Below are positions 1 through 64,000 of a stretch of DNA of 64,000 bases, piece after piece. The translations under genes and the position numbers were made by a program. Source of the DNA: a virus; IMG/VR virus record IMGVR_UViG_3300036399_001951, positions 62,001 through 126,000 of that record. One strand, written 5' to 3'. Position 1 is the stretch's first letter; the number at the start of each line of letters is the position of its first letter. The notes under the pieces were generated by a model. It was given only the letters and a program-made list of their open reading frames with translations, had not been told where the DNA came from and did not search any database.

Positions 1-296
1 TAATTAAAATAATCGAAGAAGTAAAAGGAGTTGACTCAGTTGCAGTTACAATTGTAGGGGAATTAAATGAGGCAGCTAAGTCTGCAAATCCGGGAGCTGC
101 TTTAATTGGATTAGATGATTATAATGATATTATAATTACAGACGGTCAGCTTCCAATAATTAGAGGAGGATTTAGTGACCGATTTGGAAACCAATATGCT
201 TCTGGAATAGGACCTGTTGATCCTACTGGTGTATTAAATCCGCTAGGAGCAGTTAATATTAGAATAACTGATATTGTACCAAGACAATTAAATTAA
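1..296 (+). CDS. C-terminal end of a baseplate-type virion protein (5' truncated)
   Basis: The reading frame is open from the window edge (first full codon at base 3) and stops at 294-296, giving about 97 C-terminal residues. The visible part begins IKIIEEVKGVDSVAV, then has GLDDYNDIIITDG, PIIRGGFSDRFGNQYASG and VNIRITDIVPRQLN. The GV-x-SV opening and the RGG-x-x-DR-x-G motif recall the C-terminal part of baseplate J / T4 gp6-like wedge proteins, from memory and without alignment. It lies upstream of terminase genes on the same strand, which fits a virion operon. The N-terminus is outside the window, so the call is provisional. Confidence 0.5.
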   Translation, partial: IKIIEEVKGVDSVAVTIVGELNEAAKSANPGAALIGLDDYNDIIITDGQLPIIRGGFSDRFGNQYASGIGPVDPTGVLNPLGAVNIRITDIVPRQLN

Positions 297-309
297 ATAA
301 ATTTGTACC

Positions 310-555
310 ATGTTAAAAGATAGCATATATAGAGAAACTTTAAGTAGAAAGGATAGAAGAATAAATTTAGGATACGATTATAAAGATAATATAATGAAAA
401 ATACTCTATCTTCTCAAATGTTTGGAATAAACGAAACATTAGATAGGTTCATTAAGTCGGCTAATGATTGTGTATATGAATGGATTGAAGCAGTTAAGAC
501 CATTAAAGCATATGCGAATCCGGCAGTAGATAAGAACGACAATAAAATCAATTAA
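310..555 (+). CDS. Small hypothetical protein upstream of terminase genes
   Basis: An 81-residue charged protein that I do not recognise. It is rich in Lys, Asn and Asp, with no membrane segment or cysteine pair. It starts 13 bp after the preceding stop and its TAA overlaps the next ATG by one base (TAATG), so it is probably translationally coupled to the small-terminase candidate. There is no Shine-Dalgarno sequence; the leader is AT-rich as elsewhere here. It could be a head-tail completion or packaging accessory, but only position suggests that. Confidence 0.6.
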   Translation: MLKDSIYRETLSRKDRRINLGYDYKDNIMKNTLSSQMFGINETLDRFIKSANDCVYEWIEAVKTIKAYANPAVDKNDNKIN

Positions 556-1277
556 TGGCAAACGGAAAAATAAGTAAGGATAACAGAAAAATCCTTAAAA
601 ACGAAATAGAAAATCTATTAAGTAGCATCAGTTCTGACAATGAGGATATGGTTCTAGATAATGAATTATCTAATGAGATTAGATCGGAAAGCCAATACGA
701 CTTTGATCAAATGAGCGATCAATTTACTCAAAAGGCAAGAGAAATAACAGATTCTCTTTTTAAGAATTTTGTAGATATTGGAATATTTGAAAAAAATGAC
801 TATGCTCGACATAAGAAAGAATTAGACACTATTAATATTTCAAATTTATTCTTTCAATTAAAAACTCTTAAAATATCCATAATGAAGATTATGGAAGAAA
901 TAGCAACTGGAAATGTTCAACCTAGATTATTGGAGGTGATGGGTCAATTGCAGGATAAGATGGCAAACATAACTAAAATGCAGGCTAACTACATTCTTTT
1001 CTTAGAGGATACTTATAAAAAATTAAACAATGATGCCCCTGCAAATCCAGATTCTGCCCGCGTAGAATCCAGCGATATTGAAGGAAAATACTTTATCTCG
1101 GTTGGAACTAAAAATGTAATACAAAATCTACCTGATTCAGATATTTCAGATGATGGAGATGCTAATTTAATAGATCCAAATAATAAATTAAATTTGCTTC
1201 GTAAATCAGATATAGTGATTAATGAAGAAGAGAATAAGTCAGGCGAAGATTTCATTGATATTACTGAAATAATTTAA
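555..1277 (+). CDS. Putative terminase small subunit (gp16-like)
   Basis: A 240-residue, mostly helical protein ending 3 bp before the large terminase gene. The central region around residues 105-155 (PRLLEVMGQLQDKMANITKM and the following helix) has the pattern of the T4 gp16 central helices (PRHMEVFATLMGQM). The N-terminus is polar and the last 80 residues are acidic and probably disordered. T4 gp16 is 164 residues, so this is longer. In T4 the small subunit forms rings that recognise DNA and regulate gp17. The assignment rests on this local similarity plus the position directly before gp17. Confidence 0.6.
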   Translation: MANGKISKDNRKILKNEIENLLSSISSDNEDMVLDNELSNEIRSESQYDFDQMSDQFTQKAREITDSLFKNFVDIGIFEKNDYARHKKELDTINISNLFFQLKTLKISIMKIMEEIATGNVQPRLLEVMGQLQDKMANITKMQANYILFLEDTYKKLNNDAPANPDSARVESSDIEGKYFISVGTKNVIQNLPDSDISDDGDANLIDPNNKLNLLRKSDIVINEEENKSGEDFIDITEII

Positions 1278-1280
1278 GAT

Positions 1281-3257
1281 ATGAAAGATATAATGTCCAA
1301 TAGTGGAGGATATTCCACAACTCGGGTATCTGCTATAGGCGGAGACTCTAAGGACAATAATTATATCTGGACAACTGAGAAGATAAATCAATTAATTGAT
1401 GACATCAATAGCGGGGTAAAGGACGTTCGAAAATTAGGAATGTCTCCATTTAAAGATAATGATATAAACTTAAGAAGAGAAAATTTACCATTTGAATATA
1501 CTCCAGAAGAAATCGAAGAGATGTCAAAGTGTAAATCTTCCTTAATCTATTTTGCGTTAAATTATTGCGTCATTCAAACCAACAACGGTAGAATGATAGT
1601 AAAGGACGCAGGAGGTCTTAGAGACTTTCAAAATCAGATTTTAAAAGCGTATAAAGATAACAATCTCAATATATTAATGGCAAGTCGTCAAACTGGTAAA
1701 ACAGTAACCTCTGCCATTTTTATTCTATGGTTTCTACTATTTCATCCCGATAAAACTGCTCTATGCGTAGCAGATAATTTTACAACCACTAAAGAATTAA
1801 TAGATAAATTTAAAATCAGTTTAGAAGGTCTTCCGTTCTTTATGAAGCCTGGGATTGATGTTGTTAATGCAAGTAATGTAAAATTCGATTCAAATAGTAG
1901 ATTAGTAGGACGAACAACAACTAAAAAATCAGGTATTGGTCTATCAGTTAACTTATTATATATAGATGAGTTTGCTCACATTAACGAAGCTAACTTAGAT
2001 GAATTTTATCGAGCAATTTTTCCAACAGTAACAGCTGACCCTAACGGTAGAATAATCATAACGTCTACCCCTAATGGTAAAAATAAATTCTGGGAAATAT
2101 GGACAGATGCAATAGGCAAAAAATCAAGCTTTTATCCTTTAAGAGTTGACTGGTGGCAGATTGCAGGTCGTGATGAAGAATGGAAAAAAAGGAAAATTGC
2201 AGATCTTGGATCAGAAGAAGATTTCAATCAGGAATATGGCCTACAGTTCTATTCTTCAGACAAATTACTTCTAAATTCAAAGGATCTAAGAAAATTAGAT
2301 ATTATTAAACAAGGATACGAGAATGTAAATTTAATATTACAGGAGGATCTATTTGATTACAATCAATATATTTTCTTCCATCGAAATTATCTAAATAGAA
2401 CAGTCTCAGATTTTAAACAGGATCTAACTAATTATGTATTTAGCATTGATACTGCAGATGGAATCGGAGGAGACTACTCGGTTCTTAATATCTATAAAGC
2501 AGTTCCTTTGCCAGTTAGGGAATTGAGTAAAAAGATAAACATTGTAAAAAATGAGGTCGATGCAGTTTCGCTAGTTCAAATTGGATATTTTAGATCTAAT
2601 CAAGTTGATATTAACGAATTTTCAGTAGTGTGCGAACATATTATATATGAAATATTCAATACTGATCAAACTAGAATTGTACTGGAATTAAATCACAAGG
2701 GGGACATCTTATTAAACCGATTTAAGGAAAATGATAAATATTGGCCCGGACAGATGGTACATACTAAGCATACTCAGGCAGCACTCTCATTTAAACCTGG
2801 TCTAAGATTAGGTCCAACTAACAAAATTAAATATTGTGAGAAGTTTAAATATCTAGTTGCAATTGACCGAATTATTCCAAATGATTGGATAACGGTTTCT
2901 GAGCTTGGATCTTTTGGAAAATCTAAAGGTGGTTTATATAGAGGACAAAACGGAACAGATGATATGGCAATGACGTCAGTTAACATGTCCTCAATATTTG
3001 AATCGAGTCAATTTTGGGAAATTGCCGTTGAAACCTTTGAGAGAGCACCATCTGAATATCTTAAAGAAGTAGAGGAAAAAATATTTAACGTTCATAGAAA
3101 TAATGGAAAGTCTTCTCTATATGATTATGATGAGATTAGAAGAATGAACACTGATACGTATACAGCAGCAAGTGGTAAAACTATTAAAAGAAACGTATTT
3201 GATATTGAGACCCAAGATCAGATAGAAAAAATAAAAAACAGATTCTTTAAATCTTAA
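1281..3257 (+). CDS. Terminase large subunit, T4 gp17-like packaging ATPase/nuclease
   Basis: A 658-residue DNA-packaging motor. The ATPase domain has Walker A SRQTGKT (about residue 135), Walker B LLYIDEFAHI (about 225-233) and coupling motif IIITSTPNGKNKFWEIW (about 258-274). T4 gp17 has SRQLGKT and ITTTPNGLNHF at the same places. The nuclease domain starts near residue 388 with FSIDTADGIGGDYS, which carries the first catalytic Asp of the RNase H-like fold. Length is close to T4 gp17 (610). An ATG four codons downstream (1293) is an alternative start. The protein pumps DNA into proheads and cuts concatemers. Confidence 0.96.
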   Translation: MKDIMSNSGGYSTTRVSAIGGDSKDNNYIWTTEKINQLIDDINSGVKDVRKLGMSPFKDNDINLRRENLPFEYTPEEIEEMSKCKSSLIYFALNYCVIQTNNGRMIVKDAGGLRDFQNQILKAYKDNNLNILMASRQTGKTVTSAIFILWFLLFHPDKTALCVADNFTTTKELIDKFKISLEGLPFFMKPGIDVVNASNVKFDSNSRLVGRTTTKKSGIGLSVNLLYIDEFAHINEANLDEFYRAIFPTVTADPNGRIIITSTPNGKNKFWEIWTDAIGKKSSFYPLRVDWWQIAGRDEEWKKRKIADLGSEEDFNQEYGLQFYSSDKLLLNSKDLRKLDIIKQGYENVNLILQEDLFDYNQYIFFHRNYLNRTVSDFKQDLTNYVFSIDTADGIGGDYSVLNIYKAVPLPVRELSKKINIVKNEVDAVSLVQIGYFRSNQVDINEFSVVCEHIIYEIFNTDQTRIVLELNHKGDILLNRFKENDKYWPGQMVHTKHTQAALSFKPGLRLGPTNKIKYCEKFKYLVAIDRIIPNDWITVSELGSFGKSKGGLYRGQNGTDDMAMTSVNMSSIFESSQFWEIAVETFERAPSEYLKEVEEKIFNVHRNNGKSSLYDYDEIRRMNTDTYTAASGKTIKRNVFDIETQDQIEKIKNRFFKS

Positions 3258-3300
3258 TTAGGATTGTGGTATAATTAATTTACGATTAATACTGTTCAAC

Positions 3301-3609
3301 ATGAGTAAATTACAATTTCACGGAAAGCTAACGGTAGAACAATTATTTGTTCAATATCGATGGCAAATTTATGATAACATTATAAAATCTATAGAAAATA
3401 ATTATAACGATTCTAAGATTGAAAAAATTGAAATTGTTGAAATTAGTACAGGTGATACTAAATATCCCATAATTTTATCTAGAGATAAATTCGTAGAATG
3501 GCTAAATCGGTGCATTGAATTCTTCGAAGAGTTAGAGGAGTATGAAAAGTGTCAAACTTGTATAAATATCATTCGTGATATAAATAAAAATAATGTAAAA
3601 GCTAACTAA
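3301..3609 (+). CDS. Hypothetical protein with C-terminal EYEKC motif
   Basis: A 102-residue protein between the terminase and sigma-factor genes. The family is not recognised. Its C-terminal helix reads CIEFFEELEEYEKCQTC. The same pattern (YFEEKEEYEKCSKL) ends the 108-residue protein at 54798-55124, so the two appear to share a small helical module. No membrane segment or enzyme motif is visible. It is preceded by 43 bp that may hold a weak promoter (TGGTATAATTAATTTA). Confidence 0.65.
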   Translation: MSKLQFHGKLTVEQLFVQYRWQIYDNIIKSIENNYNDSKIEKIEIVEISTGDTKYPIILSRDKFVEWLNRCIEFFEELEEYEKCQTCINIIRDINKNNVKAN

Positions 3610-3613
3610 AAAC

Positions 3614-4243
3614 ATGGGATTTGAAACAACTAACCAACAAGCAAATGAAAGAATTAATTACATTGCATCGAAATTTCAAGATTGTTCGATAACTGAAAGA
3701 CAAAAGAATGAGCTTGTCGAATTAATTTATCCAAAATTAAAGTATTTTGTGTGGACCTTTTGTAGAAATGATGATGATACAGTAGAGGCTCTTCAGTGGT
3801 CTTTAAAAAAAATATTTAAAAATATAGATAAATTTGATTTTAATAAGGCCAAGTTTACAACTTGGATTTATACAATTACTCGTAACGAGACCCTTTTTTA
3901 TCTCTACAAAAAGAATCAGCATCCTACTGTGAGCCTAGAATATATGGGCAGCGGTGGAGATATTTCAATTGAATATGACTCAGACGGAGTTCAGTCCGAA
4001 ATAGACCATCTGTATTCTGAGACAGTATCGGCAATAAATCAAATCGAAGACTCTACTCTTAGAAATATAGCAATTGATAAGATGATAAAGAATGAAAAGA
4101 TTAAGGAGATATCTGTAAAATACGATATAAACGAAAATACAGTTAAAACCAAGCTTAGGAAAATTAGAATTGACGTAAGGGATAACGTACTTTTAAAGAA
4201 TCCTGAATTTAAAGAAACACTAAACCATATATTTGACATATGA
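3614..4243 (+). CDS. Sigma-70/ECF-type RNA polymerase sigma factor
   Basis: A 209-residue sigma factor with only regions 2 and 4. Region 2 (about residues 25-100) includes the core-binding helix and KFTTWIYTITRNETLFYLYKK, the typical 2.3-2.4 signature. Region 4 (about 150-195) has a helix-turn-helix with IKEISVKYDINENTVKTKLR. The compact layout and position in a virion operon make it a candidate for the T4 gp55 role of late-promoter recognition. Late-type boxes resembling TATAAATA are abundant in this window. The pairing of this factor with that box is inference. Its stop overlaps the next start (ATGA). Confidence 0.85.
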   Translation: MGFETTNQQANERINYIASKFQDCSITERQKNELVELIYPKLKYFVWTFCRNDDDTVEALQWSLKKIFKNIDKFDFNKAKFTTWIYTITRNETLFYLYKKNQHPTVSLEYMGSGGDISIEYDSDGVQSEIDHLYSETVSAINQIEDSTLRNIAIDKMIKNEKIKEISVKYDINENTVKTKLRKIRIDVRDNVLLKNPEFKETLNHIFDI

Positions 4244-4704
4244 AAATTAAAGACTACATTTATCCTTCTCGAGTTTTAAATAGATATCGAGAATATTCTA
4301 AAATCAGAAAATATAGAAAGATCTATATCAAGATTGTAGATAATCTTGAAAGCACAGGTAAACTCCAAGAAATGGGAATTACTCGCCAAAATAAATTTCT
4401 TCTTTTAGGAATTAATTTAAACGAGCAGATTTTAACTTATGATGAACTTACAATTGAACCTGCAGAATTAAGATATGTGGGAGATAAGCTTAAAAAGTAT
4501 ACTGATTTTTTGCAAAAAGAAGGCATATTGGATTCAATTTTTGTAGATTATGAAAGAGTCAAAACTGAAGATTACTATGGATATATCATTCAAATAAAAT
4601 TTGAAGATAGAAAATATAACCAGAGAGATTATATCTATAGCGTATCATATCTTTTTGGAATTCCAACCTTAATAATAGGTTCTTTAGCTCTCATTTTTAT
4701 TTAA
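4240..4704 (+). CDS. Hypothetical protein with C-terminal membrane anchor
   Basis: A 154-residue basic protein coupled to the sigma gene by a 4-base ATGA overlap. The first 130 residues are soluble and charged. The last 20 (YLFGIPTLIIGSLALIFI) form one hydrophobic helix at the extreme C-terminus, the layout of a tail-anchored protein. No family is recognised. A role at the host inner membrane is possible but only topology suggests it. Confidence 0.65.
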   Translation: MKIKDYIYPSRVLNRYREYSKIRKYRKIYIKIVDNLESTGKLQEMGITRQNKFLLLGINLNEQILTYDELTIEPAELRYVGDKLKKYTDFLQKEGILDSIFVDYERVKTEDYYGYIIQIKFEDRKYNQRDYIYSVSYLFGIPTLIIGSLALIFI

Positions 4705-4722
4705 CTTCTTTTATTTTTTTAA

Positions 4723-4738
4723 AATAAATAATAAAAAG
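4723..4738 (+). promoter_or_regulatory. Late-type promoter
   Basis: AATAAATAATAAAAAG, 8 bp before the ATG at 4746. It matches the T4 late box TATAAATA except for the first base and is followed by an A-run, as at most late-type sites here. Confidence 0.6.
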
Positions 4739-4745
4739 AACTCAT

Positions 4746-5057
4746 ATGAACATCAAAGAATTTATTAATAAATGGGTATGGCAGATCTTAGCTGCCCTAT
4801 TTTTTCTATTATATTTAGGAAAAGGGTGCACCAGTAGCAAAGTATCTAAAATAGAAGACAAATCAGATAGATTAGAAGCAAAGATTGATTCCCTATCTAC
4901 TGTTGTTTCTAACTTAGATAAGAAAACTTCCTCTCAAAAGGAAATAAAAGACGCACTTGAATTGGTAATGCTAGACTACCTGATATATGAAGATGATTTA
5001 GATAAAGGAAAAACTAGTCTATCTAAAATAAAAGATAAAATAGAATCAAATGATTAA
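4746..5057 (+). CDS. Single-pass membrane protein with coiled coil
   Basis: A 103-residue protein with one N-terminal membrane helix (WVWQILAALFFLLYLG), then GKGCTSSK and a heptad-like coiled coil (about residues 38-65). The Cys after the helix is not in a convincing lipobox. This is the topology of inner-membrane spanins, but it is not specific. It overlaps the next gene by 8 bases. It is the first gene after a late-type promoter. Confidence 0.65.
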   Translation: MNIKEFINKWVWQILAALFFLLYLGKGCTSSKVSKIEDKSDRLEAKIDSLSTVVSNLDKKTSSQKEIKDALELVMLDYLIYEDDLDKGKTSLSKIKDKIESND

Positions 5058-5685
5058 TTGGTTAAAAAGAAATAAGAATCTAATAATTCAAAATTCATTT
5101 TTGCTTCCAATATTGTTGGTAGTAATTATGTCAATTAGCCATGTAGTTAGCTGGTATGATTTAGGTAATCCTATAAGCTGGGCAATCTATCTCTCTATTG
5201 CAATAGAAATTTTTGCATTAGCTTCAGTTTCAGCAGCAACTATAAAGATAAATCGCGCCTCAATTTGGTTTCTATTTGGCCTAGTGACTTGCATTCAAAT
5301 CATAGGAAACATCTTCTTTGAATACAAAGATATAAATGTAAACGGTCAAGATTTCCTATCCTGGGTTGAATTAATAAAGCCATTTTTTGAAGACTGGGAT
5401 AATACTGATCATCGAAGACTATTGGCAATAATTCAAGGAGGTACTCTTCCGATGATGTCGCTTACTGCCCTTCACTATTACATTAAATTTACCGATCAGA
5501 TTTTAGAATCAAATAGTAAGGATCCAGATGATACAGAAGAGGATTTAGCACAGGTAGATACACCTACAGATATAGAACCTGAAGATTATTCAAATGATGA
5601 AGATAAAATTGAAAAAAATATTCAACCCGAGCCTATATTTAAGGCCGGAAGAGTAAATCCTAAATTTGCTAGGCTTAAAAAATAA
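5050..5685 (+). CDS. Polytopic membrane protein
   Basis: A 211-residue protein with about four hydrophobic segments (residues 10-30, 38-60, 66-85 and 118-140) and an acidic, disordered C-terminal tail of about 60 residues that ends in a basic patch (RVNPKFARLKK). The family is not recognised. The overlap with the preceding coiled-coil membrane protein suggests they act together, perhaps in the host envelope or in lysis timing. Confidence 0.65.
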   Translation: MINWLKRNKNLIIQNSFLLPILLVVIMSISHVVSWYDLGNPISWAIYLSIAIEIFALASVSAATIKINRASIWFLFGLVTCIQIIGNIFFEYKDINVNGQDFLSWVELIKPFFEDWDNTDHRRLLAIIQGGTLPMMSLTALHYYIKFTDQILESNSKDPDDTEEDLAQVDTPTDIEPEDYSNDEDKIEKNIQPEPIFKAGRVNPKFARLKK

Positions 5686-5697
5686 TAAATAATACAG

Positions 5698-6228
5698 ATG
5701 CTACCCTTAATAAACAATATATGCGATTGCTGTGATAATAATCAATCAATCCTACAATTATTTGAAGATAAATGTCTCAAAATAGTAGAAGGGGCAAATA
5801 TTGTCGGGTCGTTCTGTATTAACGATTTTGCGTTTCCAGTAGATAGTCATTCTTGTATAAATTATAACCTAAGTTCAGGAGAAGAATATACTATGTTTGA
5901 CAATGGAATATTAACGACAGGATCTCCATCACTAGATTTAATATCTGGAAATCTATATGTTAGAGGAATAATGATTAAAATTGTCTATCCTACTAACGAT
6001 GATAATGGTGAAGAAATTTCTATCGTGGATAAGAATGTTGAATTATGGATCGAAGATGCCGAAACTTTAGAATATAAAAGATATTATTTATACAATCTAT
6101 TTACTATGTTTACGAATCCTAAATCAAATGATCCAAAGACTTTAATAAATAAAATAAAAGTAATTAATCCGAATGCTGATTATAAGATTAAATTAATTGG
6201 ATTAATTACTTATGGAAAAGCCCAATAA
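5698..6228 (+). CDS. Hypothetical virion-operon protein
   Basis: A 176-residue protein with an early CDCC cluster (residues 9-12, ICDCCDNN) and a mainly beta C-terminal half. I do not recognise the family. It is co-directional with 12-13 bp gaps to its neighbours and is probably part of the structural operon. The beta-rich part would suit a small tail or baseplate protein. Confidence 0.6.
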   Translation: MLPLINNICDCCDNNQSILQLFEDKCLKIVEGANIVGSFCINDFAFPVDSHSCINYNLSSGEEYTMFDNGILTTGSPSLDLISGNLYVRGIMIKIVYPTNDDNGEEISIVDKNVELWIEDAETLEYKRYYLYNLFTMFTNPKSNDPKTLINKIKVINPNADYKIKLIGLITYGKAQ

Positions 6229-6240
6229 ATTAATAGATAT

Positions 6241-6669
6241 ATGAACACTAATATCCCTACAGAAATTTTTGAAATACACCCAGCATCATCTGCCAGTCCA
6301 GAATTGTCATATGGTCCAGTTTGGATTAGCACTGATCGCAGAGAGCAGGATCCTAACAAAACTACCCTCAAGTACTCTCAAATAGGAGGACCTAAGGCAT
6401 CCGATAAGATCGGAAATGCACATGGACCTATTTTTAGAATAGAGGTATTAAGCGCAACTGCTTCCTATATCAAGGTTTGGGGATTAGACAATGACGATAT
6501 TAATGCTCCGGTATATCCAATTACTAGATTTACAGCAGCAGGAGCCAGTCCATATCTAGATATATGGCTTAAGAAATTTGAATTCACTAATTCCGCAGGT
6601 GATCCGGTTTCTCCTGGAACTTATAAAGTAATTGGTCATAGAAAAAGAAACTATCCTGCAGTATTCTAA
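6241..6669 (+). CDS. Hypothetical virion-operon protein
   Basis: A 142-residue, Pro/Ser/Thr-rich, probably beta-sandwich protein without recognised motif. The last base of its stop is the first base of the next ATG (TAATG), indicating coupled translation. No cysteine or membrane segment. Likely a small structural protein by context only. Confidence 0.6.
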   Translation: MNTNIPTEIFEIHPASSASPELSYGPVWISTDRREQDPNKTTLKYSQIGGPKASDKIGNAHGPIFRIEVLSATASYIKVWGLDNDDINAPVYPITRFTAAGASPYLDIWLKKFEFTNSAGDPVSPGTYKVIGHRKRNYPAVF

Positions 6670-7139
6670 TGAAGAGACTAAATGAACAGAGCAGCACTGT
6701 AACTGGGTTCCAAAGTAGGGACTACATGAGAGGCCTGCCGTTCTATGGTCAAAAGGGAGATTTTAATTTCGTTACCGGTCGAAGCCAATTTACCCCAGGA
6801 GTATCAATTAAGCAAGTTCCATTAAGCGATATGTCTAGGAGCGGTGATCCTGGAGTGAGCGAGTTTGATCGAAATGTAAATATCATAAGATACAATTATA
6901 AACCAGGAGACAGGGTCAGGGGAATTCTAGTGAATTCTCAAATTAAAAATAAAGGAGGAAAAATGGTAGTCGGTAGACTATTAGAAGTAAAGGTAGACCG
7001 TAGAAATAACACAATCAAAGCCTTTATAAAAGATCCTAAGACTCTACAAAAGAAAGAAATCTATATCGATACGATGGAGCGCTTATATGAATCTAATTCA
7101 TTTAAAGCAATGACGTTCGCTCAGTTTATTGGATCTTAA
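6669..7139 (+). CDS. Hypothetical virion-operon protein
   Basis: A 156-residue protein, probably beta-rich, with the segment YKPGDRVRGILVNSQI typical of small SH3/OB-like barrels. Its C-terminus (RLYESNSFKAMTFAQFIGS) looks like the N-terminal tag found on many proteins of this window, but at the other end. The family is unknown. Coupled to the previous gene by TAATG. Confidence 0.6.
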   Translation: MKRLNEQSSTVTGFQSRDYMRGLPFYGQKGDFNFVTGRSQFTPGVSIKQVPLSDMSRSGDPGVSEFDRNVNIIRYNYKPGDRVRGILVNSQIKNKGGKMVVGRLLEVKVDRRNNTIKAFIKDPKTLQKKEIYIDTMERLYESNSFKAMTFAQFIGS

Positions 7140-7181
7140 TCTAGCAAAATATATTAATTGCAAAACCTTTTTATTTTTTTT

Positions 7182-7198
7182 TATATAAAATAAAAAAG
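7182..7198 (+). promoter_or_regulatory. Weak late-type promoter
   Basis: TATATAAAATAAAAAAG, 8 bp before the ATG at 7207. It deviates from TATAAATA but has the same position and trailing A-run as better matches. Confidence 0.4.
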
Positions 7199-7206
7199 AT
7201 CATCCT

Positions 7207-8244
7207 ATGGAAATAAATGAAATTGACGAATCAGAAGCTCAACAATATTTAGATGAGATTGATAAAGCGAGTGGAGTAAACAATTATAAGGAAAAATTAC
7301 AAACGATTGAGCCCGTTTCTGAAGATAGTACTCAAGTTGAAACACCATTACCAAAGCAGACTTCTCTTGGAAAAGCAAGAGGATTTGAGGAAATTAGCTT
7401 AAGTGCAAGCGAAGAATCTCCTTGGAAAATATTAAATCTTGAAACTTTACCATCTAATGGAATGTTTTATCCAGCTAGGGTAGAGATATTGATTAGATCT
7501 GCTAAAACCAAAGAAATCAGACACTGGTCTACTATGGATGACTATGATCCGGTTGATATAGATGAAAAGATAAATTTTATCCTAAATTCGTGCACCCGAA
7601 TTAAAATCCCAGGAGATCCAGCTCAATTTACATATAACGATATTTTACTAATTGATAGATATCACATCCTATTTAGGATATATGAATTGACTTTTCCAAA
7701 TCAAGAAAATAAATTAATGGCAAATATTAAATGCCAAGATAATAAATGTGGATTTGTAAATAAGGTTCAAGTATTGAGTAGAAATTTAAAAGGATTTGAA
7801 TTACCTGGAGAATACTTTAAATGGTATAATGAAGATGAAAGATGTTTTGTTATACCTTCTGAAAAACTACAAGAGACTCTTAAATTCTATATGCCGACAA
7901 TCGGAGTAAATACCAAAATCAGACAGCGTAGAGAGTTTGAAATTAATTCTGGACAGGAGAAAGATCCTTCATTTTATGATATTGCTCCCTATTTAATTGT
8001 AAATTGGAAAGCAGCAAATACTCAAAACCTAGGAGAATTTAAAATTAGCATGGAAGGCTGGTCAAGCGCTAAATTTAGCGCAATCTATAGATTTGTAAAA
8101 GACATGAAGGATACGTCTACAAATAAAGTTCTATGTACATGTGAAAAATGTAAAGAAAGAACGGAGAGCTCGATTTTTTTGGGAGGAAGCTTCACTGTCA
8201 AAGATATTTTCATTATTTCAGCTAGATTTGATGAACTTATTTAA
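7207..8244 (+). CDS. Putative baseplate hub protein (T4 gp26-like)
   Basis: A 345-residue protein. After an acidic 70-residue N-terminus comes LETLPSNGMFYPARVEILIRS and then YNDILLIDRYHILFRIYELTF, a pattern recalling the T4 gp26 baseplate-hub family (LPSKG opening followed by a long helical region). CQDNKCGF near residue 175-182 and CTCEKCKE near 310-317 could form one zinc site. That insertion is longer than in T4 gp26 (208 residues). Assignment is from remembered family patterns. It overlaps the next ORF by 14 bases. Confidence 0.6.
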   Translation: MEINEIDESEAQQYLDEIDKASGVNNYKEKLQTIEPVSEDSTQVETPLPKQTSLGKARGFEEISLSASEESPWKILNLETLPSNGMFYPARVEILIRSAKTKEIRHWSTMDDYDPVDIDEKINFILNSCTRIKIPGDPAQFTYNDILLIDRYHILFRIYELTFPNQENKLMANIKCQDNKCGFVNKVQVLSRNLKGFELPGEYFKWYNEDERCFVIPSEKLQETLKFYMPTIGVNTKIRQRREFEINSGQEKDPSFYDIAPYLIVNWKAANTQNLGEFKISMEGWSSAKFSAIYRFVKDMKDTSTNKVLCTCEKCKERTESSIFLGGSFTVKDIFIISARFDELI

Positions 8245-8446
8245 GCTTAATAAAGACTTGGCGGTGAAGCTTAATCAATCCTTAGATACTCTTTATAATT
8301 TAGAATATATGGAATATTCTCTCTTAGTTAATATAATTAACGAGGAGACAGAGGAACAAAATAAAGAAATAGATATGCAGAATCAAATTAATTCACAGGG
8401 CGGCAGTTATCAGGTCGGACTGCCTTCTCATTTGAAACCTAAATAA
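8231..8446 (+). CDS. Small hypothetical baseplate-region protein
   Basis: 71 residues from the ATG at 8231, which overlaps the previous gene's end by 14 bases. A longer frame from a GTG at 8141 would overlap by over 100 bases and is less likely. The protein is helical and acidic in the middle (IINEETEEQN) with no recognised family. By position after a gp26-like gene it may be a baseplate-hub assembly partner. Confidence 0.6.
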   Translation: MNLFKLNKDLAVKLNQSLDTLYNLEYMEYSLLVNIINEETEEQNKEIDMQNQINSQGGSYQVGLPSHLKPK

Positions 8447-8457
8447 ATAATAAAAAG
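8441..8457 (+). promoter_or_regulatory. Late-type promoter
   Basis: AAATAAATAATAAAAAG, 15 bp before the ATG at 8472, overlapping the stop of the preceding gene. Confidence 0.6.
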
Positions 8458-8471
8458 AACTTTTAATTAAG

Positions 8472-10982
8472 ATGAGTACAGAGGCTGAGTTAAAGAAATT
8501 ATTAGCAGGTGATTTTAACGAGTATGTTCAAAAATATATTGCTAACTTTGGAACTATTTCAGGATCGGCTAAAAACATAGAAGACCCGGACCCTCAAGCC
8601 CGAAAGAACATTAAGTTTCTTTATCCTAAAATCGACGCATCTGACTCGGATCCAAACACGGGAGCTAGCTCCCCTGTATTAGATAAGATCTTTCCTAAAC
8701 CTGCCGACCCAAATATGTTCGCGTTGGCGCATGATAAGTCTCTTAAAAATTTAAGAGATGGCGTAAAAGGAACTCCAACCACTGCATACGTATACGAACA
8801 ACCAGGATGGAAGCAGTATTTTGATTCATTGTCAATGGCCAGACAGTTTGGATACGAAGCTATATTTCTCTCAATTGGACTATCTAACTATATAATGAGT
8901 CTGGATGAGTATAAGCAATATGTAGAAGATCTTAAGTCGAGTCCCAATTATGGCCAGGCCGTCGTGCAGGAACTTATTGATAATGGATGGTTGACTGCTC
9001 CATCTCAGTATGGAGACGGGGCAATAACCCCTAAAGGTAAAGCAGTTCCTATTGAAACGAGAAAAGAGCAGATTAGAAAAGTAGCTCAGGCCCTGTGGCA
9101 TTGGCAAAATTCAAAGAAGATCATGGCATTCATTGATAGTTATAGATGGTTTCCTTATAAAAAGCCAGATAAATTAAAGAAGAGTGACGATGCGAATAAT
9201 AAAGATCGAATAGCTGCATATAAAGATGATGTTAATATAATCAGTTCAACTGATGCGAACGCATACGGTAAAGTAGATGCATCTGGGCAAATTCCCACAG
9301 TAGATTCAAAATTTGAAGCTAGATATAGTAGAAAGATATTCACCATTCTACAAGACATTCTATATAGCACTGAGCTTGAATTAAAAAAGATTAACCCTGA
9401 ATATAGCGGAAATCTATTTGAAGAGTTAGTAGAAGGGGATAAAATACTTCGAAGAAAAAGAGCACTAGATTCTCTATTAAAGAATGGTGAGCTTGATCCA
9501 GATTTATTTGAAAAAAAGGTATGGGAGGCTCAAATTGAAGCATCATACCGTAAATTTATTGAACACTCTGAAAAAGGAAGTATAAAGGGATATAAAAAAG
9601 ATAAAAACGGAGAATTTGAGCGGGACAAAGACACTGGCGCATTAATACTAATTGACTTTACCCCTGCCCAATATATAGAACAAATTCTATCTGGAAGCAG
9701 TGAATCTTTTATTGCTGCTCTTAATAGTATAAAAATATCACCTAAATATAGAGCATGGAGAACTGACCCTGGGGGTCTACCTGCTGTGCTATTTGTATGG
9801 GAACCAGATCCTGAAATTTTAAGAGGAATATTTATTCTTAAAGCATATGCTGGTGATCCAGATAAAATCAACAGTATTATATATCCAAAGACTCCTCTTG
9901 CTGATGTAGATGCACCTAAATCTGAAGGTGGAGTAATTAGAAAAATATTTGGAGAAAAAGTAGGCTTTAAATCTGGAGAACCAAGCGTGTCTACTTCAGG
10001 TGGATTTCTTTTGACTCCAGAACAAAGAAAAGAATTGAAAGAGGAGAGAAAACAGGCGAGAGTAGAGAAAAGAGAAGAAAGAGAAAATAAAAAAGACGGA
10101 GCTAGTGTAGGGTCTGGATCTAATTCAGTTGGTGTATTTGAAGCCAAGGCAGGATCCCCTGAGCCTGAATCATCTTCTGTAGTAGGTGGAGCTACAAATA
10201 TTACTAATATTAATAATCAAGAAATAACAGCTAATGATCAAAATAAGACTATTAATGAAGGATCTAATGTATTAAATTCAAAGGACAACACAAATGTAAT
10301 GGTTAAAAATGAGAGCCCAGATTCTTCTGGGTCAGGTGGAAGTGGATCCTCTCAGGTTAATGTTAATACGGCAAACGAAACTAAATCAGTTGCAAATATT
10401 AATAATGCTAGCACTGTCTCAGGTTCAGATAAATCAGTGGATATGTCACAAACAAATCCATCTATATCGAATACCCAAAATGAATTATCAAAGTCAATTA
10501 ATAATTCAAATGTAGGAGGATCTGCAGGTTCAAATCAATCACTGAATACATCAGTTACGAACTCAAATCCTGTGATTTCAAGTTCATCCATTAATAATCA
10601 AAATGAATCTAATATTAATTCCTCAAATATTGCTAATAATATTAAAAATGAGTCTAAGGGATCAGACGTTAAAGTAGACCGAAGTCAGGTTAATGTATCT
10701 AACTTAAAATCCAATAGCGTTAATTCTGAATCATTAACTGCATCTTCTCAAAATCCTCCAATGATAAGCAGAGGGGACGCTAATTCTTCAACAGTAAATA
10801 ATATCACTAGTCAAAATGAAGGAGATCAGACTGCGGGTAATGTGACTAATAATACAGATAATTCAATGTCAAAGACTCCAATTATTCAAAACAATATCGA
10901 TATGTCTGAGATGATTAGTCGACTTAAAAGAATTGAGGAGGCCCTATTGAGTCCACTAGAAGTTAAAATAATAGACGCATAA
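8472..10982 (+). CDS. Large structural protein with Asn/Ser-rich C-terminal region
   Basis: An 836-residue protein. Residues 1 to about 480 look folded, with many aromatic positions (YEQPGWKQYFDSLSMARQFGY). A highly charged Glu/Arg/Lys helix follows (about 515-545). Then comes a roughly 250-residue low-complexity stretch of Asn, Ser, Thr and Gly, and a final short helix MSEMISRLKRIEEALLS. I do not recognise the family. Size and place in the baseplate/tail operon suggest a hub, tape-measure or fibre-connector protein. A disordered linker ending in a helix would suit docking onto a partner. Confidence 0.7.
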   Translation: MSTEAELKKLLAGDFNEYVQKYIANFGTISGSAKNIEDPDPQARKNIKFLYPKIDASDSDPNTGASSPVLDKIFPKPADPNMFALAHDKSLKNLRDGVKGTPTTAYVYEQPGWKQYFDSLSMARQFGYEAIFLSIGLSNYIMSLDEYKQYVEDLKSSPNYGQAVVQELIDNGWLTAPSQYGDGAITPKGKAVPIETRKEQIRKVAQALWHWQNSKKIMAFIDSYRWFPYKKPDKLKKSDDANNKDRIAAYKDDVNIISSTDANAYGKVDASGQIPTVDSKFEARYSRKIFTILQDILYSTELELKKINPEYSGNLFEELVEGDKILRRKRALDSLLKNGELDPDLFEKKVWEAQIEASYRKFIEHSEKGSIKGYKKDKNGEFERDKDTGALILIDFTPAQYIEQILSGSSESFIAALNSIKISPKYRAWRTDPGGLPAVLFVWEPDPEILRGIFILKAYAGDPDKINSIIYPKTPLADVDAPKSEGGVIRKIFGEKVGFKSGEPSVSTSGGFLLTPEQRKELKEERKQARVEKREERENKKDGASVGSGSNSVGVFEAKAGSPEPESSSVVGGATNITNINNQEITANDQNKTINEGSNVLNSKDNTNVMVKNESPDSSGSGGSGSSQVNVNTANETKSVANINNASTVSGSDKSVDMSQTNPSISNTQNELSKSINNSNVGGSAGSNQSLNTSVTNSNPVISSSSINNQNESNINSSNIANNIKNESKGSDVKVDRSQVNVSNLKSNSVNSESLTASSQNPPMISRGDANSSTVNNITSQNEGDQTAGNVTNNTDNSMSKTPIIQNNIDMSEMISRLKRIEEALLSPLEVKIIDA

Positions 10983-10983
10983 T

Positions 10984-11232
10984 ATGAATATAAAACCCGA
11001 GCTAATTAGCGAGATGATCCGTTTAAGTAATGAATATAATCACCTTCATTCTCAAATGATGGAATTAGAAACAGAACTTATAAATTTATCTAATAAGAGA
11101 GAAATTTTAAGTTCTAAGTTAAATGATTGTCGATCCCTTGAAAAAGTATTGATAAATAAGATTGAGAAGGATACCAAGCAAACGGTAACCGCTGATCTTT
11201 TAAATAATATATTATTAAATGAAAAATCTTAG
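10984..11232 (+). CDS. Small coiled-coil protein
   Basis: An 82-residue protein that is almost entirely helical with heptad-like spacing of Leu, Met and Ile (about residues 8-70). It starts 1 bp after the upstream stop and overlaps the next gene by 14 bases. The family is unknown. A small assembly chaperone or the partner of the downstream membrane-anchored coiled coil is possible. Confidence 0.6.
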   Translation: MNIKPELISEMIRLSNEYNHLHSQMMELETELINLSNKREILSSKLNDCRSLEKVLINKIEKDTKQTVTADLLNNILLNEKS

Positions 11233-12010
11233 AGAAAACTTAACTTTCATTATTATCCTAGTCCTAGTCGCTGTGATTCTATGGATGAGATGGGAAAATC
11301 AATTAGCTCAAAAGAAGCTAATGGAAGAAGTCAATTCAGCGAATCGAGAACTGGTAAAATTAGATAAGCTAAAAAAAGAATCAGACGGGCAATATGCAAA
11401 ACTGGTTAATTATTTTAGTTCTCAACGAGAATTAAATCAACAGCTAGCTGAAGATAATAAAGATCTTAGTAAATTATTAAAAAAGCAGGATGAAAGACTA
11501 CTAATGATTAACAAATCTATTATTTCATTAGAAGGAGCAGTATCTGAAGGTGGAGTCACAGTTGATCCTAAAGATACTTCAATTATCAATCTTTCCCTAA
11601 AATATCCGAGCTCGGAAGAGGCATTTATAAATTGGAATGGTAAGATATTTTCAAAAACCAAATCTTATCTTGGAGAATGGTCATTCGGTAAATTACCTTT
11701 ACAAATCATATTAACTGAAACTAGCAGAGGATTATGGAATTCTAGATTAATTGGACCTAGTTGGTTGAAGGTAGATAGTATGCAAATTAACAGTCTACCA
11801 CCTGATAAAATAGTTTCCGTTGAATATCAAAAAGTAGGATTCCTATTAGGAGGAGGATATTTTAAGTCGTTCTCTCAATCTCAAACCGATGCTTTCTCTA
11901 TTACTGGCGGGGCTTATATTAAAAATCATAATCTATTAGTGAATTTAACTAGCATAGGTCAAGTTGGAGTAAGCTATGTATATAGATTTAATGCTAAAAA
12001 GAAAAAATAA
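11219..12010 (+). CDS. Membrane-anchored coiled-coil protein with beta C-terminus
   Basis: A 263-residue protein with an N-terminal membrane helix (FIIILVLVAVILWMRW, residues 10-25) and a coiled coil to about residue 105. Its C-terminal domain ends in alternating hydrophobic strands (VGFLLGGGYFKSFSQ, LLVNLTSIGQVGVSYVYRF). Topology is that of an inner-membrane protein reaching outward, broadly spanin-like, but the beta-barrel-like end is unusual. No family is recognised. Position inside the baseplate operon argues that it could instead be virion-associated. Confidence 0.6.
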   Translation: MKNLRENLTFIIILVLVAVILWMRWENQLAQKKLMEEVNSANRELVKLDKLKKESDGQYAKLVNYFSSQRELNQQLAEDNKDLSKLLKKQDERLLMINKSIISLEGAVSEGGVTVDPKDTSIINLSLKYPSSEEAFINWNGKIFSKTKSYLGEWSFGKLPLQIILTETSRGLWNSRLIGPSWLKVDSMQINSLPPDKIVSVEYQKVGFLLGGGYFKSFSQSQTDAFSITGGAYIKNHNLLVNLTSIGQVGVSYVYRFNAKKKK

Positions 12011-12012
12011 AA

Positions 12013-14046
12013 ATGACTCAAAGTAGATTTGTAAATATATCGACATATTGTATTGCAGAATATATGTTTGAGCCCTTAAGCTCAACTAATTTTCTAAGCG
12101 AAGATTTTATATTATTAGAAAACGAAACTCTAGATATTAATCAAATTATAAACACCGATGCTGCCTTAAATACTACTAGAAACGTAAAGGATTTATCAGT
12201 GGTACCGATAGGAAATAATAAGTTTGCATACTTAGATTCTGAAAAGATACCTGACTATTTATCATATGATACTAATATTGTTCAAACTAATGTAAATGGA
12301 TATTCTATTCCATATGATAAGGTAAGATTTCACTTCATATCTGGATTTACTCCAACTCAATTCGAGGGACTGATCTTAAGTATCCGACACCTTCAAAACA
12401 ATGCAAAGACTAATGTTTTTGCAAATATAATTTTAACTAGAGAAACATTTGACGATCTAATAACATTTAATCCTAAGCCTCTATTTTTAGCAAATTCAAC
12501 ATACGATAGGTATGTGGATATTAAAATACCTTCAATTAAAAATATTAATGAAGATTATAAAACGGCTCTTAATCAGGCTAATACGTTTGCAGCTAAAATA
12601 ACGCCATCGCCTAGTGGAGGATATAGTGGATTTGTTTACAATAATCAGATTACTGTAAACCTGTCTGAATGTCGTAGAAGGTCTGTTATAAACACTAATG
12701 TCGGAACAACATACGATATATTTGAAGTTAGTGATAGCTTTGATGCTTCATTATCTCAAAGTAATGAATTTGACTCAGTGGGAGCATATGTTGGAGAATC
12801 TACAAATGGAGATTTTATTGAGTATTATTTAACATACGAAGGAGGATTTCCAGAGGATCTAATTGCTATTTTAAACCGAAGAAATCCGTCTAATGATTGG
12901 ATTGTAATTCACCAACTTAGTATTTTTGAGCAATTAGGAAGCTCATTTGTAAATACAGGCAGACAGGTAATATTCCAAGAGGATAAATTTGATGAACCAC
13001 TTGTTATTAGACCAGTATTGAGAAATGCAGGCCATGCAGTGAGTATGGCAATCGATCTAGTATGTAGATTAACTAATAGATTAAATGGGGAGCAGATAAT
13101 TAGAGAGGCCTCATTTACTCTGCTTTCTCCTAAAAAATACGGAAGAAATCTAACGGTCATTCCATTAACAGACGAGCCGCAAAGTCAAAAAATATACAAC
13201 AAAATAATAAAAGCTAATTTTGAAGCTAGTAACTTATTTATTGAGCCTTCATTTGCCCCTGGATTTGGAGTTACTCCAACTCAAGAAGAGGCCCCTGCTC
13301 AAAAATCAGTAGAGTATATTCCAATATTCTTTAGCAATAATAACATATCTGCATCTAATTCTAATGGACTTTTACAGACTTCAGATACTGCAGATGAGGT
13401 TATATTTGGACCAGGACAATTAAGATTTATTGTTTCTCCATTTGATAACGCAATCAAAATTAAACTATACAACGTAATCAATGAGGTTGCGATTCCATTA
13501 GATTTAAATTTAAATAATTCTAGATTTCAATTAGTCTTTGATTTAGATACTGGCAAGGTACCAATTTCTAATACAAACAGTGCAACTGAGGAGAACCTAT
13601 CAACTGGTGAAATAATGTTTAAAATCTCTAAGGCTGATAGCCAAAAGATTGTAGAATCATCAAATAGATCAGTTTATATAACTTCAATTGCTCAAAACGG
13701 AACTGAAAGCTTAATGTATTCTGGAGAATGGAGATTATCATCTGAGCAGTCTGAAATAGATGACCTTGTGAAGTCTATAAGAGGAGAAGTGACTAAACGA
13801 ATTAGTGATGCTGAGCGAATTATAGAATTAGAAGAAGAAGTAGAAGAATTGAGGAAACAGATACTTAACTCCGCCGTAAAAGGAGCTAGAGATGCGATCA
13901 GGGGATCGATTAAACTAAAAGCAGTTGCTCCAACTGTAAATAGAGTATTTACTAAAAATCCAACCGCAATAAAAACAAACGCTGGGAATTTAGATGATTT
14001 AGGATCCAATAGAAGAAAATTCGATCCATTCGATAGAAGAAAATAA
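12013..14046 (+). CDS. Large structural protein, baseplate/tail region
   Basis: A 677-residue, mainly beta protein with repeated Asn/Ser/Thr-rich strands. A coiled coil lies near the C-terminus (about 595-625, ERIIELEEEVEELRKQI), followed by a basic tail. No recognised motif. Its size and place after the hub-like genes point to a baseplate wedge or fibre protein. The coiled coil suggests oligomerisation. It begins 2 bp after the previous stop, without its own promoter. Confidence 0.65.
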   Translation: MTQSRFVNISTYCIAEYMFEPLSSTNFLSEDFILLENETLDINQIINTDAALNTTRNVKDLSVVPIGNNKFAYLDSEKIPDYLSYDTNIVQTNVNGYSIPYDKVRFHFISGFTPTQFEGLILSIRHLQNNAKTNVFANIILTRETFDDLITFNPKPLFLANSTYDRYVDIKIPSIKNINEDYKTALNQANTFAAKITPSPSGGYSGFVYNNQITVNLSECRRRSVINTNVGTTYDIFEVSDSFDASLSQSNEFDSVGAYVGESTNGDFIEYYLTYEGGFPEDLIAILNRRNPSNDWIVIHQLSIFEQLGSSFVNTGRQVIFQEDKFDEPLVIRPVLRNAGHAVSMAIDLVCRLTNRLNGEQIIREASFTLLSPKKYGRNLTVIPLTDEPQSQKIYNKIIKANFEASNLFIEPSFAPGFGVTPTQEEAPAQKSVEYIPIFFSNNNISASNSNGLLQTSDTADEVIFGPGQLRFIVSPFDNAIKIKLYNVINEVAIPLDLNLNNSRFQLVFDLDTGKVPISNTNSATEENLSTGEIMFKISKADSQKIVESSNRSVYITSIAQNGTESLMYSGEWRLSSEQSEIDDLVKSIRGEVTKRISDAERIIELEEEVEELRKQILNSAVKGARDAIRGSIKLKAVAPTVNRVFTKNPTAIKTNAGNLDDLGSNRRKFDPFDRRK

Positions 14047-14068
14047 TTACTTTTTCAATTTAAATGAA

Positions 14069-14087
14069 GATAAATAAATTAAAATAA
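14069..14087 (+). promoter_or_regulatory. Late-type promoter
   Basis: GATAAATAAATTAAAATAA, 12 bp before the ATG at 14099. The GATAAATA core is followed by an AT-run. Confidence 0.5.
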
Positions 14088-14098
14088 TTAGCATAGAA

Positions 14099-16117
14099 AT
14101 GAAAGATTTCGTAAATAGTGTGTTACACGAATTGCAAACTAATCCGGAAGTTAACTCAAATCAATTAATCGGACTTGTTATAGAATCTGCAAATAAATCT
14201 ATCCAAACCGGAGAAAGATATGAAGTGATATATGAACAGGTAAAAAGAGGACTAATTGAAGTTAATAAACATGTTAAGAGTAACTCAGTTAAAAATATAT
14301 TAGATCAATTTAGAAAAATAGATTTTAAACCAGAATCTAAATTAAAAGAATTTGCTAAAATAGCTAACTTAGGAGGAAAATTAAAAGGGATTAAGGAATC
14401 TACCGCGTATTCTCATCCAATGATTGCATATAAAGTAGATGAATATTTAAGTCGAATTAATTCTGGAACTCCGGAATTTACTCTATATCCTTCTTTCATT
14501 CAAGATTTTAAACAGCATTCTGTTGAATCTTCTGTTGCCAATGCAGTTAAATCAGTAAGTAAAATAGTAGAATCAAACTTAGCAGATTTTGAGATGCTAA
14601 ACACGATCCAATTAATGGAATCTTACAATTCATCAGGTATGTATGCTAACATTATTCCAGACCTTACTGATATGTTGTTGGAGAATACTTACACATCAGA
14701 TATTATTAACTTTAAGTATGGGCAAACTGGATTACCTATGATAACGGGTCTAGTTAATTCTCTTAAGTTGATAGAGTCTAAATTAGATGATACTTTTAAT
14801 TTGGGAATTGGCGATTCTACTACTACTGTTAGAAATGCAATTGCTCCTGCTATTAAAAGTAGTAAGACATCGGTTTTAACTTATATGGACAATAGATTCA
14901 TTAGAGTTACTGAATCAAACAATTTAGATGGTAGTGAAGTTGAAGTATTCGTTAAAAAAGGAGGATATAGTATTTCTGAAATTGATCCTAATTGGGTTAA
15001 AGAAAATCATTCAGATTTCTATTCTTTTTGCGAATCTTTTGCATATTTAGGATTCAAAGAAATGGGTCTATATGAAGGTATTGAAACTTCTTCTATTAGA
15101 GGATTTAAATTAGGCCTTGTTCCAAATCAAAATAAAGAATTGGATTTATATTTAAATGAATCAAAGGTTCAAAACGTTCATAATATTAATTTAACTGAGG
15201 CTCTTGCCCTAGTTGATGATCGAACTAAGAGAGCAGTTAAAACAGTATTTGAAAATATCAGATCAGTATTTAATTTTGAATTTATCAAGAATATCAAGAA
15301 TGACATTACCTTAGCTGAATCTACCGTATTTAATTTAGGTAAAAACTATTTCTTGTGCCAAAAGCCAAATGTAGCTGAAAGAATTTGGGATCCAGTTGAT
15401 GAGGCTAAATTATATGAACATTTTGCTACTAACTTTAATTATGACATCAGCTCAATATTTAAAACTAAAGTTAATGAATCTTTTAAAAATAAAGAGGCAA
15501 TTGAATTTAGAAAAAGAGAAATATTAGAAAGCGTTGAAAAATTAGAAGCAACTGTTAAAAAATTAGACGTTACCATTAATTCTGATGATGTTGACATCTC
15601 TGATATTTCTAGATTAGAAGAATTAAAAGAATCTATTGAAGGTACTATTGAATCCTTAAAATTAGAATATATTGATACTGATCTATTAAAAAGAAGAGTA
15701 AACGAAAAAAAGAAGATAGATCAAGACGGAGACGGAGATAATGACTGGGATGACGTTAAGATTGCTAGAATGAAAGCATCAGCAGAGGCTGCTAAGTCTA
15801 AAAAAAAAAAGGAAAAAAAGTTAAATGAAGAAGCTGAGGGATTTGGCCTATCTAGCGAAGGTCAAGTAACTGGCTCAACTCAAGTGTACTATCTATCAGG
15901 AACCGAAGTTCCTATGGGAGATAAAGCTAAACTTAAATTATCTAAAGACGGATCTGGCTCACCTATGATGCACAGCGAAGGCGTTTATGTAGTTGAAATT
16001 ATAGAAGCACTACCTGAATTTCCATTTGGACCTGGAGAAGCATGGATCCACCAGGCAAAGAAGGTAGACGGAGACAACAAATGGTATTTAACGAGCAGCG
16101 AAGGAGCTGGAGAATAA
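14099..16117 (+). CDS. Large virion protein with EF-hand-like calcium site
   Basis: A 672-residue protein of unknown family. Residues 1 to about 470 are mixed alpha/beta. A helical stretch (about 475-540) follows. Then comes DQDGDGDNDWDDVKIARMKA (about 541-560), a canonical DxDGDGxxD calcium-binding loop as seen in EF-hand or dockerin-like repeats. After it are a Lys-rich helix and a beta C-terminal domain that ends in GEGAGE-like sequence. It is flanked by a late-type promoter and a strong terminator, so it is monocistronic and probably highly expressed. A head or tail structural role is inferred. Confidence 0.65.
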   Translation: MKDFVNSVLHELQTNPEVNSNQLIGLVIESANKSIQTGERYEVIYEQVKRGLIEVNKHVKSNSVKNILDQFRKIDFKPESKLKEFAKIANLGGKLKGIKESTAYSHPMIAYKVDEYLSRINSGTPEFTLYPSFIQDFKQHSVESSVANAVKSVSKIVESNLADFEMLNTIQLMESYNSSGMYANIIPDLTDMLLENTYTSDIINFKYGQTGLPMITGLVNSLKLIESKLDDTFNLGIGDSTTTVRNAIAPAIKSSKTSVLTYMDNRFIRVTESNNLDGSEVEVFVKKGGYSISEIDPNWVKENHSDFYSFCESFAYLGFKEMGLYEGIETSSIRGFKLGLVPNQNKELDLYLNESKVQNVHNINLTEALALVDDRTKRAVKTVFENIRSVFNFEFIKNIKNDITLAESTVFNLGKNYFLCQKPNVAERIWDPVDEAKLYEHFATNFNYDISSIFKTKVNESFKNKEAIEFRKREILESVEKLEATVKKLDVTINSDDVDISDISRLEELKESIEGTIESLKLEYIDTDLLKRRVNEKKKIDQDGDGDNDWDDVKIARMKASAEAAKSKKKKEKKLNEEAEGFGLSSEGQVTGSTQVYYLSGTEVPMGDKAKLKLSKDGSGSPMMHSEGVYVVEIIEALPEFPFGPGEAWIHQAKKVDGDNKWYLTSSEGAGE

Positions 16118-16141
16118 TTAACATTCACATACATTACTAAA

Positions 16142-16168
16142 GGGCAAATATTTTATTTGCCCTTTTTT
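16142..16168 (+). terminator. Intrinsic terminator
   Basis: GGGCAAATA / TATTTGCCC stem with a 3-nt loop, followed by six T, 24 bp after the stop at 16117. Confidence 0.9.
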
Positions 16169-16222
16169 ATTTTAATTTAAATCTTAGTATATTTAATTTA
16201 GTATAATAGAATAAAATTAGAT

Positions 16223-16507
16223 ATGTCAGAAAAAGAACAAGAGGAGAGTCTATGTCAAAGAGCACATCGCATCGTATTTGACCGAACAGAAGAAACAGAT
16301 CGAATGTATGGCCCTTTCTCAGAAGGAATGGATAGAGCTGCTGCAATATTCACCGCAAGTACCGGAATTAAAATAGAAGGTAGACACATGTATTTAGCAA
16401 TGGTTGCCCTTAAATTATCTAGAGAAAGCTATAATCACAAATCTGATAATTTATTAGACGCAATAGCATATTTACAAGGATTAGAAAATTATGAAAATAA
16501 AAAATAA
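16223..16507 (+). CDS. DUF6378-like small protein
   Basis: A 94-residue protein with the order R-x-x-x-YGPF near residue 29, a middle helix, MVALKLSR near residue 67 and DNLLDAIAYLQ at the end. That order (YG, then KLAR, then DN-x-x-DI-x-Y) recalls the phage/prophage DUF6378 family, from memory. No biochemical role is known to me. It is 1 bp away from the glucosyltransferase start, so the two are likely co-expressed, from a middle-type promoter near 16185-16208. Confidence 0.6.
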   Translation: MSEKEQEESLCQRAHRIVFDRTEETDRMYGPFSEGMDRAAAIFTASTGIKIEGRHMYLAMVALKLSRESYNHKSDNLLDAIAYLQGLENYENKK

Positions 16508-17518
16508 ATGAAGAGAGTAGCTATAACCTCAGTATTTGCCAATCTTACCTATAATGATAAAAATCATAGAGGGCTCGAGGCAATGTTTTTTAAAAAAATG
16601 ATGGAGGAGAATGGGGCCCATGTTGATTGTGTTGGATATAAAAACCGTAATGTTCAAGACCTTGACTTTTACATTGATTATAATGATACTGATTTTTCTG
16701 AATACGGAGCAGTTATACTTCAATTAAGTACTGCTAATTTTTTCGGTGGACAGATGGGAGAACATTGCGAAAAGATATGTAATGATCTTGCTAAATATAC
16801 CGGAAAGATTTATATGCTAGTAAATGATCCTAGAATTCCTCCTATGAATTATGCTAAAGTGATTAGCGAAAGATTTAATCTATGCAATGATTCAGTTGAG
16901 GCATGGGATAAAATTATCGAAAATGCAACCTATCTTTTTTCAGGTAAAGATGTATCTAAGTATCTAGGGTGGAATCCTAAGAATTGGAAGCAATTGGATT
17001 GGTTTACTTATATATTCAAGCATCGATTCACTCAGGATGATTCTATTGATCTCTGGGAATCTTCTAATCAAGATTCAGATAAAGAATGGGATCTTGTCTA
17101 TTATGGAGATAAAAGAGGATCCTTTAGAGAAAATCAAATTAGAAAATATTTTCCATCTGATACCAATAATTTATTAATTGGATATAAATCAGATAAAGTT
17201 CCGGCTACATTCATGAAGAAGCTGCAACACTCCGACCTAATGAAAGAATTAGACAAAGTAAAAGTATCCCTAATAACTGGCGATGAGGAACATCTTAATA
17301 ATGTCACTACTTATAGATTTTATGAGACCCTTGCCTCTAATTGTCTGGCTGCGATTCAAATTGAATATGATCCAGAAAAAAGACTAATTCAAGACCCAGT
17401 TTTAAGAGATCTATTATATGTTAAGAATCAAAAAGACATTAAGAAACTAATTGATGCATGGTCTCCTGAATTAATTAATAGACAAAAAGCAGAACTTAGA
17501 AGAATTTTTAATATATAA
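16508..17518 (+). CDS. DNA beta-glucosyltransferase (T4 BGT-like)
   Basis: A 336-residue GT-B enzyme resembling T4 beta-glucosyltransferase (351 residues) along its length, compared from memory. TANFFGGQ matches SINFFGGK. KIYMLVNDPRIP (Asp107) matches KIYYLFTDIRLP, whose Asp100 is catalytic in T4. DLVYYGDKRGSFRE matches DVIYGGSFRSGQRE. TGDEEHLNNVTTYRFYETLAS matches the UDP-binding region IGDKNYNDNFITLRVWETMAS. T4 BGT moves glucose from UDP-glucose to 5-hydroxymethylcytosine in DNA. The phage genome is therefore probably hypermodified, although no hydroxymethylase gene is in this window. Confidence 0.87.
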   Translation: MKRVAITSVFANLTYNDKNHRGLEAMFFKKMMEENGAHVDCVGYKNRNVQDLDFYIDYNDTDFSEYGAVILQLSTANFFGGQMGEHCEKICNDLAKYTGKIYMLVNDPRIPPMNYAKVISERFNLCNDSVEAWDKIIENATYLFSGKDVSKYLGWNPKNWKQLDWFTYIFKHRFTQDDSIDLWESSNQDSDKEWDLVYYGDKRGSFRENQIRKYFPSDTNNLLIGYKSDKVPATFMKKLQHSDLMKELDKVKVSLITGDEEHLNNVTTYRFYETLASNCLAAIQIEYDPEKRLIQDPVLRDLLYVKNQKDIKKLIDAWSPELINRQKAELRRIFNI

Positions 17519-17536
17519 CAATAATAAATAACTGAG

Positions 17537-17644
17537 ATGAAGATAAAAATTAATCCATCTGGTTCTCCGCCACATAGCTTCTTGTTAAGTTATGAAAATG
17601 CGAGAGCATCGTTGGCTTTGGAGAGTCAACTGGGTCCATCTTAA
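17537..17644 (+). CDS. Possible 35-residue leader ORF
   Basis: ATG at 17537 follows a late-like box (AATAATAAATAAC) and opens 35 codons that overlap the start of the 64-residue ORF at 17592. It has no recognised motif. It may be a leader that couples translation of the downstream ORF or may not be translated at all. Confidence 0.25.
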   Translation: MKIKINPSGSPPHSFLLSYENARASLALESQLGPS

Positions 17645-17786
17645 TGGATACCAAGCCCCAACTAGGACGGTTGAGGCTAAAACCAGAAAGGAAGCAATGA
17701 AACTTGCTAAAGAATCTTCTAGACTTGCGGATTTTCCGAAGAGCTGGAGATTCATCCTAACTAAACTATGGAAAGGGGACGAATAG
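17592..17786 (+). CDS. Small basic hypothetical protein
   Basis: 64 residues (MKMREHRWLWRVNWVHLNGY...), with several Trp and a KTRKEAMKLAKES helix. ATG at 17598 is an alternative start. It ends inside the stem of a strong terminator. The family is unknown. The YQ-x-PTRTVEAKTRKEAM segment resembles small phage proteins in which a beta hairpin precedes a helix. Confidence 0.55.
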   Translation: MKMREHRWLWRVNWVHLNGYQAPTRTVEAKTRKEAMKLAKESSRLADFPKSWRFILTKLWKGDE

Positions 17787-17798
17787 TCCCCTTTTTTT
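17775..17798 (+). terminator. Intrinsic terminator
   Basis: GGGGAC / GTCCCC stem with GAATA loop followed by seven T. It overlaps the stop codon of the 64-residue ORF. Confidence 0.9.
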
Positions 17799-17799
17799 A

Positions 17800-17814
17800 G
17801 ATAAATAATAAAAA
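17800..17814 (+). promoter_or_regulatory. Late-type promoter
   Basis: GATAAATAATAAAAA, 14 bp before the ATG at 17829 and immediately after a terminator. Confidence 0.65.
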
Positions 17815-17828
17815 TACTGTTTGTTCAA

Positions 17829-19781
17829 ATGCGTCATATACAGCCTTATGCAAATGATTTTATATTCGAATCAAATAATTTAGATAAATATTTTCCGGGC
17901 TTACCTGCTCTATTATATAGAGCGTCCAATGTTGATATAATATTAGAAGAGGGTAGAAATTTAAATCATATTGAATCCGTTATTCCAGAAGATATTCTAC
18001 TTGAAGCTGAATTAAATATGCTTCTTCATGAAGGATCAGCTGCAGTTACTAATTATCATAAAAATCTAGCGATTGGCAAAAACGTATTAGTTGAAAGCCT
18101 GGCTAATTCTATTCCGAAAGAGATAAAAGAAGCCTTTAATAAATTACAAAGAGAATTTAAAAAACTAAATAAAAGTCAGGTAAATAAAATATTTGAAGAG
18201 GCTGAGGCTAAATTAAATGCATCAGGCATGGATATCCCAACTGATTTTAAAGGAAAAGACGCGGCATTAAATGTATCCGGAATGGATATCCCAACTGATG
18301 CCGATGATGTTTCATCTGAATTCGAAAAAGATTTCCAAGACGTCATGAAAGGCATTGAATCAAATCACGACTTTGCTGCTCAAGTTCAACCTGGAGAGAG
18401 ACCTATATTATCTATTTTAAAAAATTTATGGAATGCATTAACAGAAGGTGGAAGTGCTATTGGAGTATTCCAATTTATATTAGATATAGTTGGCCTAGTA
18501 GGTAGCTTTTTTGAACCTATTGGAATGGTTGCTGATGCAATCAACGCTATCATCTATATGGTTAGAGGAAAATGGATGCTTGCTATAATCTGTGTAATTG
18601 CTGCAATAATTCCATTAGGTGGAGATATTATTAAAGGATTCTTTAAAGCAGGAACTAAGGCAGCTAAGCCGGTTATGGACATTGGCACCGTATACTTCTC
18701 AGCTGCAGGTAGAGCAACAGTCGGTTCAGCTACAATTTCTAAGGAAGTAGTTGAACTGGCGGCCAAAGCCTCTCCGGATAGTATTAAGGCTCTTAATTAT
18801 ATCGGAGCAAGTACAGGTCCTGCGGTTACTGGATTTATGAAATACGTAAAAGGTTTCTTTGATAAGTTTTTAGCATCAGTAGTTGGATGGATTCCTTTCA
18901 TTGGTAAGCCGCTAAGGTCTTTCTTTGAAGGAATTGGAAATATAATTGCTCAATTTGCAGGTAAGGCTACTAATTTTGCAAATGATATTCCTCAAATAAC
19001 AGCACAGGCACAGGCTAAGGTGCTAGATGATTTCTTTGCTGCAACTGCAGTTCAAGGTGCGGAAATTACAGCAAAGGGAGATAAATTAGTTGTTAAGAAT
19101 GCTAACGGAATCGTGGAGCTACCTGGAAATGTATTGAAGCATTCTGATATGTTGGCTAGCCGATATGGTAATCAACTATCTAACAATATATTAAAGCAGG
19201 TAGATAACAACGTTGCCGCTTTTTATACTTCAATGTCAAATGTTATTGGAAAAACAAGTAGTCAATATGGAAACCTTCAGAGATTTGGTAGAGGGGCAGT
19301 TAATACCTTTGTATTTACTAAAAAATTGCCTCTATTCATAGGTAAACAGGTTTTAAAATGGATTTCAGGAGATCCTACTCAGCAATTTACGGATTCCGAA
19401 TATGAGGCATGGGGAACTGCTGCCTTAAGTGATATGGCTCGTCAAAGAAGAGATAGGAACTTGGAAGAAAACCCAGATGCGTTTTATGATGTTCCAGTAT
19501 TCGATGGATTAGAGGACGATGAATTCACTAGAGTTGGAACTAAAGTCTTAAATGACTATGCTGAGAAATTTAATCTTCCAAGCATAGGCATGGTTGGTTA
19601 CTATACTCGTGGAGAAAAGGATAAATTACCAGAGGATGTAGAGAAATTCTACAATTCATGCTATGCTGATAGAGTAGGAAGTGGAATGTTACAGGATATG
19701 GAAAATTTTAGAGACGAAACTGGTATATTTGAATCTAAGCGTTCAGCTGGGATGAAGTATATTAAACCTTTTATTATTTAA
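17829..19781 (+). CDS. Tagged virion protein with pretoxin-like hydrophobic segment
   Basis: A 650-residue protein. Its N-terminus (HIQPYANDFIFES) fits the shared tag. Two near-identical 10-residue stretches (N-A/V-SGMDIPTD) lie around residues 135-160. Residues about 215-285 hold a long hydrophobic region with GLVGSFFEPIGMVADAIN and AIIPLGGDIIKGFFKAG, resembling the pretoxin membrane-associated segment of bacterial polymorphic toxins. More amphipathic helices follow. The C-terminus ends MKYIKPFII. A packaged, membrane-inserting ejection protein is a plausible role, inferred only. It overlaps the convergent NUDIX gene by 4 bases. Confidence 0.65.
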   Translation: MRHIQPYANDFIFESNNLDKYFPGLPALLYRASNVDIILEEGRNLNHIESVIPEDILLEAELNMLLHEGSAAVTNYHKNLAIGKNVLVESLANSIPKEIKEAFNKLQREFKKLNKSQVNKIFEEAEAKLNASGMDIPTDFKGKDAALNVSGMDIPTDADDVSSEFEKDFQDVMKGIESNHDFAAQVQPGERPILSILKNLWNALTEGGSAIGVFQFILDIVGLVGSFFEPIGMVADAINAIIYMVRGKWMLAIICVIAAIIPLGGDIIKGFFKAGTKAAKPVMDIGTVYFSAAGRATVGSATISKEVVELAAKASPDSIKALNYIGASTGPAVTGFMKYVKGFFDKFLASVVGWIPFIGKPLRSFFEGIGNIIAQFAGKATNFANDIPQITAQAQAKVLDDFFAATAVQGAEITAKGDKLVVKNANGIVELPGNVLKHSDMLASRYGNQLSNNILKQVDNNVAAFYTSMSNVIGKTSSQYGNLQRFGRGAVNTFVFTKKLPLFIGKQVLKWISGDPTQQFTDSEYEAWGTAALSDMARQRRDRNLEENPDAFYDVPVFDGLEDDEFTRVGTKVLNDYAEKFNLPSIGMVGYYTRGEKDKLPEDVEKFYNSCYADRVGSGMLQDMENFRDETGIFESKRSAGMKYIKPFII

Positions 19782-20260
19782 CTAATTCGATCTAATATAA
19801 TTAATTGTTCCCTGTGTATTAATTCATATGCCTTCATGATAGGAACAAAGCCTGCCCAATCAATTTCATGTAATTGAAGTTGTTCTTTCGGAACTCGATC
19901 TTCAATCATACCTAATTGTCGAGGATCTTTAATATTTAGATAGAAATATATTAATTGATGGCTTAGTCTATTTCCTTTATAAATATCAATTACATCAGGT
20001 GAAGGATTTAAATCTGATGCTTCTATGATTATACCTGTTTCTTCTCTAAGTTCCCTAACTGCGGCATCAATAGGTTCTTCTCCTTCTTCTATTTTTCCCT
20101 TAGGAATTCCAAGAGCACTCTTTCTCCAACTAGCTCCAGTTGGGTGAACTAATAATATCTTACCTTCCCAGGATATCGCAACCCCTGCGGTATTTCTTCT
20201 AGCTGGACCAAATGCCATGTCTAGAGAAGATGAGCTATATTCATCAAATCCCTTTATCAT
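19778..20260 (-). CDS. NUDIX hydrolase
   Basis: 160 residues with a complete Nudix box, G-x5-E-x7-REL-x-EE-x-GI (GKIEEGEEPIDAAVRELREE, about residues 50-69, then TGI). It hydrolyses a nucleoside diphosphate linked to another moiety; the substrate cannot be read from sequence. The N-terminus MIKGFDEYSSSSLD resembles the shared tag but lacks the usual Glu, so packaging is uncertain. Its start overlaps the bS21 gene by 17 bases in another frame, so it is the third gene of a minus-strand operon. Confidence 0.9.
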   Translation of the reverse strand: MIKGFDEYSSSSLDMAFGPARRNTAGVAISWEGKILLVHPTGASWRKSALGIPKGKIEEGEEPIDAAVRELREETGIIIEASDLNPSPDVIDIYKGNRLSHQLIYFYLNIKDPRQLGMIEDRVPKEQLQLHEIDWAGFVPIMKAYELIHREQLIILDRIS

Positions 20261-20429
20261 ATCTATTCTTGTATTTAGCTCGATTTATTTCTTCTCGTCT
20301 CTTAACTGACTTCTTTTTAAATGTTTTTCTCTCCTTAAGCTCTTTAATTGTGCTTAATTTATCAACCTTTTGTCGATATTCCTTTAGCGCATATTCAATT
20401 TTCTTATTACCAATTGGAATAACTATCAT
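20244..20429 (-). CDS. rpsU: Phage ribosomal protein bS21 homologue
   Basis: 61 basic residues. The order matches bacterial bS21: a short strand (IVIPIGNKKIEYALKEYRQK), then KLSTIKELKERKTFKKKSVKR and a Lys/Arg-rich helix. In Bacteroidota, bS21 helps bury the 16S anti-Shine-Dalgarno end, and phage bS21 is thought to replace host bS21 on ribosomes. The ATG overlaps the upstream stop (ATGA), and no Shine-Dalgarno sequence is visible in front of it. The downstream NUDIX gene starts inside this one. Family call from recognisable pattern and length. Confidence 0.85.
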   Translation of the reverse strand: MIVIPIGNKKIEYALKEYRQKVDKLSTIKELKERKTFKKKSVKRREEINRAKYKNRYDKGI

Positions 20430-21277
20430 AAATATTTTGAATAATTTAAAGTATGTTTAGATTTAATTAGAGCAGAATCATAAAACTTTCTTTTGTAATA
20501 TGATTTAGTGTGCTCCTCATTAATTTTATTTTTAACCCAATTAGGAAGTCGACTCTTATAGAAATCTCGATAAATAGACTCATATAATAATTTAGATTCA
20601 TGAGGATTTAAATCTAAATTTCGGTCAATTGATTCTACAAATATTTTTCCATTAATAGATTCAATTATATTTACATTATATACGTCTAAATTAAATTTCT
20701 TATTTATGGATTCACATATATTTTCTAGATCTTTAGAATATTGAAATCCGGTTAATTCTACGTCTAATGGAAATTTATTAATCCATTCAACTACACTAAT
20801 TGGATTACCTTTAAATCCTAAAACTTTAAATCTGGTTCTAGCAACTGGATTCTCTCTAAATTTAGAATATATCTTTTCTGCATTCCTTAAAGATCCAATT
20901 GATTTATGTTCGTCTTTAAAATTTTTACCTATTGCAGTTATTGGAAAAGTCAATGATTTTACATTTCTAATGCTATCCACTTCGCTTGGCAAATATCCAA
21001 GATCTTTAAATGATTCTAAAACTGATTCCTGATTTGGAAGCATTGTAGAATTGTATTTATGAGTTAGGCTCTCATTTATAATTTGAGTGGTCTCATTAAA
21101 GGTATCAGTGATAATAATTGGAAAGTCTATTGCAGCCTCCATTAAATCAAACTTATTCTTTATAACTTTAAAATAGGAATGATTAAAATTTTCACTCGTG
21201 GCTATTCCAATCTTATTTAAGAAATTAGAAGGATCCGAAGAGAATTGAGACGAATACTGATCGAAGCTCTTAATCAT
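20426..21277 (-). CDS. Hypothetical protein with tag-like N-terminus
   Basis: A 283-residue protein starting MIKSFDQYSSQ, near-identical in style to the NUDIX start two genes on. No enzyme motif recognised; it is rich in Asn, Lys and Ile with a basic C-terminus. It is the first gene of the minus-strand operon with bS21 and NUDIX and has its own late-type promoter upstream. It may be a virion cargo protein if the N-terminal peptide is a capsid-targeting signal. Confidence 0.6.
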   Translation of the reverse strand: MIKSFDQYSSQFSSDPSNFLNKIGIATSENFNHSYFKVIKNKFDLMEAAIDFPIIITDTFNETTQIINESLTHKYNSTMLPNQESVLESFKDLGYLPSEVDSIRNVKSLTFPITAIGKNFKDEHKSIGSLRNAEKIYSKFRENPVARTRFKVLGFKGNPISVVEWINKFPLDVELTGFQYSKDLENICESINKKFNLDVYNVNIIESINGKIFVESIDRNLDLNPHESKLLYESIYRDFYKSRLPNWVKNKINEEHTKSYYKRKFYDSALIKSKHTLNYSKYL

Positions 21278-21292
21278 ATGATTTTTTATAAA

Positions 21293-21327
21293 GTTTTTAT
21301 TATTTATTCAAATAAATAAAATAAAAG
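21293..21327. promoter_or_regulatory. Divergent late-type promoter pair
   Basis: On the minus strand GAATAAATAATAAAAACTT (21309-21291 region) faces the gene starting at 21277. On the plus strand AAATAAATAAAATAAAAG (21310-21327) precedes the ATG at 21338. The two boxes lie back to back. Confidence 0.55.
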
Positions 21328-21337
21328 CTAGCAAAAG

Positions 21338-22435
21338 ATGAATTCATTTAGCACATGGCAACAATTAAACGAAGGCTTATTCAACCCAGCAAATAAAGGA
21401 AAAGAGGTCATGCTTACTCCGGACGGAAGAAAGCAAATTGTTAAATATAAAGTTCAAGGAGATAATAAGTTTTTAATAAAATTAATTAAAAATGCAAGTA
21501 TTATCGACGAAGGAGGAAATCTAACTAAGACGGGTGCTTCTAAAATGTTTGAATTTATTAATAATCAATTTGAGATTACTGATGTAATTGGAACATTAAG
21601 TGACGCTTGGTTTAAAGATAAAATTTTAATTTACACAGTTAAGAAGGATACTCAATACTCGGAAGGGGAAGGAGAAAAGGGAAGAGAAAAGGTTCAATTT
21701 ACCGTAGCAAATAGAGCAGATTTTCCAAAGCTTCCACCTGACGCTAAGTTTGTAAATTCGGCAATTGCCGAGACCGCGGGATCTGAAGAAAATGCAGCTG
21801 TTGTTACTCAAATTGTTACAGATAATAAGGAAACTGTCGTTAAGGATGATACTAATGAGAATCCAGAGGAAATAAGACAGGAAGAAACTCAAGATGTTGA
21901 AGTAGAAGAAACTCAAGATGATGCTCTTATTGGAAAGAAATTTAGATATTCCATGAGAACTAATGGAAAACTATATCTAATGGAGTTTATGAATAGTGGA
22001 GCTCTACAGGCTGATATAATTGGAGAAAGTAATCCGAACGGAGTAGTTAGTTATGAAAATAATGAATCAGGAGGAACCATCAATTGGACAACTGATATTG
22101 ATGATACGCAATCAAGCGTATCCTGGCTTAAAAATTGGGGATCAGGCACTCTATTTACAGATCAAGAAATCACTAATAAAGTTGATAGAGAATTTTTTCT
22201 TAAAATATTCACAGATGAAGAATATAGAAATAAGATCATTGCGGATTATGAAGCAGAGTGGGGAGGTTCAGAAATGACCGTTGAGAATCTAAGAAAGATG
22301 CTTTATTACAAGGACAATACTAGGATATTCCCTGAAGCAGGTAGTGTTGCAAGTAACGAACCTTCAGCAGAAGAAAAGGATTTACCTAGTGGATCCTACG
22401 GTGGAGGAGGAACTTATACAGGTCAAATCATTTAA
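21338..22435 (+). CDS. Tagged hypothetical virion protein
   Basis: A 365-residue protein. N-terminus NSFSTWQQLNEG fits the shared tag. A folded N-terminal part (to about 130) is followed by an acidic disordered linker (about 150-200, rich in Glu, Thr and Val), a second folded region and a Gly/Ser-rich C-terminus. No family is recognised. It is the first of three co-directional tagged genes leading to the lysin. Confidence 0.6.
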   Translation: MNSFSTWQQLNEGLFNPANKGKEVMLTPDGRKQIVKYKVQGDNKFLIKLIKNASIIDEGGNLTKTGASKMFEFINNQFEITDVIGTLSDAWFKDKILIYTVKKDTQYSEGEGEKGREKVQFTVANRADFPKLPPDAKFVNSAIAETAGSEENAAVVTQIVTDNKETVVKDDTNENPEEIRQEETQDVEVEETQDDALIGKKFRYSMRTNGKLYLMEFMNSGALQADIIGESNPNGVVSYENNESGGTINWTTDIDDTQSSVSWLKNWGSGTLFTDQEITNKVDREFFLKIFTDEEYRNKIIADYEAEWGGSEMTVENLRKMLYYKDNTRIFPEAGSVASNEPSAEEKDLPSGSYGGGGTYTGQII

Positions 22436-22452
22436 AAAATAAAATAAACGTT

Positions 22453-24027
22453 ATGTACAACCCGAAATTATACATGAATATTAAAAATTATGGGAATTAT
22501 ATTGCTGAAGCAAGCGCTGTCTTGTCAGAGGAATTGAACCCTAGATTAAAGCAATATCTAGAGGATGATCCTTTTCTTGAATATTTAGCAACTAAGTTTT
22601 CTTCTCTTGAATCTGGAGAAACATATGAATTAACTGATCTTCCAAAATCAGAGTATGGTCTTCGAGAAGAGGATAATATTTGGGTAAAAGTAGATAAGTC
22701 TGATCCTAAAATTCCTAAATTCATGATGTGGATTATGAATGATGAGTACCTATACGGTGGAATAGATTTCAACTTAGCTGCAACTATATTATATGAAGCA
22801 GGTAACGTAGGAAGTGCTGTTGGATACGTTGGAAATTTAATAGGCGGTTTATTCGGTAAAGGGGATCCCGGAGATTCTGGAACTGATGAAGATACTGTAG
22901 TGGCAGTTTGTGGAGCAATGGCTGCAATTGCAGCTGAAAAATCAGTTGATCCTAAATTATATTATGATAAGCTAGCAGAGGCATTCAATCAAAAATACGG
23001 AAGCTTAACTGATTTTTTAGAAACTGAATTTTCAGGTAGAGCAGAATCGGCAGCATTAGCTGCATTTAGACAACCAATTGACTCTTCAGTTTCTAGAGGT
23101 TTAAATCTTGGAAGTATTTTACTTGATATCGGACTTACTATTGTTACATTTGGAGGTGGAACCGTAGTAGCAAGTGCTTTAAGAGGAGCTGGAGCTGCCG
23201 CTAAATCTACTAGAATAGGAGCCGGGGTTGTAAACGTAGGAAGTAAACTTCTCAAAGGACCTGCAGCAATTGCAGCTAGATTTGGAGGATGGGTAGGACT
23301 AAGTGCTGCGCAAAAAACAACTTATTTAGGATCTGCGGTTAAAGTTGGAGAAGAAATAAGCTATATAACTCGAACTGGTAAAAATGCAGGAGCTGCAAAT
23401 GCATGTAAAATAATAGACATAACTGAAAACGGAGTTCAATTACAAAACGTGGCTAAAGGAAATACTTTTATGGCAAGTCTAGATGATTTTATATTAGGAG
23501 CTCCTGCAGCAACAGGTAATCGTATTTTAGATGCAGCTGGACTTACAGCTACTGCAGCTGGACTTGCATTAGCTACTAAAAAGACATCAGATATAGTTGG
23601 AGCATCTTCAAGTGATGTAAACGCAGACGGCGCAAATTGGGCAGAAAAGGGAGCTGAGATTATGGGCTGGTATGATACACTAGCCGCTGATCCAAATCAA
23701 TATATGGCATCTTTAGGAGGATCCGACGCAGCTGGATTGGCTCAAGCAATATTAGATTTAAAGAAAGGTTCTGGATTATTTGGAAATACTACCGATCAAG
23801 AAGAACTAGCAATGGCTCTTATTATATTAAGCTTAACTCCAGAAGGAGCAAAGCAGGTAAAAGATGAATATGCTAAACTAGACAATGTTCCGGTATATGC
23901 AGTAATCGACGACGAATTAGGAGGAGATATGGGTCTCTTTGCTAAATCTTACTGGTCAGCTTGTACTGGAGAAGGAAACATGACAGGGCCAATTAAAGGA
24001 ATCCTTACTAAGATTAGAAAAAAATAA
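22453..24027 (+). CDS. Tagged virion protein with long hydrophobic Ala/Gly-rich region
   Basis: A 524-residue protein whose N-terminus (YMNIKNYGNYIAEA) fits the shared tag. Residues about 215-300 hold a Gly/Ala-rich hydrophobic region (ILLDIGLTIVTFGGGTVVAS, then LRGAGAAAKSTRIGAGVV), similar in style to pretoxin segments and to the 650-residue protein at 17829. The rest is helical. An ejected, membrane-active virion protein is a reasonable guess. It lies 12 bp before the lysin. Confidence 0.6.
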   Translation: MYNPKLYMNIKNYGNYIAEASAVLSEELNPRLKQYLEDDPFLEYLATKFSSLESGETYELTDLPKSEYGLREEDNIWVKVDKSDPKIPKFMMWIMNDEYLYGGIDFNLAATILYEAGNVGSAVGYVGNLIGGLFGKGDPGDSGTDEDTVVAVCGAMAAIAAEKSVDPKLYYDKLAEAFNQKYGSLTDFLETEFSGRAESAALAAFRQPIDSSVSRGLNLGSILLDIGLTIVTFGGGTVVASALRGAGAAAKSTRIGAGVVNVGSKLLKGPAAIAARFGGWVGLSAAQKTTYLGSAVKVGEEISYITRTGKNAGAANACKIIDITENGVQLQNVAKGNTFMASLDDFILGAPAATGNRILDAAGLTATAAGLALATKKTSDIVGASSSDVNADGANWAEKGAEIMGWYDTLAADPNQYMASLGGSDAAGLAQAILDLKKGSGLFGNTTDQEELAMALIILSLTPEGAKQVKDEYAKLDNVPVYAVIDDELGGDMGLFAKSYWSACTGEGNMTGPIKGILTKIRKK

Positions 24028-24039
24028 AAATTCTAATTT

Positions 24040-26442
24040 ATGAATTTTAATTTATATTTAAATAGATTATATGAAGTGGCACCGGCTTCTCCAGAATCTT
24101 ATGGAACAAATATTGGAATCACTGATAAATCTGATAGTTCATATAGAAACAGTCTTGAACAGCCGAAATCAGGCCCGATTGGAAATTTAGTAAATTCTGC
24201 ATGGGCAAATCTGAATGTCCCGACTAGAAGCATTCCAGACACCAGTAATGGTAACATGGGATGTGCTGCCGCTACTTCAATAATCTTTTATAGAGCAACA
24301 GGTTTACCTATTATTCCAGGTAAAAAGATAGTATTGGGTACCAGTACTCTATGGTCTTCCTTTACTAGCCGACCTAATGAATGGCAAAAAATATCTAATT
24401 GGCAAACTGATTGGCAGCCTGGAGATATAATCTTGACATCTAAGGGAAGTAAAGCTGGTCATGTTGGTGTAATAGTCGATGGTGGAAAGATAATATCTAA
24501 TTCATCAGGAGGATTTAACGGAGATAAGAAAGGACAAATTGAACAGAATTATTCAAGCGTCACATCTTGGCAATCAATTGCTAAGAGAAATCCAAAACAA
24601 ACTGCATGTTTTAGATATATTGGAAAATGGAGAGAATCATGGGGAGGTCCTATATATGATAAACCTCAGGATCCAAGTAGACCAGGTGAAATGGAAATGA
24701 AGCATATTGTTGGTGGAAACTCATTTGTAATGGGACCGGGTCCAGATCAACATGCAGGGTATGAAGGATGGATGAATCAAAACGCATGGGATATAATGGC
24801 CCCTGTTGGAACTCCAATATGCTCTGTGTTTTCTGGTAAAATAAATAAAGTTACTCTCTTAAGTGATAGCGAAAATACTTTTGGCTGGAGTGTCTTAATT
24901 TTATCTGATGATAATAAATATCAAGCATTTTATGCTAACTTTGGAGAAGTAATGCCTGAGATTAAAGAAGGATCAACTATTAAAGTTGGAGATATAATAG
25001 GATATATAGGAAAACCTAAGAGCAATCCTGATTGGAGAACTCACTCGCATATATCAATAGGTCCAGATTCTGGATCGAATCTAAAGAATTTTATAGATAA
25101 TTCTGGAAATATTAAAGGAACTGGAGATGTTCCAGTTAGAACAATAATCCCGGTTAAATCAACTCTAAGCGAGCTTGAATTAATAAAAGCTGAGGATTTT
25201 GTCGGAGATCGACTAATCTTAAAAATGGGATCTACTGGAGAAAAGGTAAGGGATCTACAGTACACACTAAAAACCAAGTATGGTTATCCTCTTCCTCAAA
25301 GTGGAATAGACGGAGAATTCGGACCCGAAACCAGAGCTGCAATTAGAGATTTTCAAAGAAAGAGAGGATTATTAATAGATGGAGAAGTTGGAGAGGAAAC
25401 CGCATATGCTCTAGCCAATAATACTCCGATTGATTTAGATAGAAAATCTAGTAAATGGTTAGATCAAACTAAATTTAAAATCTACGACAGTAAACATCGA
25501 AAGATTTTAATTGCTAAATTGGAATCAAAGACATATATCAAAATTAAAAATAGATATGGAACTGAGATAGGAGACGCTCGACTTGAATCCGGTAGAATTT
25601 CAATAAATTATCGAGTTAAAGGAGATAATATAAATCTAGACGGATCTGATCCAAAAGACTCTGTTTATAAGGGAATATATAACATATTTAATAGAATATC
25701 AGGTGGAATAATATCAGAGATACCTACAAATACTGAAAAAGAAATAATTACTCCTGAAACAGAGGAAGAAGACGTAGTTAGCGGAGATTTTAAAATATCG
25801 CATAGATATTCTGGAGTAAAAGCTACTAATATCCAGGCTTTAATAAATGAAATGAATCGCCAGGGGGTAAAAAATCCATATGCTCAAATTGCAATATTAG
25901 CGGTTATTGGCAAAGAATGTGGGTTTGTTCCAAAAAATGAAATTATGAGTTATTCAAAGGAAAGACTGCCTGAAGTATGGGGAGTTTTTTCAAAAACTGG
26001 AAAACGAGTAGAAAAAGGACAGGGTAAATATAACTGGAATGCTCTAGCTGCTCAGCATGAACGTCAACCTGAAAAATTAGCAAATTTTGTATATGGAGGT
26101 CAATTTCATAATAACAGAAGTGGTGACGGTTGGAAATATCGTGGTAGAGGATTTAATGGAATAACATTTAAATCTGGATACGAAAAATATTCTAGTATTA
26201 CTGGAATAGATCTTGTTAGTAATCCCGATAGATTGAATGATATTAATGTAGCATCAGAAGTAGCAGTAAAGTTTTTAATAAATGGAGTCAAATCTTTAGG
26301 AAAAGACCCTATGCAGTTTACAAATCAACAGGATGCAACGTATTATGCAACCAAAGCAAATGCAGGTGGACGCGAAATAAAATATGATGAAACCTATGCA
26401 AAGGCTAAAGAAGTAGAGAAAAACTTTTTAATCACAGCATAA
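24040..26442 (+). CDS. Multidomain peptidoglycan hydrolase (CHAP-like, M23-like, PG-binding, GH19)
   Basis: An 800-residue protein with a tag-like start (NFNLYLNRLYEVAP). Domain 1 (about 65-200) is CHAP-like, with Cys in MGCAAATS (about 75) and His in AGHVGVIV (about 141). Domain 2 (about 230-345) is LytM/M23-like and keeps HSHISIG, but the HxxxD metal site reads QNAWD and the YAH site reads YAN, so it may be inactive. Domain 3 (about 390-460) is a PG-binding repeat (QSGIDGEFGPETRAAIRDFQ). Domain 4 (about 590-795) is GH19-like, with GKECGF and GDGWKYRGRGFNGIT. It is a virion-associated or internal lysin rather than a simple endolysin. Confidence 0.88.
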   Translation: MNFNLYLNRLYEVAPASPESYGTNIGITDKSDSSYRNSLEQPKSGPIGNLVNSAWANLNVPTRSIPDTSNGNMGCAAATSIIFYRATGLPIIPGKKIVLGTSTLWSSFTSRPNEWQKISNWQTDWQPGDIILTSKGSKAGHVGVIVDGGKIISNSSGGFNGDKKGQIEQNYSSVTSWQSIAKRNPKQTACFRYIGKWRESWGGPIYDKPQDPSRPGEMEMKHIVGGNSFVMGPGPDQHAGYEGWMNQNAWDIMAPVGTPICSVFSGKINKVTLLSDSENTFGWSVLILSDDNKYQAFYANFGEVMPEIKEGSTIKVGDIIGYIGKPKSNPDWRTHSHISIGPDSGSNLKNFIDNSGNIKGTGDVPVRTIIPVKSTLSELELIKAEDFVGDRLILKMGSTGEKVRDLQYTLKTKYGYPLPQSGIDGEFGPETRAAIRDFQRKRGLLIDGEVGEETAYALANNTPIDLDRKSSKWLDQTKFKIYDSKHRKILIAKLESKTYIKIKNRYGTEIGDARLESGRISINYRVKGDNINLDGSDPKDSVYKGIYNIFNRISGGIISEIPTNTEKEIITPETEEEDVVSGDFKISHRYSGVKATNIQALINEMNRQGVKNPYAQIAILAVIGKECGFVPKNEIMSYSKERLPEVWGVFSKTGKRVEKGQGKYNWNALAAQHERQPEKLANFVYGGQFHNNRSGDGWKYRGRGFNGITFKSGYEKYSSITGIDLVSNPDRLNDINVASEVAVKFLINGVKSLGKDPMQFTNQQDATYYATKANAGGREIKYDETYAKAKEVEKNFLITA

Positions 26443-26463
26443 AACCTAGTAATTCTACAGTTG

Positions 26464-26478
26464 TATAATAAATAAAAA
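26464..26478 (+). promoter_or_regulatory. Late-type promoter
   Basis: TATAATAAATAAAAA, 11 bp before the ATG at 26490; the box is one base displaced from the usual spacing. Confidence 0.45.
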
Positions 26479-26488
26479 TTATATTATT

Positions 26489-27070
26489 ATGCAAACAATG
26501 GGAAACAATTTAAATCCGGAAACAATTTCAGAAGTAGTTGAGGAAACAGTAGAAGACACTGTAGAAAATACTCTTGAAGATTTAGTTGAGGAAACAGTAG
26601 AAGACACTGTAGAAAATACTCTTGAAGATTTAGTAGAGGAAAAAACTGAAGAATTAGTAGAAGAAGAGAACCTTTCTCCAGCTGATAAGTTAGCTAAGCT
26701 TCAGACTGAAAGAATGGGAAATTTTAACGTCACTCTGTCTTATGACGACGCTTCTTATCTTAAAAATCTCTTAGATAAAGTTGAATTTAAAGGACCTCAA
26801 CAGGCATATTTATTGATTATTTCAAAATTAGAAATGACTCAAATCTGTGAAACCATTAAAGGTCTACCGAAAGAGAGCCGACATAGTGTTGAAATCTCTG
26901 CTGCCGCAATTGAATCTATAAGCTTCTTCATTAATTCTAAAACCGGGAAAGGAATAGATTCTGCCCAAAGATTATTCTCTGCATCTATGCAATTAAGACC
27001 TGCTATTTCACATATCAATAGAATTGAAGATGAGATCGATGCTCTTAAAAAAGAGAACGGTATTTCTTAA
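26489..27070 (+). CDS. Acidic protein with tandem 16-residue repeat
   Basis: A 193-residue protein. Residues about 17-48 are two exact copies of VEETVEDTVENTLEDL, then a third degenerate copy. The N-terminal third is therefore a very acidic helix. The remainder (about 65-190) looks folded and helical with no recognised family. Late-type promoter upstream. It may be a scaffold or head-core component, by charge and context only. Confidence 0.65.
   Translation: MQTMGNNLNPETISEVVEETVEDTVENTLEDLVEETVEDTVENTLEDLVEEKTEELVEEENLSPADKLAKLQTERMGNFNVTLSYDDASYLKNLLDKVEFKGPQQAYLLIISKLEMTQICETIKGLPKESRHSVEISAAAIESISFFINSKTGKGIDSAQRLFSASMQLRPAISHINRIEDEIDALKKENGIS
26537..26632 (+). repeat. Two exact tandem copies of a 48-bp unit
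   Basis: The unit at 26537-26584 is repeated without change at 26585-26632. It encodes the 16-residue acidic repeat of the protein at 26489. Exact identity points to a recent duplication. Confidence 0.9.
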
Positions 27071-27118
27071 ATAATTGTATTTTGATAATATTTTTTTTGA
27101 AATTTTCATTTATCTCAT

Positions 27119-27136
27119 AGATAAATAATAAAAAAC
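27119..27136 (+). promoter_or_regulatory. Late-type promoter
   Basis: AGATAAATAATAAAAAAC, 8 bp before the ATG at 27145. Confidence 0.6.
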
Positions 27137-27144
27137 AAATTAAA

Positions 27145-27498
27145 ATGAAAGTTAAGAATTTTTCAGGATTCATGAGATCTAAGTTAAATGAATCAATGGG
27201 CGAGGAATACGATGAAATGGGAATGGGCATGTACGGTGCAAATCCTGAAGACGCTGATGAAGCTGACGAAGACGCTGATGCCTCTGACGAAGATGGAGCT
27301 GACGAAGAGCCACTTACTTTAGAAGATCTTAAAGCTATGATCGACGAACTTACTGAAAGAGTTGAAGCTCTTGAAGGAGGAGGAGACGAAGATGGAGCTG
27401 ACGAAGATGGAGCTGACGAAGAAGGATCTGACGAAGAAGATCCTGCTGCTAATGAATCTTGGAGATTTAATAAATCTAGAAGATACAAGAGATATTAA
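27145..27498 (+). CDS. Acidic tagged protein, prohead-core-like
   Basis: A 117-residue protein. The N-terminus KVKNFSGFMRSKLNES matches the shared tag. Then come about 80 residues dominated by Asp, Glu and Ala (repeats of DEDGADE), interrupted by one coiled-coil helix (LEDLKAMIDELTERVEALE), and a basic aromatic end (RFNKSRRYKRY). T4 has an equally acidic small core protein, gp67 (PIP). A scaffold/core or internal-protein role is inferred. Strong late-type promoter and terminator flank it, as for an abundant protein. Confidence 0.65.
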   Translation: MKVKNFSGFMRSKLNESMGEEYDEMGMGMYGANPEDADEADEDADASDEDGADEEPLTLEDLKAMIDELTERVEALEGGGDEDGADEDGADEEGSDEEDPAANESWRFNKSRRYKRY

Positions 27499-27543
27499 TC
27501 TTAAGTATTCTAAAATAAATATTATCTAACTAGAAAGGTAAAA

Positions 27544-27569
27544 GGGCGAATTTATATTTGCCCTTTTTT
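27544..27569 (+). terminator. Intrinsic terminator
   Basis: GGGCGAAT / ATTTGCCC stem followed by six T, downstream of the acidic core-like gene. Confidence 0.85.
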
Positions 27570-27586
27570 ATTTAAAATCTAATAAT

Positions 27587-28024
27587 ATGCAATATAATAA
27601 TTCAAATAGAATGATTCCTCTCTTTGAGAACTATTGTCGTCAAAATCAGATTGATGGTAAAATGATCACCGCGGACATTGATGGCAAATCGCTTAAATTA
27701 AAGGTGGCCTCTACTCCAGATAGTATGATGAAAGGATATTCAAATTCAGATGAGCCTAAAGAAGGGGAAGGAATGATCTTTATTTATCCAGAATCTGCTC
27801 CTCTCTATTTTTGGATGAAGGGAGTAGATTTTCCTCTTGATATTATATTCTTTGATTCTGCAATGAATATGGTTGAATATCTTACAATGGAGCCTTGTGG
27901 ATCTGCTAGGGAAGAGGATCTACCTAGATATCAATCATCTAAGCCTGCTAGATTTGCAGTCGAGGTGCCTGCAAACTGGTGTGAATCTAATAAAATAAGC
28001 AAGAATTGTAGGCTTAAATTTTAA
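27587..28024 (+). CDS. DUF192 family protein
   Basis: 145 residues with the DUF192 signature: MMKGYSNSDEPKEGEGMIFI, then YFWMKGVDFPLDIIFFD, MEPCGS and PARFAVEVPANWC. DUF192 proteins form a small beta barrel of unknown function. The N-terminal 20 residues (MIPLFENYCRQNQ) are outside the usual domain. No signal peptide is visible although many bacterial members are secreted. It stands alone between a terminator and the ligase. Confidence 0.85.
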   Translation: MQYNNSNRMIPLFENYCRQNQIDGKMITADIDGKSLKLKVASTPDSMMKGYSNSDEPKEGEGMIFIYPESAPLYFWMKGVDFPLDIIFFDSAMNMVEYLTMEPCGSAREEDLPRYQSSKPARFAVEVPANWCESNKISKNCRLKF

Positions 28025-28039
28025 TACCCAGGTTTAATA

Positions 28040-28064
28040 TAGCTAATATATTTTAGTATATTAA
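28040..28064 (+). promoter_or_regulatory. Early/middle-type promoter
   Basis: TATATTTTAGTATATTAAA just before the ligase ATG. It resembles the TATATTTAC-TATAAC motif of the early region rather than TATAAATA. Confidence 0.4.
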
Positions 28065-28068
28065 ACCT

Positions 28069-29460
28069 ATGAAAATTAAAGAAATATTCGATGAAATAAG
28101 ATTAGAATCTGGAACTAATCTTAAAATGGAAATTCTTAAAGAGAATTCTAAAGCAAATCTTTTAAAAGAAGTTCTATATAATACTTATTCAAATAAGATT
28201 AAGTATCATATCAAGCAAATACCAGAATATTCTCCTAATTCCGGAGAGGAATTTATGGATCTATCGTCTGCCTTAATTATATTAAAATCAATCTCAGATC
28301 GTAAGGTAACTGGAAATGATGCGATCGAATGCTTAAGAGCAGTTTTACAATTGCTTCACCCAGACGATGCTCATGTAGTAGAAAGAATCATTGAGAAAGA
28401 TGCAAAAATTGGGATGGCCCGAACTAATATCAATAAAATATTTCCAGGTCTTATCGAAACAACTCCATACCAAGGAGCCCAATCCTTTAGCGAAAAACGA
28501 GCAAAAGATATATTAGCAGAGGGTCCAGCGTGGAGCCAGATTAAAATGGATGGAAGGTATTGTAATGCCATTATTCAAGAAGGATCTGTATTTTTAGAGA
28601 GTAGATCAGGCGAACCTACTAATATATTAGGAGCAACTATTATAGGGGAGCTTTCTAAATGGGATGACTGTGTTCTAAATGGAGAATTAACTATAGATGG
28701 AGTCGATCGAAATACTAGCAATGGTATTATAAATTCTATCATATCAATGAGCAATAAGATTCAACAAGGTGAAGATATAGATTCTGATATTGAAAACATT
28801 AAGGATCGCCATAGCATTTCATATGAAGATGCACTTGACCTAATTAGATTTACTATATGGGACCGAATTGAGATCGATGAATATTTTGAAGGAGAATCTA
28901 AGGTTCCGTATATGGATAGATTTAGTAAACTCAAAAATCGAATAGATATACACGAATGTTCTATGGTTGGATTAGTAGAGACTCAACTTGTTTTAACATA
29001 TGAAGAAGCTATGAACCACTTTATTTCTGTTTTAGGAAGGGGACTGGAGGGAACTATATTAAAATCAATTACTGCCCCTTGGAAAGATGGTAAGCCTAAA
29101 TGGCAAATTAAAATGAAGCTTGAAATAGATCTCGATATGAAAATAATCGGATTTAATTATGGTACACCAGGAACTAAGAACGAGAATGTCATATCATCAC
29201 TCACGGTGCAATCTTCTTGCGGTAAAGTAGTAACACGTCCAGGTGGAATAGATGAATCTACGATGACCTGGATCACTCAGAATCAACCAAAATTGATGGG
29301 AACCATAGTATCAATGAAATGTTGTGGACTATCTCACGATAATGAGGGAAATTACTCCACGCTACACCCGGTTTTTAAATCTTTGCGTGACGATAAGCAT
29401 GATGCCGATTCTCTAGATAAAATTCTAGAGATTGAAAAAATGGCAAAATTTCTTTCATAA
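28069..29460 (+). CDS. ATP-dependent DNA ligase (T4 gp30-like)
   Basis: 463 residues, close to T4 gp30 (487). The nucleotidyltransferase motif I is IKMDGRYCN with Lys159 as the adenylated residue. Other ligase motifs are visible: SRSGEPTN (III region), DCVLNGELTIDG (IIIa/IV), GLEGTILKS (IV) and KWQIKMKLEID (V). It seals nicks during replication, recombination and repair. It stands in a late-gene neighbourhood but has an early-like promoter. Confidence 0.95.
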   Translation: MKIKEIFDEIRLESGTNLKMEILKENSKANLLKEVLYNTYSNKIKYHIKQIPEYSPNSGEEFMDLSSALIILKSISDRKVTGNDAIECLRAVLQLLHPDDAHVVERIIEKDAKIGMARTNINKIFPGLIETTPYQGAQSFSEKRAKDILAEGPAWSQIKMDGRYCNAIIQEGSVFLESRSGEPTNILGATIIGELSKWDDCVLNGELTIDGVDRNTSNGIINSIISMSNKIQQGEDIDSDIENIKDRHSISYEDALDLIRFTIWDRIEIDEYFEGESKVPYMDRFSKLKNRIDIHECSMVGLVETQLVLTYEEAMNHFISVLGRGLEGTILKSITAPWKDGKPKWQIKMKLEIDLDMKIIGFNYGTPGTKNENVISSLTVQSSCGKVVTRPGGIDESTMTWITQNQPKLMGTIVSMKCCGLSHDNEGNYSTLHPVFKSLRDDKHDADSLDKILEIEKMAKFLS

Positions 29461-29484
29461 GAAAACCCGTAAATTATTTAGCTG

Positions 29485-29493
29485 TATAAATAA
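29485..29493 (+). promoter_or_regulatory. Late-type promoter
   Basis: Exact TATAAATAA, 20 bp before the ATG at 29514. Confidence 0.65.
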
Positions 29494-29513
29494 TCGTTTT
29501 AAATTATATAAAA

Positions 29514-29717
29514 ATGAGATACTATTTAGGAAAAATTCAATTTGAGACCATTGACGACAATAATGGCAGAACTAGAAAAACCAAAGAACAATATTTGGTA
29601 GAAGCATTTGATATTTCAGATGCCGAAAAAAAGCTAAAAGATATGTTTAAAGATAGCATGTCTGATGTTTCAGTAATCAGCGTAGCTGAATCCCCAATCA
29701 TGGGAATTGTTAGATAA
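29514..29717 (+). CDS. DUF4494-like small protein
   Basis: 67 residues. The order YLGKIQFETIDDNNG, then TKEQYLVEAFDISDAEKKL recalls DUF4494, a family largely confined to Bacteroidota and their phages (pattern Y-LV-A-x-x-x-x-EAE). Function is unknown. It lies 2 bp before the next gene and is the first of a three-gene unit. Confidence 0.65.
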   Translation: MRYYLGKIQFETIDDNNGRTRKTKEQYLVEAFDISDAEKKLKDMFKDSMSDVSVISVAESPIMGIVR

Positions 29718-29719
29718 CT

Positions 29720-29971
29720 ATGGACAGATTGCCGACTAAAGTTGCTGAGGATATTTACGACGTATTGGTAAAATATGCCGAAGTTGATTCTGATTACTAT
29801 CACAGAGAATTATTTGTCTATCACTTTGGATTAAAGAGAGGAATGAAATCATTCAATCTCCATTGCATGGATGGAAAAAACAGATGGTTTGTGAGAGAGC
29901 ATGAAGAATATAAATTAGTTGGAAAAGGAGAAAATAAAGTAAACTCCATTATAAGAGGAATGTTAAAGTGA
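29720..29971 (+). CDS. Hypothetical protein
   Basis: 83 residues, basic, with HFGLKRGMKSFNLHCMDGKN and no recognised family. The stop overlaps the next ATG by one base (TGATG). Confidence 0.6.
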   Translation: MDRLPTKVAEDIYDVLVKYAEVDSDYYHRELFVYHFGLKRGMKSFNLHCMDGKNRWFVREHEEYKLVGKGENKVNSIIRGMLK

Positions 29972-30417
29972 TGCAGTCTCAATTTAGAGTTCCTTTAGAG
30001 AAAGACTCTTTTTTCTATCAGGATTTTTTCATGTTGATGTCTAATTCAATGCAGGAGCTTCTAATAGATTATCAAGAATGGCCTGATGAAATTCAATTTA
30101 TTGGCAAATTAGGGAAAGAATTAAAAGATATTATTGTAGATAAGGGATGGGATTTCTCAAAATTCAATATTAAATGTTTTAATTCTTCTCCCTTAAATAA
30201 AATAGTATTTAAATATTCTAAGCCATTAACTGTATCTGATTTCAAAACCGAGGATGGATCTATTCCTCACATTAACGCAGATAGTTTAAATCAAAAGATG
30301 ATTAATGGTATACCTGGCCCTGAAACTATGAATAAAATAATTTCCAATTCTATTGGCCGAGGATTCAATATTGAAAAAACTGTTCGACCGGAGTTAGAAA
30401 TACTCTTGATTCGATAG
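29971..30417 (+). CDS. Hypothetical protein
   Basis: 148 residues from the ATG at 29971. A GTG one codon upstream is a less likely start. It is helical at the N-terminus (DFFMLMSNSMQELLIDYQEW) and has no recognised domain. Last gene of the unit that begins at 29514. Confidence 0.6.
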   Translation: MQSQFRVPLEKDSFFYQDFFMLMSNSMQELLIDYQEWPDEIQFIGKLGKELKDIIVDKGWDFSKFNIKCFNSSPLNKIVFKYSKPLTVSDFKTEDGSIPHINADSLNQKMINGIPGPETMNKIISNSIGRGFNIEKTVRPELEILLIR

Positions 30418-30444
30418 TTTAATAAAAAATATCTAATCTTATTG

Positions 30445-30460
30445 GAATAAATAATAAAAA
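30445..30460 (+). promoter_or_regulatory. Late-type promoter
   Basis: GAATAAATAATAAAAA, 16 bp before the ATG at 30477. Confidence 0.6.
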
Positions 30461-30476
30461 TAAATGATTTATTCTA

Positions 30477-31637
30477 ATGAAAAATTTTAGTTACCTTAGA
30501 GGATTTGATTCGTTTGCCGGTCGTTATAGATTAAACGAAATGGCAAGTAATCTAATGTCAATTCCTGAATTTAAGAAAAAGCCCGAATTGATGAGGTTTA
30601 TTCACACTCTTTCAAGTGAATTAGTTGCCAGAGGATCTGGTAAAGCTGGTTTAAGAAGAGGTGGTAAATTTAGAACTCAACAGCAGGATTCAAGCAGACC
30701 TGGTGGATATTATGGTGGAGACTGGCCGGAGCATCAAGATTTTAGATTATCCCATGACGTTATGATTAAAGGAGAGAAAACCGGAAAAGATAGAATATAT
30801 CAGTGGTTGGATAATTTGAATAAGCAAAAAGATACAGATCCTCATGCAATCCTAGTTAGTCCAGATTCAGTTGCACCTCAACTTTGGTATTTAACTAAGA
30901 AGACAGGAACCCTTAATCCAAAGGAAAGAATGGCAAGATTTGGAACAGAAGACAGATCTGCTGCCTGGAAAGAGGGTATTTCAGTTAAAGCTGGTTATTT
31001 CATGAGAGCTATTACGATTGATGCTGAGACAGGAGAACCTATTTCAACATGGACAGGTACCTTAGGTCAATTGATGGATCACGTATCTGAATATTCAGTT
31101 CTTTATATTTTAGAAGATGAAAGAAGAGCCGTTGAAAAGGCAGAAAAGAGAAGAAAAGAAGCTGAAATTAGCAAAGATAAATTCTTAGATTATTTTAAAG
31201 GAGAATATATAAACGTTCTTAATAAAGCATGGCAGAAAAAATCAGGAAATAGAGCATCTGAATTTGAACAAATGAAGAGCCAAATGTCTCCTGAGGATTT
31301 CGCTGACCCTGTAAAATTACAAGAATTAACGCAAAAGGCAAATGAAATAGGCGGCGGCGGATTTAATCCTAGTGATCTTTCAGTTTATTATGATAAGTGG
31401 TTAGAATATATGGCCGAAGCAGGCCATTATAAAGCATCAGAATATTTGCACGATAAGAAAGCAGATCTTGCCGATGTTCTTAAGAAACATACTATAATGG
31501 GAGCATGTAACAGATTTATGCAATATATCTTAACTGGAAAAGTAACCGGACCTCACTTAGATGTTCTAAAAGATTTAGGTATCGATACTGAAGGCATTGA
31601 TTCTGGAGATATTGATCTTTCAGATTTAGATATTTAA
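30477..31637 (+). CDS. Tagged hypothetical virion protein
   Basis: A 386-residue protein whose N-terminus (YLRGFDSFAGRYRLNEMA) is a longer version of the shared tag. It is rich in Lys, Arg and Glu with a charged helix (about 215-235, ERRAVEKAEKRRKEAE) and an acidic C-terminus. No recognised fold. It is monocistronic, between a late-type promoter and a bidirectional terminator. Candidate internal head protein. Confidence 0.65.
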   Translation: MKNFSYLRGFDSFAGRYRLNEMASNLMSIPEFKKKPELMRFIHTLSSELVARGSGKAGLRRGGKFRTQQQDSSRPGGYYGGDWPEHQDFRLSHDVMIKGEKTGKDRIYQWLDNLNKQKDTDPHAILVSPDSVAPQLWYLTKKTGTLNPKERMARFGTEDRSAAWKEGISVKAGYFMRAITIDAETGEPISTWTGTLGQLMDHVSEYSVLYILEDERRAVEKAEKRRKEAEISKDKFLDYFKGEYINVLNKAWQKKSGNRASEFEQMKSQMSPEDFADPVKLQELTQKANEIGGGGFNPSDLSVYYDKWLEYMAEAGHYKASEYLHDKKADLADVLKKHTIMGACNRFMQYILTGKVTGPHLDVLKDLGIDTEGIDSGDIDLSDLDI

Positions 31638-31660
31638 TCTAAAGTTATATAAAAAGAAAA

Positions 31661-31687
31661 GGAGAATTTTAAAATTCTCCTTTTTTT
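31661..31687. terminator. Bidirectional terminator
   Basis: Perfect GGAGAATTTT / AAAATTCTCC palindrome with A-run before and T-run after, between convergent genes. Confidence 0.9.
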
Positions 31688-31707
31688 ATGTCATTTAAAA
31701 TTTAGAT

Positions 31708-33930
31708 TTAAAGAGATCCAAATGCTCTTAATTGCTCTTGGAATGTTTCTGAGAATGGCTTCATAATTAAATTAATTTTTCTAGCTTTATCTTCAGTTGT
31801 TCTACCTGCTTTAAAATCTTCTGAGATTTTATATAATTGTCCTACACTTTTAGCAAAATTAGGAGCAACCTCAGCTGTATTAGCGACTGCAGTTGCTAAT
31901 AAACCTACATCTTTAACTTTCTTGGTTTCCCATAATTCCTGAATCCATTTACACCAGTATAAAGTTCCTTGTACTTTAAGTGTATCATCTGAATCTTGAA
32001 TATATGAAGTAATTAAACTCAATATTGCTTGTAATTCAGAAGTTTCTTTAACCGGAGGTATATCAGAAAGAGGTCTAGGAAGACTCGGATCTTTAAAAAT
32101 ATTTTCTATTTTTTCATATAGAGTACCGTTGTCATCTGTATATTTAGCGATAATTTTAACCCAGCTTAAAAACTCTTGAGCTGCTGATCGGCCGATAATT
32201 CTACCTAAAGTAGTTCCAATATCATATCTACCATCTTCATCCATCAATGCATATTTAAATGCGCCAGATACCTTCATATTAGGTTCAGTCGCATCAGGTA
32301 CTTGATTTAAGTATTTAGGATCCATTAAGATTTGACTTGAAATCTGAGCCCATGCAACTGTCCAGCTTCTAGGGTTTGGATATCCAAAGAAAACTCCTTC
32401 TTCTGCGGCTTCAGCTTTAGATTTATCTAAGAAATAAAATGCTTTAAAATCAGTTTTAATCGGCTCTCCTTTTCTATCGAAGTATTCAACCTTAGCTGGC
32501 GTGCCATCTATTGTTCTCAGGTAACTTAAAAATTCTTGAGGTATGAAATATTGTTCAGATCCATCAATCATTAGAGGGGCTCCTTGTGATCCCTGTCTCA
32601 TTATACCATTCTTAGGACTTCTAGCAACTTGCTCAATCCAATTTTGAATAGTTGGAACTAGGTGGAAATGACCTCCTGTAAATCGGCTACCTACTGCAGC
32701 TTCTAATTCAGTAACTGGACCATCTGATCTACGGTTACCTGCTGCCATTACTCTCCATCCCCATGGCATAGTATATCTTCCACTTGCAGTTTGTCTATCT
32801 AACAATAGGGTAAGAGAAGCTCCTAGCATCATAGGATCAGCACGGTTAATCTCATCAAAGAATAGGATTCCTTCTTCAGCGTCTGCCTCTCCTGGCAACC
32901 ATCCTGGAATTGTCTGTTCCTGACTAATTTTACCTCTCATTGAAGCAGGTAGGATAACTTTATCAGTTCCTGAAAGATCTCCTAAATCTAATTCTTCTCC
33001 TGGTTTATCTTGATATATTTTTGCTTTCTCAACTGATCCGGTTTGAAATAGTAGAGGAACTCCACCTAAATCAGTCGGAGTAAAGTTAGCTAATGTAACC
33101 ACCATTACCGGAAGACCTTGTTTTAATCCCTTCTGATTAGCAATAAGTTGAGCTACTGATCTTACAATAGCAGTTTTACCAATACCTGGAGCTCCCCAGA
33201 TCATTGGCATATATCTACCGCCGTCGTCATTATAGATTCTAACTAGCTGTCTAATTAGTTCATCCGGGGTATATACTTCAACTTCGCTCTTTCCAGAACT
33301 AGGTGGAGCAACTGCTCCTGAAGCATCCATAGTTGCTTCAAATATACTTTTAACATATTTAAATTTTCTACTCTCAAATGAAGCCAGTTCAGGTTCTCCT
33401 AATAGTTCTTCCATTCCTTGAGAAGATCCACCTTGAGGTAGATCCATCATTTCTGGTTTTTCTAATTTGGTGCCTTGTTTAGCATAATCCGATCCTCCAG
33501 ATACTAATTCTGGGAAAAAGTTTTGAAGTATTTCTTCTTGAAGAGGATCTGACCATTCCATCCATGCTGGTTTCATTCCTAATTTTATAGCCTTATTTGA
33601 GTTTATTCTCCATGCACCTTTACCGATATACCATTCTCCAACTCTTCTAAGTTCTCCTTTATCGACACCTGCAGATTTTCTAGCTTCCCATGCATCTTGC
33701 AAATATTTTAAAGCAGATTCACCTGATGTAACTAGTTGTTTTCCCTTAGATATTGCCTCTGGACTAGATGACTTTTCCATCAATTCATCTGCATATCTTT
33801 GCATCTTTTGTGCAGATTCTTGAGACCCATCATGGTGTAATAGAAGACCCATATTACTTGAATCAATAGACCTAACTGCCTCGAACATCGGCATCTGGCT
33901 ATAATCTAAAAAGTTTTTTAAAAATTTCAT
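31708..33930 (-). CDS. MoxR-like AAA+ ATPase, tagged
   Basis: 740 residues. The N-terminus KFLKNFLDYSQMPMFE fits the shared tag. An uncharacterised helical region fills about 20-215. The AAA+ core follows with Walker A WGAPGIGKTAIV (about 247-258), Walker B GILFFDEINRA (about 350) and sensor-1 AAGNR (about 388), a MoxR-type layout. A long C-terminal helical region completes it. MoxR ATPases usually work with VWA proteins to remodel partners or insert metals. The two next genes on this strand encode a VWA protein and a zinc-peptidase-like protein, forming a triad. Twice the usual MoxR length. Confidence 0.88.
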   Translation of the reverse strand: MKFLKNFLDYSQMPMFEAVRSIDSSNMGLLLHHDGSQESAQKMQRYADELMEKSSSPEAISKGKQLVTSGESALKYLQDAWEARKSAGVDKGELRRVGEWYIGKGAWRINSNKAIKLGMKPAWMEWSDPLQEEILQNFFPELVSGGSDYAKQGTKLEKPEMMDLPQGGSSQGMEELLGEPELASFESRKFKYVKSIFEATMDASGAVAPPSSGKSEVEVYTPDELIRQLVRIYNDDGGRYMPMIWGAPGIGKTAIVRSVAQLIANQKGLKQGLPVMVVTLANFTPTDLGGVPLLFQTGSVEKAKIYQDKPGEELDLGDLSGTDKVILPASMRGKISQEQTIPGWLPGEADAEEGILFFDEINRADPMMLGASLTLLLDRQTASGRYTMPWGWRVMAAGNRRSDGPVTELEAAVGSRFTGGHFHLVPTIQNWIEQVARSPKNGIMRQGSQGAPLMIDGSEQYFIPQEFLSYLRTIDGTPAKVEYFDRKGEPIKTDFKAFYFLDKSKAEAAEEGVFFGYPNPRSWTVAWAQISSQILMDPKYLNQVPDATEPNMKVSGAFKYALMDEDGRYDIGTTLGRIIGRSAAQEFLSWVKIIAKYTDDNGTLYEKIENIFKDPSLPRPLSDIPPVKETSELQAILSLITSYIQDSDDTLKVQGTLYWCKWIQELWETKKVKDVGLLATAVANTAEVAPNFAKSVGQLYKISEDFKAGRTTEDKARKINLIMKPFSETFQEQLRAFGSL

Positions 33931-33940
33931 TGTAGTGATT

Positions 33941-33960
33941 TATTTTAATTATTTATCTAT
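33941..33960 (-). promoter_or_regulatory. Late-type promoter
   Basis: Minus-strand ATAGATAAATAATTAAAATA, 11 bp before the AAA+ start; it overlaps the end of the VWA gene, allowing separate expression of the ATPase. Confidence 0.5.
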
Positions 33961-35470
33961 GTTTATTAAACATATTTGTATCTAAGAAGATTCCAATCTT
34001 CTCTCCGGGTAGATCCCCAGTTAAGGATTCCCACTGCTGATATTGCATACCAGTTGAAGGCTGAATTATTCCCCAGATTAAATTATTGACATCTAGGGCT
34101 TCAGTTGCCTTATTCATTGCCTTTGATCCCGGTGCATGATCTTCTACATATCCATCTGTAAAGATAATGGTAAATTTGTTTTTCCACTTCTTTTCTATAA
34201 TCTTATCGTATGCAGAAATTACTTCAGTACCTCCGCGCTGCCAATTTTTCTGAATATCCTCATTAATTTTAACAAAATCTGTCTTACTTACGCTAGTATA
34301 TGATCCTGTCCAATATGCAGCGCTATGCCACAATATTACATTTAATTTTTTAATTTTTGCCTCTTGTAAAGCTGCCTGTAGCTCAGTTAAAATAACCGAT
34401 AATTCAGAGAATGACATACTGTAACTAGTATCTATTGCAATATTGGTTTCAGGTAACGTATCTTTAGGAGGAATTCTGCTTGGGATTCTGGTTCTAAGCA
34501 TTGGGTTACCTGCGTATCTTTTATCCCAAGGTTTCCATTTACTTAATTCATTTGAATAAGCAGATAGTCTCTTTTTAAATATTTGACCCCAATCAACTGA
34601 TGCGATTTCTTCCATTAAGATTCTATCTCTAAAAGATCCGCCGTCGCCAGAGCCTTTACCTTTCTGTTTTGATCCTTTTGCATTTGTTATCGGATCAGTT
34701 GGAACTCCTGTTGCAATTTTTTTATTAATTTCATCAATTTTTCTAACAGTATCAGGATCGGTCCAAATTCTTTCATTATCTTCTCCGCCGTCTAATTGAC
34801 CTCCAGGTTCACCACCAGGTTCACCACCAGGATCAGATTCTCCAATGTTCCAAGTTCCTTCGGGACCTTCTTTAGATTTCAGTGCCTCATCTATCTTTTT
34901 AAGAAAATCTTCAGGTAAATCAGCTTCCCCTGATGTTAGACCTCCCGGCTGTCCTTGACCTCCAGGCTGACCTTGTCCTCCAGGTTGTCCCTGTCCTCCA
35001 GGCTGACCTTGACCTCCCGGCTGTCCTTGACCTCCGGGCTGACCTTGTCCTCCAGGTTGTCCCTGTCCTCCAGGTTGTCCCTGTCCTCCAGGTTGTCCTT
35101 GTCCTCCAGGCTGACCTTGACCTCCGGGCTGACCTTGTCCTCCAGGTTGTCCCTGTCCTCCAGGTTGTCCCTGTCCTCCAGGTTGTCCTTGTCCTCCAGG
35201 CTGACCTTGTCCTTGACCTCCAGGCTGTCCCTGTCCTCCAGGTTGACCTTGTCCATCTTGACCGTCTTGACCGTCTTGACCTTGTCCGTCTTGACCTTGT
35301 CCATCTTGACCGTCTTGACCTTGTCCGTCTTGACCGTCTTGACCTTGTCCATCTTGACCGTCTTGACCTTGTCCATCTTGACCGTCTTGACCTTGTCCAT
35401 CTTGACCCTGCTGATCTTGCTGCTTTTTATCTAATTTAATTAAGTCTTTGACTTTTACTATTGTACCCAT
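33953..35470 (-). CDS. VWA-domain protein with collagen-like N-terminal repeats
   Basis: 505 residues. Residues about 18-178 are repeats, first QDGQDGQGQ type and then about 20 copies of GQPGG. A Gly-rich linker follows. Residues about 275-505 match the C-terminal VWA part of bacterial DUF2201-type proteins, with MIDAS motif DTSYS (about 345) and IFTDGYVEDH. In many bacteria this VWA and a metallopeptidase-like domain form one protein next to a MoxR ATPase. Here they are separate genes. It has no tag at the N-terminus, unlike both neighbours. It lies 9 bp after the peptidase gene. Confidence 0.85.
   Translation of the reverse strand: MGTIVKVKDLIKLDKKQQDQQGQDGQGQDGQDGQGQDGQDGQGQDGQDGQGQDGQDGQGQDGQGQDGQDGQDGQGQPGGQGQPGGQGQGQPGGQGQPGGQGQPGGQGQPGGQGQPGGQGQPGGQGQPGGQGQPGGQGQPGGQGQPGGQGQPGGQGQPGGQGQPGGQGQPGGQGQPGGLTSGEADLPEDFLKKIDEALKSKEGPEGTWNIGESDPGGEPGGEPGGQLDGGEDNERIWTDPDTVRKIDEINKKIATGVPTDPITNAKGSKQKGKGSGDGGSFRDRILMEEIASVDWGQIFKKRLSAYSNELSKWKPWDKRYAGNPMLRTRIPSRIPPKDTLPETNIAIDTSYSMSFSELSVILTELQAALQEAKIKKLNVILWHSAAYWTGSYTSVSKTDFVKINEDIQKNWQRGGTEVISAYDKIIEKKWKNKFTIIFTDGYVEDHAPGSKAMNKATEALDVNNLIWGIIQPSTGMQYQQWESLTGDLPGEKIGIFLDTNMFNKHR
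34936..35415. repeat. Tandem repeats encoding GQPGG and QDGQDGQGQ
   Basis: Roughly 300 bp of 15-bp units (plus-strand reading CTCCAGGTTGTCCCT with small changes) joined to about 180 bp of units built from TTGACCGTCTTGACCTTGTC. The repeat explains several long open frames on both strands here, which are not genes. Copy number is likely unstable. Confidence 0.9.
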
Positions 35471-35479
35471 ATCGAAAAA

Positions 35480-36604
35480 TTAAATATCCATATCTTTTAA
35501 TAAGTTGTCCCATTCACCGGACCTTGTTGAATTTTCTGTTCCCTCAACATCTATATCTGCAATTTGAATTATATCTTGGCCCCCAGCCGTTTTTTGCATT
35601 GCTTCTTCTTTGGTTATAGGATTTATTTCAACATCCATGTTATCAGGATCACTGTCATCTCCAATAACGCTAACCACTTCTCCGTATTCTCCAGGTTTAG
35701 ATTTTAATTCTACAATATCACCAGGAGAAAGAGGTACGTTTTTATTAGGCTGAGGTGTTGATTGAGGCGGCGTCGGATCAGGGGCCTTCTTTCCTGCTCT
35801 AGCTGCTTCAATATTTCTTAATAATCTATAGAAAATTCTTTCACTAGAACTAGCTCCAAAGAAGTCTTCTTCTCCGGCCGGGGCTTTAAATCCTCCAGCT
35901 TCATGATCCACTCCTCCTGGAAACATTTCTACCATGTCCGCCAACATAGATTTAATGATTCTATTGATCTCATAATCTTGAGCTAGATTCCATAATCTAT
36001 GTATTTCATATGGAGTTAAATAAGGTGAAACTACATTCTGTTGACGAGTTCTTAAAAAATGCTTTAAACTATTATGCATTATTTCGTGTATAATTACAAA
36101 GGTAGCATAATCATTAAACCACTTTTCTCCATTTCTCATTATTTGCCAAGGGCTACCTTTAGCTGCCACACCCTTCATATGCTTTCTTGCAAATTCAAAA
36201 GTGTACATAACAAATCTAGGACAATATCTGATAGAACTACCATTCGTGTCCATTGTTCCAATCTTTGGAGTTAGTGAAGATCCCGCTAAAAAGAATGGCA
36301 CAGGTGGCATGATATCCCAATAGGGCTTAAACCATTCCAATCTTTCGAAGATTTTTATTCTACATAGAATAATTATATTCTCAGTCTTCTTTAAAACGTC
36401 TGCGTCCGACATTGCTTCAACCCTTGCTATAACTTCAGGGTCCCATCCAAGAGAAGGATGTGCTTGTGATGGATCCAATCTACCTTGAGATCCTCCTACA
36501 CCTGCTTCTTGTTCTAAACCTTCATTTAAATACCAAAGAGATGGATTGAGCCTAGATTCATAAATTTGACCAGACCAGTCTCTAAATCCTTTTATAATAG
36601 TCAT
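35480..36604 (-). CDS. DUF2201-type metallopeptidase-like protein, tagged
   Basis: 374 residues. The N-terminus IIKGFRDWSGQIYESR is a clear case of the shared tag. The zinc site is HEIMH in FVIIHEIMHNSLKHF (about 180), with DYEINRII about 35 residues later, as in the N-terminal domain of bacterial DUF2201 proteins. The C-terminal 120 residues are linker-like with an SH3/KOW-like segment (LSPGDIVELKSKPGEYGEVV). It is the first gene of the minus-strand triad. Whether it is an active protease is unknown. Confidence 0.82.
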   Translation of the reverse strand: MTIIKGFRDWSGQIYESRLNPSLWYLNEGLEQEAGVGGSQGRLDPSQAHPSLGWDPEVIARVEAMSDADVLKKTENIIILCRIKIFERLEWFKPYWDIMPPVPFFLAGSSLTPKIGTMDTNGSSIRYCPRFVMYTFEFARKHMKGVAAKGSPWQIMRNGEKWFNDYATFVIIHEIMHNSLKHFLRTRQQNVVSPYLTPYEIHRLWNLAQDYEINRIIKSMLADMVEMFPGGVDHEAGGFKAPAGEEDFFGASSSERIFYRLLRNIEAARAGKKAPDPTPPQSTPQPNKNVPLSPGDIVELKSKPGEYGEVVSVIGDDSDPDNMDVEINPITKEEAMQKTAGGQDIIQIADIDVEGTENSTRSGEWDNLLKDMDI

Positions 36605-36616
36605 TAAATCATAGTA

Positions 36617-36631
36617 TTTTTATTATTTATC
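36617..36631 (-). promoter_or_regulatory. Late-type promoter
   Basis: Minus-strand GATAAATAATAAAAA, 12 bp before the metallopeptidase start; likely drives the whole triad. Confidence 0.6.
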
Positions 36632-36657
36632 TTAAATAGTACTTATATTTTAAGTAT

Positions 36658-36673
36658 TATAAATAATAAAAAC
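36658..36673 (+). promoter_or_regulatory. Late-type promoter
   Basis: Exact TATAAATA followed by ATAAAAA, 8 bp before the ATG at 36681. Confidence 0.65.
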
Positions 36674-36680
36674 CGAAATT

Positions 36681-37016
36681 ATGAATTCGAATAGCTTTGA
36701 AGGAAAACACTCTAAGCTCTATATAGAGATTCCTGATACTGAAGAATCTATTGAGAATAGACTTAGAGAATTATCAAAACGGGATCAATATTTAGCAATC
36801 ATTGGATGGAGGGAATGTTTAAACCAATACACTTCATTTAAACCAGAGGGAGCAAAGATATTAGAAAGAATTTGGAAAGAAATCCTATTTGAAAAAGGAA
36901 TAAGCAAATGGGATGGAATTACCTATCTATATTATCAATTATGCGATATTGTTGCGATTGAGACTGCTATAAAAAAGATTAAAGAAGAGCCGGATAATAG
37001 CCTGGATTTTATTTAG
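36681..37016 (+). CDS. Hypothetical protein
   Basis: 111 residues, helical and charged, with two Trp in IIGWRECLNQY and ERIWKEILFE. No family is recognised. It is monocistronic between an exact late box and a terminator. Confidence 0.65.
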   Translation: MNSNSFEGKHSKLYIEIPDTEESIENRLRELSKRDQYLAIIGWRECLNQYTSFKPEGAKILERIWKEILFEKGISKWDGITYLYYQLCDIVAIETAIKKIKEEPDNSLDFI

Positions 37017-37043
37017 ATAAGAGCCAAAATATTTATGGAAGGA

Positions 37044-37073
37044 ACAGGGACCTACTGCAAGAGGTCCCTGTTT
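37044..37073 (+). terminator. Intrinsic terminator
   Basis: ACAGGGACC / GGTCCCTGT stem with a 10-nt loop and a short T-rich tail. Confidence 0.75.
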
Positions 37074-37077
37074 CATT

Positions 37078-37091
37078 TATAAATAATAAGA
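37078..37091 (+). promoter_or_regulatory. Late-type promoter
   Basis: Exact TATAAATA followed by ATAAGA, 11 bp before the ATG at 37102. Confidence 0.65.
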
Positions 37092-37101
37092 AACAACTGG
37101 C

Positions 37102-37410
37102 ATGAAAAAATTAAATTTTAAATTATTTAAAGATATATTGATGGAAAAAGGATTCTATTCACAAGGAAGAATCTATCTATTTATTTCTATTATTGCATAC
37201 TATGCTGCACTTGCAATATTGACTTGCACTGGATTGAGCCATAAGAAAGCAAATATAGACATCAATAATTTTAAAATAATCATCGATGGTCTACAATATG
37301 CAATGGTGTTATTTGCAGGTTATGTGTTTGGTGGAAAATTCGTAGATGTGTTTAAAGAGGCTAAATATTTAAAGGGAAAAGATAATTCAGCTGAAGAATC
37401 AAATAACTAG
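37102..37410 (+). CDS. Small two-pass membrane protein (holin candidate)
   Basis: 102 residues. Two hydrophobic helices (IYLFISIIAYYAALAILTC, about 25-43, and GLQYAMVLFAGYVFGG, about 63-78) are separated by a polar stretch, with a charged C-terminus. Size and topology suit a class II holin, but late expression and unrelated neighbours leave this open. The first 15 residues (KLNFKLFKDILMEKG) are loosely tag-like. It converges with the next minus-strand gene and overlaps it by 12 bases. Confidence 0.6.
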   Translation: MKKLNFKLFKDILMEKGFYSQGRIYLFISIIAYYAALAILTCTGLSHKKANIDINNFKIIIDGLQYAMVLFAGYVFGGKFVDVFKEAKYLKGKDNSAEESNN

Positions 37411-38439
37411 TCCAACATAATCTTCTCCTGAACTAATAGATCCTTTTGATATATCAGATTTACCAACATACCCAACGCTAGGTCTTTCCAATAGTATTAT
37501 ATATCCAGAGACAGCTGGAGTATCAGGCCCTCTTAGTTTATGAATTGCAACTGAATCTTTATTCTTATTAAATAAATCACTGTGCTCCTCGGTATTTTTT
37601 TCCCAATCTTTTAGAATATACTGTACTCCTGAATAAGATTCCATTGAGCTACGTGCATCCGACGTAAGTCCTGATAAAGATTTTTCGTGCATCTTGACAT
37701 ATACAATATCCCCTGCTTTAAAAGTATTTTTATTATTAGAGTTTGAGGTGTTTGTAAATCCGTTCACTACTACCTTTTTATCAGAATCCGATTTAGAAAT
37801 AACCGGATAGAACATATTATCATTAAAGAACCATGAAACCTTACCTGAAAATTTTGAAGATTTTACAGGTTTAAGTTTAAATTTTTGAAGATTAGAGTCA
37901 ACTGGGACCCAATCAAAGATCCAAGTTTCCTTTCCGTCTTCAGAGAGAGGAGAGAGGGACCAATCTCCAGAGCTAAACTTTTTATAAGCTGAAGTCCTAT
38001 CTACTCCCTCGCCTTTACTTAATCCAATTAAAAAATCCTTAAGATCCCCATTATTCATCTTCTGTATATCGATTATATAATCATTTGAAGAATTTAATAG
38101 ATCCTCCGTTAAAACCTCATTATTATATTTTGTAAATGCATCAAACGCCGAATTATTTAAATTGAGAATTCCAGATTTTACATCGTCATATATTTTACTT
38201 GGAATCTTATTGCCAAATGAGGATGATGCATCGGATGAAGAGCTAGACTCTCCAGTTGACGCAGGTGCTGTACTCGGTGCTGCGGCACCTGAGGAAACTG
38301 CTCCGGCACCTGAGGAAGCTGCCCCGGAAAATGCAGAGGTTGAACTAGATGAATTAAAGGTACCAAAGTTAGGTGCTCCAATAACTGACTGCTCGTTAAC
38401 TAATTTCCAGCCTTTATATGACTTAATGTATCGATTCAT
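37399..38439 (-). CDS. Tagged hypothetical virion protein
   Basis: 346 residues. The N-terminus RYIKSYKGWKLVNEQS is a clear shared tag. A 45-residue Ala/Ser/Gly/Pro-rich linker (about 28-72) follows. The C-terminal domains are beta-rich, with two KOW/SH3-like strands (FKAGDIVYVKMHE). No family is recognised. The tag-linker-domain design suggests packaged cargo. Confidence 0.62.
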   Translation of the reverse strand: MNRYIKSYKGWKLVNEQSVIGAPNFGTFNSSSSTSAFSGAASSGAGAVSSGAAAPSTAPASTGESSSSSDASSSFGNKIPSKIYDDVKSGILNLNNSAFDAFTKYNNEVLTEDLLNSSNDYIIDIQKMNNGDLKDFLIGLSKGEGVDRTSAYKKFSSGDWSLSPLSEDGKETWIFDWVPVDSNLQKFKLKPVKSSKFSGKVSWFFNDNMFYPVISKSDSDKKVVVNGFTNTSNSNNKNTFKAGDIVYVKMHEKSLSGLTSDARSSMESYSGVQYILKDWEKNTEEHSDLFNKNKDSVAIHKLRGPDTPAVSGYIILLERPSVGYVGKSDISKGSISSGEDYVGLVI

Positions 38440-38448
38440 TAAAAAACC

Positions 38449-38464
38449 TTTTAATTATTTATTC
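38449..38464 (-). promoter_or_regulatory. Late-type promoter
   Basis: Minus-strand GAATAAATAATTAAAA, 9 bp before the gene starting at 38439. Confidence 0.55.
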
Positions 38465-38507
38465 AAATATGGTATAGTATTATTCAATTTTAATTAACTT
38501 ACATTAA

Positions 38508-39416
38508 ATGAGACAGTTTAAAATTTCAGAACGATACACTATTCGCCACAGCGATAGTTTAAATAGATATCTATCTGAAGTATCACAGTATCCTCTTTTA
38601 AATTTAGAAGAAGAATTTAAAGTATCTACTGCAGCAAGATCCGGAGATCAGGCTGCCCTTGAAAAATTAGTTAGATCAAATCTAAGATTTGTAATCAGTG
38701 TTGCCAAAATGTACGGAGGCAGAGATGCAGTCTTATTAGGTGATTTGATAAATGAAGGCAACATGGGCCTAGTTGAGGCAGCTCATTTATTTGATCCAAC
38801 TACTGGTTTTAAATTTATATCATATGCAGTATGGCATGTTAGAAAGAACATGACTAAATATCTAACTGATAATTCCAGAACTGTAAGAATTCCTCAAAAT
38901 AAAGTAAGCGCATTAAATAGAATTAAAGATATTGAATCTAGAATGGCTACTAAATTAGACCGAGATCCTACTCGAGATGAGGTTGTAGAAGAATATGTAA
39001 AGACTTCTCCAGAAATGATGAAGCTTAAGAGCACAGATGGTGCATTTGATTCAATTAAAGAGGTAATGGAAATGGGATCCAAATCGGTTCCACTTGAAGG
39101 AGACTCTAGTAATCCAGATCAAGACTTTGGTCCAATTGAATATCTCAACGGGGACTCAGATGGGGCAGATCACTTGGTGCTTAAAAACGATTCGATTGAA
39201 GTTTTAAATACTCTACTCTCTTTTCTTAATAGTCGTGAACGTGAAGTCATAAGCAAAAGATTTGGAATTGGAGGAGCACACCCTGAGTCTAGAGATTCTC
39301 TTGCTGATCAATTTGAAGTCTCTATAGAAACTATTAGAGGTTGGGAAACTAAGATTATTAGAAAGCTATCTAAGTTGTCTAGGAAGACTGGGATCAATCA
39401 AGATATGTTATCTTAA
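38508..39416 (+). CDS. RpoD-like sigma factor (Bacteroidota type)
   Basis: 302 residues. It starts MRQFKISERYTIRHSDSL, very like the conserved start of Bacteroidota primary sigma factors. Region 2 is LEKLVRSNLRFVISVAKM to FKFISYAVWHVRKNM (about 50-125). Region 3 is TVRIPQNKVSALNRI. Region 4 has LNSREREVISKRFGIGG and a helix-turn-helix ending in SIETIRGWE (about 245-300). An 80-residue acidic spacer separates regions 3 and 4. It probably redirects host RNA polymerase. One of three sigma factors in the window. It ends 9 bases into a convergent gene. Confidence 0.93.
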   Translation: MRQFKISERYTIRHSDSLNRYLSEVSQYPLLNLEEEFKVSTAARSGDQAALEKLVRSNLRFVISVAKMYGGRDAVLLGDLINEGNMGLVEAAHLFDPTTGFKFISYAVWHVRKNMTKYLTDNSRTVRIPQNKVSALNRIKDIESRMATKLDRDPTRDEVVEEYVKTSPEMMKLKSTDGAFDSIKEVMEMGSKSVPLEGDSSNPDQDFGPIEYLNGDSDGADHLVLKNDSIEVLNTLLSFLNSREREVISKRFGIGGAHPESRDSLADQFEVSIETIRGWETKIIRKLSKLSRKTGINQDMLS

Positions 39417-40037
39417 TCCCATTAAGAAAGCAATTTTAACCATGCTCTTAATATATTCTGGGTCCTCTTCGGATCGATCGAATATATCCTTGGATCTTTG
39501 ATCAAATTCTATTTCTTTTAATTTTGCTTTTAAAGAATTTAGAACTGAAGATGGAATATTCATTTGTTTTCCCATTTTCTTCATTCTCATAATTTCAAGA
39601 TATTCTGGAATTTGAAATACTTTGCTATATAAATTTTCAAAGGCAATATATTCTGAAGACTTATGATGGTGTTTTCGTCCAGTGCCTGGGGTTAAGATTA
39701 CAACTGGCTTGCCATGAGACAATTCACTCCATAAATATCTTAAACCTCGAGTGTCATATTCTTCAAATTCTGGAAGTCCTTCCCAGCCTTCAAATTCATT
39801 TGGGGAATAAAAGATGTGATAGTCGTAGTTTTCAACCCCTTTAGAGATTCGGGTTTCTCCTCGAGCTGCCCAATATCTATCGGCTCCAATAAATTCTCCT
39901 GCCTTAAATTTAGCATTTTGAGCAATTATTATACCCATATTAAAGGACCCCTCTGATCCAAACTCAGTCTCATGATCTATTTTAGATTCATATACCTTTT
40001 TCCACCATCGATCATATGAGGCAACACTAGAATTCAT
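39408..40037 (-). CDS. Tagged hypothetical virion protein
   Basis: 209 residues with N-terminus SVASYDRWWKKVYESK, a shared tag. The middle has HGKPVVILTPGTGRKHHHKS, and the C-terminal half is helical and charged. No family recognised. Late-type promoter upstream on the minus strand. Confidence 0.62.
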   Translation of the reverse strand: MNSSVASYDRWWKKVYESKIDHETEFGSEGSFNMGIIIAQNAKFKAGEFIGADRYWAARGETRISKGVENYDYHIFYSPNEFEGWEGLPEFEEYDTRGLRYLWSELSHGKPVVILTPGTGRKHHHKSSEYIAFENLYSKVFQIPEYLEIMRMKKMGKQMNIPSSVLNSLKAKLKEIEFDQRSKDIFDRSEEDPEYIKSMVKIAFLMGLR

Positions 40038-40046
40038 ACTATATTC

Positions 40047-40062
40047 TTTTTTATTATTTATC
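40047..40062 (-). promoter_or_regulatory. Late-type promoter
   Basis: Minus-strand GATAAATAATAAAAAA, 9 bp before the gene starting at 40037. Confidence 0.6.
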
Positions 40063-40079
40063 TTCTACCGATAGTAAAA

Positions 40080-40646
40080 CTATCTGGTTTTTAAAATCCA
40101 AAGATTCCACCATATTACAAGAGCAGAATGTACAATCTCAGACGGTGCCATGCCTTTCCAGATTGGAATAAGTACAAGTGGAAAGATTATCATAGAAGTA
40201 CTGATGAGAATCATTTGAATCCAATGTGACCATTTAATGTGCGCTCGATTTAGATATGCTATTACAAAAATAACCAGGGGATATCCAAGAAAGTAGGAAA
40301 ATGCAAATAGGTTATGTAAAAATTCCCAATCCATATTGAATGCACCGGTTAATATTAGGCATGCTGAAACGATCGAACATAATATTTTAGGCACTGACTT
40401 GATTGGCATCCTAGAATAATTTTCAAGCCACATCCATTGATTAATCCAAGTACTAATTCCTATTAAGATAAGGGCCCCGTTCCAGAAATAGGAAATACCT
40501 TCTATTTTACTCCAATAACTTAGTTGAATTTCAGTTATTTTAAATCCAGTAACGGCCCAACATAAGGCAGTAATTAATATAAAAATTAAAACACTAAATA
40601 TAGTCTGAAATTTTCTAATTGTGTTTACTACTGCCTCCCGATCCAC
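40080..40646 (-). CDS. Polytopic membrane protein
   Basis: 188 residues with about five hydrophobic helices and many Trp (WINQWMWLENY, FNMDWEFLHNLFAF, ALVIWWNLWIL). The pattern vaguely recalls DUF998/Frag1-like membrane proteins, weakly. It has no tag and no visible late box, so it may be expressed at another time. An envelope role such as superinfection exclusion is speculative. Confidence 0.6.
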   Translation of the reverse strand: MDREAVVNTIRKFQTIFSVLIFILITALCWAVTGFKITEIQLSYWSKIEGISYFWNGALILIGISTWINQWMWLENYSRMPIKSVPKILCSIVSACLILTGAFNMDWEFLHNLFAFSYFLGYPLVIFVIAYLNRAHIKWSHWIQMILISTSMIIFPLVLIPIWKGMAPSEIVHSALVIWWNLWILKTR

Positions 40647-40674
40647 ATCATTTGATTTTTTATAAATTTATTTA

Positions 40675-40691
40675 TAGATAAATAATATTAA
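40675..40691 (+). promoter_or_regulatory. Late-type promoter
   Basis: TAGATAAATAATATTAA, 15 bp before the ATG at 40707. Confidence 0.5.
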
Positions 40692-40706
40692 ATATAGATA
40701 ATTGAA

Positions 40707-41549
40707 ATGAATTCTGGACGTATTTTAAATTTTAATTCTTGGAAAATTAAAGCCCTTAATGAAAACATCGAAGACGAAGTGGTACAGGATCAGTTAGCAC
40801 AAGGAGAATTAATGGATCCTGATATGGGACCCAGTAAAGGATGCGATAATTGGTCCAGTACGGTAACAACTGCAAACACTCCATATCAAACTGGAGTGGT
40901 ATCATCAATTTGGAATGGATCTGGAAAACCTAAGATAACTATAGATAAAGCTGATAAAGATGGATTTGTCTTAACTTATTCTGGAGCGCCAAGTGGATCG
41001 ATATTAATTCATGGAAAATGCGGAGGTGGAGATACTATACATCAGGCTTGCATTGTTTTAGAAAGAGAATTAAATAAGCATTTTAAATGGTTAGCAAAAG
41101 ATGGAATCTTAGTTAAGCCAGATCATAGCGGAATTAAGTTAGATGGACCTGTTTCTGAGGGAGCCGGAAAAATGAGATTGACTATGACTATTCCTCTTCT
41201 TCCAGCAACTGAGGCAGATGCAATTACTAACTTTAAAAGAAGAGGAGGTTGGGGACATCCTCAATTAGCTGGATTTGGAGAAATGAAAACTGAAGCATCT
41301 ACTAAGAGTAGCAAAGGATGTGACGGCGTACACACTTATACCTATCCATCTCAATACCAATCAGATCAAAGCCAATGGTCAAAGGCAAAACTTACAGAAC
41401 ATTTTATATTCTGGAGAGATTTAGCTGGCTCCGGATACGTAAAGAAAGATGCAACAGATTTAGATATTCCTAAAGTTAATGTCGATATCGATAATACCAG
41501 AGTAGATAACATATATGTTGCCCCTACAATTGATTTACCTAAAAATTAA
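40707..41549 (+). CDS. Tagged hypothetical virion protein
   Basis: 280 residues with N-terminus RILNFNSWKIKALNEN, a shared tag. Two SKGCD motifs are present, near residues 44-48 and 205-209 (GPSKGCDNW and SSKGCDGV), possibly forming a disulfide or repeat. The middle is a mixed alpha/beta domain. No family is recognised. Late-type promoter upstream. Confidence 0.62.
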   Translation: MNSGRILNFNSWKIKALNENIEDEVVQDQLAQGELMDPDMGPSKGCDNWSSTVTTANTPYQTGVVSSIWNGSGKPKITIDKADKDGFVLTYSGAPSGSILIHGKCGGGDTIHQACIVLERELNKHFKWLAKDGILVKPDHSGIKLDGPVSEGAGKMRLTMTIPLLPATEADAITNFKRRGGWGHPQLAGFGEMKTEASTKSSKGCDGVHTYTYPSQYQSDQSQWSKAKLTEHFIFWRDLAGSGYVKKDATDLDIPKVNVDIDNTRVDNIYVAPTIDLPKN

Positions 41550-41558
41550 ATTTTATAG

Positions 41559-41663
41559 ATGAGAATACTAGAAGCCGCGTTCTGTTTATTAATTATAGGG
41601 CCGATGGCAATAGTAATCACTTCTATTGTATGTGTATTCGAGCATCTAGGAATTGATGTATAA
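41559..41663 (+). CDS. Very small single-pass membrane protein
   Basis: 34 residues: a short N-terminus, one hydrophobic helix (CLLIIGPMAIVITSIVCVF) and EHLGIDV. It starts 9 bp after the tagged gene and overlaps the next ORF by 8 bases. Coding is plausible because of the coupling and the clean helix, but it is short. Confidence 0.45.
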   Translation: MRILEAAFCLLIIGPMAIVITSIVCVFEHLGIDV

Positions 41664-41868
41664 TGAGCTTATAAATATCTTAAATATAAGCAATAAGAAA
41701 TTTTCTATATGCGAAGCTCAAGGAGCAAACGTTAAAGTTGAATTAAGTGGTAAACTCTCTAGTCGACTTAGACTCCAATTAATTAAGGCCGGAAGAATTC
41801 AAAAGGATACCATTGACTGGGATCCCACTGAAGGTAAGACCAGGTTTAATATAAGAATTTGGATATAA
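41656..41868 (+). CDS. Small basic hypothetical protein
   Basis: 70 residues from the ATG at 41656, overlapping the 34-residue ORF. A beta-rich core (NVKVELSGKLSSRLRLQLI) with basic residues. No family is recognised. A terminator follows. Confidence 0.55.
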   Translation: MYNELINILNISNKKFSICEAQGANVKVELSGKLSSRLRLQLIKAGRIQKDTIDWDPTEGKTRFNIRIWI

Positions 41869-41893
41869 TCAACTTTAATTGCATATAAAAATA

Positions 41894-41920
41894 AAAGTGC
41901 ATCTTTAGGATGCACTTTAT
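41894..41920 (+). terminator. Intrinsic terminator
   Basis: AAAGTGCATC / GGATGCACTTT hairpin with a TTTA loop and short AT tail. Confidence 0.75.
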
Positions 41921-41958
41921 TCGTTCAATTGAACATTTGCCTAAGGTAGCAGGCAATT

Positions 41959-43659
41959 TTAAAACTCTGTTCCTTTATCAGATTTAGTTATCTTATTTCC
42001 AGATATAAATCTTTCTCTTTTAATAGTTATCTTATTTCCAGATTCAGTTTCTATCACAGTTCCATTTTTATCTTTAGATATAACAGTTCCAGTCTTTTGT
42101 ATGTTATCTGAAATATTTCCATTATCATCTTTTCCTTTATATACAATCTTATCTCCTTTTATAAGTCGATCATATGATACCGTTGTTTTTCCTATTAATC
42201 CACCGGTTGCCTTCTTTAATTTACTATCTACATTTTTCCCTACCGCAGAATTATCAAATTGAATAACATATTGATGTATAGAAATACCTACTCCCTGGTC
42301 ATTTGACTTATTTAAAAGTTTATTTATAACATACTCATTATCCTTAATTGGAGAAGGAGCTGTGTTTTTACTGACGATATTATATGATAGATTAAATTCG
42401 TTTACTGGACTTTGCTTTTTGATGTTCCACAATATTTCAACTGCTCCTTTTTGTATCCTAGATCCAAGAGAATTATATATCTCATCTTCAATGCATTTAC
42501 CTCTTCTCCAAGCTAACCATTGATTTCCAAGAGCGGTTTTTTCAGCTTTAAATGTTTCATCCGTTAATTTAGTCCCATCCTGTTTAACAGGCTCGCCTGT
42601 TCCGTCTCCAGATGTTTGAATTCCTTGCCAAGTTGGACCTATCGTAGAAGTCAATTGCAGTTTGGTAATAACATCATTGGGTCCTAATTCCTTAATTATA
42701 TTTTTAGCAAATTCAATATAATCTGGGTAATCATCATCGACAACTTCACCTTCCTCATCGTAATCATAATCCAAATTTTTCCAGGATATCCAAGTTCCCT
42801 TTTTTATTATTGGAGCGTCAGCCACTGGAGCTCCCTGTCCTTCTTCTTTACCGGGCTGTCCCTCTTTAGATATACTATATAAATATAAAACGTCGCTCTC
42901 CTTTTTAGCAGCGTCCTCATCTCCACCTTGTCGAGCAAACTGAAATCGTTTATTAAGTGATCCACCGGGTTCCATTAATGAATCGTATAGATTAGAATAT
43001 TGCAAAAAACTTCCGGTTGCCCAATTAGTTAAATTAAAAGTGTTTAAATATCCACAAAAATCAATTATTTTAGATATACCTTGATCCCATTTCTCAACAC
43101 TTTCCAATTTTCCATCTGGTTTTAATTTTTCAACACTATGTATTATTCCGTTTGCTCCTGGTAAATTAAAAGTTTGACTAAATTCTACCTTTAAAGATAA
43201 TTCTTTAAGAACATTTTCGTCTTTAATTATGTTATCTGCATAATTTTCAGCGCTAACGGAATTACCGATGCCCGCTAATACTAATTTAAATACATCTAAT
43301 TTTGTGACTGTATCATTACCTATCTTTTTAAATTTACTATCTATTAAGAAGGATACGTCTGGAATTTTATTAGTTAATTTCATTGCAGTTTCATACTGTA
43401 AAAAATTGTCAGTATTGTTAATTTCAAGATTATCACCAAAATCTCCAATTGATCCCCGTAACCCATTTCCTATTTTATATCCATCAGCTAAGCCTTCCGG
43501 TATGGCAACCTTAGTTTGAGGAATGCTTGCTTCAAATATTCGATTAAGTCCTTTATACATATGAGACTCCAGAATTCTTTGAGATTTTTCATAATTACGA
43601 CCAGCAGATTCATAAACTCTGAACCAGTCTTTAAACGGCAAGATTGAAGGTTTACTCAT
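41959..43659 (-). CDS. Tagged large virion protein, paralogue A
   Basis: 566 residues from the ATG at 43659, chosen because the late-type promoter lies between this ATG and an upstream in-frame ATG at 43692. The N-terminus PSILPFKDWFRVYESAGRNY is a shared tag, followed by a second similar helix (SQRILESHMYKGLNRIFEAS). A conserved C-terminal block includes TFKAEKTALGNQWLAWRRGK. It is a clear paralogue of the protein at 44367-46151. The last 80 residues contain KOW-like strands. No known function; large cargo or head protein by inference. Confidence 0.7.
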   Translation of the reverse strand: MSKPSILPFKDWFRVYESAGRNYEKSQRILESHMYKGLNRIFEASIPQTKVAIPEGLADGYKIGNGLRGSIGDFGDNLEINNTDNFLQYETAMKLTNKIPDVSFLIDSKFKKIGNDTVTKLDVFKLVLAGIGNSVSAENYADNIIKDENVLKELSLKVEFSQTFNLPGANGIIHSVEKLKPDGKLESVEKWDQGISKIIDFCGYLNTFNLTNWATGSFLQYSNLYDSLMEPGGSLNKRFQFARQGGDEDAAKKESDVLYLYSISKEGQPGKEEGQGAPVADAPIIKKGTWISWKNLDYDYDEEGEVVDDDYPDYIEFAKNIIKELGPNDVITKLQLTSTIGPTWQGIQTSGDGTGEPVKQDGTKLTDETFKAEKTALGNQWLAWRRGKCIEDEIYNSLGSRIQKGAVEILWNIKKQSPVNEFNLSYNIVSKNTAPSPIKDNEYVINKLLNKSNDQGVGISIHQYVIQFDNSAVGKNVDSKLKKATGGLIGKTTVSYDRLIKGDKIVYKGKDDNGNISDNIQKTGTVISKDKNGTVIETESGNKITIKRERFISGNKITKSDKGTEF

Positions 43660-43670
43660 TAATTTGTATT

Positions 43671-43687
43671 TATTTTTATTATTTATC
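43671..43687 (-). promoter_or_regulatory. Late-type promoter
   Basis: Minus-strand GATAAATAATAAAAATA, 11 bp before the start at 43659. It fixes the start of paralogue A. Confidence 0.65.
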
Positions 43688-43750
43688 AGCAAATTAATTA
43701 AAATATATCATTTACGTTAGTATATTATATTTAACTAAAATTTAAAAATT

Positions 43751-44338
43751 ATGAAAACTTTATTTTTTATATTCTCAATCTTGATCTCAAGAATCGCCAT
43801 TTCTCAAGATACTATTACAATCAGTTCATCTGAATTAGATTCTTTAATTTGGAAAAAGATTAATATTTATAGAAAACAAAAAGGATCTCCTGAATTAACT
43901 ATATTCGAAAACTCTAAACTGAGGGAATTTAGTAAAAAGGTCACACTATCTAATTCTAGTTTAAATTTAGGTAAACACTCATATGATAGTATAGGATATT
44001 CATTTAACGGCGAATGCTTATGGCAACTCGTATCTAGTGGAAACTCAAAATCATTTATTGAAAGAATTAATAATTTATTAAGCGGTGATTACATGTATTG
44101 TGTAGATAAGGCGGTTAATGATTGGATTAATTCTCCAACGCATGAAAAAATATTATCTAGACCGGAATATACAATATCGACAGTATCTGCGATTATAACT
44201 ATCATAAAAAACAAAAATGGAGAATTTAGTCTTAGAATAGATGCATCGTACCATACATTTTCAAATCGCCCAGGAGCTTGCTATAGTAAGGAAGCAAATG
44301 AATACGTGGCTCAATTGATAAAAAAAGGGAAGAAATGA
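43751..44338 (+). CDS. Secreted CAP-domain (SCP/PR-1-like) protein
   Basis: 195 residues. A signal peptide (MKTLFFIFSILISRIAIS, cut near residue 18) leads into a CAP-like domain: INIYRKQKGSPELT, HSYDSIGYSFNGECLWQL and NDWINSPTHEKILS are in the usual order (first helix, central E, SP-x-H). CAP proteins are secreted; bacterial roles are mostly unknown. An exported protein of this type in a phage suggests modification of the host envelope or surroundings. It has an early-like promoter and lies between two minus-strand paralogues. Confidence 0.75.
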   Translation: MKTLFFIFSILISRIAISQDTITISSSELDSLIWKKINIYRKQKGSPELTIFENSKLREFSKKVTLSNSSLNLGKHSYDSIGYSFNGECLWQLVSSGNSKSFIERINNLLSGDYMYCVDKAVNDWINSPTHEKILSRPEYTISTVSAIITIIKNKNGEFSLRIDASYHTFSNRPGACYSKEANEYVAQLIKKGKK

Positions 44339-44351
44339 TCTTCCCTTTTTT
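44321..44351. terminator. Bidirectional terminator
   Basis: AAAAAAGGGAAGA / TCTTCCCTTTTTT palindrome between convergent genes at 44338 and 44367. Confidence 0.88.
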
Positions 44352-44366
44352 GCTTTAATTTAATAT

Positions 44367-46151
44367 TTAGAATCCTCCAGTATCAGTATCTTTTTTACCT
44401 ACAGTTGCCAAAGATTTAACAAATTGAGCATCACCAGGTCCTTCAGTTACTTTTACTTCAGTTCCATCCTTTTTAGCAATATAAAGCTGATTCGTATCAG
44501 AGTCCCTTCTAACAATTTCCTTTTCAATTTCTAGGAATTTTCCGGTCTTTTCTCCCCTTGCCATTTCTGGAACTTTAACTATGATTTTATCTCCTTTATC
44601 TAAATCTCCAAATCCAACCTTATCTTTTCCGGCTAATCCGAATGTTATTTTTTTCATCCAATTTGCCTTTAAATCAGTTAGAGCCTTAGTATCCCAAGTA
44701 TATCTATATCTATAAAGAACTAGGCTTTTAGTTGATCCAGTAACAGTTCTTTTAGCTCTAACAAATTCAGTATCTACTATTTCTTTAGGAGCAACTCCAG
44801 CAGAATTAACTGTATATTTTAAATTTTTACCTCCAGCAAGACCTTGTTTTTTAACTTGCCATTCGATTGTAATAGCATCTGCAGTAATTCTATCTTTTAA
44901 TAATTCCCTAAGAGCGTTTTCAAATTGTTTACCTCTTCTCCAAGCTAACCACTCATTTCCAAGAGCAGTTTTTTCAGCTTTAAATGTACTGTCAGTCAAT
45001 TTTCCACCACTAGGATCTCCAGATCCATTAGATTCAGGTACATTTGCAACTCCTGGCCATGATGGGCTTGCTCCAGTTACTATTGTCATTGATGTAATTT
45101 GATCTCCTTCTTTTAGATTCTCTACAATTTTTTGAGCAACTCCTTGAATTTCTGGAAAACTAGAATCTACAGGAAACGGGCCATCTCCTTTCGCGGTCTT
45201 AGCATTCGCAAATTCAAAATCATTAAATTGTATTAATATTTCCTCACTTAGTCCCTCAACCCCTTGTGTAGTTGTAGTTGTAGTTTCAGTAGTTCCTGCC
45301 TCAACCCCTGCTTTAAAAGGAGAATAGATATAAAAAGATGACTCTGCCTTTTCAACTCCCTTTGCTTCTATTCCAAACTGAAGTATCTTATTCGCATCGA
45401 GACAGTTTTCAAGATCAACATATTGAGTACAATCTCCATTTGCAAAATTAATAATATTAAAGGTATTAACGTAGTTACATACCACCTTTGGATTATTAAC
45501 TGGAATTGTTGATTTTCCCTGTCTAGTATTTAACTCTGTTCCCCCATTTTCTATCTTTGCGCTACTACTAATCCATCCGTTTTCTCCCACGGTTGCTCCA
45601 CTGAATTGAACTTCCCCGGCGGGTACTACCTTTAGTCCAAGCTCTTGAATTCTTTTGATTGCAGATTGAGCATCATTTTTAGGATCAAGTCCGTCTATTA
45701 ATTGATCCCCAAAATATTCAATGCCGTGATATCTTCCAATTCCACCGATCATAAGTTTAAATACATCGAATAGAGCATCCATACTGCTAGACTTGCTCCA
45801 AGCTGGATTGTCAGTATATCTTCCTGACATGATATATAACGCTGGCATTGCCTGCCAACCAATTGCCTTATTCATTACCTCAACTAAGATACCATCTTCT
45901 GCTTGATCTACCCATCCCCATGCAGGTGTAACGGAACCATCGGATATATCATATATAGCATTACCCTGTTTTACAGCCGGCACTTCGCCAACTCCATTTT
46001 GTTTTGAACTATTGCTTCGTTGTTCAAATATTCTCTGAAGGCCTCTATAAGATCTGGATTCCAGAATCTGTTGAGATTTTTTAAAATTTCGACCAGCTTG
46101 CTCATAAACTTTAAACCAGCTTCCGAAAGGTAAAATTTTTGGATCTTTCAT
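44367..46151 (-). CDS. Tagged large virion protein, paralogue B
   Basis: 594 residues. The N-terminus PKILPFGSWFKVYEQAGRNF is a shared tag and is followed by SQQILESRSYRGLQRIFEQ, as in paralogue A. The shared C-terminal block is TFKAEKTALGNEWLAWRRGK. A Thr run (TTETTTTTTQG) marks a linker near residue 290. Most of the sequence is beta-rich. Function unknown. Late-type promoter upstream, bidirectional terminator downstream. Confidence 0.7.
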   Translation of the reverse strand: MKDPKILPFGSWFKVYEQAGRNFKKSQQILESRSYRGLQRIFEQRSNSSKQNGVGEVPAVKQGNAIYDISDGSVTPAWGWVDQAEDGILVEVMNKAIGWQAMPALYIMSGRYTDNPAWSKSSSMDALFDVFKLMIGGIGRYHGIEYFGDQLIDGLDPKNDAQSAIKRIQELGLKVVPAGEVQFSGATVGENGWISSSAKIENGGTELNTRQGKSTIPVNNPKVVCNYVNTFNIINFANGDCTQYVDLENCLDANKILQFGIEAKGVEKAESSFYIYSPFKAGVEAGTTETTTTTTQGVEGLSEEILIQFNDFEFANAKTAKGDGPFPVDSSFPEIQGVAQKIVENLKEGDQITSMTIVTGASPSWPGVANVPESNGSGDPSGGKLTDSTFKAEKTALGNEWLAWRRGKQFENALRELLKDRITADAITIEWQVKKQGLAGGKNLKYTVNSAGVAPKEIVDTEFVRAKRTVTGSTKSLVLYRYRYTWDTKALTDLKANWMKKITFGLAGKDKVGFGDLDKGDKIIVKVPEMARGEKTGKFLEIEKEIVRRDSDTNQLYIAKKDGTEVKVTEGPGDAQFVKSLATVGKKDTDTGGF

Positions 46152-46160
46152 TTTTAAATC

Positions 46161-46176
46161 TTTTTTATTATTTATC
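46161..46176 (-). promoter_or_regulatory. Late-type promoter
   Basis: Minus-strand GATAAATAATAAAAAA, 9 bp before the start at 46151. Confidence 0.65.
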
Positions 46177-46253
46177 TGGTCAAAAAAGAAAAATTTTTAA
46201 AAATTTATCTTATTAATTACATTTAGACCAGTTTTGCTCTACTAAATTTTATA

Positions 46254-47102
46254 TTAAACCGGTCCGGATCCCCAAAATATTTTATAGATCCACAGATCAC
46301 TGAGTTCCTTGTGTTTAGGCTCTGGTTTTAGGTGTCTGGCATCAGATTCAAAATCTTCAATCCTTGCCCCTCCACCAGGAGAAGTAATCCAGTTGAAGTT
46401 AATAAAATTATCTCCATAGGTATCGGTCTCCCATTTTACTAATTTTGCCAGTTCCTTCAATTTATTTTCCTGTGAGGTCTTTTCTTTTTCAGGAACAGCA
46501 GGGTCCTCCTTCTTTTTTTGAACATATAATTCTTTACTCGGTGGAGAAATAACTACTGCTCTGGCACCGTGATCAGTAGCCATTTGCACAAGGGTCTGAA
46601 TATTAGTTTTTACATATTCAGCAGTATGATCCCCTCCCCAAATATCATTGCTACCCCCTAAGATAGTAATGATATCATAGTAGTTAGCCCCTTTTTGAGA
46701 CAATCGGGTCCTTAAATTATCAATCATCCAGGTAGTACCTTCCCCTCCTTTAGCAACTCGATCTACGGTTACTCTAGGTTGAGATTGAGAGATATCAGCA
46801 TTTAATCTTTGGCCTGCCCACCAGCCATAGAATTTTCCGCCAGTTGTACTTGCAGTATTACTGTCCCCCACAAATAGGAGATTTAGGACCTTACCTTGGG
46901 CCAGGTTTTCCAGATTTTCTTTTCTCCCCTCGACATCCCCCTTTATAAGTTCAACAAATTTATTGAGCCCGGGTCTCTTTACTTGCCAGCCTCCACTTGG
47001 TAATTTACGATAGATTGAATCTGGCAAGGTAGGATAGGTATAGTAACCGGATCTTTTATCCTCGAATACCCGGTTCCAGTCTTGATATTTTTTAATCCAC
47101 AT
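46254..47102 (-). CDS. SGNH/GDSL hydrolase, tagged
   Basis: 282 residues. The N-terminus WIKKYQDWNRVFEDK is a shared tag. SGNH blocks are visible: I is LLFVGDSNT (nucleophile Ser, about residue 80), II has the Gly in VAKGGEG, III is ILGGSND, and V is DARHL (catalytic Asp/His). It is an esterase or deacetylase-type enzyme acting perhaps on cell-wall or surface sugars. It is co-directional with, and 11 bp after, the NlpC/P60 gene. Base composition is GC-richer than the genes upstream. Confidence 0.85.
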   Translation of the reverse strand: MWIKKYQDWNRVFEDKRSGYYTYPTLPDSIYRKLPSGGWQVKRPGLNKFVELIKGDVEGRKENLENLAQGKVLNLLFVGDSNTASTTGGKFYGWWAGQRLNADISQSQPRVTVDRVAKGGEGTTWMIDNLRTRLSQKGANYYDIITILGGSNDIWGGDHTAEYVKTNIQTLVQMATDHGARAVVISPPSKELYVQKKKEDPAVPEKEKTSQENKLKELAKLVKWETDTYGDNFINFNWITSPGGGARIEDFESDARHLKPEPKHKELSDLWIYKIFWGSGPV

Positions 47103-47113
47103 TTAACTTAATT

Positions 47114-47695
47114 TTATTTTTTATTAGGATTGGTCCATCTGCCGTAGCCTCTGATTGGTCCCCACCAGCCTTTGGCTTTTACCCCAGTCACTTCCTGAAT
47201 TCCCTTGGAACTGGAGGCATGGATCATAGTAAAGTCTCCACCTTCAACTGCAGAAACAATTCCTACGTGACCTGCACCATTGAATCCAGGATCTGATTTA
47301 AAGAACACCAGGTCCCCTGGTTTAAGATCTGTAAATTCAACCTTTACTGCCCTCTTCTCCTGACCTGGAGCATGACCTGGAAATCCACTATATAGAGCCG
47401 TATCCAGGGTACCATCGGCCTTATTAAACTGACCAGTTGACTTTAGTACCCATTTTACAAAGCCGCTACAGTCAAAGCCCGGTGAACTGTTTCCGCTTAC
47501 CACAGGATCTGTTGAAGCCTTAGGTCTTTGGCCTCCCCACTTATAGGGCACCCCAATCTGGGACTTAGCGTATTTTAGTACTAGTGATGCGGTGCTAGCC
47601 TCAGGACTGGACTCTGGAGTACTCGGATCCCCTGGGATTCCAAACAGGTCCTCTGATACCTGACCCCATCGTTGATAGTTTTTAATCCATTTCAT
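47114..47695 (-). CDS. NlpC/P60 cysteine peptidase, tagged
   Basis: 193 residues. The N-terminus KWIKNYQRWGQVSED is a shared tag. The catalytic domain (about 38-185) has QIGVPYKWGG, nucleophile Cys in FDCSGFVKW (about 75), His in GAGHVGIVS (about 145) and a third polar residue in MIHASSSKG. It cuts peptide stems of peptidoglycan. With the SGNH enzyme downstream it forms a two-gene wall-modifying unit. The tag suggests delivery inside the virion rather than action as an ordinary endolysin. Confidence 0.9.
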   Translation of the reverse strand: MKWIKNYQRWGQVSEDLFGIPGDPSTPESSPEASTASLVLKYAKSQIGVPYKWGGQRPKASTDPVVSGNSSPGFDCSGFVKWVLKSTGQFNKADGTLDTALYSGFPGHAPGQEKRAVKVEFTDLKPGDLVFFKSDPGFNGAGHVGIVSAVEGGDFTMIHASSSKGIQEVTGVKAKGWWGPIRGYGRWTNPNKK

Positions 47696-47705
47696 TTCTG
47701 AACCT

Positions 47706-47724
47706 TTATTTAGTTTATTTATCC
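47706..47724 (-). promoter_or_regulatory. Late-type promoter
   Basis: Minus-strand GGATAAATAAACTAAATAA, 11 bp before the NlpC/P60 start. Confidence 0.5.
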
Positions 47725-47805
47725 GATCCAGTCACTAATAATTAAAACCCGGGGTCAGGATCGGGTATAATATTCTGGGTCTCACCCTAAAAAAATAAAA
47801 AGAAT

Positions 47806-48237
47806 ATGGAAATAGAATCATTCGTTTTAGGTCTAATTTCGGCTGTCTTACTGGCAAGTCTAGTGAGTCTGGTCTCAGATTGGCTTAGGATTAGAAAATT
47901 AGAAAAATCACATCGGAGCCTAGAGCTCCTAATCAAGGAAGAACTGGAGAACATCTGGCGCAGGCGGGATGAAGACTGGCGCGAAACCCAAAGATGGCTG
48001 GAGGCACACAGTAAAGATGCCACTATGATCGAACGCACCCTTGGCAATCAATTGGGCGAACAATGGGCCAAAACAATACATGAACTGCAGCATCGGGACC
48101 GGGCTCTGCAGGAGCAGAAAGAACATCTTATGAAAAAGGTAGATGAAGCCTTTAGCTATACGGATTCCCGGATCGATCGTGCAATTCAACCTCTCACTCG
48201 AAAAGAAAGAGAAAAAGAAATTAATGTAGAAAAATAA
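47806..48237 (+). CDS. Membrane-anchored coiled-coil protein
   Basis: 143 residues. An N-terminal helix (FVLGLISAVLLASLVSLVS) precedes a long, strongly charged coiled coil to the end (WRRRDEDWRETQRWLEAH). This is i-spanin-like topology, or an envelope tether. No family recognised. Codon use is GC-richer than the structural genes. Confidence 0.6.
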   Translation: MEIESFVLGLISAVLLASLVSLVSDWLRIRKLEKSHRSLELLIKEELENIWRRRDEDWRETQRWLEAHSKDATMIERTLGNQLGEQWAKTIHELQHRDRALQEQKEHLMKKVDEAFSYTDSRIDRAIQPLTRKEREKEINVEK

Positions 48238-48269
48238 AGGTCCTCTAGAGGAACCCAGTGAGACCCGGA

Positions 48270-48298
48270 GGGGAGCCATTAAGGTTCCCCTTTTTTTT
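48270..48298 (+). terminator. Intrinsic terminator
   Basis: GGGGAGCC / GGTTCCCC stem (one G-U pair) followed by eight T. Confidence 0.85.
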
Positions 48299-48343
48299 AT
48301 CTTGGGCCAGGGGCCTTAATAAATAGAATAAAAATCAATTGTT

Positions 48344-48709
48344 ATGAATAGTAACGTTAAATCTGTCACGGTATATACCACGAGCGATGGTAAAAAGTGG
48401 AGAGATGAAAAGAGTGCAGTGGGTTGGGAAAGGCAAATATCTATTGAAGATAATTCTGATCTAGTAATGGAAGCCGTAGTGGAGGCAATTAAAGAATCAG
48501 CAAGTGACCAGCTGCCAGAGTCAACCTTACAGATCCTAGATGAATTAATCGACAAGGCCCCGGCAGATTATACCACTTCGCCTGGGGAAAAGATCGAGGA
48601 TCTGATGCTGAACTATATCGACCAGATGTTGGAAATCCTGAATGCCACTATTCCTAAATCAATCGAGGCATCCAAGGACCCGAGAGAAGATGGTGGCAGC
48701 GGCAAATAA
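48344..48709 (+). CDS. Hypothetical protein, DGK-W family member 1
   Basis: 121 residues. The first 30 residues (VTVYTTSDGKKWRDEKSAVG) match the start of the next protein, so they are paralogues or share a domain. The middle is helical, and the C-terminus is acidic and Gly/Ser rich. No known function. An AATAAATAGAATAAAAATC late-like box lies upstream. Confidence 0.6.
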   Translation: MNSNVKSVTVYTTSDGKKWRDEKSAVGWERQISIEDNSDLVMEAVVEAIKESASDQLPESTLQILDELIDKAPADYTTSPGEKIEDLMLNYIDQMLEILNATIPKSIEASKDPREDGGSGK

Positions 48710-48726
48710 AAATAATTGATTATAAG

Positions 48727-49026
48727 ATGGAAATAGTAAAATCAACCTATTACGTAACAACAGATGGAAAATCATGGGACGACTCTAAAGAGGCAGGGAT
48801 CTGGCAGGACGAGATCGATCTTCAAGAGGCCTATTTAAAACAGGTCGAGCCTTGGAGAGCAGTAAGAAGATTCCTACCGGTATACGGAGAGGATCTTAAA
48901 TTAAATGCAACCGAGTGGAAACAAAAGAGGGGCAATATTCCTTTTAAAACTATATTTAAAGAAATATTTGTTAATAACTATTCTACTGCAAGGGATATCC
49001 TAATTGCATATTCAAAAGAGATCTAA
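48727..49026 (+). CDS. Hypothetical protein, DGK-W family member 2
   Basis: 99 residues starting STYYVTTDGKSWDDSKEAG, parallel to the preceding gene. The rest is helical with Trp-rich spots. Same operon, 17-bp gap. Function unknown. Confidence 0.6.
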   Translation: MEIVKSTYYVTTDGKSWDDSKEAGIWQDEIDLQEAYLKQVEPWRAVRRFLPVYGEDLKLNATEWKQKRGNIPFKTIFKEIFVNNYSTARDILIAYSKEI

Positions 49027-49047
49027 CCTAAAAATTAATCTGATACG

Positions 49048-49097
49048 AAAGGGACCCAAGTGGTCCCTTTTTAGGGTCCTAAAAAAAGGGACCCTAC
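49048..49097. terminator. Double hairpin terminator between convergent genes
   Basis: AAAGGGACC / GGTCCCTTT followed by TTT, then a second stem AGGGTCC / GGGACCCT with an A-run loop. Together they can stop transcription from both directions. Confidence 0.8.
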
Positions 49098-49127
49098 CGG
49101 ACCCCTTCTACTTAATTAAGATAAAGA

Positions 49128-49298
49128 TTATTTCTTGGCAGCAATAGACCAGATAGCACCTACTAGGGTAATCACACCACCAGAGATCTCGGCCCATACA
49201 CCCTCATCAATCAAGCCTTTGGTAATTAGGATACCTCCACCAAAAGTCAAGACGTGACGTAGAATACCCATCCATTGTTCTTTAGAAAGATTTAACAT
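49128..49298 (-). CDS. Small holin-like membrane protein (Pam3-gp28 type)
   Basis: 56 residues, below common length cut-offs. It reads MLNLSKEQWMGILRHVLTFG, then GGILITKGLIDEG and a second hydrophobic segment GGVITLVGAIWSIAAKK. The pattern LRH-LT-GG-x-x-x-x-KG, then G-x-x-x-x-x-x-G-x-IWS-x-x-x-K is that of the Pam3-gp28 putative holin family, as remembered. An exact late box TATAAATA stands upstream. It is a good lysis candidate near the NlpC/P60 gene. Confidence 0.72.
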   Translation of the reverse strand: MLNLSKEQWMGILRHVLTFGGGILITKGLIDEGVWAEISGGVITLVGAIWSIAAKK

Positions 49299-49309
49299 AT
49301 CAATTGGAT

Positions 49310-49324
49310 TTTTTATTATTTATA
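49310..49324 (-). promoter_or_regulatory. Late-type promoter
   Basis: Minus-strand exact TATAAATA followed by ATAAAAA, 12 bp before the holin-like start at 49298. Confidence 0.68.
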
Positions 49325-49384
49325 CCCCCGGATTCTTCCTAGGTTTTGGCCCTGCCTGAAAAATTTTTGGGGTGCACTCCTGTA

Positions 49385-49978
49385 CTATCTGAAACGACCC
49401 CTATAGAGACGACTCTCGTTTGTTGGAGGTGTCTGCTGCTCTATCGGAGATTCAGTACCTGGTAATCCTCCTAGGATCTGGGTTCCTTCTAGATTAATTT
49501 TAACCGTGAGCTTGCCACCTTCTACGTTACCAACTAGCTGAAATACTATTTGCTTGGCGTATTGAGTTACAGCTTTTCCTGGACCAGTTATGACTCTAGG
49601 AATATTGACCATTAAATTGCTACTATTAAAAGTTATAGTACTGCAGTTGAGAGCAGAATCCCATTTTAAATTTGCAGCATCAATATCAGTAGGGTTCTTG
49701 ATTAATGACCAGTCTTTCACTGCAATTGTAGTTGCAGCCATGGATCCGCTAACCACCCGAAATCCTCCTGAAATTTTAAGCTGAAGAGTCTCAGCTTCGC
49801 CAAAACTAGTTGATTCAAGCCAGGCTGTCATTGACTTGGAATCAGCTTGATTAGCTTTTACTAGATCCTGACCCTGCTTGTCCATAAGACTGATTTCAAG
49901 ATCTTCGGGTTTTACATTAATCACAGACTCGGTCGCTTCATTTACGAACTGTCTGAAATTTTTAATAAATCTTGCCAT
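49385..49978 (-). CDS. Tagged hypothetical virion protein
   Basis: 197 residues. The N-terminus RFIKNFRQFVNEATES is a shared tag and the closest in this window to the T4 form MKTYQEFIAEA. The rest is a single beta-rich domain with no recognised family, ending in a short basic tail (ESRLYRGRFR). Confidence 0.65.
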   Translation of the reverse strand: MARFIKNFRQFVNEATESVINVKPEDLEISLMDKQGQDLVKANQADSKSMTAWLESTSFGEAETLQLKISGGFRVVSGSMAATTIAVKDWSLIKNPTDIDAANLKWDSALNCSTITFNSSNLMVNIPRVITGPGKAVTQYAKQIVFQLVGNVEGGKLTVKINLEGTQILGGLPGTESPIEQQTPPTNESRLYRGRFR

Positions 49979-49983
49979 ATCGC

Positions 49984-50002
49984 TTTTTTCTTTTATTTAT
50001 CC
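49984..50002 (-). promoter_or_regulatory. Late-type promoter
   Basis: Minus-strand GGATAAATAAAAGAAAAAA, 6 bp before the start at 49978. Confidence 0.5.
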
Positions 50003-50029
50003 CATCCAGTGGTAAATTAAAAAGAAAAA

Positions 50030-50338
50030 ATGATTAAGTTACAAGATTTCCTAGGGGATCCGGAGCTGGAGAGGAAGTACGGTCCAGAACTAGTTAAGAG
50101 AATGCAGGATCCTGCCCAGGCAGAATGGTTAATCCGGGAATACTTAATGCAGGCAGGGGACTGGATCCAGATAGAAGAGAACCCAGTACCGCATGGGATC
50201 CAGATCTCCTATACAGTAACTGAACCTAGCGGTAAATGGTACCGACTTCATTTCTTAAAGAGGAGTCAGGCAGGGGACCCTAGGCCGGAAGAACTGGAAT
50301 GGTTAAAGAGGGAAAGAGGAAGAATAGGTATCCAGTGA
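50030..50338 (+). CDS. Hypothetical protein
   Basis: 102 residues, charged, with several Trp (WLIREYLMQAGDWIQIEE) and no recognised domain. Codon use is GC-rich compared with the window average. It is the last gene before the 1.1-kb gene-free region. Confidence 0.6.
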   Translation: MIKLQDFLGDPELERKYGPELVKRMQDPAQAEWLIREYLMQAGDWIQIEENPVPHGIQISYTVTEPSGKWYRLHFLKRSQAGDPRPEELEWLKRERGRIGIQ

Positions 50339-50351
50339 TAGCCCGGGAGTA

Positions 50352-50442
50352 GATCCGTACCCGGGAAAATTTTTTTCTACCCGAGAAATCACTAGGGCCA
50401 GGATTGGGTCCAGGTAAGGATCCGTACCCGGGAAAATTTTTT
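50352..50442 (+). repeat. 24-bp direct repeat pair
   Basis: The same 24 bases, GATCCGTACCCGGG followed by four A and six T, occur at 50352-50375 and 50419-50442. Each copy contains a CCCGGG palindrome and a T-run, so each could end a hairpin. Confidence 0.85.
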
Positions 50443-50593
50443 GGCCCGTGGGATTTTCATCAGTTTCCCCCGGGCCCTTTAGTTCACAAAAATCAACCTA
50501 TCTGTCCTAATAGTCATCCTGGTACATATATAGTATAGGCCCCGGAGGGCTGTCCTGGTAGGCCCCGGGGTGACTTTTTTCACCCCTAGGCCC

Positions 50594-50659
50594 GGTGGGG
50601 CTCCATACCGGCACATATAGGTAAAAATAGGTAATAAATCTAGTAGGTGGAGCCCCACC
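50594..50659. other. Long inverted repeat
   Basis: GGTGGGGCTCC at 50594-50604 pairs exactly with GGAGCCCCACC at 50649-50659 across a 44-nt AT-rich loop. It is the first box pair of the array. Confidence 0.75.
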
Positions 50660-50889
50660 CGATACCGCTCCAGCACTTATGGTCGACTTCTCACTTCAGA
50701 CAGTGAGGGCTCAATGGCTCCGATACTACTAGCAAACAGTGGCTTTACTTCGCAAGGGAGCTTGAAGTCTTAAACCGCTCCTGGAACTTTAAGCCCAGTT
50801 TGCCACCTTTGCACGTGGTGGGAAATCTCGCTCCGCATAGGATTAAAGATTTCTAAATCTGTAAACCTTAGCAAGAAGTGGAAGTTATG

Positions 50890-51158
50890 GCTCCGCCTGG
50901 AGTGTTGACCTGCATACGCTGATATTTAGGATTTCAATTGGATCCTCGTGGATCTTCTCGCTCCTGCTTTTGCATTCACTTGCTAAGACGGGTAGACGGG
51001 AAATCTCGCTCCCGGGACTTCAGTTACCGGTTATGCGGATAGCCGGAGCGGTTCTACTTGAAAGCTATGCAAAAGCAGGCGGCTCAGTGGGAAAACTATA
51101 GGTTCTCTATGGACTACTAGAGGACTACTTTTTTCGCTCCGCCTGGAGTGTTGACCTG
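50890..51158 (+). repeat. 23-bp direct repeat pair
   Basis: The 23 bases starting GCTCCGCCTGGAGTG and ending TTGACCTG occur at 50890-50912 and again at 51136-51158 without change. Both copies include the GCTCC box. Confidence 0.88.
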
Positions 51159-51309
51159 TACAACTGCTGCCTCTTCAAACTTTAATACTATTGCAGACTA
51201 CTGTTCCCGCTCCCGTGGTCTTTTAGAACTTTAAGTCCCGGAGCGGATTTAGTAGAGGACTTAAGTAAAGTCATCGGTACTCTTGAGATTTACTGAGGAT
51301 ATAGAGTCC

Positions 51310-51340
51310 GGAGCGGGAAAGCCCTCTGGAATTCGGCTCT
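51310..51340. repeat. 31-bp boxed element
   Basis: GGAGCG at 51310 and GGCTCT at 51335, starts 25 bp apart, just before the promoter at 51383. Confidence 0.55.
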
Positions 51341-51382
51341 TAAATATATTCCATCTAATTAGTAAATCTAATCTTAATAATT

Positions 51383-51401
51383 ATTATATTTACTATATAA
51401 C
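51383..51401 (+). promoter_or_regulatory. Early-type promoter
   Basis: ATTATATTTACTATATAAC, 22 bp before the ATG at 51423. Core TATATTTA followed by TATAAC, as before most genes from here to the window end. Confidence 0.65.
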
Positions 51402-51422
51402 AATAACTTAAAACTTAAAGAG

Positions 51423-51563
51423 ATGAGAACGGTATTAATTGGTATGGCAGGTATAATAATTACTACTTTTGGAATGTGTTCGCAAATACATGTAATAACA
51501 GTAATTGGTTTATTATATATTGGAGCCGCCACCTACTGGATAGCTAAAAATACAATTAAATGA
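51423..51563 (+). CDS. Small two-helix membrane protein
   Basis: 46 residues almost entirely hydrophobic: VLIGMAGIIITTFGMCS and VITVIGLLYIGAATYWIA, then a basic end. The stop overlaps the next ATG (ATGA). It begins directly after an early-type promoter, so it is probably real despite its length. Function unknown. Confidence 0.6.
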   Translation: MRTVLIGMAGIIITTFGMCSQIHVITVIGLLYIGAATYWIAKNTIK

Positions 51564-51853
51564 AAAAGTCTAAATTATTAATTATTATTGCTGGATGGGA
51601 GGCCCTAGTTGGGGGCTTCCTAATTAATAAATCTTTTATCCTAGCTGGGATACTGGTTTTAGGTATTGCCCTTCAACGGGTCCTAAATGCTGTTGAGCCA
51701 GAATACAGTTGGGCAAGCGCAGCTAGCGGACTTGGGATCCGATTTGGAATACTGGTTTGGTTACCATGGAGCGGGTTGGAATCCTACCTTATGCTGCTTG
51801 TACTATTGGAGTCCGCCATTTGGATTCCTCCTCTTTGGAAACTATTAAAATAA
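51560..51853 (+). CDS. Polytopic membrane protein
   Basis: 97 residues with three or four hydrophobic segments (LLIIIAGWEALVGGFLI, FILAGILVLGIALQRVL, IRFGILVWLPWSGL, LMLLVLLESAIWI). Coupled to the 46-residue membrane protein by ATGA. No family. Possibly an early envelope-modifying pair. Confidence 0.6.
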   Translation: MKKSKLLIIIAGWEALVGGFLINKSFILAGILVLGIALQRVLNAVEPEYSWASAASGLGIRFGILVWLPWSGLESYLMLLVLLESAIWIPPLWKLLK

Positions 51854-51871
51854 GAACCAGTATAAGAAGGT

Positions 51872-52087
51872 ATGGCACTAGATGATAACGCAAAACGAGA
51901 ATTTATTGAAGGTATGGTGGAAGATTTTAAACTTCAATTGGAAGGTAATAAGATCGATCCTAAAGTATTAGCAGGTCAGGTCAAGTGGGCCTCCGGTCTC
52001 TGTAATCGCATTATAACATTGATTCAAAATGGAGAAGTTACCTTTAACCTTGACGGAACGGGCACACAAACCAAGAAGGTCAAATAA
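51872..52087 (+). CDS. Small hypothetical protein
   Basis: 71 residues, mainly one helix (NAKREFIEGMVEDFKLQLEG) with a basic C-terminus. Third gene of an early unit that ends at a terminator. Function unknown. Confidence 0.6.
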   Translation: MALDDNAKREFIEGMVEDFKLQLEGNKIDPKVLAGQVKWASGLCNRIITLIQNGEVTFNLDGTGTQTKKVK

Positions 52088-52116
52088 GTTTCCCCCCAAC
52101 TGTTTGACCGAAAAAA

Positions 52117-52138
52117 AGCCAGCGAAAGCTGGCTTTTC
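52117..52138 (+). terminator. Intrinsic terminator
   Basis: AGCCAGC-GAAA-GCTGGCT with a GNRA-type tetraloop and TTTTC tail, between convergent genes. Confidence 0.88.
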
Positions 52139-52158
52139 TATTTTATAGATTTTAAGAT

Positions 52159-52620
52159 TTACATCCCCTTAGATCTCCCGCTCGGGTCGATAAATTTTCG
52201 GCCAATTCCAGTAAATCTATTATCTTTTTTAGCTTCAACTTCAAACGGTCTTGGCTCGTCAGACGTTACATATGTATCGTAGAACGATTCTACATCTTCA
52301 CCTGTCTGATCATGATACCAATCTAACATACTCATGATATCATTTGCTTGTCCTCTAAATGTAACCTCAGGATTACCTCCACCTGGACCATATGGAACAA
52401 GACCAATAATTTGCAAATCAAATTGTTCGCAAATTTCATGTAACATTTGTAGAAAATCATTAGCTGATTCAGAAGGATCATATCCCAAATCGATGCTAAC
52501 TTGCTTTAATCCACCTCTGGATCTTTCCGCTCCGGCAGGATCTACCATTGAGCGCATATCCTCACCGCCTTCAAATTCTTCGCTTTCACGAATGAACGTA
52601 GAAAATTTCTTTACTCTCAT
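52159..52620 (-). CDS. Tagged paralogue of an early protein
   Basis: 153 residues from the ATG at 52620. A longer frame upstream runs through the promoter and is unlikely. The N-terminus RVKKFSTFIRESEEFEGG is a shared tag. The body (LHEICEQFDLQIIGLVPYGP to VTFRGQANDIMSML and EDVESFYDTY) matches the untagged early protein at 56076-56414 in the same order (IIGFWP, ITFRGEDDD, YYDEY). The tag therefore looks like an add-on. Late-type box upstream. The biochemical role is unknown. Confidence 0.7.
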   Translation of the reverse strand: MRVKKFSTFIRESEEFEGGEDMRSMVDPAGAERSRGGLKQVSIDLGYDPSESANDFLQMLHEICEQFDLQIIGLVPYGPGGGNPEVTFRGQANDIMSMLDWYHDQTGEDVESFYDTYVTSDEPRPFEVEAKKDNRFTGIGRKFIDPSGRSKGM

Positions 52621-52630
52621 TTCTTTTTTA

Positions 52631-52652
52631 ATTTTTATTTTATTTATTTTTC
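52631..52652 (-). promoter_or_regulatory. Late-type promoter
   Basis: Minus-strand AAAATAAATAAAATAAAAAT, about 12 bp before the start at 52620. It is the main reason for choosing that start. Confidence 0.55.
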
Positions 52653-52796
52653 CATGTCCCAAATTTTGCTTATATTTATAGATTGCAGTGACCTGAAAAA
52701 TGGACACCCAACTGGAATCTAAAATAACACTCATAACCGCTCCGCTAAAATTCAGAAAAAAGTTTCCAAATAATTTTTTAGATTCCCAAATTCTTC

Positions 52797-52814
52797 TTAT
52801 ATTTACTATATAAC
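52797..52814 (+). promoter_or_regulatory. Early-type promoter
   Basis: TTATATTTACTATATAAC, 16 bp before the ATG at 52831. Confidence 0.65.
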
Positions 52815-52830
52815 TTAAAAACAAAAAGAA

Positions 52831-52974
52831 ATGAATTTTGGAGAAAAGATTTTTTTAGGGGTTTTACAAACAATTTCATGGTGTTTAGGAGCCACAGTAA
52901 TGATTGCGTTAAGTTACGCATTTTATCAAATTGCAACGGGTAATATACACGGAACGGCATCATTTGAATTTTAG
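52831..52974 (+). CDS. Small single-pass membrane protein
   Basis: 47 residues: MNFGEKIFLGVLQTISWCLG, then ATVMIALSYAFYQIATG and a polar end. It follows an early-type promoter and precedes a terminator, so it is a complete monocistronic unit. Function unknown. Confidence 0.6.
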   Translation: MNFGEKIFLGVLQTISWCLGATVMIALSYAFYQIATGNIHGTASFEF

Positions 52975-53005
52975 GTTTTAGTTTATATTTTATTTAAAAT
53001 TTAGA

Positions 53006-53033
53006 AAGGGGCTCAAAAGGCCCCTTATTTTTT
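53006..53033 (+). terminator. Intrinsic terminator
   Basis: AAGGGGC / GCCCCTT stem with a TCAAAAG loop and a T-rich tail. Confidence 0.82.
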
Positions 53034-53085
53034 TAATCCTATTTTTAATAATAGTTTAGGATATCTAGTTAGGACTCCCACTCCC

Positions 53086-53134
53086 GGAGCGAGACTGTAT
53101 CCAAAGGATTCACATAGTGAGAGGCCCGGCTCCG
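53086..53134. repeat. Variant boxed element
   Basis: CGGAGCG at 53085-53091 faces CGGCTCCG at 53127-53134; box starts are 42 bp apart instead of 25. Same place in the gap: after a terminator and before a promoter. Confidence 0.5.
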
Positions 53135-53173
53135 ATAATTATTATTTACGAAAGGTACCCAATTGAAAAAAAA

Positions 53174-53191
53174 GTATTATATTTATATAAG
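53174..53191 (+). promoter_or_regulatory. Early-type promoter
   Basis: GTATTATATTTATATAAG, 19 bp before the ATG at 53210. Confidence 0.6.
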
Positions 53192-53209
53192 AATTTAAAA
53201 CATATAAAG

Positions 53210-53398
53210 ATGAAGAAAAGAATTTTAGATGGATTAGATGCGGGATTATTTATCGGAATGATAGTGTTCGTATTTTCCGGTATCATAATGTATTTTGGTA
53301 ATCCGATTGGAGATTACTTATTACCTAGAACCGCGATTGTAGTTGTGTTGATAAGTATTATCCGGGAAGGGTTAACCCTAAAGTCCAGCCGAACTTAG
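53210..53398 (+). CDS. Small two-helix membrane protein
   Basis: 62 residues from the ATG at 53210, which has the promoter at the usual distance. An upstream GTG frame at 53117 would run through the boxed element and promoter. Two hydrophobic helices: LDAGLFIGMIVFVFSGIIMYF and PRTAIVVVLISIIREGL. Function unknown. Confidence 0.6.
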   Translation: MKKRILDGLDAGLFIGMIVFVFSGIIMYFGNPIGDYLLPRTAIVVVLISIIREGLTLKSSRT

Positions 53399-53425
53399 CG
53401 GAACTTAACAGATTTTAACAATCAG

Positions 53426-53450
53426 AGCCAGATCTTAGTCTGGCTTTTTA
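53426..53450 (+). terminator. Intrinsic terminator
   Basis: AGCCAGA / TCTGGCT stem and T-run. Confidence 0.85.
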
Positions 53451-53476
53451 GGTATATTAAAATAAATCAAAATAAA

Positions 53477-53659
53477 ATGAACATGAAAAAAGCGTATTTA
53501 TTAATGGTTCTTTTAGCATTTGCTGGAATGACCTCATGCGGAGAAGCAAAATCTGATTCTGACACAACTGGCGAAGCTACTATTGAAGCAACTGGGGAGT
53601 GTACCTCAGCTGCGGACTCTCTAGAAGTGGCTCCAACTGAAGAAGCTACCGCAGAATAA
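53477..53659 (+). CDS. Small phage lipoprotein
   Basis: 60 residues. The signal peptide (KKAYLLMVLLAFAGMTSC) ends in a lipobox with Cys at about residue 21. The mature part is about 40 residues of Gly, Ala, Thr, Ser and Glu, strongly acidic and disordered. ATG at 53483 is an alternative start. Surface lipoproteins of phages often block re-infection by masking receptors; that is a guess here. Flanked by terminators on both sides. Confidence 0.7.
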   Translation: MNMKKAYLLMVLLAFAGMTSCGEAKSDSDTTGEATIEATGECTSAADSLEVAPTEEATAE

Positions 53660-53680
53660 GATTTTTCTGCCTCCCAAAAG

Positions 53681-53705
53681 GGCCCTCAATAGAGGGCTTT
53701 TTTTT
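53681..53705 (+). terminator. Intrinsic terminator
   Basis: GCCCTC-AATA-GAGGGC followed by eight T. Confidence 0.9.
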
Positions 53706-53758
53706 GGTCTGGGCCCGGGGCGATGGAGGTCCGTAAGAAACCGCTCCGTAGTAGGCCC

Positions 53759-53789
53759 GGAGCGAGGCAAGCCTCTAGCAAGTGGTTCC
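53759..53789. repeat. 31-bp boxed element
   Basis: GGAGCG at 53759 and GGTTCC at 53784, starts 25 bp apart. Read on the other strand it is nearly the same sequence as the element at 55959-55989 (core CTTGCTAGAGGCTTGCCTCG). Confidence 0.75.
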
Positions 53790-53842
53790 AGGCCTTGCTA
53801 TATTATTATCTAAAAGTTAGTATTATATCTAAAAACAAACCT

Positions 53843-54079
53843 ATGAGCAAATTAACCCGCCCCTTGCTATTGGAATTATATACAGATTGGACTAAACGTT
53901 GGGGCTTGAGCCGCAATAGCGAAGAGATACGGTTCGGACAGTGGGTTTGGATCCATTGGAATACTCAGTTAAGGGAACTAAAGGAGCGGTTCAAAGATTC
54001 CTCAAGCTTGCTAGATGGATTTTATGCTGAATCCCCAAAGACCGCATATGACCAGATTTACCGATTATTGGAATACTGA
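53843..54079 (+). CDS. Hypothetical protein
   Basis: 78 residues from the ATG at 53843. The open frame extends upstream to 53723 but would cross the boxed element and the likely promoter (AGTATTATATCT). The protein is Trp-rich and basic (LYTDWTKRWGLSRNSEE, GQWVWIHWNTQL). No family recognised. Confidence 0.58.
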   Translation: MSKLTRPLLLELYTDWTKRWGLSRNSEEIRFGQWVWIHWNTQLRELKERFKDSSSLLDGFYAESPKTAYDQIYRLLEY

Positions 54080-54158
54080 GCGATGGGATCTTGATCTTCC
54101 GGCTCTTAAAGAATGTTGAAAAAAAGTGATAAAAAGTTTTTCGGATTCCAAAATTCTT

Positions 54159-54175
54159 ATTATATTTATATAAGA
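54159..54175 (+). promoter_or_regulatory. Early-type promoter
   Basis: ATTATATTTATATAAG, 17 bp before the ATG at 54192. Confidence 0.6.
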
Positions 54176-54191
54176 ATTTAAAACAACAGAA

Positions 54192-54398
54192 ATGAAAAAG
54201 AAACTTGTAAATGGAATTGACCTTAAGACCTTAATAAATCATCATAGACCGTTGCACGATATGCGAGATGATGTTTTATTACCAATGATGTGGACCTCAG
54301 TACGAATGATGGAGGACCCTACAGTTCCAACTGCATTTAAACATCACGCCGTGGAAATGTATCAGGACGCGGAGCGAGAATTAGCGATACGTAACTAA
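54192..54398 (+). CDS. Small hypothetical protein
   Basis: 68 residues, helical, with two His pairs (NHHRPLHD and FKHHAVEMYQ). No family recognised. First of an early unit of two or three genes. Confidence 0.58.
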   Translation: MKKKLVNGIDLKTLINHHRPLHDMRDDVLLPMMWTSVRMMEDPTVPTAFKHHAVEMYQDAERELAIRN

Positions 54399-54410
54399 AT
54401 AAATTTAAAT

Positions 54411-54611
54411 ATGAATAATAATGAATTAATTCCTGATGAAGGAAGAGTTTGGAAAACCACTAGTGTAGCTATACAGAGCCGATGGTGGACCAAGGAATCA
54501 AGCGCATGGGATCGTGGAGGTAGCTTTAATATGGCATTATATCTCAGATTCTGTGAAGCACAAATGAGTAAGGACCATGAAGAGCAAGTTGAGAAAACAA
54601 ATCGAAAGTGA
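54411..54611 (+). CDS. Small hypothetical protein
   Basis: 66 residues with SRWWTKESSAWDRGG near the middle. No recognised family. It overlaps the next small ORF in another frame. Confidence 0.55.
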   Translation: MNNNELIPDEGRVWKTTSVAIQSRWWTKESSAWDRGGSFNMALYLRFCEAQMSKDHEEQVEKTNRK

Positions 54612-54744
54612 CATGAGGGAAGACCGTAAAGCGGCTGGCTATTTTGACGGCCGCTTTCGGACCCAAGTGCAACCTAATAAGCGCAAAAAGGAGGAACTGA
54701 AGCGGACTCGCGGAGCGAAAAAAGACTGGGAAAACGAAACTTAG
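54577..54744 (+). CDS. Small basic ORF overlapping the previous gene
   Basis: 55 residues with KSKLRKQIESDMRED, AAGYFDGRF and a Lys/Arg-rich end. It starts 35 bases before the preceding stop. The frame runs through a GGAGCG box (54712), which here codes for Gly-Ala. No other gene fits this 130-bp stretch, but the support is only the open frame. Confidence 0.42.
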   Translation: MKSKLRKQIESDMREDRKAAGYFDGRFRTQVQPNKRKKEELKRTRGAKKDWENET

Positions 54745-54758
54745 GGCAGGTCTTGAAG

Positions 54759-54780
54759 TATATTAGAAATAAATAATAAA
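54759..54780 (+). promoter_or_regulatory. Late-type promoter inside the early region
   Basis: TAGAAATAAATAATAAAGAA, 18 bp before the ATG at 54798. It is late-type although its neighbours carry early-type promoters. Confidence 0.5.
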
Positions 54781-54797
54781 GAAAAAACACTACTAAA

Positions 54798-55124
54798 ATG
54801 GAGACACTAGAACCTATATTTAATCCGGGATTAATTGACTTTATTAACTCCGTAGATGGTGACCTGGGACGGGACCCAGATAGCTTAGAGCTTTTTCAAT
54901 GGATTGTTGAAGACCACTATGATGCGATCATGGAGGATATGTTAGATTATTTTCAGGACCGACCTGACATGCAAGCTATGCAAGCAGAGACCGCTCTTCT
55001 AGAATTAGGAGCGATGTTGAAATACTTTGAAGAGAAGGAGGAATATGAGAAATGTTCTAAATTGGTAAGTGTCCAAAAGGAAATGAAGACCAGTTTTATA
55101 AAGGCTGGCCTTGTAAACCCATGA
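54798..55124 (+). CDS. Hypothetical protein with C-terminal EYEKC motif
   Basis: 108 acidic residues. The end (YFEEKEEYEKCSKL) matches the module at the end of the protein at 3301-3609. Two Asp-rich helices form the rest. The late-type promoter is shared with the structural half of the window, which suggests a related role. Function unknown. Confidence 0.62.
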   Translation: METLEPIFNPGLIDFINSVDGDLGRDPDSLELFQWIVEDHYDAIMEDMLDYFQDRPDMQAMQAETALLELGAMLKYFEEKEEYEKCSKLVSVQKEMKTSFIKAGLVNP

Positions 55125-55149
55125 TTCTCAAGATTTATAGGATATAAAA

Positions 55150-55172
55150 GACCCGGTTTGCCGGGTTTTTTT
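55150..55172 (+). terminator. Intrinsic terminator
   Basis: ACCCGG-TTTG-CCGGGT with a T-run. Confidence 0.88.
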
Positions 55173-55370
55173 ATGACCTTTTGCCCGCCATCTTTGACAA
55201 GAAGAAGCCGCTTCTCGCTCGGGATCCTATTTGATCTGGACATCTCTTGGATTCAGTTAATCCGATCTCGCTCCCGAGCCAAGTGAGATCCAGAATCCAG
55301 AAGGCTGAGCAAATCCAGCTTCGCTCCGATAATAATTATCCCAAACATAGTATCTAATTGAAGAAAAAGT

Positions 55371-55386
55371 ATTATATTTATATAAG
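55371..55386 (+). promoter_or_regulatory. Early-type promoter
   Basis: ATTATATTTATATAAG, 17 bp before the ATG at 55404. Confidence 0.6.
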
Positions 55387-55403
55387 AACTTAAAACAATA
55401 AAG

Positions 55404-55622
55404 ATGAAAAACAAAAAAGAATGGGATGGCTTTTGCCATCGATGCTCACAGGCCTCAATAGGCTACACTATGAGCTGGTTTAATCAGGAATTGATATGTC
55501 CGGATTGCGATAAGAAGGAACATCAACATCCCAAGATTGAAGAAGCTAAAGGAGCGGATTGGGAAGCTTGCAAGCAAGGTAACTTTAACTTTTCAGGAAT
55601 CGGTAAACCTCACGACCTATGA
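55404..55622 (+). CDS. Small zinc-ribbon protein
   Basis: 72 residues with two Cys pairs, CHRC (about residues 11-14) and CPDC (about 32-35), flanking a short beta segment SMSWFNQELI-like. Then comes HPKIEEAKGADWEACKQGNF and GIGKPHDL. Small phage proteins with this ribbon plus a G-N-x-N-F-x-GIG end are familiar, but no function is known. The stop overlaps the next ATG (ATGA). Confidence 0.68.
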   Translation: MKNKKEWDGFCHRCSQASIGYTMSWFNQELICPDCDKKEHQHPKIEEAKGADWEACKQGNFNFSGIGKPHDL

Positions 55623-55891
55623 TACGCCCAAGATCAGAAATGTCCCCGCAAATCGAGATTGATTTGAACGGACCTCAAGGAAATGCATTTTGCCTATTAG
55701 GTATGGTGCCTAACTTGTGTAGAAATTATGGAGTAGAAGTAGAAGGCCTGGACGGGATGCGGGATCTAGGATTCGTTACCGCAAAAAACAGTGCAGAATA
55801 CATACAGGACCAGATGAAAAGCGGAGATTATGAGAATCTCTTATCTGTATTCGATTCCTACTTCGGGGAATGGGTAATCCTATATAGATAG
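55619..55891 (+). CDS. Conserved-type small phage protein
   Basis: 90 residues. IDLNGPQGNAFCLLGMV near the start and QMKSGDYENLLSVFDSYFG near the end form a pattern familiar from short phage proteins (DGP-x-GNAF, then SGDY-NLL). No function is assigned to it as far as I know. Coupled to the zinc-ribbon gene. Confidence 0.65.
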   Translation: MIRPRSEMSPQIEIDLNGPQGNAFCLLGMVPNLCRNYGVEVEGLDGMRDLGFVTAKNSAEYIQDQMKSGDYENLLSVFDSYFGEWVILYR

Positions 55892-55921
55892 GATATTAAC
55901 TCCGTAGTTGATTGATTTGGA

Positions 55922-55946
55922 GGGGAACTTGTTTCCCCTTTTTCTT
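55922..55946 (+). terminator. Intrinsic terminator preceded by CTCCGTAGT
   Basis: GGGGAAC / GTTTCCCC-type hairpin and T-run; CTCCGTAGT lies just upstream at 55900-55908. Confidence 0.8.
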
Positions 55947-55958
55947 TTTCCCAAGCTT

Positions 55959-55989
55959 GGAGCCGCTTGCTAGAGGCTTGCCTCGCTCC
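55959..55989. repeat. 31-bp boxed element
   Basis: GGAGCC at 55959 and CGCTCC at 55984, 25 bp apart; the interior includes GAGGCTTGCCTC. Confidence 0.75.
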
Positions 55990-56042
55990 GCAAAAATGTT
56001 TAAAATAAATTTTCAAAATTGTATTTTATATTTAAAAAATGA

Positions 56043-56060
56043 TTATATTTATATTATAAC
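56043..56060 (+). promoter_or_regulatory. Early-type promoter
   Basis: TTATATTTATATTATAAC, 15 bp before the ATG at 56076. Confidence 0.6.
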
Positions 56061-56075
56061 TTAAAAACAAATAAT

Positions 56076-56414
56076 ATGAAAAGAGAAATTGAATTAGTAT
56101 TTAGCTATGATGCTATGGAAGAAACTTCTAATTTTTTTGAATTTCTTCAAGAAGTTATTGAAGAATTCAGAGTGGAAATAATTGGATTTTGGCCAATGAG
56201 CGCATCTGGATGTTGGCCCGAAATAACATTTAGAGGTGAAGATGATGATCTCTATAGATTATGCTTAAAATATCATGGTGATGATGAAGAAGTAGCTAGA
56301 GATTATTATGATGAATATTCAATAGAGAGTTCATCAAATGAAATTAATATTCTTAAAGATGATCGATGGCCATCAAAGAATAAATGGATTGATAAAGATG
56401 GCAACTTCATTTAA
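56076..56414 (+). CDS. Early untagged paralogue of the tagged protein at 52159
   Basis: 112 acidic residues. The body FLQEVIEEFRVEIIGFWPMS to PEITFRGEDDDLYRL and ARDYYDEYS aligns by eye with residues about 40-115 of the tagged late protein. It starts directly at the domain and lacks the tag. No known fold; a small alpha/beta domain is likely. Confidence 0.68.
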   Translation: MKREIELVFSYDAMEETSNFFEFLQEVIEEFRVEIIGFWPMSASGCWPEITFRGEDDDLYRLCLKYHGDDEEVARDYYDEYSIESSSNEINILKDDRWPSKNKWIDKDGNFI

Positions 56415-56439
56415 AAATTAAAATTTAAAATTAAAGAAA

Positions 56440-56469
56440 TGAGCAATGAAAGTTGCTCATTTTTTTTTG
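56440..56469 (+). terminator. Intrinsic terminator
   Basis: GAGCAA / TTGCTC hairpin followed by nine T. Confidence 0.85.
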
Positions 56470-56479
56470 ATGTTTTGCT

Positions 56480-56510
56480 AGAGCCGCTTGCTAGGGGATC
56501 TCCTCGCTCC
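56480..56510. repeat. 31-bp boxed element
   Basis: AGAGCC at 56480 and CGCTCC at 56505, 25 bp apart; interior begins GCTTGCTAG like the element at 55959. Confidence 0.7.
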
Positions 56511-56551
56511 GAGATTAATTTATCCGCATTGGTAACGGATTCCCAAAAAAG

Positions 56552-56570
56552 TATTATATTTATATATAAC
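56552..56570 (+). promoter_or_regulatory. Early-type promoter
   Basis: TATTATATTTATATATAAC, 15 bp before the ATG at 56586. Confidence 0.62.
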
Positions 56571-56585
56571 TTAAAACAAAAGATC

Positions 56586-56741
56586 ATGTACAGTTTAGAT
56601 TGTAATTATTACGAGAAGCAATTTTCCTCCATTGACCAACTCATTGATGATGTGATTCAGAGCGGGATGGATCCGAACTATGAGATTACCTACAATGGCA
56701 AAGGCATTGGGGACCGGGCCATTGACCTAATCCAATTTTAG
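56586..56741 (+). CDS. Small hypothetical protein
   Basis: 51 residues from the ATG at 56586, which the promoter supports; the frame open upstream crosses the terminator and boxed element. Sequence MYSLDCNYYEKQFSSIDQL to YNGKGIGDRAIDLI; no family. Confidence 0.58.
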   Translation: MYSLDCNYYEKQFSSIDQLIDDVIQSGMDPNYEITYNGKGIGDRAIDLIQF

Positions 56742-56763
56742 AAATTAAAAATTTAAGTGAGGA

Positions 56764-56787
56764 AACCGGCTAACTGCCGGTTTTTTA
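56764..56787 (+). terminator. Intrinsic terminator
   Basis: ACCGGC-TAACT-GCCGGT with six T. Confidence 0.88.
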
Positions 56788-56841
56788 GGGTCCGAACTTT
56801 CGCAAACCTTGACCTTGGCAGAGAGTGGGCTCTCCCGCTCG

Positions 56842-56893
56842 GGAGCGAGTTAAGATCCAGAAATCAGTTGGATTCGGGATCGGCATTCGCTCC
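56842..56893. repeat. Variant boxed element
   Basis: CGCTCGGGAGCG palindrome at 56836-56847 and CGCTCC at 56888; first and last boxes are 46 bp apart. Confidence 0.5.
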
Positions 56894-56944
56894 GAAAAAT
56901 GTTTGCAATTTTTTTACCCAAAATGATACCAATTGGGAAATATG

Positions 56945-56961
56945 TATTATATTTATATAAG
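56945..56961 (+). promoter_or_regulatory. Early-type promoter
   Basis: ATTATATTTATATAAGA, 28 bp before the sigma-factor ATG at 56990. Confidence 0.6.
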
Positions 56962-56989
56962 AATTTAAACCAATTAAAAAACAAAGATT

Positions 56990-57667
56990 ATGAAAAATGT
57001 AGTTTTAAGCAGAACGATTACGAACAAAGATTCTAATTGTGTAGACCGTTACTTCCAGGACATCCAGGAATACGTTCCCCTAAGCGCTGATGAGGAAATC
57101 ATCATAGCACGTAAAGTTAAAGAGGGTGACCCGAGCGCACTGGAGCGATTAGTGAAGCACAATACTAGATTCGTTATTTCGGTAGCAAAGAAGTATCAGG
57201 GACGGGGCACACCCTTAAGTGACCTCATCAGCGAAGGTAATGTGGGTCTAATTGAAGCAGCAAAAAGATTTGACCCAGAACGAGGACATCGCTTTATCAC
57301 TTATGCAGTATGGTGGATTAAACAATCTATCTTAGCATCTATCGATAATGGTATTAAAAACTCTCACACTTCAATTGATGCTACAATTGGTGGCGGAGAG
57401 GATGAAGACTGGACAATTGCAAATCAATTGCGTTCAGATTCTCCCAGCACTGACCACATCGTTGAGCAAGATTCAATTAAAACTCAAGCCAATCGAATGC
57501 TATCACAATTAGCAGAACGTGAAAGAGAGATTATCAAATCACTATTTGGAATTGAGTGTAGAGCAATTGGAATTGATGAAGCTGGTAAGAAGTTTGGATT
57601 AACTCAACAGCGAATTGGACAAATCAGAGATAATGCTTTAAAGACCTTACAATCTAAGGTTAAGTAG
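56990..57667 (+). CDS. RpoD-like sigma factor lacking a clear region 3
   Basis: 225 residues. Region 1.2/2 is CVDRYFQDIQEYVPLSADEE, then LERLVKHNTRFVISVAKKYQ, LIEAAKRFDPERGHRF and ITYAVWWIKQSILASI (to about 125). The usual region 3 (VR-x-P-x-x-x and following helices) is replaced by a short acidic linker with GGGEDEDW. Region 4 is LAEREREIIKSLFGIE and a helix-turn-helix KKFGLTQQRIGQIRDNALK. Expressed from an early-type promoter, it is a candidate early or middle sigma factor. Confidence 0.92.
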   Translation: MKNVVLSRTITNKDSNCVDRYFQDIQEYVPLSADEEIIIARKVKEGDPSALERLVKHNTRFVISVAKKYQGRGTPLSDLISEGNVGLIEAAKRFDPERGHRFITYAVWWIKQSILASIDNGIKNSHTSIDATIGGGEDEDWTIANQLRSDSPSTDHIVEQDSIKTQANRMLSQLAEREREIIKSLFGIECRAIGIDEAGKKFGLTQQRIGQIRDNALKTLQSKVK

Positions 57668-57688
57668 AACCAAGCAACTCCGTAGTAA

Positions 57689-57715
57689 GGCCCTCCTTGT
57701 GGGGGCCTTTTTTAT
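57689..57715 (+). terminator. Intrinsic terminator with CTCCGTAGT upstream
   Basis: GGCCCTCC-TTGT-GGGGGCC and six T; CTCCGTAGT lies at 57678-57686. Confidence 0.85.
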
Positions 57716-57726
57716 TTGCCAGGTCT

Positions 57727-57805
57727 GGAGCGGTCCTCACCCGGACCTCATGCAGGTCATGGGGTAGGAGATCCGCTCCGTAGTGGCCGTGCCCGCCGAG
57801 GAGCG
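57727..57805. repeat. Variant boxed element cluster
   Basis: GGAGCG at 57727, CGCTCC at 57774 (followed by CTCCGTAGT) and GGAGCG at 57800 with GC-rich sequence between. Spacing differs from the 25-bp type. Confidence 0.5.
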
Positions 57806-57940
57806 GCGTCGTCTTGGATGCTCTCGAAGCGGGGTCGCCCTGGAAAATGGGCAAAAAAATAATTCTAAGATTTTTATATTTAATAAATTATTATTACTAT
57901 AGAGCTCGAGAAATTCGGGCTCTTTTTTGCGCCCAAGCTT

Positions 57941-57971
57941 GGAGATGTACCTTCGTGAATCTTCCCGCTCT
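57941..57971. repeat. 31-bp boxed element
   Basis: GGAGAT at 57941 and CGCTCT at 57966, 25 bp apart; both boxes are one or two bases off consensus. A further GGAGCG follows at 57978. Confidence 0.5.
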
Positions 57972-58024
57972 GGAAAAGGAGCGAGAAAAGATCCCTTGGA
58001 TTTTCAGGTATCTAGAATTATATG

Positions 58025-58046
58025 TATATTTACTTATACTTAATAA
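58025..58046 (+). promoter_or_regulatory. Early-type promoter
   Basis: TATATTTACTTATACTTAATAA, 10 bp before the ATG at 58057; a slightly altered copy. Confidence 0.5.
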
Positions 58047-58056
58047 CTTAAACAAC

Positions 58057-58281
58057 ATGGAAACAACAGTGTTTATTAAAATCTCAGGTCGCAAGGAGCC
58101 AGGGTATCCGACAACATCGCATCAGGTAACATTCGATGGGGACCTTACCGTATTTGAAAACCTAGTAGATGGGATTATAGATCAATTAGGTTATCGTAAA
58201 GCAGATGTATACATCGATAATCCTGAGGAATTTAACGAGGACGAGCAGGAGACCCTAGAAACTATGGGATTCATATTATGA
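58057..58281 (+). CDS. Small acidic hypothetical protein
   Basis: 74 residues from the ATG at 58057, supported by the promoter; the longer open frame crosses a boxed element. TTVFIKISGRKEPGYPTTSH and a C-terminal acidic helix. The stop overlaps the next start (ATGA). No family. Confidence 0.6.
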   Translation: METTVFIKISGRKEPGYPTTSHQVTFDGDLTVFENLVDGIIDQLGYRKADVYIDNPEEFNEDEQETLETMGFIL

Positions 58282-58508
58282 ATTGGCTACCGGTATCTGA
58301 TCGACATCAACAGGGACAAACCTCAATTGGAAATGTCTGGATACGATTTACCCGGTCAGGAGCGATAGATGCATGGTACACCTGCTTTGGAGAGACACGG
58401 AAATGGTGCGCACAGGAAGGGGATACTGTGGAATTAGTAAGAGAGTTAATAGAAGAAGAATATCAACGGGTTCTGTTCTCCCGTCAGTTAGCTGAGAAAA
58501 ACAGATAA
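58278..58508 (+). CDS. Small hypothetical protein
   Basis: 76 residues, coupled to the previous gene. A beta-rich start (IGNVWIRFTRSGAIDAWYTC) precedes a helix (LVRELIEEEYQRVLF). No family recognised. Confidence 0.6.
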   Translation: MNWLPVSDRHQQGQTSIGNVWIRFTRSGAIDAWYTCFGETRKWCAQEGDTVELVRELIEEEYQRVLFSRQLAEKNR

Positions 58509-58530
58509 TCTTTGTTTTAAGTTCTGATCA

Positions 58531-58557
58531 AGCCGATTACTCCGTAGTCGGCTTTTT
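58531..58557 (+). terminator. Terminator with ACTCCGTAGT loop
   Basis: GCCGATT-ACTCCGTAGT-CGGC hairpin and T-run. Confidence 0.85.
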
Positions 58558-58572
58558 CTTTGCCCAGTTCCC

Positions 58573-58603
58573 GGAGCCACTTAACAGGAGCTCGCTTCGC
58601 TCC
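58573..58603. repeat. 31-bp boxed element
   Basis: GGAGCC at 58573 and CGCTCC at 58598, 25 bp apart, with GAGCTC inside. Confidence 0.72.
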
Positions 58604-58654
58604 GAGAAAAGCTCAATAATAAATCAGCAGGATTTTTAGTTGTGGTAAATTTTG

Positions 58655-58672
58655 ATTATATTTACCTATAAC
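58655..58672 (+). promoter_or_regulatory. Early-type promoter
   Basis: ATTATATTTACCTATAAC, 15 bp before the ATG at 58688. Confidence 0.6.
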
Positions 58673-58687
58673 TTAAAAGTAGAAATC

Positions 58688-58921
58688 ATGAATGTATTTG
58701 AATTTGTATTAAGCGGCAATGAAATGACAATTGCAGTAGTAGTAGGAGCAGCCAGCCGAGAGCGAGCCCTTGTTCTTCTAAAGGAGAACTATGAAAACTT
58801 TGAAGAAGAATATGATTACGATAATGAAGATGCGATAACATCATATCGAGATTCAATTATCAGTAACACTACATGTACTGCTGAATTTGTACGTGAAATC
58901 TTTTCAACCGAAGAACTATGA
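58688..58921 (+). CDS. Small hypothetical protein
   Basis: 77 residues from the ATG at 58688 (promoter-supported). NVFEFVLSGNEMTIAVVVGA and an acidic middle. The stop overlaps the next start (ATGA), coupling it to the ART-like gene. No family recognised. Confidence 0.6.
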   Translation: MNVFEFVLSGNEMTIAVVVGAASRERALVLLKENYENFEEEYDYDNEDAITSYRDSIISNTTCTAEFVREIFSTEEL

Positions 58922-59238
58922 GAGCCTATCATGCAACCCAGGCTAGTAATATACCTAGCATCCTAGAGGAAGGATTAAAATCTATGTGGGAAGGAGTATA
59001 TCTAACTGATTCAGAAGAGAGCGCATGCCGATGGATGGGATTCAGATTGGCTGCAGTAGGGGAACCAGTAATGGCCGTGATAGAGGTCGAGGTTAATGAA
59101 TACGATACAGTTGAAGGTATGGACCATTCCCCTCTAATGGAACAGATATTCGGAGTGGGAAAGAGTATCCTACATCCAAAGAGTATAAAACCTGAAAAAA
59201 TTATAAACGTTAATTACTATCGATTAAATCAAAAGTAA
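58918..59238 (+). CDS. Small ART-fold-like protein
   Basis: 106 residues. It opens RAYHATQASNIPSILEEGLK, then GVYLTDSEESACRW and VIEVEVNEYDTVEG. The order H-A-T near the start, S-I-x-x-x-GL, VYLT and a later E-x-x-D fits the NAD-binding ADP-ribosyltransferase fold (DarT/RNA 2'-phosphotransferase style). It is shorter than typical enzymes, so activity is unproven. Phage ARTs such as T4 Alt and Mod modify host RNA polymerase; an early target of that kind is speculative. Confidence 0.55.
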   Translation: MRAYHATQASNIPSILEEGLKSMWEGVYLTDSEESACRWMGFRLAAVGEPVMAVIEVEVNEYDTVEGMDHSPLMEQIFGVGKSILHPKSIKPEKIINVNYYRLNQK

Positions 59239-59260
59239 AGGTAATCTAATCTTCTCTAGA

Positions 59261-59288
59261 AGCCGGCCCAATAAAGGTCGGCTTTTTT
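59261..59288 (+). terminator. Intrinsic terminator
   Basis: AAGCCGGCC / GGTCGGCTT hairpin followed by T-run. Confidence 0.85.
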
Positions 59289-59322
59289 AGGGTCCCAACT
59301 AAGAGGACCTCCGCTTCGGCAG

Positions 59323-59394
59323 GGAGCGGGCATTCCCGCTCCCGAGCGGATCTGGATACTTGACCACCGGGATTCCGGTATCCAAGCTCGCTCC
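59323..59394. repeat. Variant boxed element cluster
   Basis: GGAGCG at 59323, CGCTCC at 59337 and CGCTCC at 59389. The inner GGGAGCGGG-CATT-CCCGCTCCC makes a strong hairpin. Confidence 0.55.
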
Positions 59395-59446
59395 GAAAAG
59401 ATTGATAAATTTTTTCAAAATAATTTTCAAGATTGAGGTATTCTTT

Positions 59447-59464
59447 GTATATTTACTATATAAC
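59447..59464 (+). promoter_or_regulatory. Early-type promoter
   Basis: GTATATTTACTATATAAC, preceded by TTCTTT; 16 bp before the ATG at 59481. Confidence 0.65.
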
Positions 59465-59480
59465 TTAAAACAAAAGAGAA

Positions 59481-59729
59481 ATGGTATTACAACCAATTAA
59501 CCCGTCAGAATTGAGAGCGCGATTAAATCGTGGAACTGTTCAGTTTGCGTACAAGAAATTAGATGGCACTCTACGCACTGCCATTGGAACCACTTCACTG
59601 GAGAATGTGCCAGTTGACCATCAACCTAAAGGTGGAGAGAGTAGCCCTAAAGTTGTGGTTTACTTTGACCTTCAAAAAGGTGAATGGAGAAGTGTAAGTA
59701 TTAATCGTGAAATCTTTATTGCAGAATAA
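59481..59729 (+). CDS. Small hypothetical protein (possible DUF2693-like)
   Basis: 82 residues. LRARLNRGTVQFAYKKLDGT, then RTAIGTTSLENVP and VVYFDLQKGEWRSV. This order resembles a small Bacteroidota/phage family (DUF2693: R-x-L-x-x-G-x-V-x-F-x-Y-x-K-x-DG-x-x-R). Function unknown. Followed at 1 bp by the next gene. Confidence 0.62.
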   Translation: MVLQPINPSELRARLNRGTVQFAYKKLDGTLRTAIGTTSLENVPVDHQPKGGESSPKVVVYFDLQKGEWRSVSINREIFIAE

Positions 59730-59730
59730 G

Positions 59731-59961
59731 ATGGGAACGAAAGAATTAAACATGGTGGAAGGGCCGGATGGCCTAACCACCGTATCCGGAAAATGCGTAT
59801 TTACAGGGGAAGAGTATTCCTGTCAAGTACCAACAGATGGAATTAAGATGTGGCTCAACGGGGAGCGGATTCAGCGTGCTCTACCGGGCGTGAGCCTAGA
59901 CGATAGGGAATTCCTAATAAGTGGAATTAGTCCTAACGGCTGGAAAAAGACCTTTGGTTAG
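59731..59961 (+). CDS. Small hypothetical protein
   Basis: 76 residues from the ATG at 59731. VEGPDGLTTVSGKCVFTGEE and GERIQRALPGVSLDDREFLI, then SGISPNGWKKTFG. The end (LS-x-x-x-REFLISGI-x-P) is a pattern seen in small phage proteins. No function known. Confidence 0.6.
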   Translation: MGTKELNMVEGPDGLTTVSGKCVFTGEEYSCQVPTDGIKMWLNGERIQRALPGVSLDDREFLISGISPNGWKKTFG

Positions 59962-59983
59962 GTTGTTTTAAGTTAGATAAGAT

Positions 59984-60017
59984 AAGGGTCGACTCCGTAG
60001 TCGGCCCTTTCTTTTTT
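59984..60017 (+). terminator. Terminator with ACTCCGTAGT loop
   Basis: AAGGGTCG-ACTCCGTAGT-CGGCCCTT hairpin and T-run. Confidence 0.87.
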
Positions 60018-60026
60018 CCCTAGCCC

Positions 60027-60057
60027 GGAGCGGATTACCAAGGGCCGGCCTCGCTCT
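60027..60057. repeat. 31-bp boxed element
   Basis: GGAGCG at 60027 and CGCTCT at 60052, 25 bp apart, with GGGCCGGCC inside. Confidence 0.7.
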
Positions 60058-60110
60058 GAGAAATGTGCAAAAATATATCTCATAGGATTTTCAAGTTAAT
60101 GATAGAATGC

Positions 60111-60127
60111 CTATATTTACTTATAAC
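60111..60127 (+). promoter_or_regulatory. Early-type promoter
   Basis: CTATATTTACTTATAAC, 17 bp before the ATG at 60145. Confidence 0.62.
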
Positions 60128-60144
60128 TTAAAACTTAAAACAAA

Positions 60145-60399
60145 ATGAAAAAAGAAAAATTAATTGAGAAACTAAATGAGTTTGAAAACGGATTCGAGCG
60201 GGATCCAGAAGTAATTGAACTTGTTTATAAGATAAAAGAGAAGTTTGATTCTCATTTTAATAAAACATTCTCGAGCAAAGAGATTGAATCTGATGAGTTT
60301 GATGAGATGAGCGAAGAGTATTATTATGCCCTGAAAGAGAATGATCCTGATGATGCATCGATTTTTCAGGTAATGTGGTTTGAAAATTGGTTAAAATAA
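60145..60399 (+). CDS. Small acidic hypothetical protein
   Basis: 84 residues, helical and highly charged (KKEKLIEKLNEFENGFERD, ESDEFDEMSEEYYYALKEN). No family recognised. Followed at 5 bp by the next ORF. Confidence 0.6.
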   Translation: MKKEKLIEKLNEFENGFERDPEVIELVYKIKEKFDSHFNKTFSSKEIESDEFDEMSEEYYYALKENDPDDASIFQVMWFENWLK

Positions 60400-60404
60400 T
60401 AACT

Positions 60405-60614
60405 ATGGAAGCAAACTCAAAACAAGAATGGTGGGATCTAGTAAGAGCGGATCTCGCTAAGTGGAATAGAGAGAACCACCCAGAAGATCGCATGGGTATT
60501 CAAGACTGGATCGGCGAAGTTGGACCTAAGATTCATGGATGGATCGCGTTCAGAGACGAGTATGGAGATTGGGATGCCTCATTGAGCGGATTCCCAGACG
60601 ATGAAGATTATTAA
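60405..60614 (+). CDS. Small hypothetical protein
   Basis: 69 residues from the ATG at 60405. Trp-rich and acidic (NSKQEWWDLVRADLAKWN, DEYGDWDASLSGFPDDEDY). No family recognised. Confidence 0.58.
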   Translation: MEANSKQEWWDLVRADLAKWNRENHPEDRMGIQDWIGEVGPKIHGWIAFRDEYGDWDASLSGFPDDEDY

Positions 60615-60687
60615 AGATTGTGGCACGTGTCTCTTGTAAAACTTTCAAAAAAGTTTCCAAAAAATTTTCAAGTATCAAAAATTCTTT

Positions 60688-60704
60688 GTATATTTACTTA
60701 TAAC
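60688..60704 (+). promoter_or_regulatory. Early-type promoter
   Basis: GTATATTTACTTATAAC preceded by TTCTTT, 17 bp before the ATG at 60722. Confidence 0.65.
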
Positions 60705-60721
60705 TTAAAAACAAAAAAGAA

Positions 60722-61120
60722 ATGAAAGCAGGTAAGTATTATGTTGGTGACCTATGTTATGTACTAGGTGATCGTTGGGACGAAGTTTGTGATCTTATTA
60801 TTAAGGATCATGTATGCTTAGATGGTGTGTTTGAATTAAAGGACGGAACCCAGTTTGCAATATATGGAACAGCTTATGGAGATGGATTCTATAGTGACCA
60901 ATATGCAAATGGATATCCAGTGGATTCAGGTTCAATCGGCTGTGTGTTAGTGGACTCCATAACTTCAGGTGAATTAGATGAATCCTTAGGAAATGTTATA
61001 GATTTCGATGATGATTTTACTACAAGTTCAGATAGTGGAATAATCTATATCGGAGAAATTGAAATAGATACTGAAGGGAGCGAAGGAATAGATGATGAAT
61101 CAATCAATGATATTTGGTAA
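60722..61120 (+). CDS. Conserved-type phage protein (GDLCYVL family)
   Basis: 132 residues. AGKYYVGDLCYVLGDRWDEV, then TQFAIYGTAYGDGFYSD and YPVDSGSIGCVLVDSI form a pattern I recognise from uncharacterised phage and bacterial proteins. The Gly/Asp-rich beta core resembles a sensor or binding domain. The C-terminus is acidic. Alone under an early-type promoter, followed by an ACTCCGTAGT terminator. Confidence 0.7.
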   Translation: MKAGKYYVGDLCYVLGDRWDEVCDLIIKDHVCLDGVFELKDGTQFAIYGTAYGDGFYSDQYANGYPVDSGSIGCVLVDSITSGELDESLGNVIDFDDDFTTSSDSGIIYIGEIEIDTEGSEGIDDESINDIW

Positions 61121-61144
61121 GAAGTTGTTTTAAGTTAGGTAAAG

Positions 61145-61174
61145 AAAGGTCAACTCCGTAGTTGGCCTTTTCTT
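61145..61174 (+). terminator. Terminator with ACTCCGTAGT loop
   Basis: AAAGGTCA-ACTCCGTAGT-TGGCCTTT hairpin and T-run. Confidence 0.87.
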
Positions 61175-61187
61175 TTGCGGTATCCCC

Positions 61188-61218
61188 GGAGCGGGTAGCA
61201 TCCCTCCCGCCTCGCTCC
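61188..61218. repeat. 31-bp boxed element
   Basis: GGAGCG at 61188 and CGCTCC at 61213, 25 bp apart. Confidence 0.78.
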
Positions 61219-61271
61219 GAGAAACGTACAAAAATATATTATCTAAAATTTTCAGGATTAAGGAATTCTTC

Positions 61272-61288
61272 TTATATTTACTTATAAC
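61272..61288 (+). promoter_or_regulatory. Early-type promoter
   Basis: TTATATTTACTTATAAC, 16 bp before the ATG at 61305. Confidence 0.65.
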
Positions 61289-61304
61289 TTAAAAACAAAA
61301 AGAA

Positions 61305-61670
61305 ATGAAAAATGTAACAGTATTAGCAATTGGAGTAGTTCAACCTGAAAACGGAAAAACTTGTTATGATTGGAATATGTATGATTCTGTGCCAGGAGTG
61401 ATCTCCTTGACCTCAAGTGGATTCTTAATGTATCATGCTAATGAAGATGATTTTACACCGGGCGATCAATTACAATTAATCGCTAATGATTCAAATAGAA
61501 AATTAAAAACGGCAACAATCGTTGAATCATGTAGCGCAAACCGAGAGGATGTCCTAGCAATGTTATTACGTAACCAATATGATTATTATCCAGCTAGAGC
61601 ATTTAAGAAAAAGAGATTCTCTCGTAAATTGAGTACATCATATTCAGTAAAAGGAATTTATATTAGTTAG
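61305..61670 (+). CDS. Hypothetical protein
   Basis: 121 residues with a beta-rich first half (NVTVLAIGVVQPENGKTCYD), a predicted small barrel segment (DDFTPGDQLQLIANDSNRKL) and a basic end (FKKKRFSRKLSTS). No family recognised. Monocistronic early gene. Confidence 0.62.
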   Translation: MKNVTVLAIGVVQPENGKTCYDWNMYDSVPGVISLTSSGFLMYHANEDDFTPGDQLQLIANDSNRKLKTATIVESCSANREDVLAMLLRNQYDYYPARAFKKKRFSRKLSTSYSVKGIYIS

Positions 61671-61696
61671 TTGTTTGTTTTGTTTAAGTTCTGATT

Positions 61697-61721
61697 AAGC
61701 CGGCACCAGCCGGCTTTTTCT
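61697..61721 (+). terminator. Intrinsic terminator
   Basis: AAGCCGGC-ACCA-GCCGGCTT with T-run. Confidence 0.88.
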
Positions 61722-61743
61722 TTTTAGGTGGCCATGCCCGCCC

Positions 61744-61785
61744 GGAGCCAGCTCTCCTCGGGCGCTCTCGAGGCGGGGCCGCTCC
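61744..61785. repeat. Variant boxed element
   Basis: GGAGCC at 61744 and CGCTCC at 61780, 36 bp apart. The interior has CTCGGGCGCTCTCGAGGCGG; a similar CTCTCGA-GCGGGG string stands at 57820-57835. Confidence 0.5.
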
Positions 61786-61838
61786 GGAAAATGTACAAAA
61801 ATATATTCTCTAAAATTTTCAAGATTAAAGTATTTTGC

Positions 61839-61854
61839 CTATATTTACTTATAA
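61839..61854 (+). promoter_or_regulatory. Early-type promoter
   Basis: TATATTTACTTATAAC preceded by TTTTGCC, 16 bp before the ATG at 61871. Confidence 0.65.
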
Positions 61855-61870
61855 CTTAAAACAAAACAAT

Positions 61871-62125
61871 ATGATTGATGTAATTTATGTGGCAGTTCTA
61901 GACTTTAATCTATGCAGCGTTAGCCTTTATGAGATTGAAAAGCAAGAAGCATTGGATATTGCAGATGACCTAGATATTGAGTTTGAGATTGACACCTTAG
62001 ATGAGATAGTATGTGAATATATGCATTCAAACCGCGGTCACCGAGCAAGCGAATGTCAGTATATGTTTTCAACTGAACCAATTCCTCTCCATATCCCATA
62101 TCAAATAGAATTAACTGAAGAATAA
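61871..62125 (+). CDS. Small acidic hypothetical protein
   Basis: 84 residues from the ATG at 61871. VIYVAVLDFNLCSVSLYEI, then DDLDIEFEIDTLDEIVCEYM and NRGHRASECQYMFSTEPI. It is similar in style to the protein at 58688, with an acidic helix followed by a Cys-containing end. No function known. Confidence 0.6.
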   Translation: MIDVIYVAVLDFNLCSVSLYEIEKQEALDIADDLDIEFEIDTLDEIVCEYMHSNRGHRASECQYMFSTEPIPLHIPYQIELTEE

Positions 62126-62147
62126 GTTTATTGATTATTACCGCAGG

Positions 62148-62170
62148 GGCCAGGAGACTGGCCTTTTTTA
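62148..62170 (+). terminator. Intrinsic terminator
   Basis: GGCCAG-GAGA-CTGGCC with T-run. Confidence 0.88.
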
Positions 62171-62182
62171 GGCATTCCTCTC

Positions 62183-62213
62183 GGAGCGGGTAGCCAGAAG
62201 AGAAACCCGCTCC
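62183..62213. repeat. 31-bp boxed element
   Basis: GGAGCGGGT at 62183 pairs exactly with ACCCGCTCC ending at 62213: a 9-bp stem with a 13-nt loop. Box starts are 25 bp apart. The cleanest copy in the window. Confidence 0.82.
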
Positions 62214-62266
62214 GAATAATTGACAAAAAAATTTAAAATAAATTTTCAGGATTAAAGTATTTTGCC

Positions 62267-62283
62267 TATATTTACTATATAAC
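62267..62283 (+). promoter_or_regulatory. Early-type promoter
   Basis: CTATATTTACTATATAAC-type box, 15 bp before the ATG at 62299. Confidence 0.65.
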
Positions 62284-62298
62284 TTAAAACAAAACAAG

Positions 62299-62658
62299 AT
62301 GAATATTGATGTTAACTTAATCTTACCTGAAGGTAAGGATTATCAGAGAGCCAAGGAGATGGACTTCTATAAACATGGCATGAGGAACTGGTTCTATGGG
62401 AACGGTGCGCCAATTCAAAGCCTAGCAGAGAAGCAAGCTAAACTTATTAAAGACCCTGTTAAATTAGTGCGCAGAGCCAAGGCAGTTGCAGCAGTGTGGG
62501 GCACTAGAGATTATCATGGGTATGCAAGTGGAGTACCGAAGGAGGAAAACGTTTGGAATCCCTTTGAGAATGCCCTACGTGCAATGGGATTTACTCATGA
62601 ACAGATCAATTCAATTAGCTCGCATAGAGAATCAGATGAAGTATTAAGAAGAGCTTAA
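62299..62658 (+). CDS. Hypothetical protein
   Basis: 119 residues. LILPEGKDYQRAKEMDFYKH, then QSLAEKQAKLIKDPVKLVRR and AVAAVWGTRDYHGYASG. Basic, helical. No family recognised. It is the first gene of a pair with the next ORF, 3 bp apart. Confidence 0.62.
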   Translation: MNIDVNLILPEGKDYQRAKEMDFYKHGMRNWFYGNGAPIQSLAEKQAKLIKDPVKLVRRAKAVAAVWGTRDYHGYASGVPKEENVWNPFENALRAMGFTHEQINSISSHRESDEVLRRA

Positions 62659-62661
62659 GAC

Positions 62662-63138
62662 ATGGAACTTATTCTAAAAATCAAGGACAATCTGCATATC
62701 ATAGGGAATCGGATCTATAGCTACGAAACTGAGGTTGCCTCTATTGGCAAACACATTATCACTGCATACTCCACATACAGCAGAACTACAGGTAAACATG
62801 TAAACTTTATTTCACACCTATTAAACCTGCCAATCGTACACTCTACTCGTAAAAAGGCCGCCTATTCTAAATTGCAATATGGAGCCAGATGTAAGTATGA
62901 TGGCAGCTTATCAAGCAAGGCTAGCATCTCCGTAGTCAATGAACTCAAGTCTGGAGCGAATCTCATGACTGCTTGTGCAAGATGCTGGAACAGTATGGGT
63001 AATCGAGACAGGTCAACAGTAAGAGATTATTATGGATACACTGGCAAGGGAGCGGAGTTCGACGACCTGATTGTAATAGCCGGGCTCGGGATTATCATTA
63101 CAGATGAAGCAATTGATTTATCAAAAATATCAATTTAA
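62662..63138 (+). CDS. Hypothetical protein
   Basis: 158 residues: a beta-rich start (IKDNLHIIGNRIYSYETEVA), then a Ser/Tyr-rich middle and a C-terminal domain with DDLIVIAGLGIIITDEAI. It has Cys in CARCW near residue 107. The internal CTCCGTAGT at 62938 is coding here. No known function. Confidence 0.62.
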   Translation: MELILKIKDNLHIIGNRIYSYETEVASIGKHIITAYSTYSRTTGKHVNFISHLLNLPIVHSTRKKAAYSKLQYGARCKYDGSLSSKASISVVNELKSGANLMTACARCWNSMGNRDRSTVRDYYGYTGKGAEFDDLIVIAGLGIIITDEAIDLSKISI

Positions 63139-63161
63139 ATTTTCAGGTCCCAAAGATTCTC

Positions 63162-63180
63162 TGTATATTTACTATATAAC
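63162..63180 (+). promoter_or_regulatory. Early-type promoter
   Basis: TGTATATTTACTATATAAC preceded by TTCTC, 14 bp before the ATG at 63195. Confidence 0.65.
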
Positions 63181-63194
63181 TTAAAATAAAAGTA

Positions 63195-64000
63195 ATGAAA
63201 GCAAAGCAAATAACTCTTAGTGCATCCTATATCAAATCACTCAGTGTGGAGAATAAGATAAATTTCTTATCGAATGATATTTGCCCTGATGAAATTATTG
63301 AACTCTTATCAAATGATCGTAGCCATAGAGTAAGAGCCGCAATTGCTGCACACACTAATTGTCCAATTGAACTATTAATTAAGTACTCGAATGATGCGCA
63401 CCCAGGGGTATTATGCGGTATTGCGAGTAATCCAAAAATTCCATATGATATCTTAGTTAAATTGTCAGATTCTGAGACAGATATAGTGGTAGTTGGCGTT
63501 GGTGAAAACCCTTCAATTGATTCTAAATTAAAGAATAAAATTCTAGAGCGATTGGCATTTGAATTTAATTGCTACTATAACGCGGTAGAGAGCCTAATCG
63601 CAAGTCCGGAAATAAAATCTTCTCTTATTAATAAATTATCTAAACACTCTAATTGGAATGTAAGGAGAGCGGTTGCAAGGAAGCCTTATCTCTCTAATGA
63701 TGTAGTGAATCGCTTAGCCGGTGACAACGACTGTGATGTACAAGATGCGATTCTGGAAAATGAATCATTAGAGATTACATCGAAAATGTTAAACATTCTT
63801 GTTAAGACGGGAAGTTGGCAGAATCGTCAAATCATTGCATCACGTATGGATTGTCCCCTAGATGTATTAATCTATATTGCAGAAACAGACGATGATACTG
63901 ATGTATTGAATTCTATGTTGAAGAATAGCAAGTGTCCGCTTGAAGTACTGGTGATTGTTGTTAACCGAGCCGATAGAGGAGAATCGTTAGGTACAGCAAG
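63195..64000 (+). CDS. Leucine-rich-repeat-variant/HEAT-like repeat protein (3' truncated)
   Basis: Open from the ATG at 63195 to the window end, so at least 268 residues. It contains repeats of about 25 residues of the type RSHRVRAAIAAHTNCPIELL, then VLCGIASNPKIPYDILVKLS and NVRRAVARKPYLSNDVVNRL. These match the LRV/HEAT-like alpha solenoid pattern (V-x-x-A-[IV]-A-x-N-x-x-x-P-x-x-[VI]-L). Such solenoids bind proteins or nucleic acids. Function here is unknown; the C-terminus lies beyond the window. Confidence 0.75.
   Translation, partial: MKAKQITLSASYIKSLSVENKINFLSNDICPDEIIELLSNDRSHRVRAAIAAHTNCPIELLIKYSNDAHPGVLCGIASNPKIPYDILVKLSDSETDIVVVGVGENPSIDSKLKNKILERLAFEFNCYYNAVESLIASPEIKSSLINKLSKHSNWNVRRAVARKPYLSNDVVNRLAGDNDCDVQDAILENESLEITSKMLNILVKTGSWQNRQIIASRMDCPLDVLIYIAETDDDTDVLNSMLKNSKCPLEVLVIVVNRADRGESLGTA

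What the first reader, a model, noticed from the sequence alone, without database searches (positions are those of the whole stretch)
17829..52620. A shared N-terminal peptide on about nineteen proteins, probably a capsid-targeting tag
Proteins starting at 17829, 21338, 22453, 24040, 27145, 30477, 40707 (plus) and 20260, 21277, 33930, 36604, 38439, 40037, 43659, 46151, 47102, 47695, 49978, 52620 (minus) begin with a short peptide of the form (I/V)K-x-(F/Y)-x-x-(W/F/Y)-x(2-6)-E, e.g. WIKNYQRWGQVSED, FIKNFRQFVNEATE, ILPFKDWFRVYES. The bodies are unrelated. T4 internal proteins carry MKTYQEFIAEA-like capsid-targeting sequences that the gp21 protease removes. By analogy this phage packages and probably ejects an unusually rich cargo. 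The two shortest matches (20260, 21277) lack the Glu and are weakest.
Basis: partly seen in the sequence, partly recalled or inferred. Interest (0 to 1): 0.88.

Follow-up and report, generated by a model that had tools for sequence, protein, structure and literature searches.

The report
Shared capsid-packaging tags on phage proteins
About two dozen otherwise different proteins of a T4-like phage start with the same short peptide, which most likely loads them into the virus head before being cut off; in close relatives the same peptide motif is repeated about ten times in the protein that builds the inside of the head, which suggests how the loading works.

Summary
A profile trained only on three related phages, tested on this record, finds 16 of 159 N-termini at p<=0.003 (0.5 expected). 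Five more N-terminally tagged genes and one internally tagged gene lie outside the window.

The capsid-tag reading is supported. The peptide has both halves of the T4 capsid-targeting sequence: aromatic-x-x-aromatic (targeting) and (L/I/V/M)-x-E (cleavage). Tagged genes share the structural genes' late promoter. One tagged late gene has an untagged paralog behind an early-type promoter. Orthologs keep the tag. In phage PAU, four of five proteins annotated 'internal capsid protein' carry a sister tag.

No gp21-like protease was found in this incomplete record, but 13 of 16 related records have one. In those examined it is fused to a scaffold-like region with 10-11 tandem 14-residue repeats (I-x-Y-T-E-Y-L-A-E), the same motif as the tag (T4 IPIII: Y-Q-E-F-I-A-E). 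So the tag probably mimics one scaffold repeat, co-assembles with the core and is cut at the same site.

Not shown: packaging, cleavage, ejection. Two weak members keep only the targeting half.

The parts
17829..17870 (+). N-terminal tag MRHIQPYANDFIFE on a 650-aa protein (weaker member)
   Evidence: profile p=0.004; of four relatives' orthologs, G006 starts MHSFSEYL and G010 YILSRDQFVINES
20237..20260 (-). Targeting half only (MIKGFDEY, no Glu) on a Nudix hydrolase
   Evidence: p=0.003; Nudix domain; orthologs in G003, G006, G010 have a full tag with Glu
21254..21277 (-). Targeting half only (MIKSFDQY, no Glu) on a 283-aa unknown protein
   Evidence: p=0.002; ortholog G006 169031 starts MRLKKFLEY, also without Glu
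21338..21373 (+). Tag MNSFSTWQQLNE on a 365-aa unknown protein
   Evidence: p=0.0007; orthologs start MIKSFDTWSSLTEA
22453..22509 (+). Tag ending IKNYGNYIAE (exact T4 spacing) on a 524-aa unknown protein with hydrophobic stretches
   Evidence: p=0.0007; orthologs at 43% keep YxxYxxAVNE
24040..24075 (+). Loose tag MNFNLYLNRLYE on an 800-aa cell-wall hydrolase (M23, PG-binding, endolysin-like)
   Evidence: p=0.07; domains; partial relatives in G003 and G010 have a clear tag
27145..27192 (+). Tag MKVKNFSGFMRSKLNE on a short acidic protein
   Evidence: p=0.0007; ortholog MRVKNFAGFMKSRINES
30477..30539 (+). Tag ending RGFDSFAGRYRLNE on a 386-aa unknown protein
   Evidence: p=0.0007
33880..33930 (-). 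Tag MKFLKNFLDYSQMPMFE on a MoxR-like AAA ATPase
   Evidence: p=0.013; AAA domain
36557..36604 (-). Tag MTIIKGFRDWSGQIYE on a putative metallopeptidase (DUF2201_N)
   Evidence: p=0.0007; Pfam
38392..38439 (-). Tag MNRYIKSYKGWKLVNE on a 346-aa unknown protein
   Evidence: p=0.0004
39987..40037 (-). Tag MNSSVASYDRWWKKVYE on a 209-aa unknown protein
   Evidence: p=0.048; fits the motif
40707..40763 (+). Tag ending ILNFNSWKIKALNE on a 280-aa unknown protein
   Evidence: p=0.0002
43609..43659 (-). Tag MSKPSILPFKDWFRVYE; paralog of the next protein
   Evidence: p=0.0005; alignment A1
46101..46151 (-). Tag MKDPKILPFGSWFKVYE; paralog of the previous protein
   Evidence: p=0.0005; alignment A1
47061..47102 (-). 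Tag MWIKKYQDWNRVFE on a GDSL-type lipase/acylhydrolase whose domain begins near residue 75
   Evidence: p=0.001; Pfam
47651..47695 (-). Tag MKWIKNYQRWGQVSE on an NlpC/P60 protein whose domain begins at residue 48
49937..49978 (-). Tag MARFIKNFRQFVNE (exact T4 spacing) on a 197-aa unknown protein
   Evidence: p=0.0002
52585..52620 (-). Tag MRVKKFSTFIRE on a 153-aa protein with an untagged paralog
   Evidence: p=0.0005; paralog
56076..56414 (+). Untagged paralog of the protein at 52620, behind an early-type promoter
   Evidence: blastp 6e-20; homology from residue 39 of the tagged copy and residue 3 of this one

Best explanation
The peptide is a bipartite capsid-targeting propeptide of the T4 kind. 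Its first half, an aromatic-x-x-aromatic face usually preceded by I/V-K, docks the late-made protein on the prohead core. [quoted passage not shown] In relatives the core includes a protease-scaffold fusion whose scaffold part is 10-11 tandem 14-residue repeats of the same motif, so the tag probably works by mimicking one scaffold repeat. Shown by sequence: the tag, its two halves, its modularity, the late-type promoters, and the protease and repeats in relatives. Inferred: docking, cleavage, packaging and, least certain, ejection.
For: Profile trained on relatives finds the tags in this record far above chance. Two halves match the mapped functions of T4 IPIII residues 4/7 and 8/10 (PMC9026906; T4 sequences). 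Late-type promoter near 17 of 24 tagged genes against 2 of 38 early genes, p=6e-8. Tagged/untagged paralog pair. Orthologs keep the tag. S77 protease in 13 of 16 related records, fused to repeats, beside Gp23 in G005 and G010; its profile matches T4 gp21 structure 5jbl. Four of five PAU 'internal capsid proteins' carry a sister tag.
Against: The protease and scaffold are not in this incomplete record and are inferred from relatives. No virion proteomics exists for this phage. A profile built from scaffold repeats alone recovers the tags only weakly. Four members fit loosely and two lack the Glu.
Confidence: 0.85

Rival explanations
1. The tagged proteins enter the head but mainly act as core or scaffold components or stay in the particle; they are not an ejected arsenal.
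For: PAU gp152, annotated as scaffolding, carries the PAU tag. The acidic tagged protein at 27145 resembles a core protein such as T4 gp67 in its acidity (sequence; comparison from inspection).
Against: Many bodies are enzymes with no evident assembly role: Nudix, lipase, NlpC/P60, M23, AAA ATPase.
Confidence: 0.25
2. The peptide is only a prohead-protease cleavage site shared by all maturing head proteins and carries no targeting information.
For: The (L/I/V/M)-x-E half matches gp21-type sites, which also occur in the relatives' Gp23 leaders.
Against: The Gp23 sites (for example APLFE) have no aromatic pair before them, whereas tags and scaffold repeats do; 20260 and 21277 keep the aromatic pair without the Glu.
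Confidence: 0.07
3. The peptide sends proteins to another place: the tail, the membrane or an intracellular compartment.
For: Several bodies are cell-wall hydrolases, which in other phages are often tail proteins.
Against: The recognised tail proteins of this record (sheath, baseplate wedge) lack it; PAU 'internal capsid proteins' carry a sister tag; the motif recurs in the protease-fused scaffold.
Confidence: 0.05
4. Chance: A+T-rich gene starts naturally give I, K, N, F and Y and look like a motif.
For: The genome is A+T-rich and some untagged genes look similar by eye (28069).
Against: Shuffled N-termini give 0.08 hits against 10 observed; the cross-trained profile gives 14 against 0.16 expected; early genes of the same record lack it.
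Confidence: 0.02

Closest known systems
[quoted passage not shown]
   Same: Short N-terminal peptide on unrelated late proteins; aromatic residues three apart; (L/I/V/M)-x-E at the end; several tags here have the exact IPIII spacing, others a longer spacer as in IPI.
   Different: About 24 tagged proteins in one partial record instead of three IPs; large enzyme bodies; often a basic I/V-K before the first aromatic; internal copies in some genes; the relatives' scaffold is made of the same motif. T4 gp22 has no such repeat array by inspection.
Sphingomonas phage PAU internal capsid proteins (MK-x-(L/I)-x-x-L-(Y/F)-E)
   Same: About 18 PAU proteins share an N-terminal tag ending at Glu; 4 of 5 annotated internal capsid proteins have it.
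   Different: Leu instead of aromatic residues in the first half; PAU's protease (246 aa) is not fused to a repeat array.
P1 DarB N-terminal packaging signal
   Same: The N-terminal 30 residues suffice to bring a reporter into the head (PMC9024508).
   Different: No consensus shared among P1 Dar proteins; scaffold system differs (PMC9024508).
phiKZ and SPN3US ejection proteins with propeptides
   Same: Many head proteins cut after x-x-E by a prohead protease; rich ejected cargo (PMC5694885).
   Different: Propeptides mostly longer than 100 residues; the phiKZ protease is the S80 type, whereas S77 is the better match in the relatives here.

Membership tests
T4-type capsid-targeting sequence | 10-20-residue N-terminal peptide shared by proteins with different bodies | tested here: met
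   19 in window, 5 outside; leaders of 12-21 residues. One pair is paralogous.
T4-type capsid-targeting sequence | Targeting residues: aromatics three apart (IPIII residues 4 and 7) | tested here: met
   Present in the tags by profile and pattern; IPIII mapping from PMC9026906.
T4-type capsid-targeting sequence | Processing site (L/I/V/M)-x-E at the end | tested here: met
   17 of 19; absent in 20260 and 21277.
T4-type capsid-targeting sequence | gp21-family protease in the same phage | tested here: inconclusive
   Not in this incomplete record; present in 13 of 16 related records.
T4-type capsid-targeting sequence | Late expression with head genes | tested here: met
   Late-type promoter core in 17 of 24 tagged genes; promoter class inferred from sequence, not measured.
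T4-type capsid-targeting sequence | Sufficient to package a foreign protein, and removed in the mature virion | not testable with these tools
   Needs fusion assays and virion proteomics.
Peptidase S77 (T4 gp21), in relatives | Over the Pfam cut-off, with conserved His and Ser | tested here: met
   alignment with T4 gp21 and PAU gp151; 5jbl is the only PDB match. That these His and Ser are catalytic in T4 is from memory.
PAU internal-capsid-protein tag | MK-x-(L/I)-x-x-L-(Y/F)-E | tested here: not met
   The window's tags use F/Y and W/F/Y in place of Leu: same logic, different sequence.

The most novel reading that the evidence does not exclude
Cargo loading works by scaffold mimicry: the tag is a single copy of the 14-residue repeat from which the protease-fused scaffold is built, so any late protein given one repeat co-assembles with the core and is released by the same cut. 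The T4 peptide YQEFIAE would then be a relic or parallel of such a repeat, and internal copies would let one gene deliver two proteins.
Probability: 0.5. Interest if true: 0.85.

Novelty: new variant of a known kind. Interest (0 to 1): 0.74.

Why it matters
How the T4 targeting peptide is recognised by the prohead core is not established in the sources read here; tandem scaffold repeats with the same motif give a concrete, testable answer. A tag this frequent also lets packaged cargo be predicted from sequence alone in uncultured T4-like phages, giving lists of candidate early-acting proteins, among them cell-wall hydrolases, a lipase, a Nudix enzyme and an AAA ATPase.

Tried and rejected
Looked for the protease in this record with Pfam S77: none. 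First guessed that the 524-aa protein at 22453 was the major capsid protein; its sequence (hydrophobic stretches) and the Gp23 found next to the protease in relatives rejected this. Structure predictions of 22453 (pLDDT 43) and of the protease-scaffold fusion (pLDDT 50) were too poor for fold searches; only the long helix over the repeats was noted, at low confidence. Protein searches of cultured phages with 21338 and 22453 found nothing. A profile built only from scaffold repeats is too Tyr-specific to recover most tags, so the link rests on the shared motif and its rarity elsewhere. The ligase at 28069 was considered and rejected as tagged. The DUF192 protein at 27587 (conserved PLFE) scores p=0.2 and was left out. 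Literature searches showed no report of scaffold repeats matching a targeting sequence; the library is open-access only.

Full report
What the window is. The window is positions 62001-126000 of a 136.7-kb linear IMG/VR record. The large terminase is 31-34% identical to those of Sphingomonas phage PAU, Tenacibaculum phages PTm1 and pT24 and uncultured large phages. The record has a T4-type tail sheath and baseplate wedge, so it is a T4-like myovirus. Prevotella, Tenacibaculum and Flavobacterium phages among its terminase neighbours hint at a Bacteroidota host, but the host was not determined. The sheath gene is at the left edge of the record (1146-4106), and no portal, protease, scaffold or major capsid gene was recognised in the proteins examined.

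Is the peptide there, and is it more than chance. All 19 starts were read and carry the quoted N-termini. A gapped profile (aromatic pair plus (L/I/V/M)-x-E, 0-6-residue spacer) was trained only on three relatives (G005, G006, G010) and then applied to this record: 16 of 159 N-termini at p<=0.003 where 0.48 are expected. Across six phages, the T4-spaced motif is about 9 times more frequent at N-termini than inside proteins (Fisher p=3e-20).

The set is larger than reported. Outside the window the record has strong N-terminal tags at 8389, 9129, 56286, 56564 and 58593 and an internal tag at residue 105 of the protein at 57238. The three long relatives have 13 to 23 strict matches each, with 2 to 3 expected. 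Internal tags recur in relatives (G010 165764 residue 89, G002 23862 residue 53, G010 188076 residue 52, G006 194558 residue 57), each preceded a few residues upstream by another Glu that could be a cleavage site. I read these as two cargo domains fused around a tag; that reading is inference.

Two halves, as in T4. For T4 IPIII, residues 4 and 7 carry targeting and residues 8 and 10 processing; an Asp at position 10 blocks processing but still allows targeting (PMC9026906). Here the aromatic pair and the (L/I/V/M)-x-E correspond to these halves, with a variable spacer; T4 IPI itself has a long spacer (MKTFKEFTSTTTPVSTITEA). The two weak members, 20260 and 21277, keep the aromatic pair but lack the Glu. 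For the Nudix protein (20260) the orthologs in three relatives have the full tag, so the Glu was probably lost here; for 21277 the one ortholog also lacks it. By the T4 result these two could still be packaged but left uncut; this is a prediction.

The tag is modular. The protein at 52620 has a paralog at 56076-56414: homology covers residues 39-148 of the tagged copy and 3-109 of the untagged one (E=6e-20). The tagged copy has the late-type promoter and the untagged copy the early-type TATATTTA...TATAACTTAAAA. So the same domain appears to be supplied twice, once packaged and once made early; that reading is inference. In the lipase at 47102 and the NlpC/P60 protein at 47695 the domain begins only near residues 75 and 48.

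Expression class. The late promoter core TAAATAA lies within 45 bases of 17 of 24 tagged genes, 8 of 15 structural genes, 2 of 38 early genes and 2 of 17 metabolic and replication genes (tagged versus early p=6e-8). Tagged genes thus look like structural genes. The gene classes were assigned by me from position and homology.

Protease and scaffold in relatives. A search with the tail sheath found 79 related loci. Of 16 of their records searched, 13 have a Peptidase_S77 match over Pfam's cut-off, always inside an open frame of 650-684 codons. In G005 and G010 this frame lies directly beside a Gp23 major capsid gene. The aligned fusion (nine sequences) matches one solved structure, T4 gp21 (5jbl, E=3e-5), and a His and a Ser are conserved with T4 gp21 and PAU gp151. 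After the protease domain comes a region of about 10-11 repeats with a 14-residue period in all ten ORFs examined. The consensus is I-x-Y-(T/S)-E-Y-(L/V/I)-A-E-K-L-N. Its core Y-T-E-Y-L-A-E is nearly the T4 peptide Y-Q-E-F-I-A-E and fits the tag pattern (F/Y)-x-x-(F/Y/W)-(I/L/V)-x-E. The motif is about 59 times more frequent in these ORFs than inside other proteins. The Gp23 leaders of these phages have gp21-like sites without an aromatic pair (for example APLFE), so the pair is not just part of a cleavage site. A profile made from the repeats alone recovers tags only weakly, so the link is one of motif, not of close sequence identity. Calling the repeat region a scaffold is itself inference from its position, fusion and predicted helix.

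Precedent in a cultured relative. PAU has about 18 proteins starting MK-x-(L/I)-x-x-L-(Y/F)-E, where 0.8 are expected; four of its five proteins annotated 'internal capsid protein' are among them. How those notes were obtained is not stated in the record; the capsid paper (PMC5646251) reports strong density inside the capsid under the vertices. A shared N-terminal tag on internal proteins therefore seems general in these large T4-like phages, with the tag sequence diverging between lineages.

How it most likely works. Late in infection the tagged proteins are made together with head proteins. The aromatic face of the tag docks on the core as an extra scaffold repeat. The fused protease cuts the scaffold after the Glu of each repeat and the tags after theirs, the small peptides leave, DNA enters, and the freed cargo stays inside. 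Ejection with the DNA is plausible because many bodies are enzymes useful at entry or takeover (wall hydrolases, lipase, Nudix, AAA ATPase), but it is not shown.

Novelty. The kind, a T4 capsid-targeting sequence, is known. New here, as far as the searched library shows, are the scale, the range of enzyme bodies, the internal tags, and the match between the tag and tandem repeats of a protease-fused scaffold.

Limits. The record is incomplete, so protease and scaffold are inferred from relatives whose sheath is about 57-78% identical (74% for G005). Gene starts were taken as the first ATG except where noted. Structure predictions were of low confidence and were not used.

Noticed in passing
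54000-64000 and L005: Early-type genes share a promoter of the form TATATTTA...TATAACTTAAAA, distinct from the late GATAAATAATAAAA in front of tagged and structural genes.
   Followed up: partly
56076-56414 (+) and 52159-52620 (-): The same domain occurs untagged behind an early promoter and tagged behind a late promoter.
   Followed up: yes
L001:13925-15550 (-) and L001:5236-5535 (-): ORFs that read like phage-encoded GroEL and GroES, by inspection of their N-termini.
   Followed up: no
31708-36604 (-): A MoxR-like AAA ATPase, a weak VWA-like protein and a DUF2201 metallopeptidase in one cluster; the first and last carry the tag.
   Followed up: partly
27587-28024 (+): A DUF192 protein with a 36-residue N-terminal extension holding a PLFE conserved in orthologs; possibly a divergent tag.
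   Followed up: partly
41959-46151 (-): The paralogs at 43659 and 46151 share a 45-residue leader with three possible cleavage sites (VYE, ILE, IFE), better conserved than the rest of the proteins.
   Followed up: partly
38508-39416 (+), 56990-57667 (+) and L005:6010-6771 (+): Three related sigma-factor-like genes in one phage.
   Followed up: no

Follow-up and report, generated by a model that had tools for sequence, protein, structure and literature searches.

Boxes in helical phase with the early promoters of an uncultured T4-type phage: putative docking sites of a sequence-specific regulator

Most early promoters of the uncultured phage analysed here, and of its relatives, are preceded by a short, lineage-specific word, the right-hand box, whose distance from the −7 box is 40, 50, 60 or 70 bp, i.e. 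whole helical turns of the DNA. We read this box and its left-hand counterpart as putative double-stranded DNA sites at which a sequence-specific regulator docks; the regulator would most likely be encoded by the phage and most likely activate early promoters, and we put the probability of this reading at about 0.6. The 31-bp element described initially is one form of a wider architecture, of which the right-hand box is the constant part.

The window, i.e. the whole stretch of 64,000 nucleotides that was analysed, comprises bases 62001–126000 of a 136,739-bp uncultured phage record, whose genes include a T4-type terminase, a ribonucleotide reductase, a chaperonin pair and several sigma-factor genes. 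The stretch from about 50.3 kb of the window to the record end is occupied by small genes, of which almost all lie on the plus strand; it is denoted “early block” from its gene layout alone. Many of these genes have their own promoter, TTTTC..TATATTTACTTATAACTTAAAA, and transcription starts were taken from the −7 box by assumption. The promoter type would suggest a host in the Bacteroidota. Comparison of positions 42000–62500 with annotated phages by megablast gave no match; the elements are identical in strain L004, a near-identical phage. The features are as follows (window numbering).

50340..51340, minus strand: kilobase mostly without genes; CGCTCC seven times (read as GGAGCG on the minus strand), GGAGCG three times
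51310..51340, plus strand: 31-bp element with GGAGCG on the left and GGCTCT on the right (2 mismatches); −7 box at 51385
52162..52620, minus strand: only clear minus-strand gene of the block; own sense strand with two GAGCG and one CGCTC
52738..52743, plus strand: lone right box; −7 box at 52798, 60 bp downstream
53717..53747, plus strand: 31-bp element GGGGCG..CGCTCC
53759..53789, plus strand: 31-bp element GGAGCG..GGTTCC
55275..55327, plus strand: 47-spaced form CGAGCC..CGCTCC; −7 box at 55373, right box 51 bp upstream
55959..55989, plus strand: 31-bp element GGAGCC..CGCTCC; −7 box at 56044, 60 bp past the right box
56480..56510, plus strand: 31-bp element AGAGCC..CGCTCC; −7 box at 56555, 50 bp past the right box
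56842..56893, plus strand: 46-spaced form; −7 box at 56948 (sigma-factor gene promoter), 60 bp past the right box
57727..57779, plus strand: 47-spaced form, boxes exact
57941..57971, plus strand: 31-bp element GGAGAT..CGCTCT, 3 mismatches; −7 box at 58025, right box 59 bp upstream
58573..58603, plus strand: 31-bp element GGAGCC..CGCTCC; −7 box at 58657, right box 59 bp upstream
59343..59394, plus strand: 46-spaced form CGAGCG..CGCTCC; −7 box at 59448, right box 59 bp upstream
60027..60057, plus strand: 31-bp element GGAGCG..CGCTCT; −7 box at 60112, right box 60 bp upstream
60629..60633, plus strand: GTCTC box of the other lineage; −7 box at 60689, 60 bp downstream
61188..61218, plus strand: 31-bp element, boxes exact; −7 box at 61273, right box 60 bp upstream
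61273..61294, plus strand: early core promoter and leader TATATTTACTTATAACTTAAAA, one example of about 30 copies in the block
61744..61785, plus strand: 36-spaced form GGAGCC..CGCTCC; −7 box at 61840, right box 60 bp upstream
62183..62213, plus strand: 31-bp element, boxes exact; −7 box at 62267, right box 59 bp upstream
51423..64000, plus strand: early genes with sense-strand GAGCG, first examples at 51769, 53984, 54372, 55009, 55552, 56660, 57143 and 58360
51423..64000, plus strand: further such examples at 59863, 60196, 60445, 60584, 61078, 62954, 63050 and 63667

The initial annotation had listed nine 31-bp elements with GGAGCG- and CGCTCC-like boxes whose starts are 25 bp apart. All nine coordinates are right, but the boxes are exact only at 61188 and 62183; the other seven copies carry 1 to 3 mismatches in total (three at 57941, two at 51310, 53759 and 56480). 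The list missed the copy at 53717–53747, and a further exact 31-bp copy lies beyond the window at 66326. Counting of box pairs against shuffled sequence, as had been proposed, gave the anticipated peak at 25 within the block (window 50301 to record end): 12 pairs with at most 2 mismatches have this spacing and the next best spacing has 7, whereas 60 local dinucleotide shuffles gave a mean of 0.28 at spacing 25 (maximum 2) and no spacing above 3. The remainder of the 136.7-kb record holds 2 such pairs at 25 and, outside the block, no exact GGAGCG/CGCTCC pair at any spacing; 57 of the 69 exact box words fall from window 50.6 kb onward. The longer variants with spacings of 36, 46 and 47 are present in this genome, and the elements at 53759 and 55959 do share nearly the same interior in opposite orientation. 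Terminators and early promoters separate small genes in this phage, and the order terminator, element, promoter applies to most copies, except that 53759 is not followed by a standard TATATTTA box. The notion of one special spacing was half right: 25 is the commonest value here, but the 5-mer words of related phages occur at 24, 32–33, 35–36 and 45, and a single special spacing of 25 was rejected on the relatives' use of 24, 35–36 and 45.

The phasing of the right box was analysed across relatives. All IMG/VR contigs were scanned for the promoter sequence and then for each box together with the promoter at any of 31 distances. In related contigs, 112 of the 116 box starts among the matches listed fall within 1 bp of −40, −50, −60 or −70 from TATATTTA. 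Among the matches listed for CGCTC (n = 40), 30 lie at −59 to −61 and 10 at −49/−50; among those listed for GTCTC (n = 76), 53 lie at −49 to −51, 15 at −59 to −61, and 2 each at −70 and −40. In unrelated contigs with single hits, taken from the matches listed in these unbiased scans, the distribution of distances is flat. As promoters may be copies of one ancestor, promoters of homologous genes were compared as well; the offset differs by 0–2 bp in 61 pairs, by 9–11 in 49, by 19–21 in 5 and by other values in 11, the pairs being mutually non-independent. Gene calls in the relatives are automatic, and several of these contigs are partial or redundant.

The left box follows a related rhythm. In this phage and in groups B and C of the relatives, left GAGCG and right CGCTC are 24, 32–33, 35–36, 43 or 45 bp apart; across the GAGCG lineages the spacings are mainly 24, 35–36 and 45, with a best period of ~10.4–10.6 bp. 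The box word itself depends on lineage. Contigs of groups B and C carry CGCTC like this phage, and group A carries GTCTC at the same place, the pair of that lineage being GTCTC/GAGAC. The group A partner GAGAC is enriched 55–100 bp upstream, often before the terminator and in no clear phase, so that the right box is present there without a nearby left arm. In 42 homologous gene pairs the boxes differ between lineages, mostly each lineage having its own box, and lineages with different boxes have genes in common whose protein identity reaches 89%. One gene of this phage (60722–61120) shows ~80% protein identity to the GTCTC lineage, and its box at 60629..60633 is likewise GTCTC; gene and box form an imported cassette.

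Further exchanges are evident between near-identical group B phages. At one locus boxes, terminator and promoter are kept and the interior is replaced (alignment A3), the downstream sequence being ~99% identical; at a second locus all sequence upstream of the right box is replaced. A comparison of L062_6972 and L076_10679 places a crossover near the right box, and interiors recur at other loci, also inverted. Cassettes thus shuffle between related phages by interior swap, upstream replacement and import. A comparison of relatives for conserved boxes with drift inside had been proposed; the interior is freely exchanged while the boxes stay. Simple duplication was rejected, as the interiors differ and are exchanged whereas the boxes are constant.

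Boxed promoters also differ in the core. With this phage and group B pooled, the extended −35 sequence TTTTCAGGT is present in 1 of the 31 promoters with a box and in 13 of the 26 without one; the difference is significant in group B, not in this phage alone, and is not seen in group A. The weaker −35 of boxed promoters in the pooled set is consistent with a need for help. Box and promoter are separated by A/T-rich DNA that resembles an UP element. Phasing that recurs in several lineages and with two words points to a protein on double-stranded DNA that touches RNA polymerase, and a change of word, from GAGC[G/C] to GAGAC, between phage lineages that exchange genes indicates that the protein would be phage-encoded. 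Position and weaker −35 together favour activation over repression. In the proposed mechanism one protomer would occupy the right box, which reads CGCTC on the upper and GAGCG on the lower strand, always on the same helical face and at 40, 50, 60 or 70 bp on the upstream side of the −7 box. Like a class I activator, the bound regulator would help RNA polymerase where the −35 element is weak, and would reach it by way of a flexible contact, for example the alpha C-terminal domain. The left box would serve as a second, convergent site, usually 24, 35–36 or 45 bp further upstream, and allow cooperative binding, with the interior as spacer. RNA 5′ ends would be expected just downstream of TATATTTAC. 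Pfam and PHROGs scans of the early proteins gave sigma factors and proteins of no known function, with no clear regulator among them. The extra sigma factor (56990–57667) was rejected as the specificity factor, as it does not track the box: a 57% ortholog is found in this phage and two group B contigs, and the group C records with CGCTC boxes have only weaker sigma matches.

Based on the fixed spacing and variable middle, the initial annotation had argued for protein recognition or a processed RNA hairpin. The protein half gained from the phased right box, the ~10.5-bp left–right steps, the lineage-specific word and the exchanged interior; the hairpin half was not supported. A hairpin would require a read-through transcript to pair GGAGCG with CGCTCC and to be processed or protected there. 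The boxes are indeed mutually reverse complementary, the stem is extended in some copies (62183), and interiors fold slightly better than shuffles (mean z about −1). However, in 34 elements the arms beyond the boxes are no more complementary than arms re-paired at random, with no compensatory stem change, and Rfam gave no match near the gathering score for 49500–64000. Group A has a right box without a nearby left arm, element lengths step by ~10.5 bp, and the offset to the next promoter is fixed in helical turns, for which an RNA hairpin has no need. The hairpin was rejected on covariation and phasing, and we consider it hardly credible. It is also very unlikely that the elements are chiefly joints at which mobile promoter–terminator cassettes recombine, with no regulatory role of their own. 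The crossover near the right box, the recurring and inverted interiors and the imported cassette are what such joints would leave behind, but joints based on homology need neither helical phase with a promoter nor a lineage-wide switch of word, and what is conserved here is the box words, not long identity. If a protein is accepted, it could belong to the host, the box docking the alpha subunit of host polymerase or a host regulator. The UP-like A/T-rich DNA and the lack of a phage regulator in the Pfam and PHROGs scans of the early genes fit this proposal, which we regard as decidedly improbable: known UP elements do not resemble this G/C-rich, asymmetric, lineage-specific box, its word changes between phages that have genes in common, and the imported cassette has retained the other lineage's box.

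Copies of the box word also lie inside early genes. They were evaluated against synonymous codon shuffles in which protein and codon usage are kept. In the early genes of this phage, sense-strand GAGCG occurs 39 times (16.9 expected, z 6.3) and GAGCC 29 times (15.5 expected, z 4.1), these being the commonest words of its promoter boxes; other GAGNN words remain below z 3, and the late genes show no word enrichment. The copies occupy all three frames and are oriented with transcription (~40 sense vs 4 antisense in this phage); the promoter-proximal right boxes are reversed. No partner motif conserved at a fixed distance from the in-gene copies was found. In group A genes GAGAC is enriched (180 vs 123.7 expected, z 7.2), as is GAGTC, and GAGCG is poor (24 vs 39.8). 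Group B coding sequence is mixed (GAGAC z 4.3, GAGTC z 4.0, GAGCG z 3.2) although its promoters use GAGCG; neither this mixture nor the GAGTC enrichment of group A is predicted by the simple picture. Hand counts over eleven homologous genes with at least 60% protein identity gave 8 GAGCG and 3 GAGAC in this phage, and 1 GAGCG and 9 GAGAC in the best group A homologues. A Chi-like, replication or restriction signal was rejected, as word enrichment is confined to the early block, the other 110 kb showing none, and the words are promoter-phased.

These copies admit a stoperator-like reading, in which a repressor on the upstream boxes and the sense in-gene copies shuts early transcription off, the latter acting as oriented road blocks to elongation. 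Their orientation, their confinement to early genes and the change of word with lineage agree with it, L5 stoperators being likewise asymmetric, oriented and lineage-specific in motif (PMC9283540, PMC6550527). Yet a repressor has no evident need for helical phase 40–70 bp upstream of the −7 box, boxed promoters of the pooled set have the weaker −35, the upstream boxes are oriented opposite to the in-gene copies, and the gene content, with its T4-type terminase, suggests a lytic phage; we therefore deem this reading unlikely. Tentatively, one lineage-specific factor may instead mark early territory, launching transcription from the reversed, phased sites and acting on elongating polymerase at the sense sites (~1–2 per kb), a possibility that we entertain without favouring it. 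Both kinds of site would then keep one word that differs between lineages. Against the docking model it should be noted that a word of 5–6 bp is short for one protein, that simple activation does not predict sense-strand in-gene copies, that the left partner in group A is 55–100 bp off in no clear phase, and that the coding enrichment in group B is mixed.

Among known systems, T4-type phages reportedly have mobile regulatory cassettes of early promoter and stem-loop (Arbiol, 2010, cited in PMC4177764, is said to have described them), and here, too, small early genes are parted by terminator–promoter cassettes that shuffle between phages. To our knowledge, no phased upstream protein box has been described for these cassettes. 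Helical-turn placement relative to the core promoter is established for class I activators and relocatable alpha-subunit sites, with CRP at −61.5 and further upstream as an example (PMC2859248, PMC4390567). The present promoters share with them a site that lies upstream of the −35 element and whole helical turns away from the core promoter; a weak −35, as in the pooled set, and a flexible polymerase contact may be further parallels. They differ in the short G/C-rich, lineage-specific word at many early promoters of one phage, the second convergent site and the extra in-gene copies. L5 operators and stoperators are 13-bp asymmetric, oriented sites that repress, mainly in promoters and short intergenic gaps (PMC9283540, PMC6550527). 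The many asymmetric sites oriented with transcription, and the change of motif between phage lineages, recall them. This orientation holds for the in-gene copies only; the word has 5–6 bp rather than ~13, its copies lie in coding sequence in all three frames, and the promoter copies are upstream, inverted and helically phased. L5 stoperators also have a cognate two-domain immunity repressor, whereas Pfam and PHROGs showed no regulator among the early proteins here. As site length and placement differ, we would not class the in-gene copies as L5 stoperators. Mu Mor and phi29 p4 are phage-encoded, bind short inverted repeats beside A/T-rich DNA and cooperate with the polymerase of the host (PMC4390567, PMC3100819); their position is fixed and their targets are one or a few promoters, whereas here a large early regulon with several helical phases would be served.

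If the docking model is true, one swappable specificity would run an early regulon of at least a dozen promoters per genome in uncultured T4-type phages, with helical phasing that is readable from sequence alone. The sense-oriented in-gene copies raise the question of whether initiation and elongation could involve one and the same factor. The natural promoter series at −40, −50, −60 and −70, combined with a natural swap of the word, would make activator–polymerase geometry and the evolution of regulator specificity testable.

The octamer CTCCGTAG is strongly strand-biased in this phage, with 16 copies on the plus strand and none on the minus strand, all of them confined to the early block. 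The copies occupy terminator loops as well as coding sequence, and their enrichment over a synonymous shuffle, which preserves protein and codon usage, corresponds to a z of about 10–15. In the relatives, 120 sense copies compare with 10 antisense copies. In contrast to the GAGCG box word, the octamer is common to all lineages. Its flanks show only weak complementarity.

Features (window numbering unless a contig is named)
53744, 54848, 55900, 57678, 57776, 58540, 59993, 61154 and 62928, plus strand: octamer CTCCGTAG, with 7 further copies as far as the record end
50352 and 50419: 24-bp direct repeat
50885 and 51131: 28-bp direct repeat
56990–57667; 38508–39413; L058 (a compared contig) 5052–5771: sigma-70 region 2 matches
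L062 5390–5550 versus L076 5370–5420 (both group B): shared interior, inverted, recognised by eye

About 1 kb at 50340–51400 is mostly devoid of genes. This segment holds both direct repeats and carries GGAGCG seven times on the minus strand; an Rfam scan of it returned nothing near threshold.

Sigma-70 region 2 is matched by five proteins of this phage, two early and three encoded elsewhere, and by one to three per relative. The product of 58918–59238, a small early protein kept across lineages, matches the Tpt1/KptA RNA 2′-phosphotransferase fold weakly and below threshold (E 0.04).

At 60629–61120, this GAGCG phage carries a gene that belongs, together with its promoter cassette, to the GTCTC lineage. 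This gene includes a GAGCG, and the GAGAC present in its homologues is missing. An element interior found at one locus of one group B phage recurs in a close relative, where it lies at a different gene and in the opposite orientation, paralleling the elements at 53759 and 55959 of this phage.
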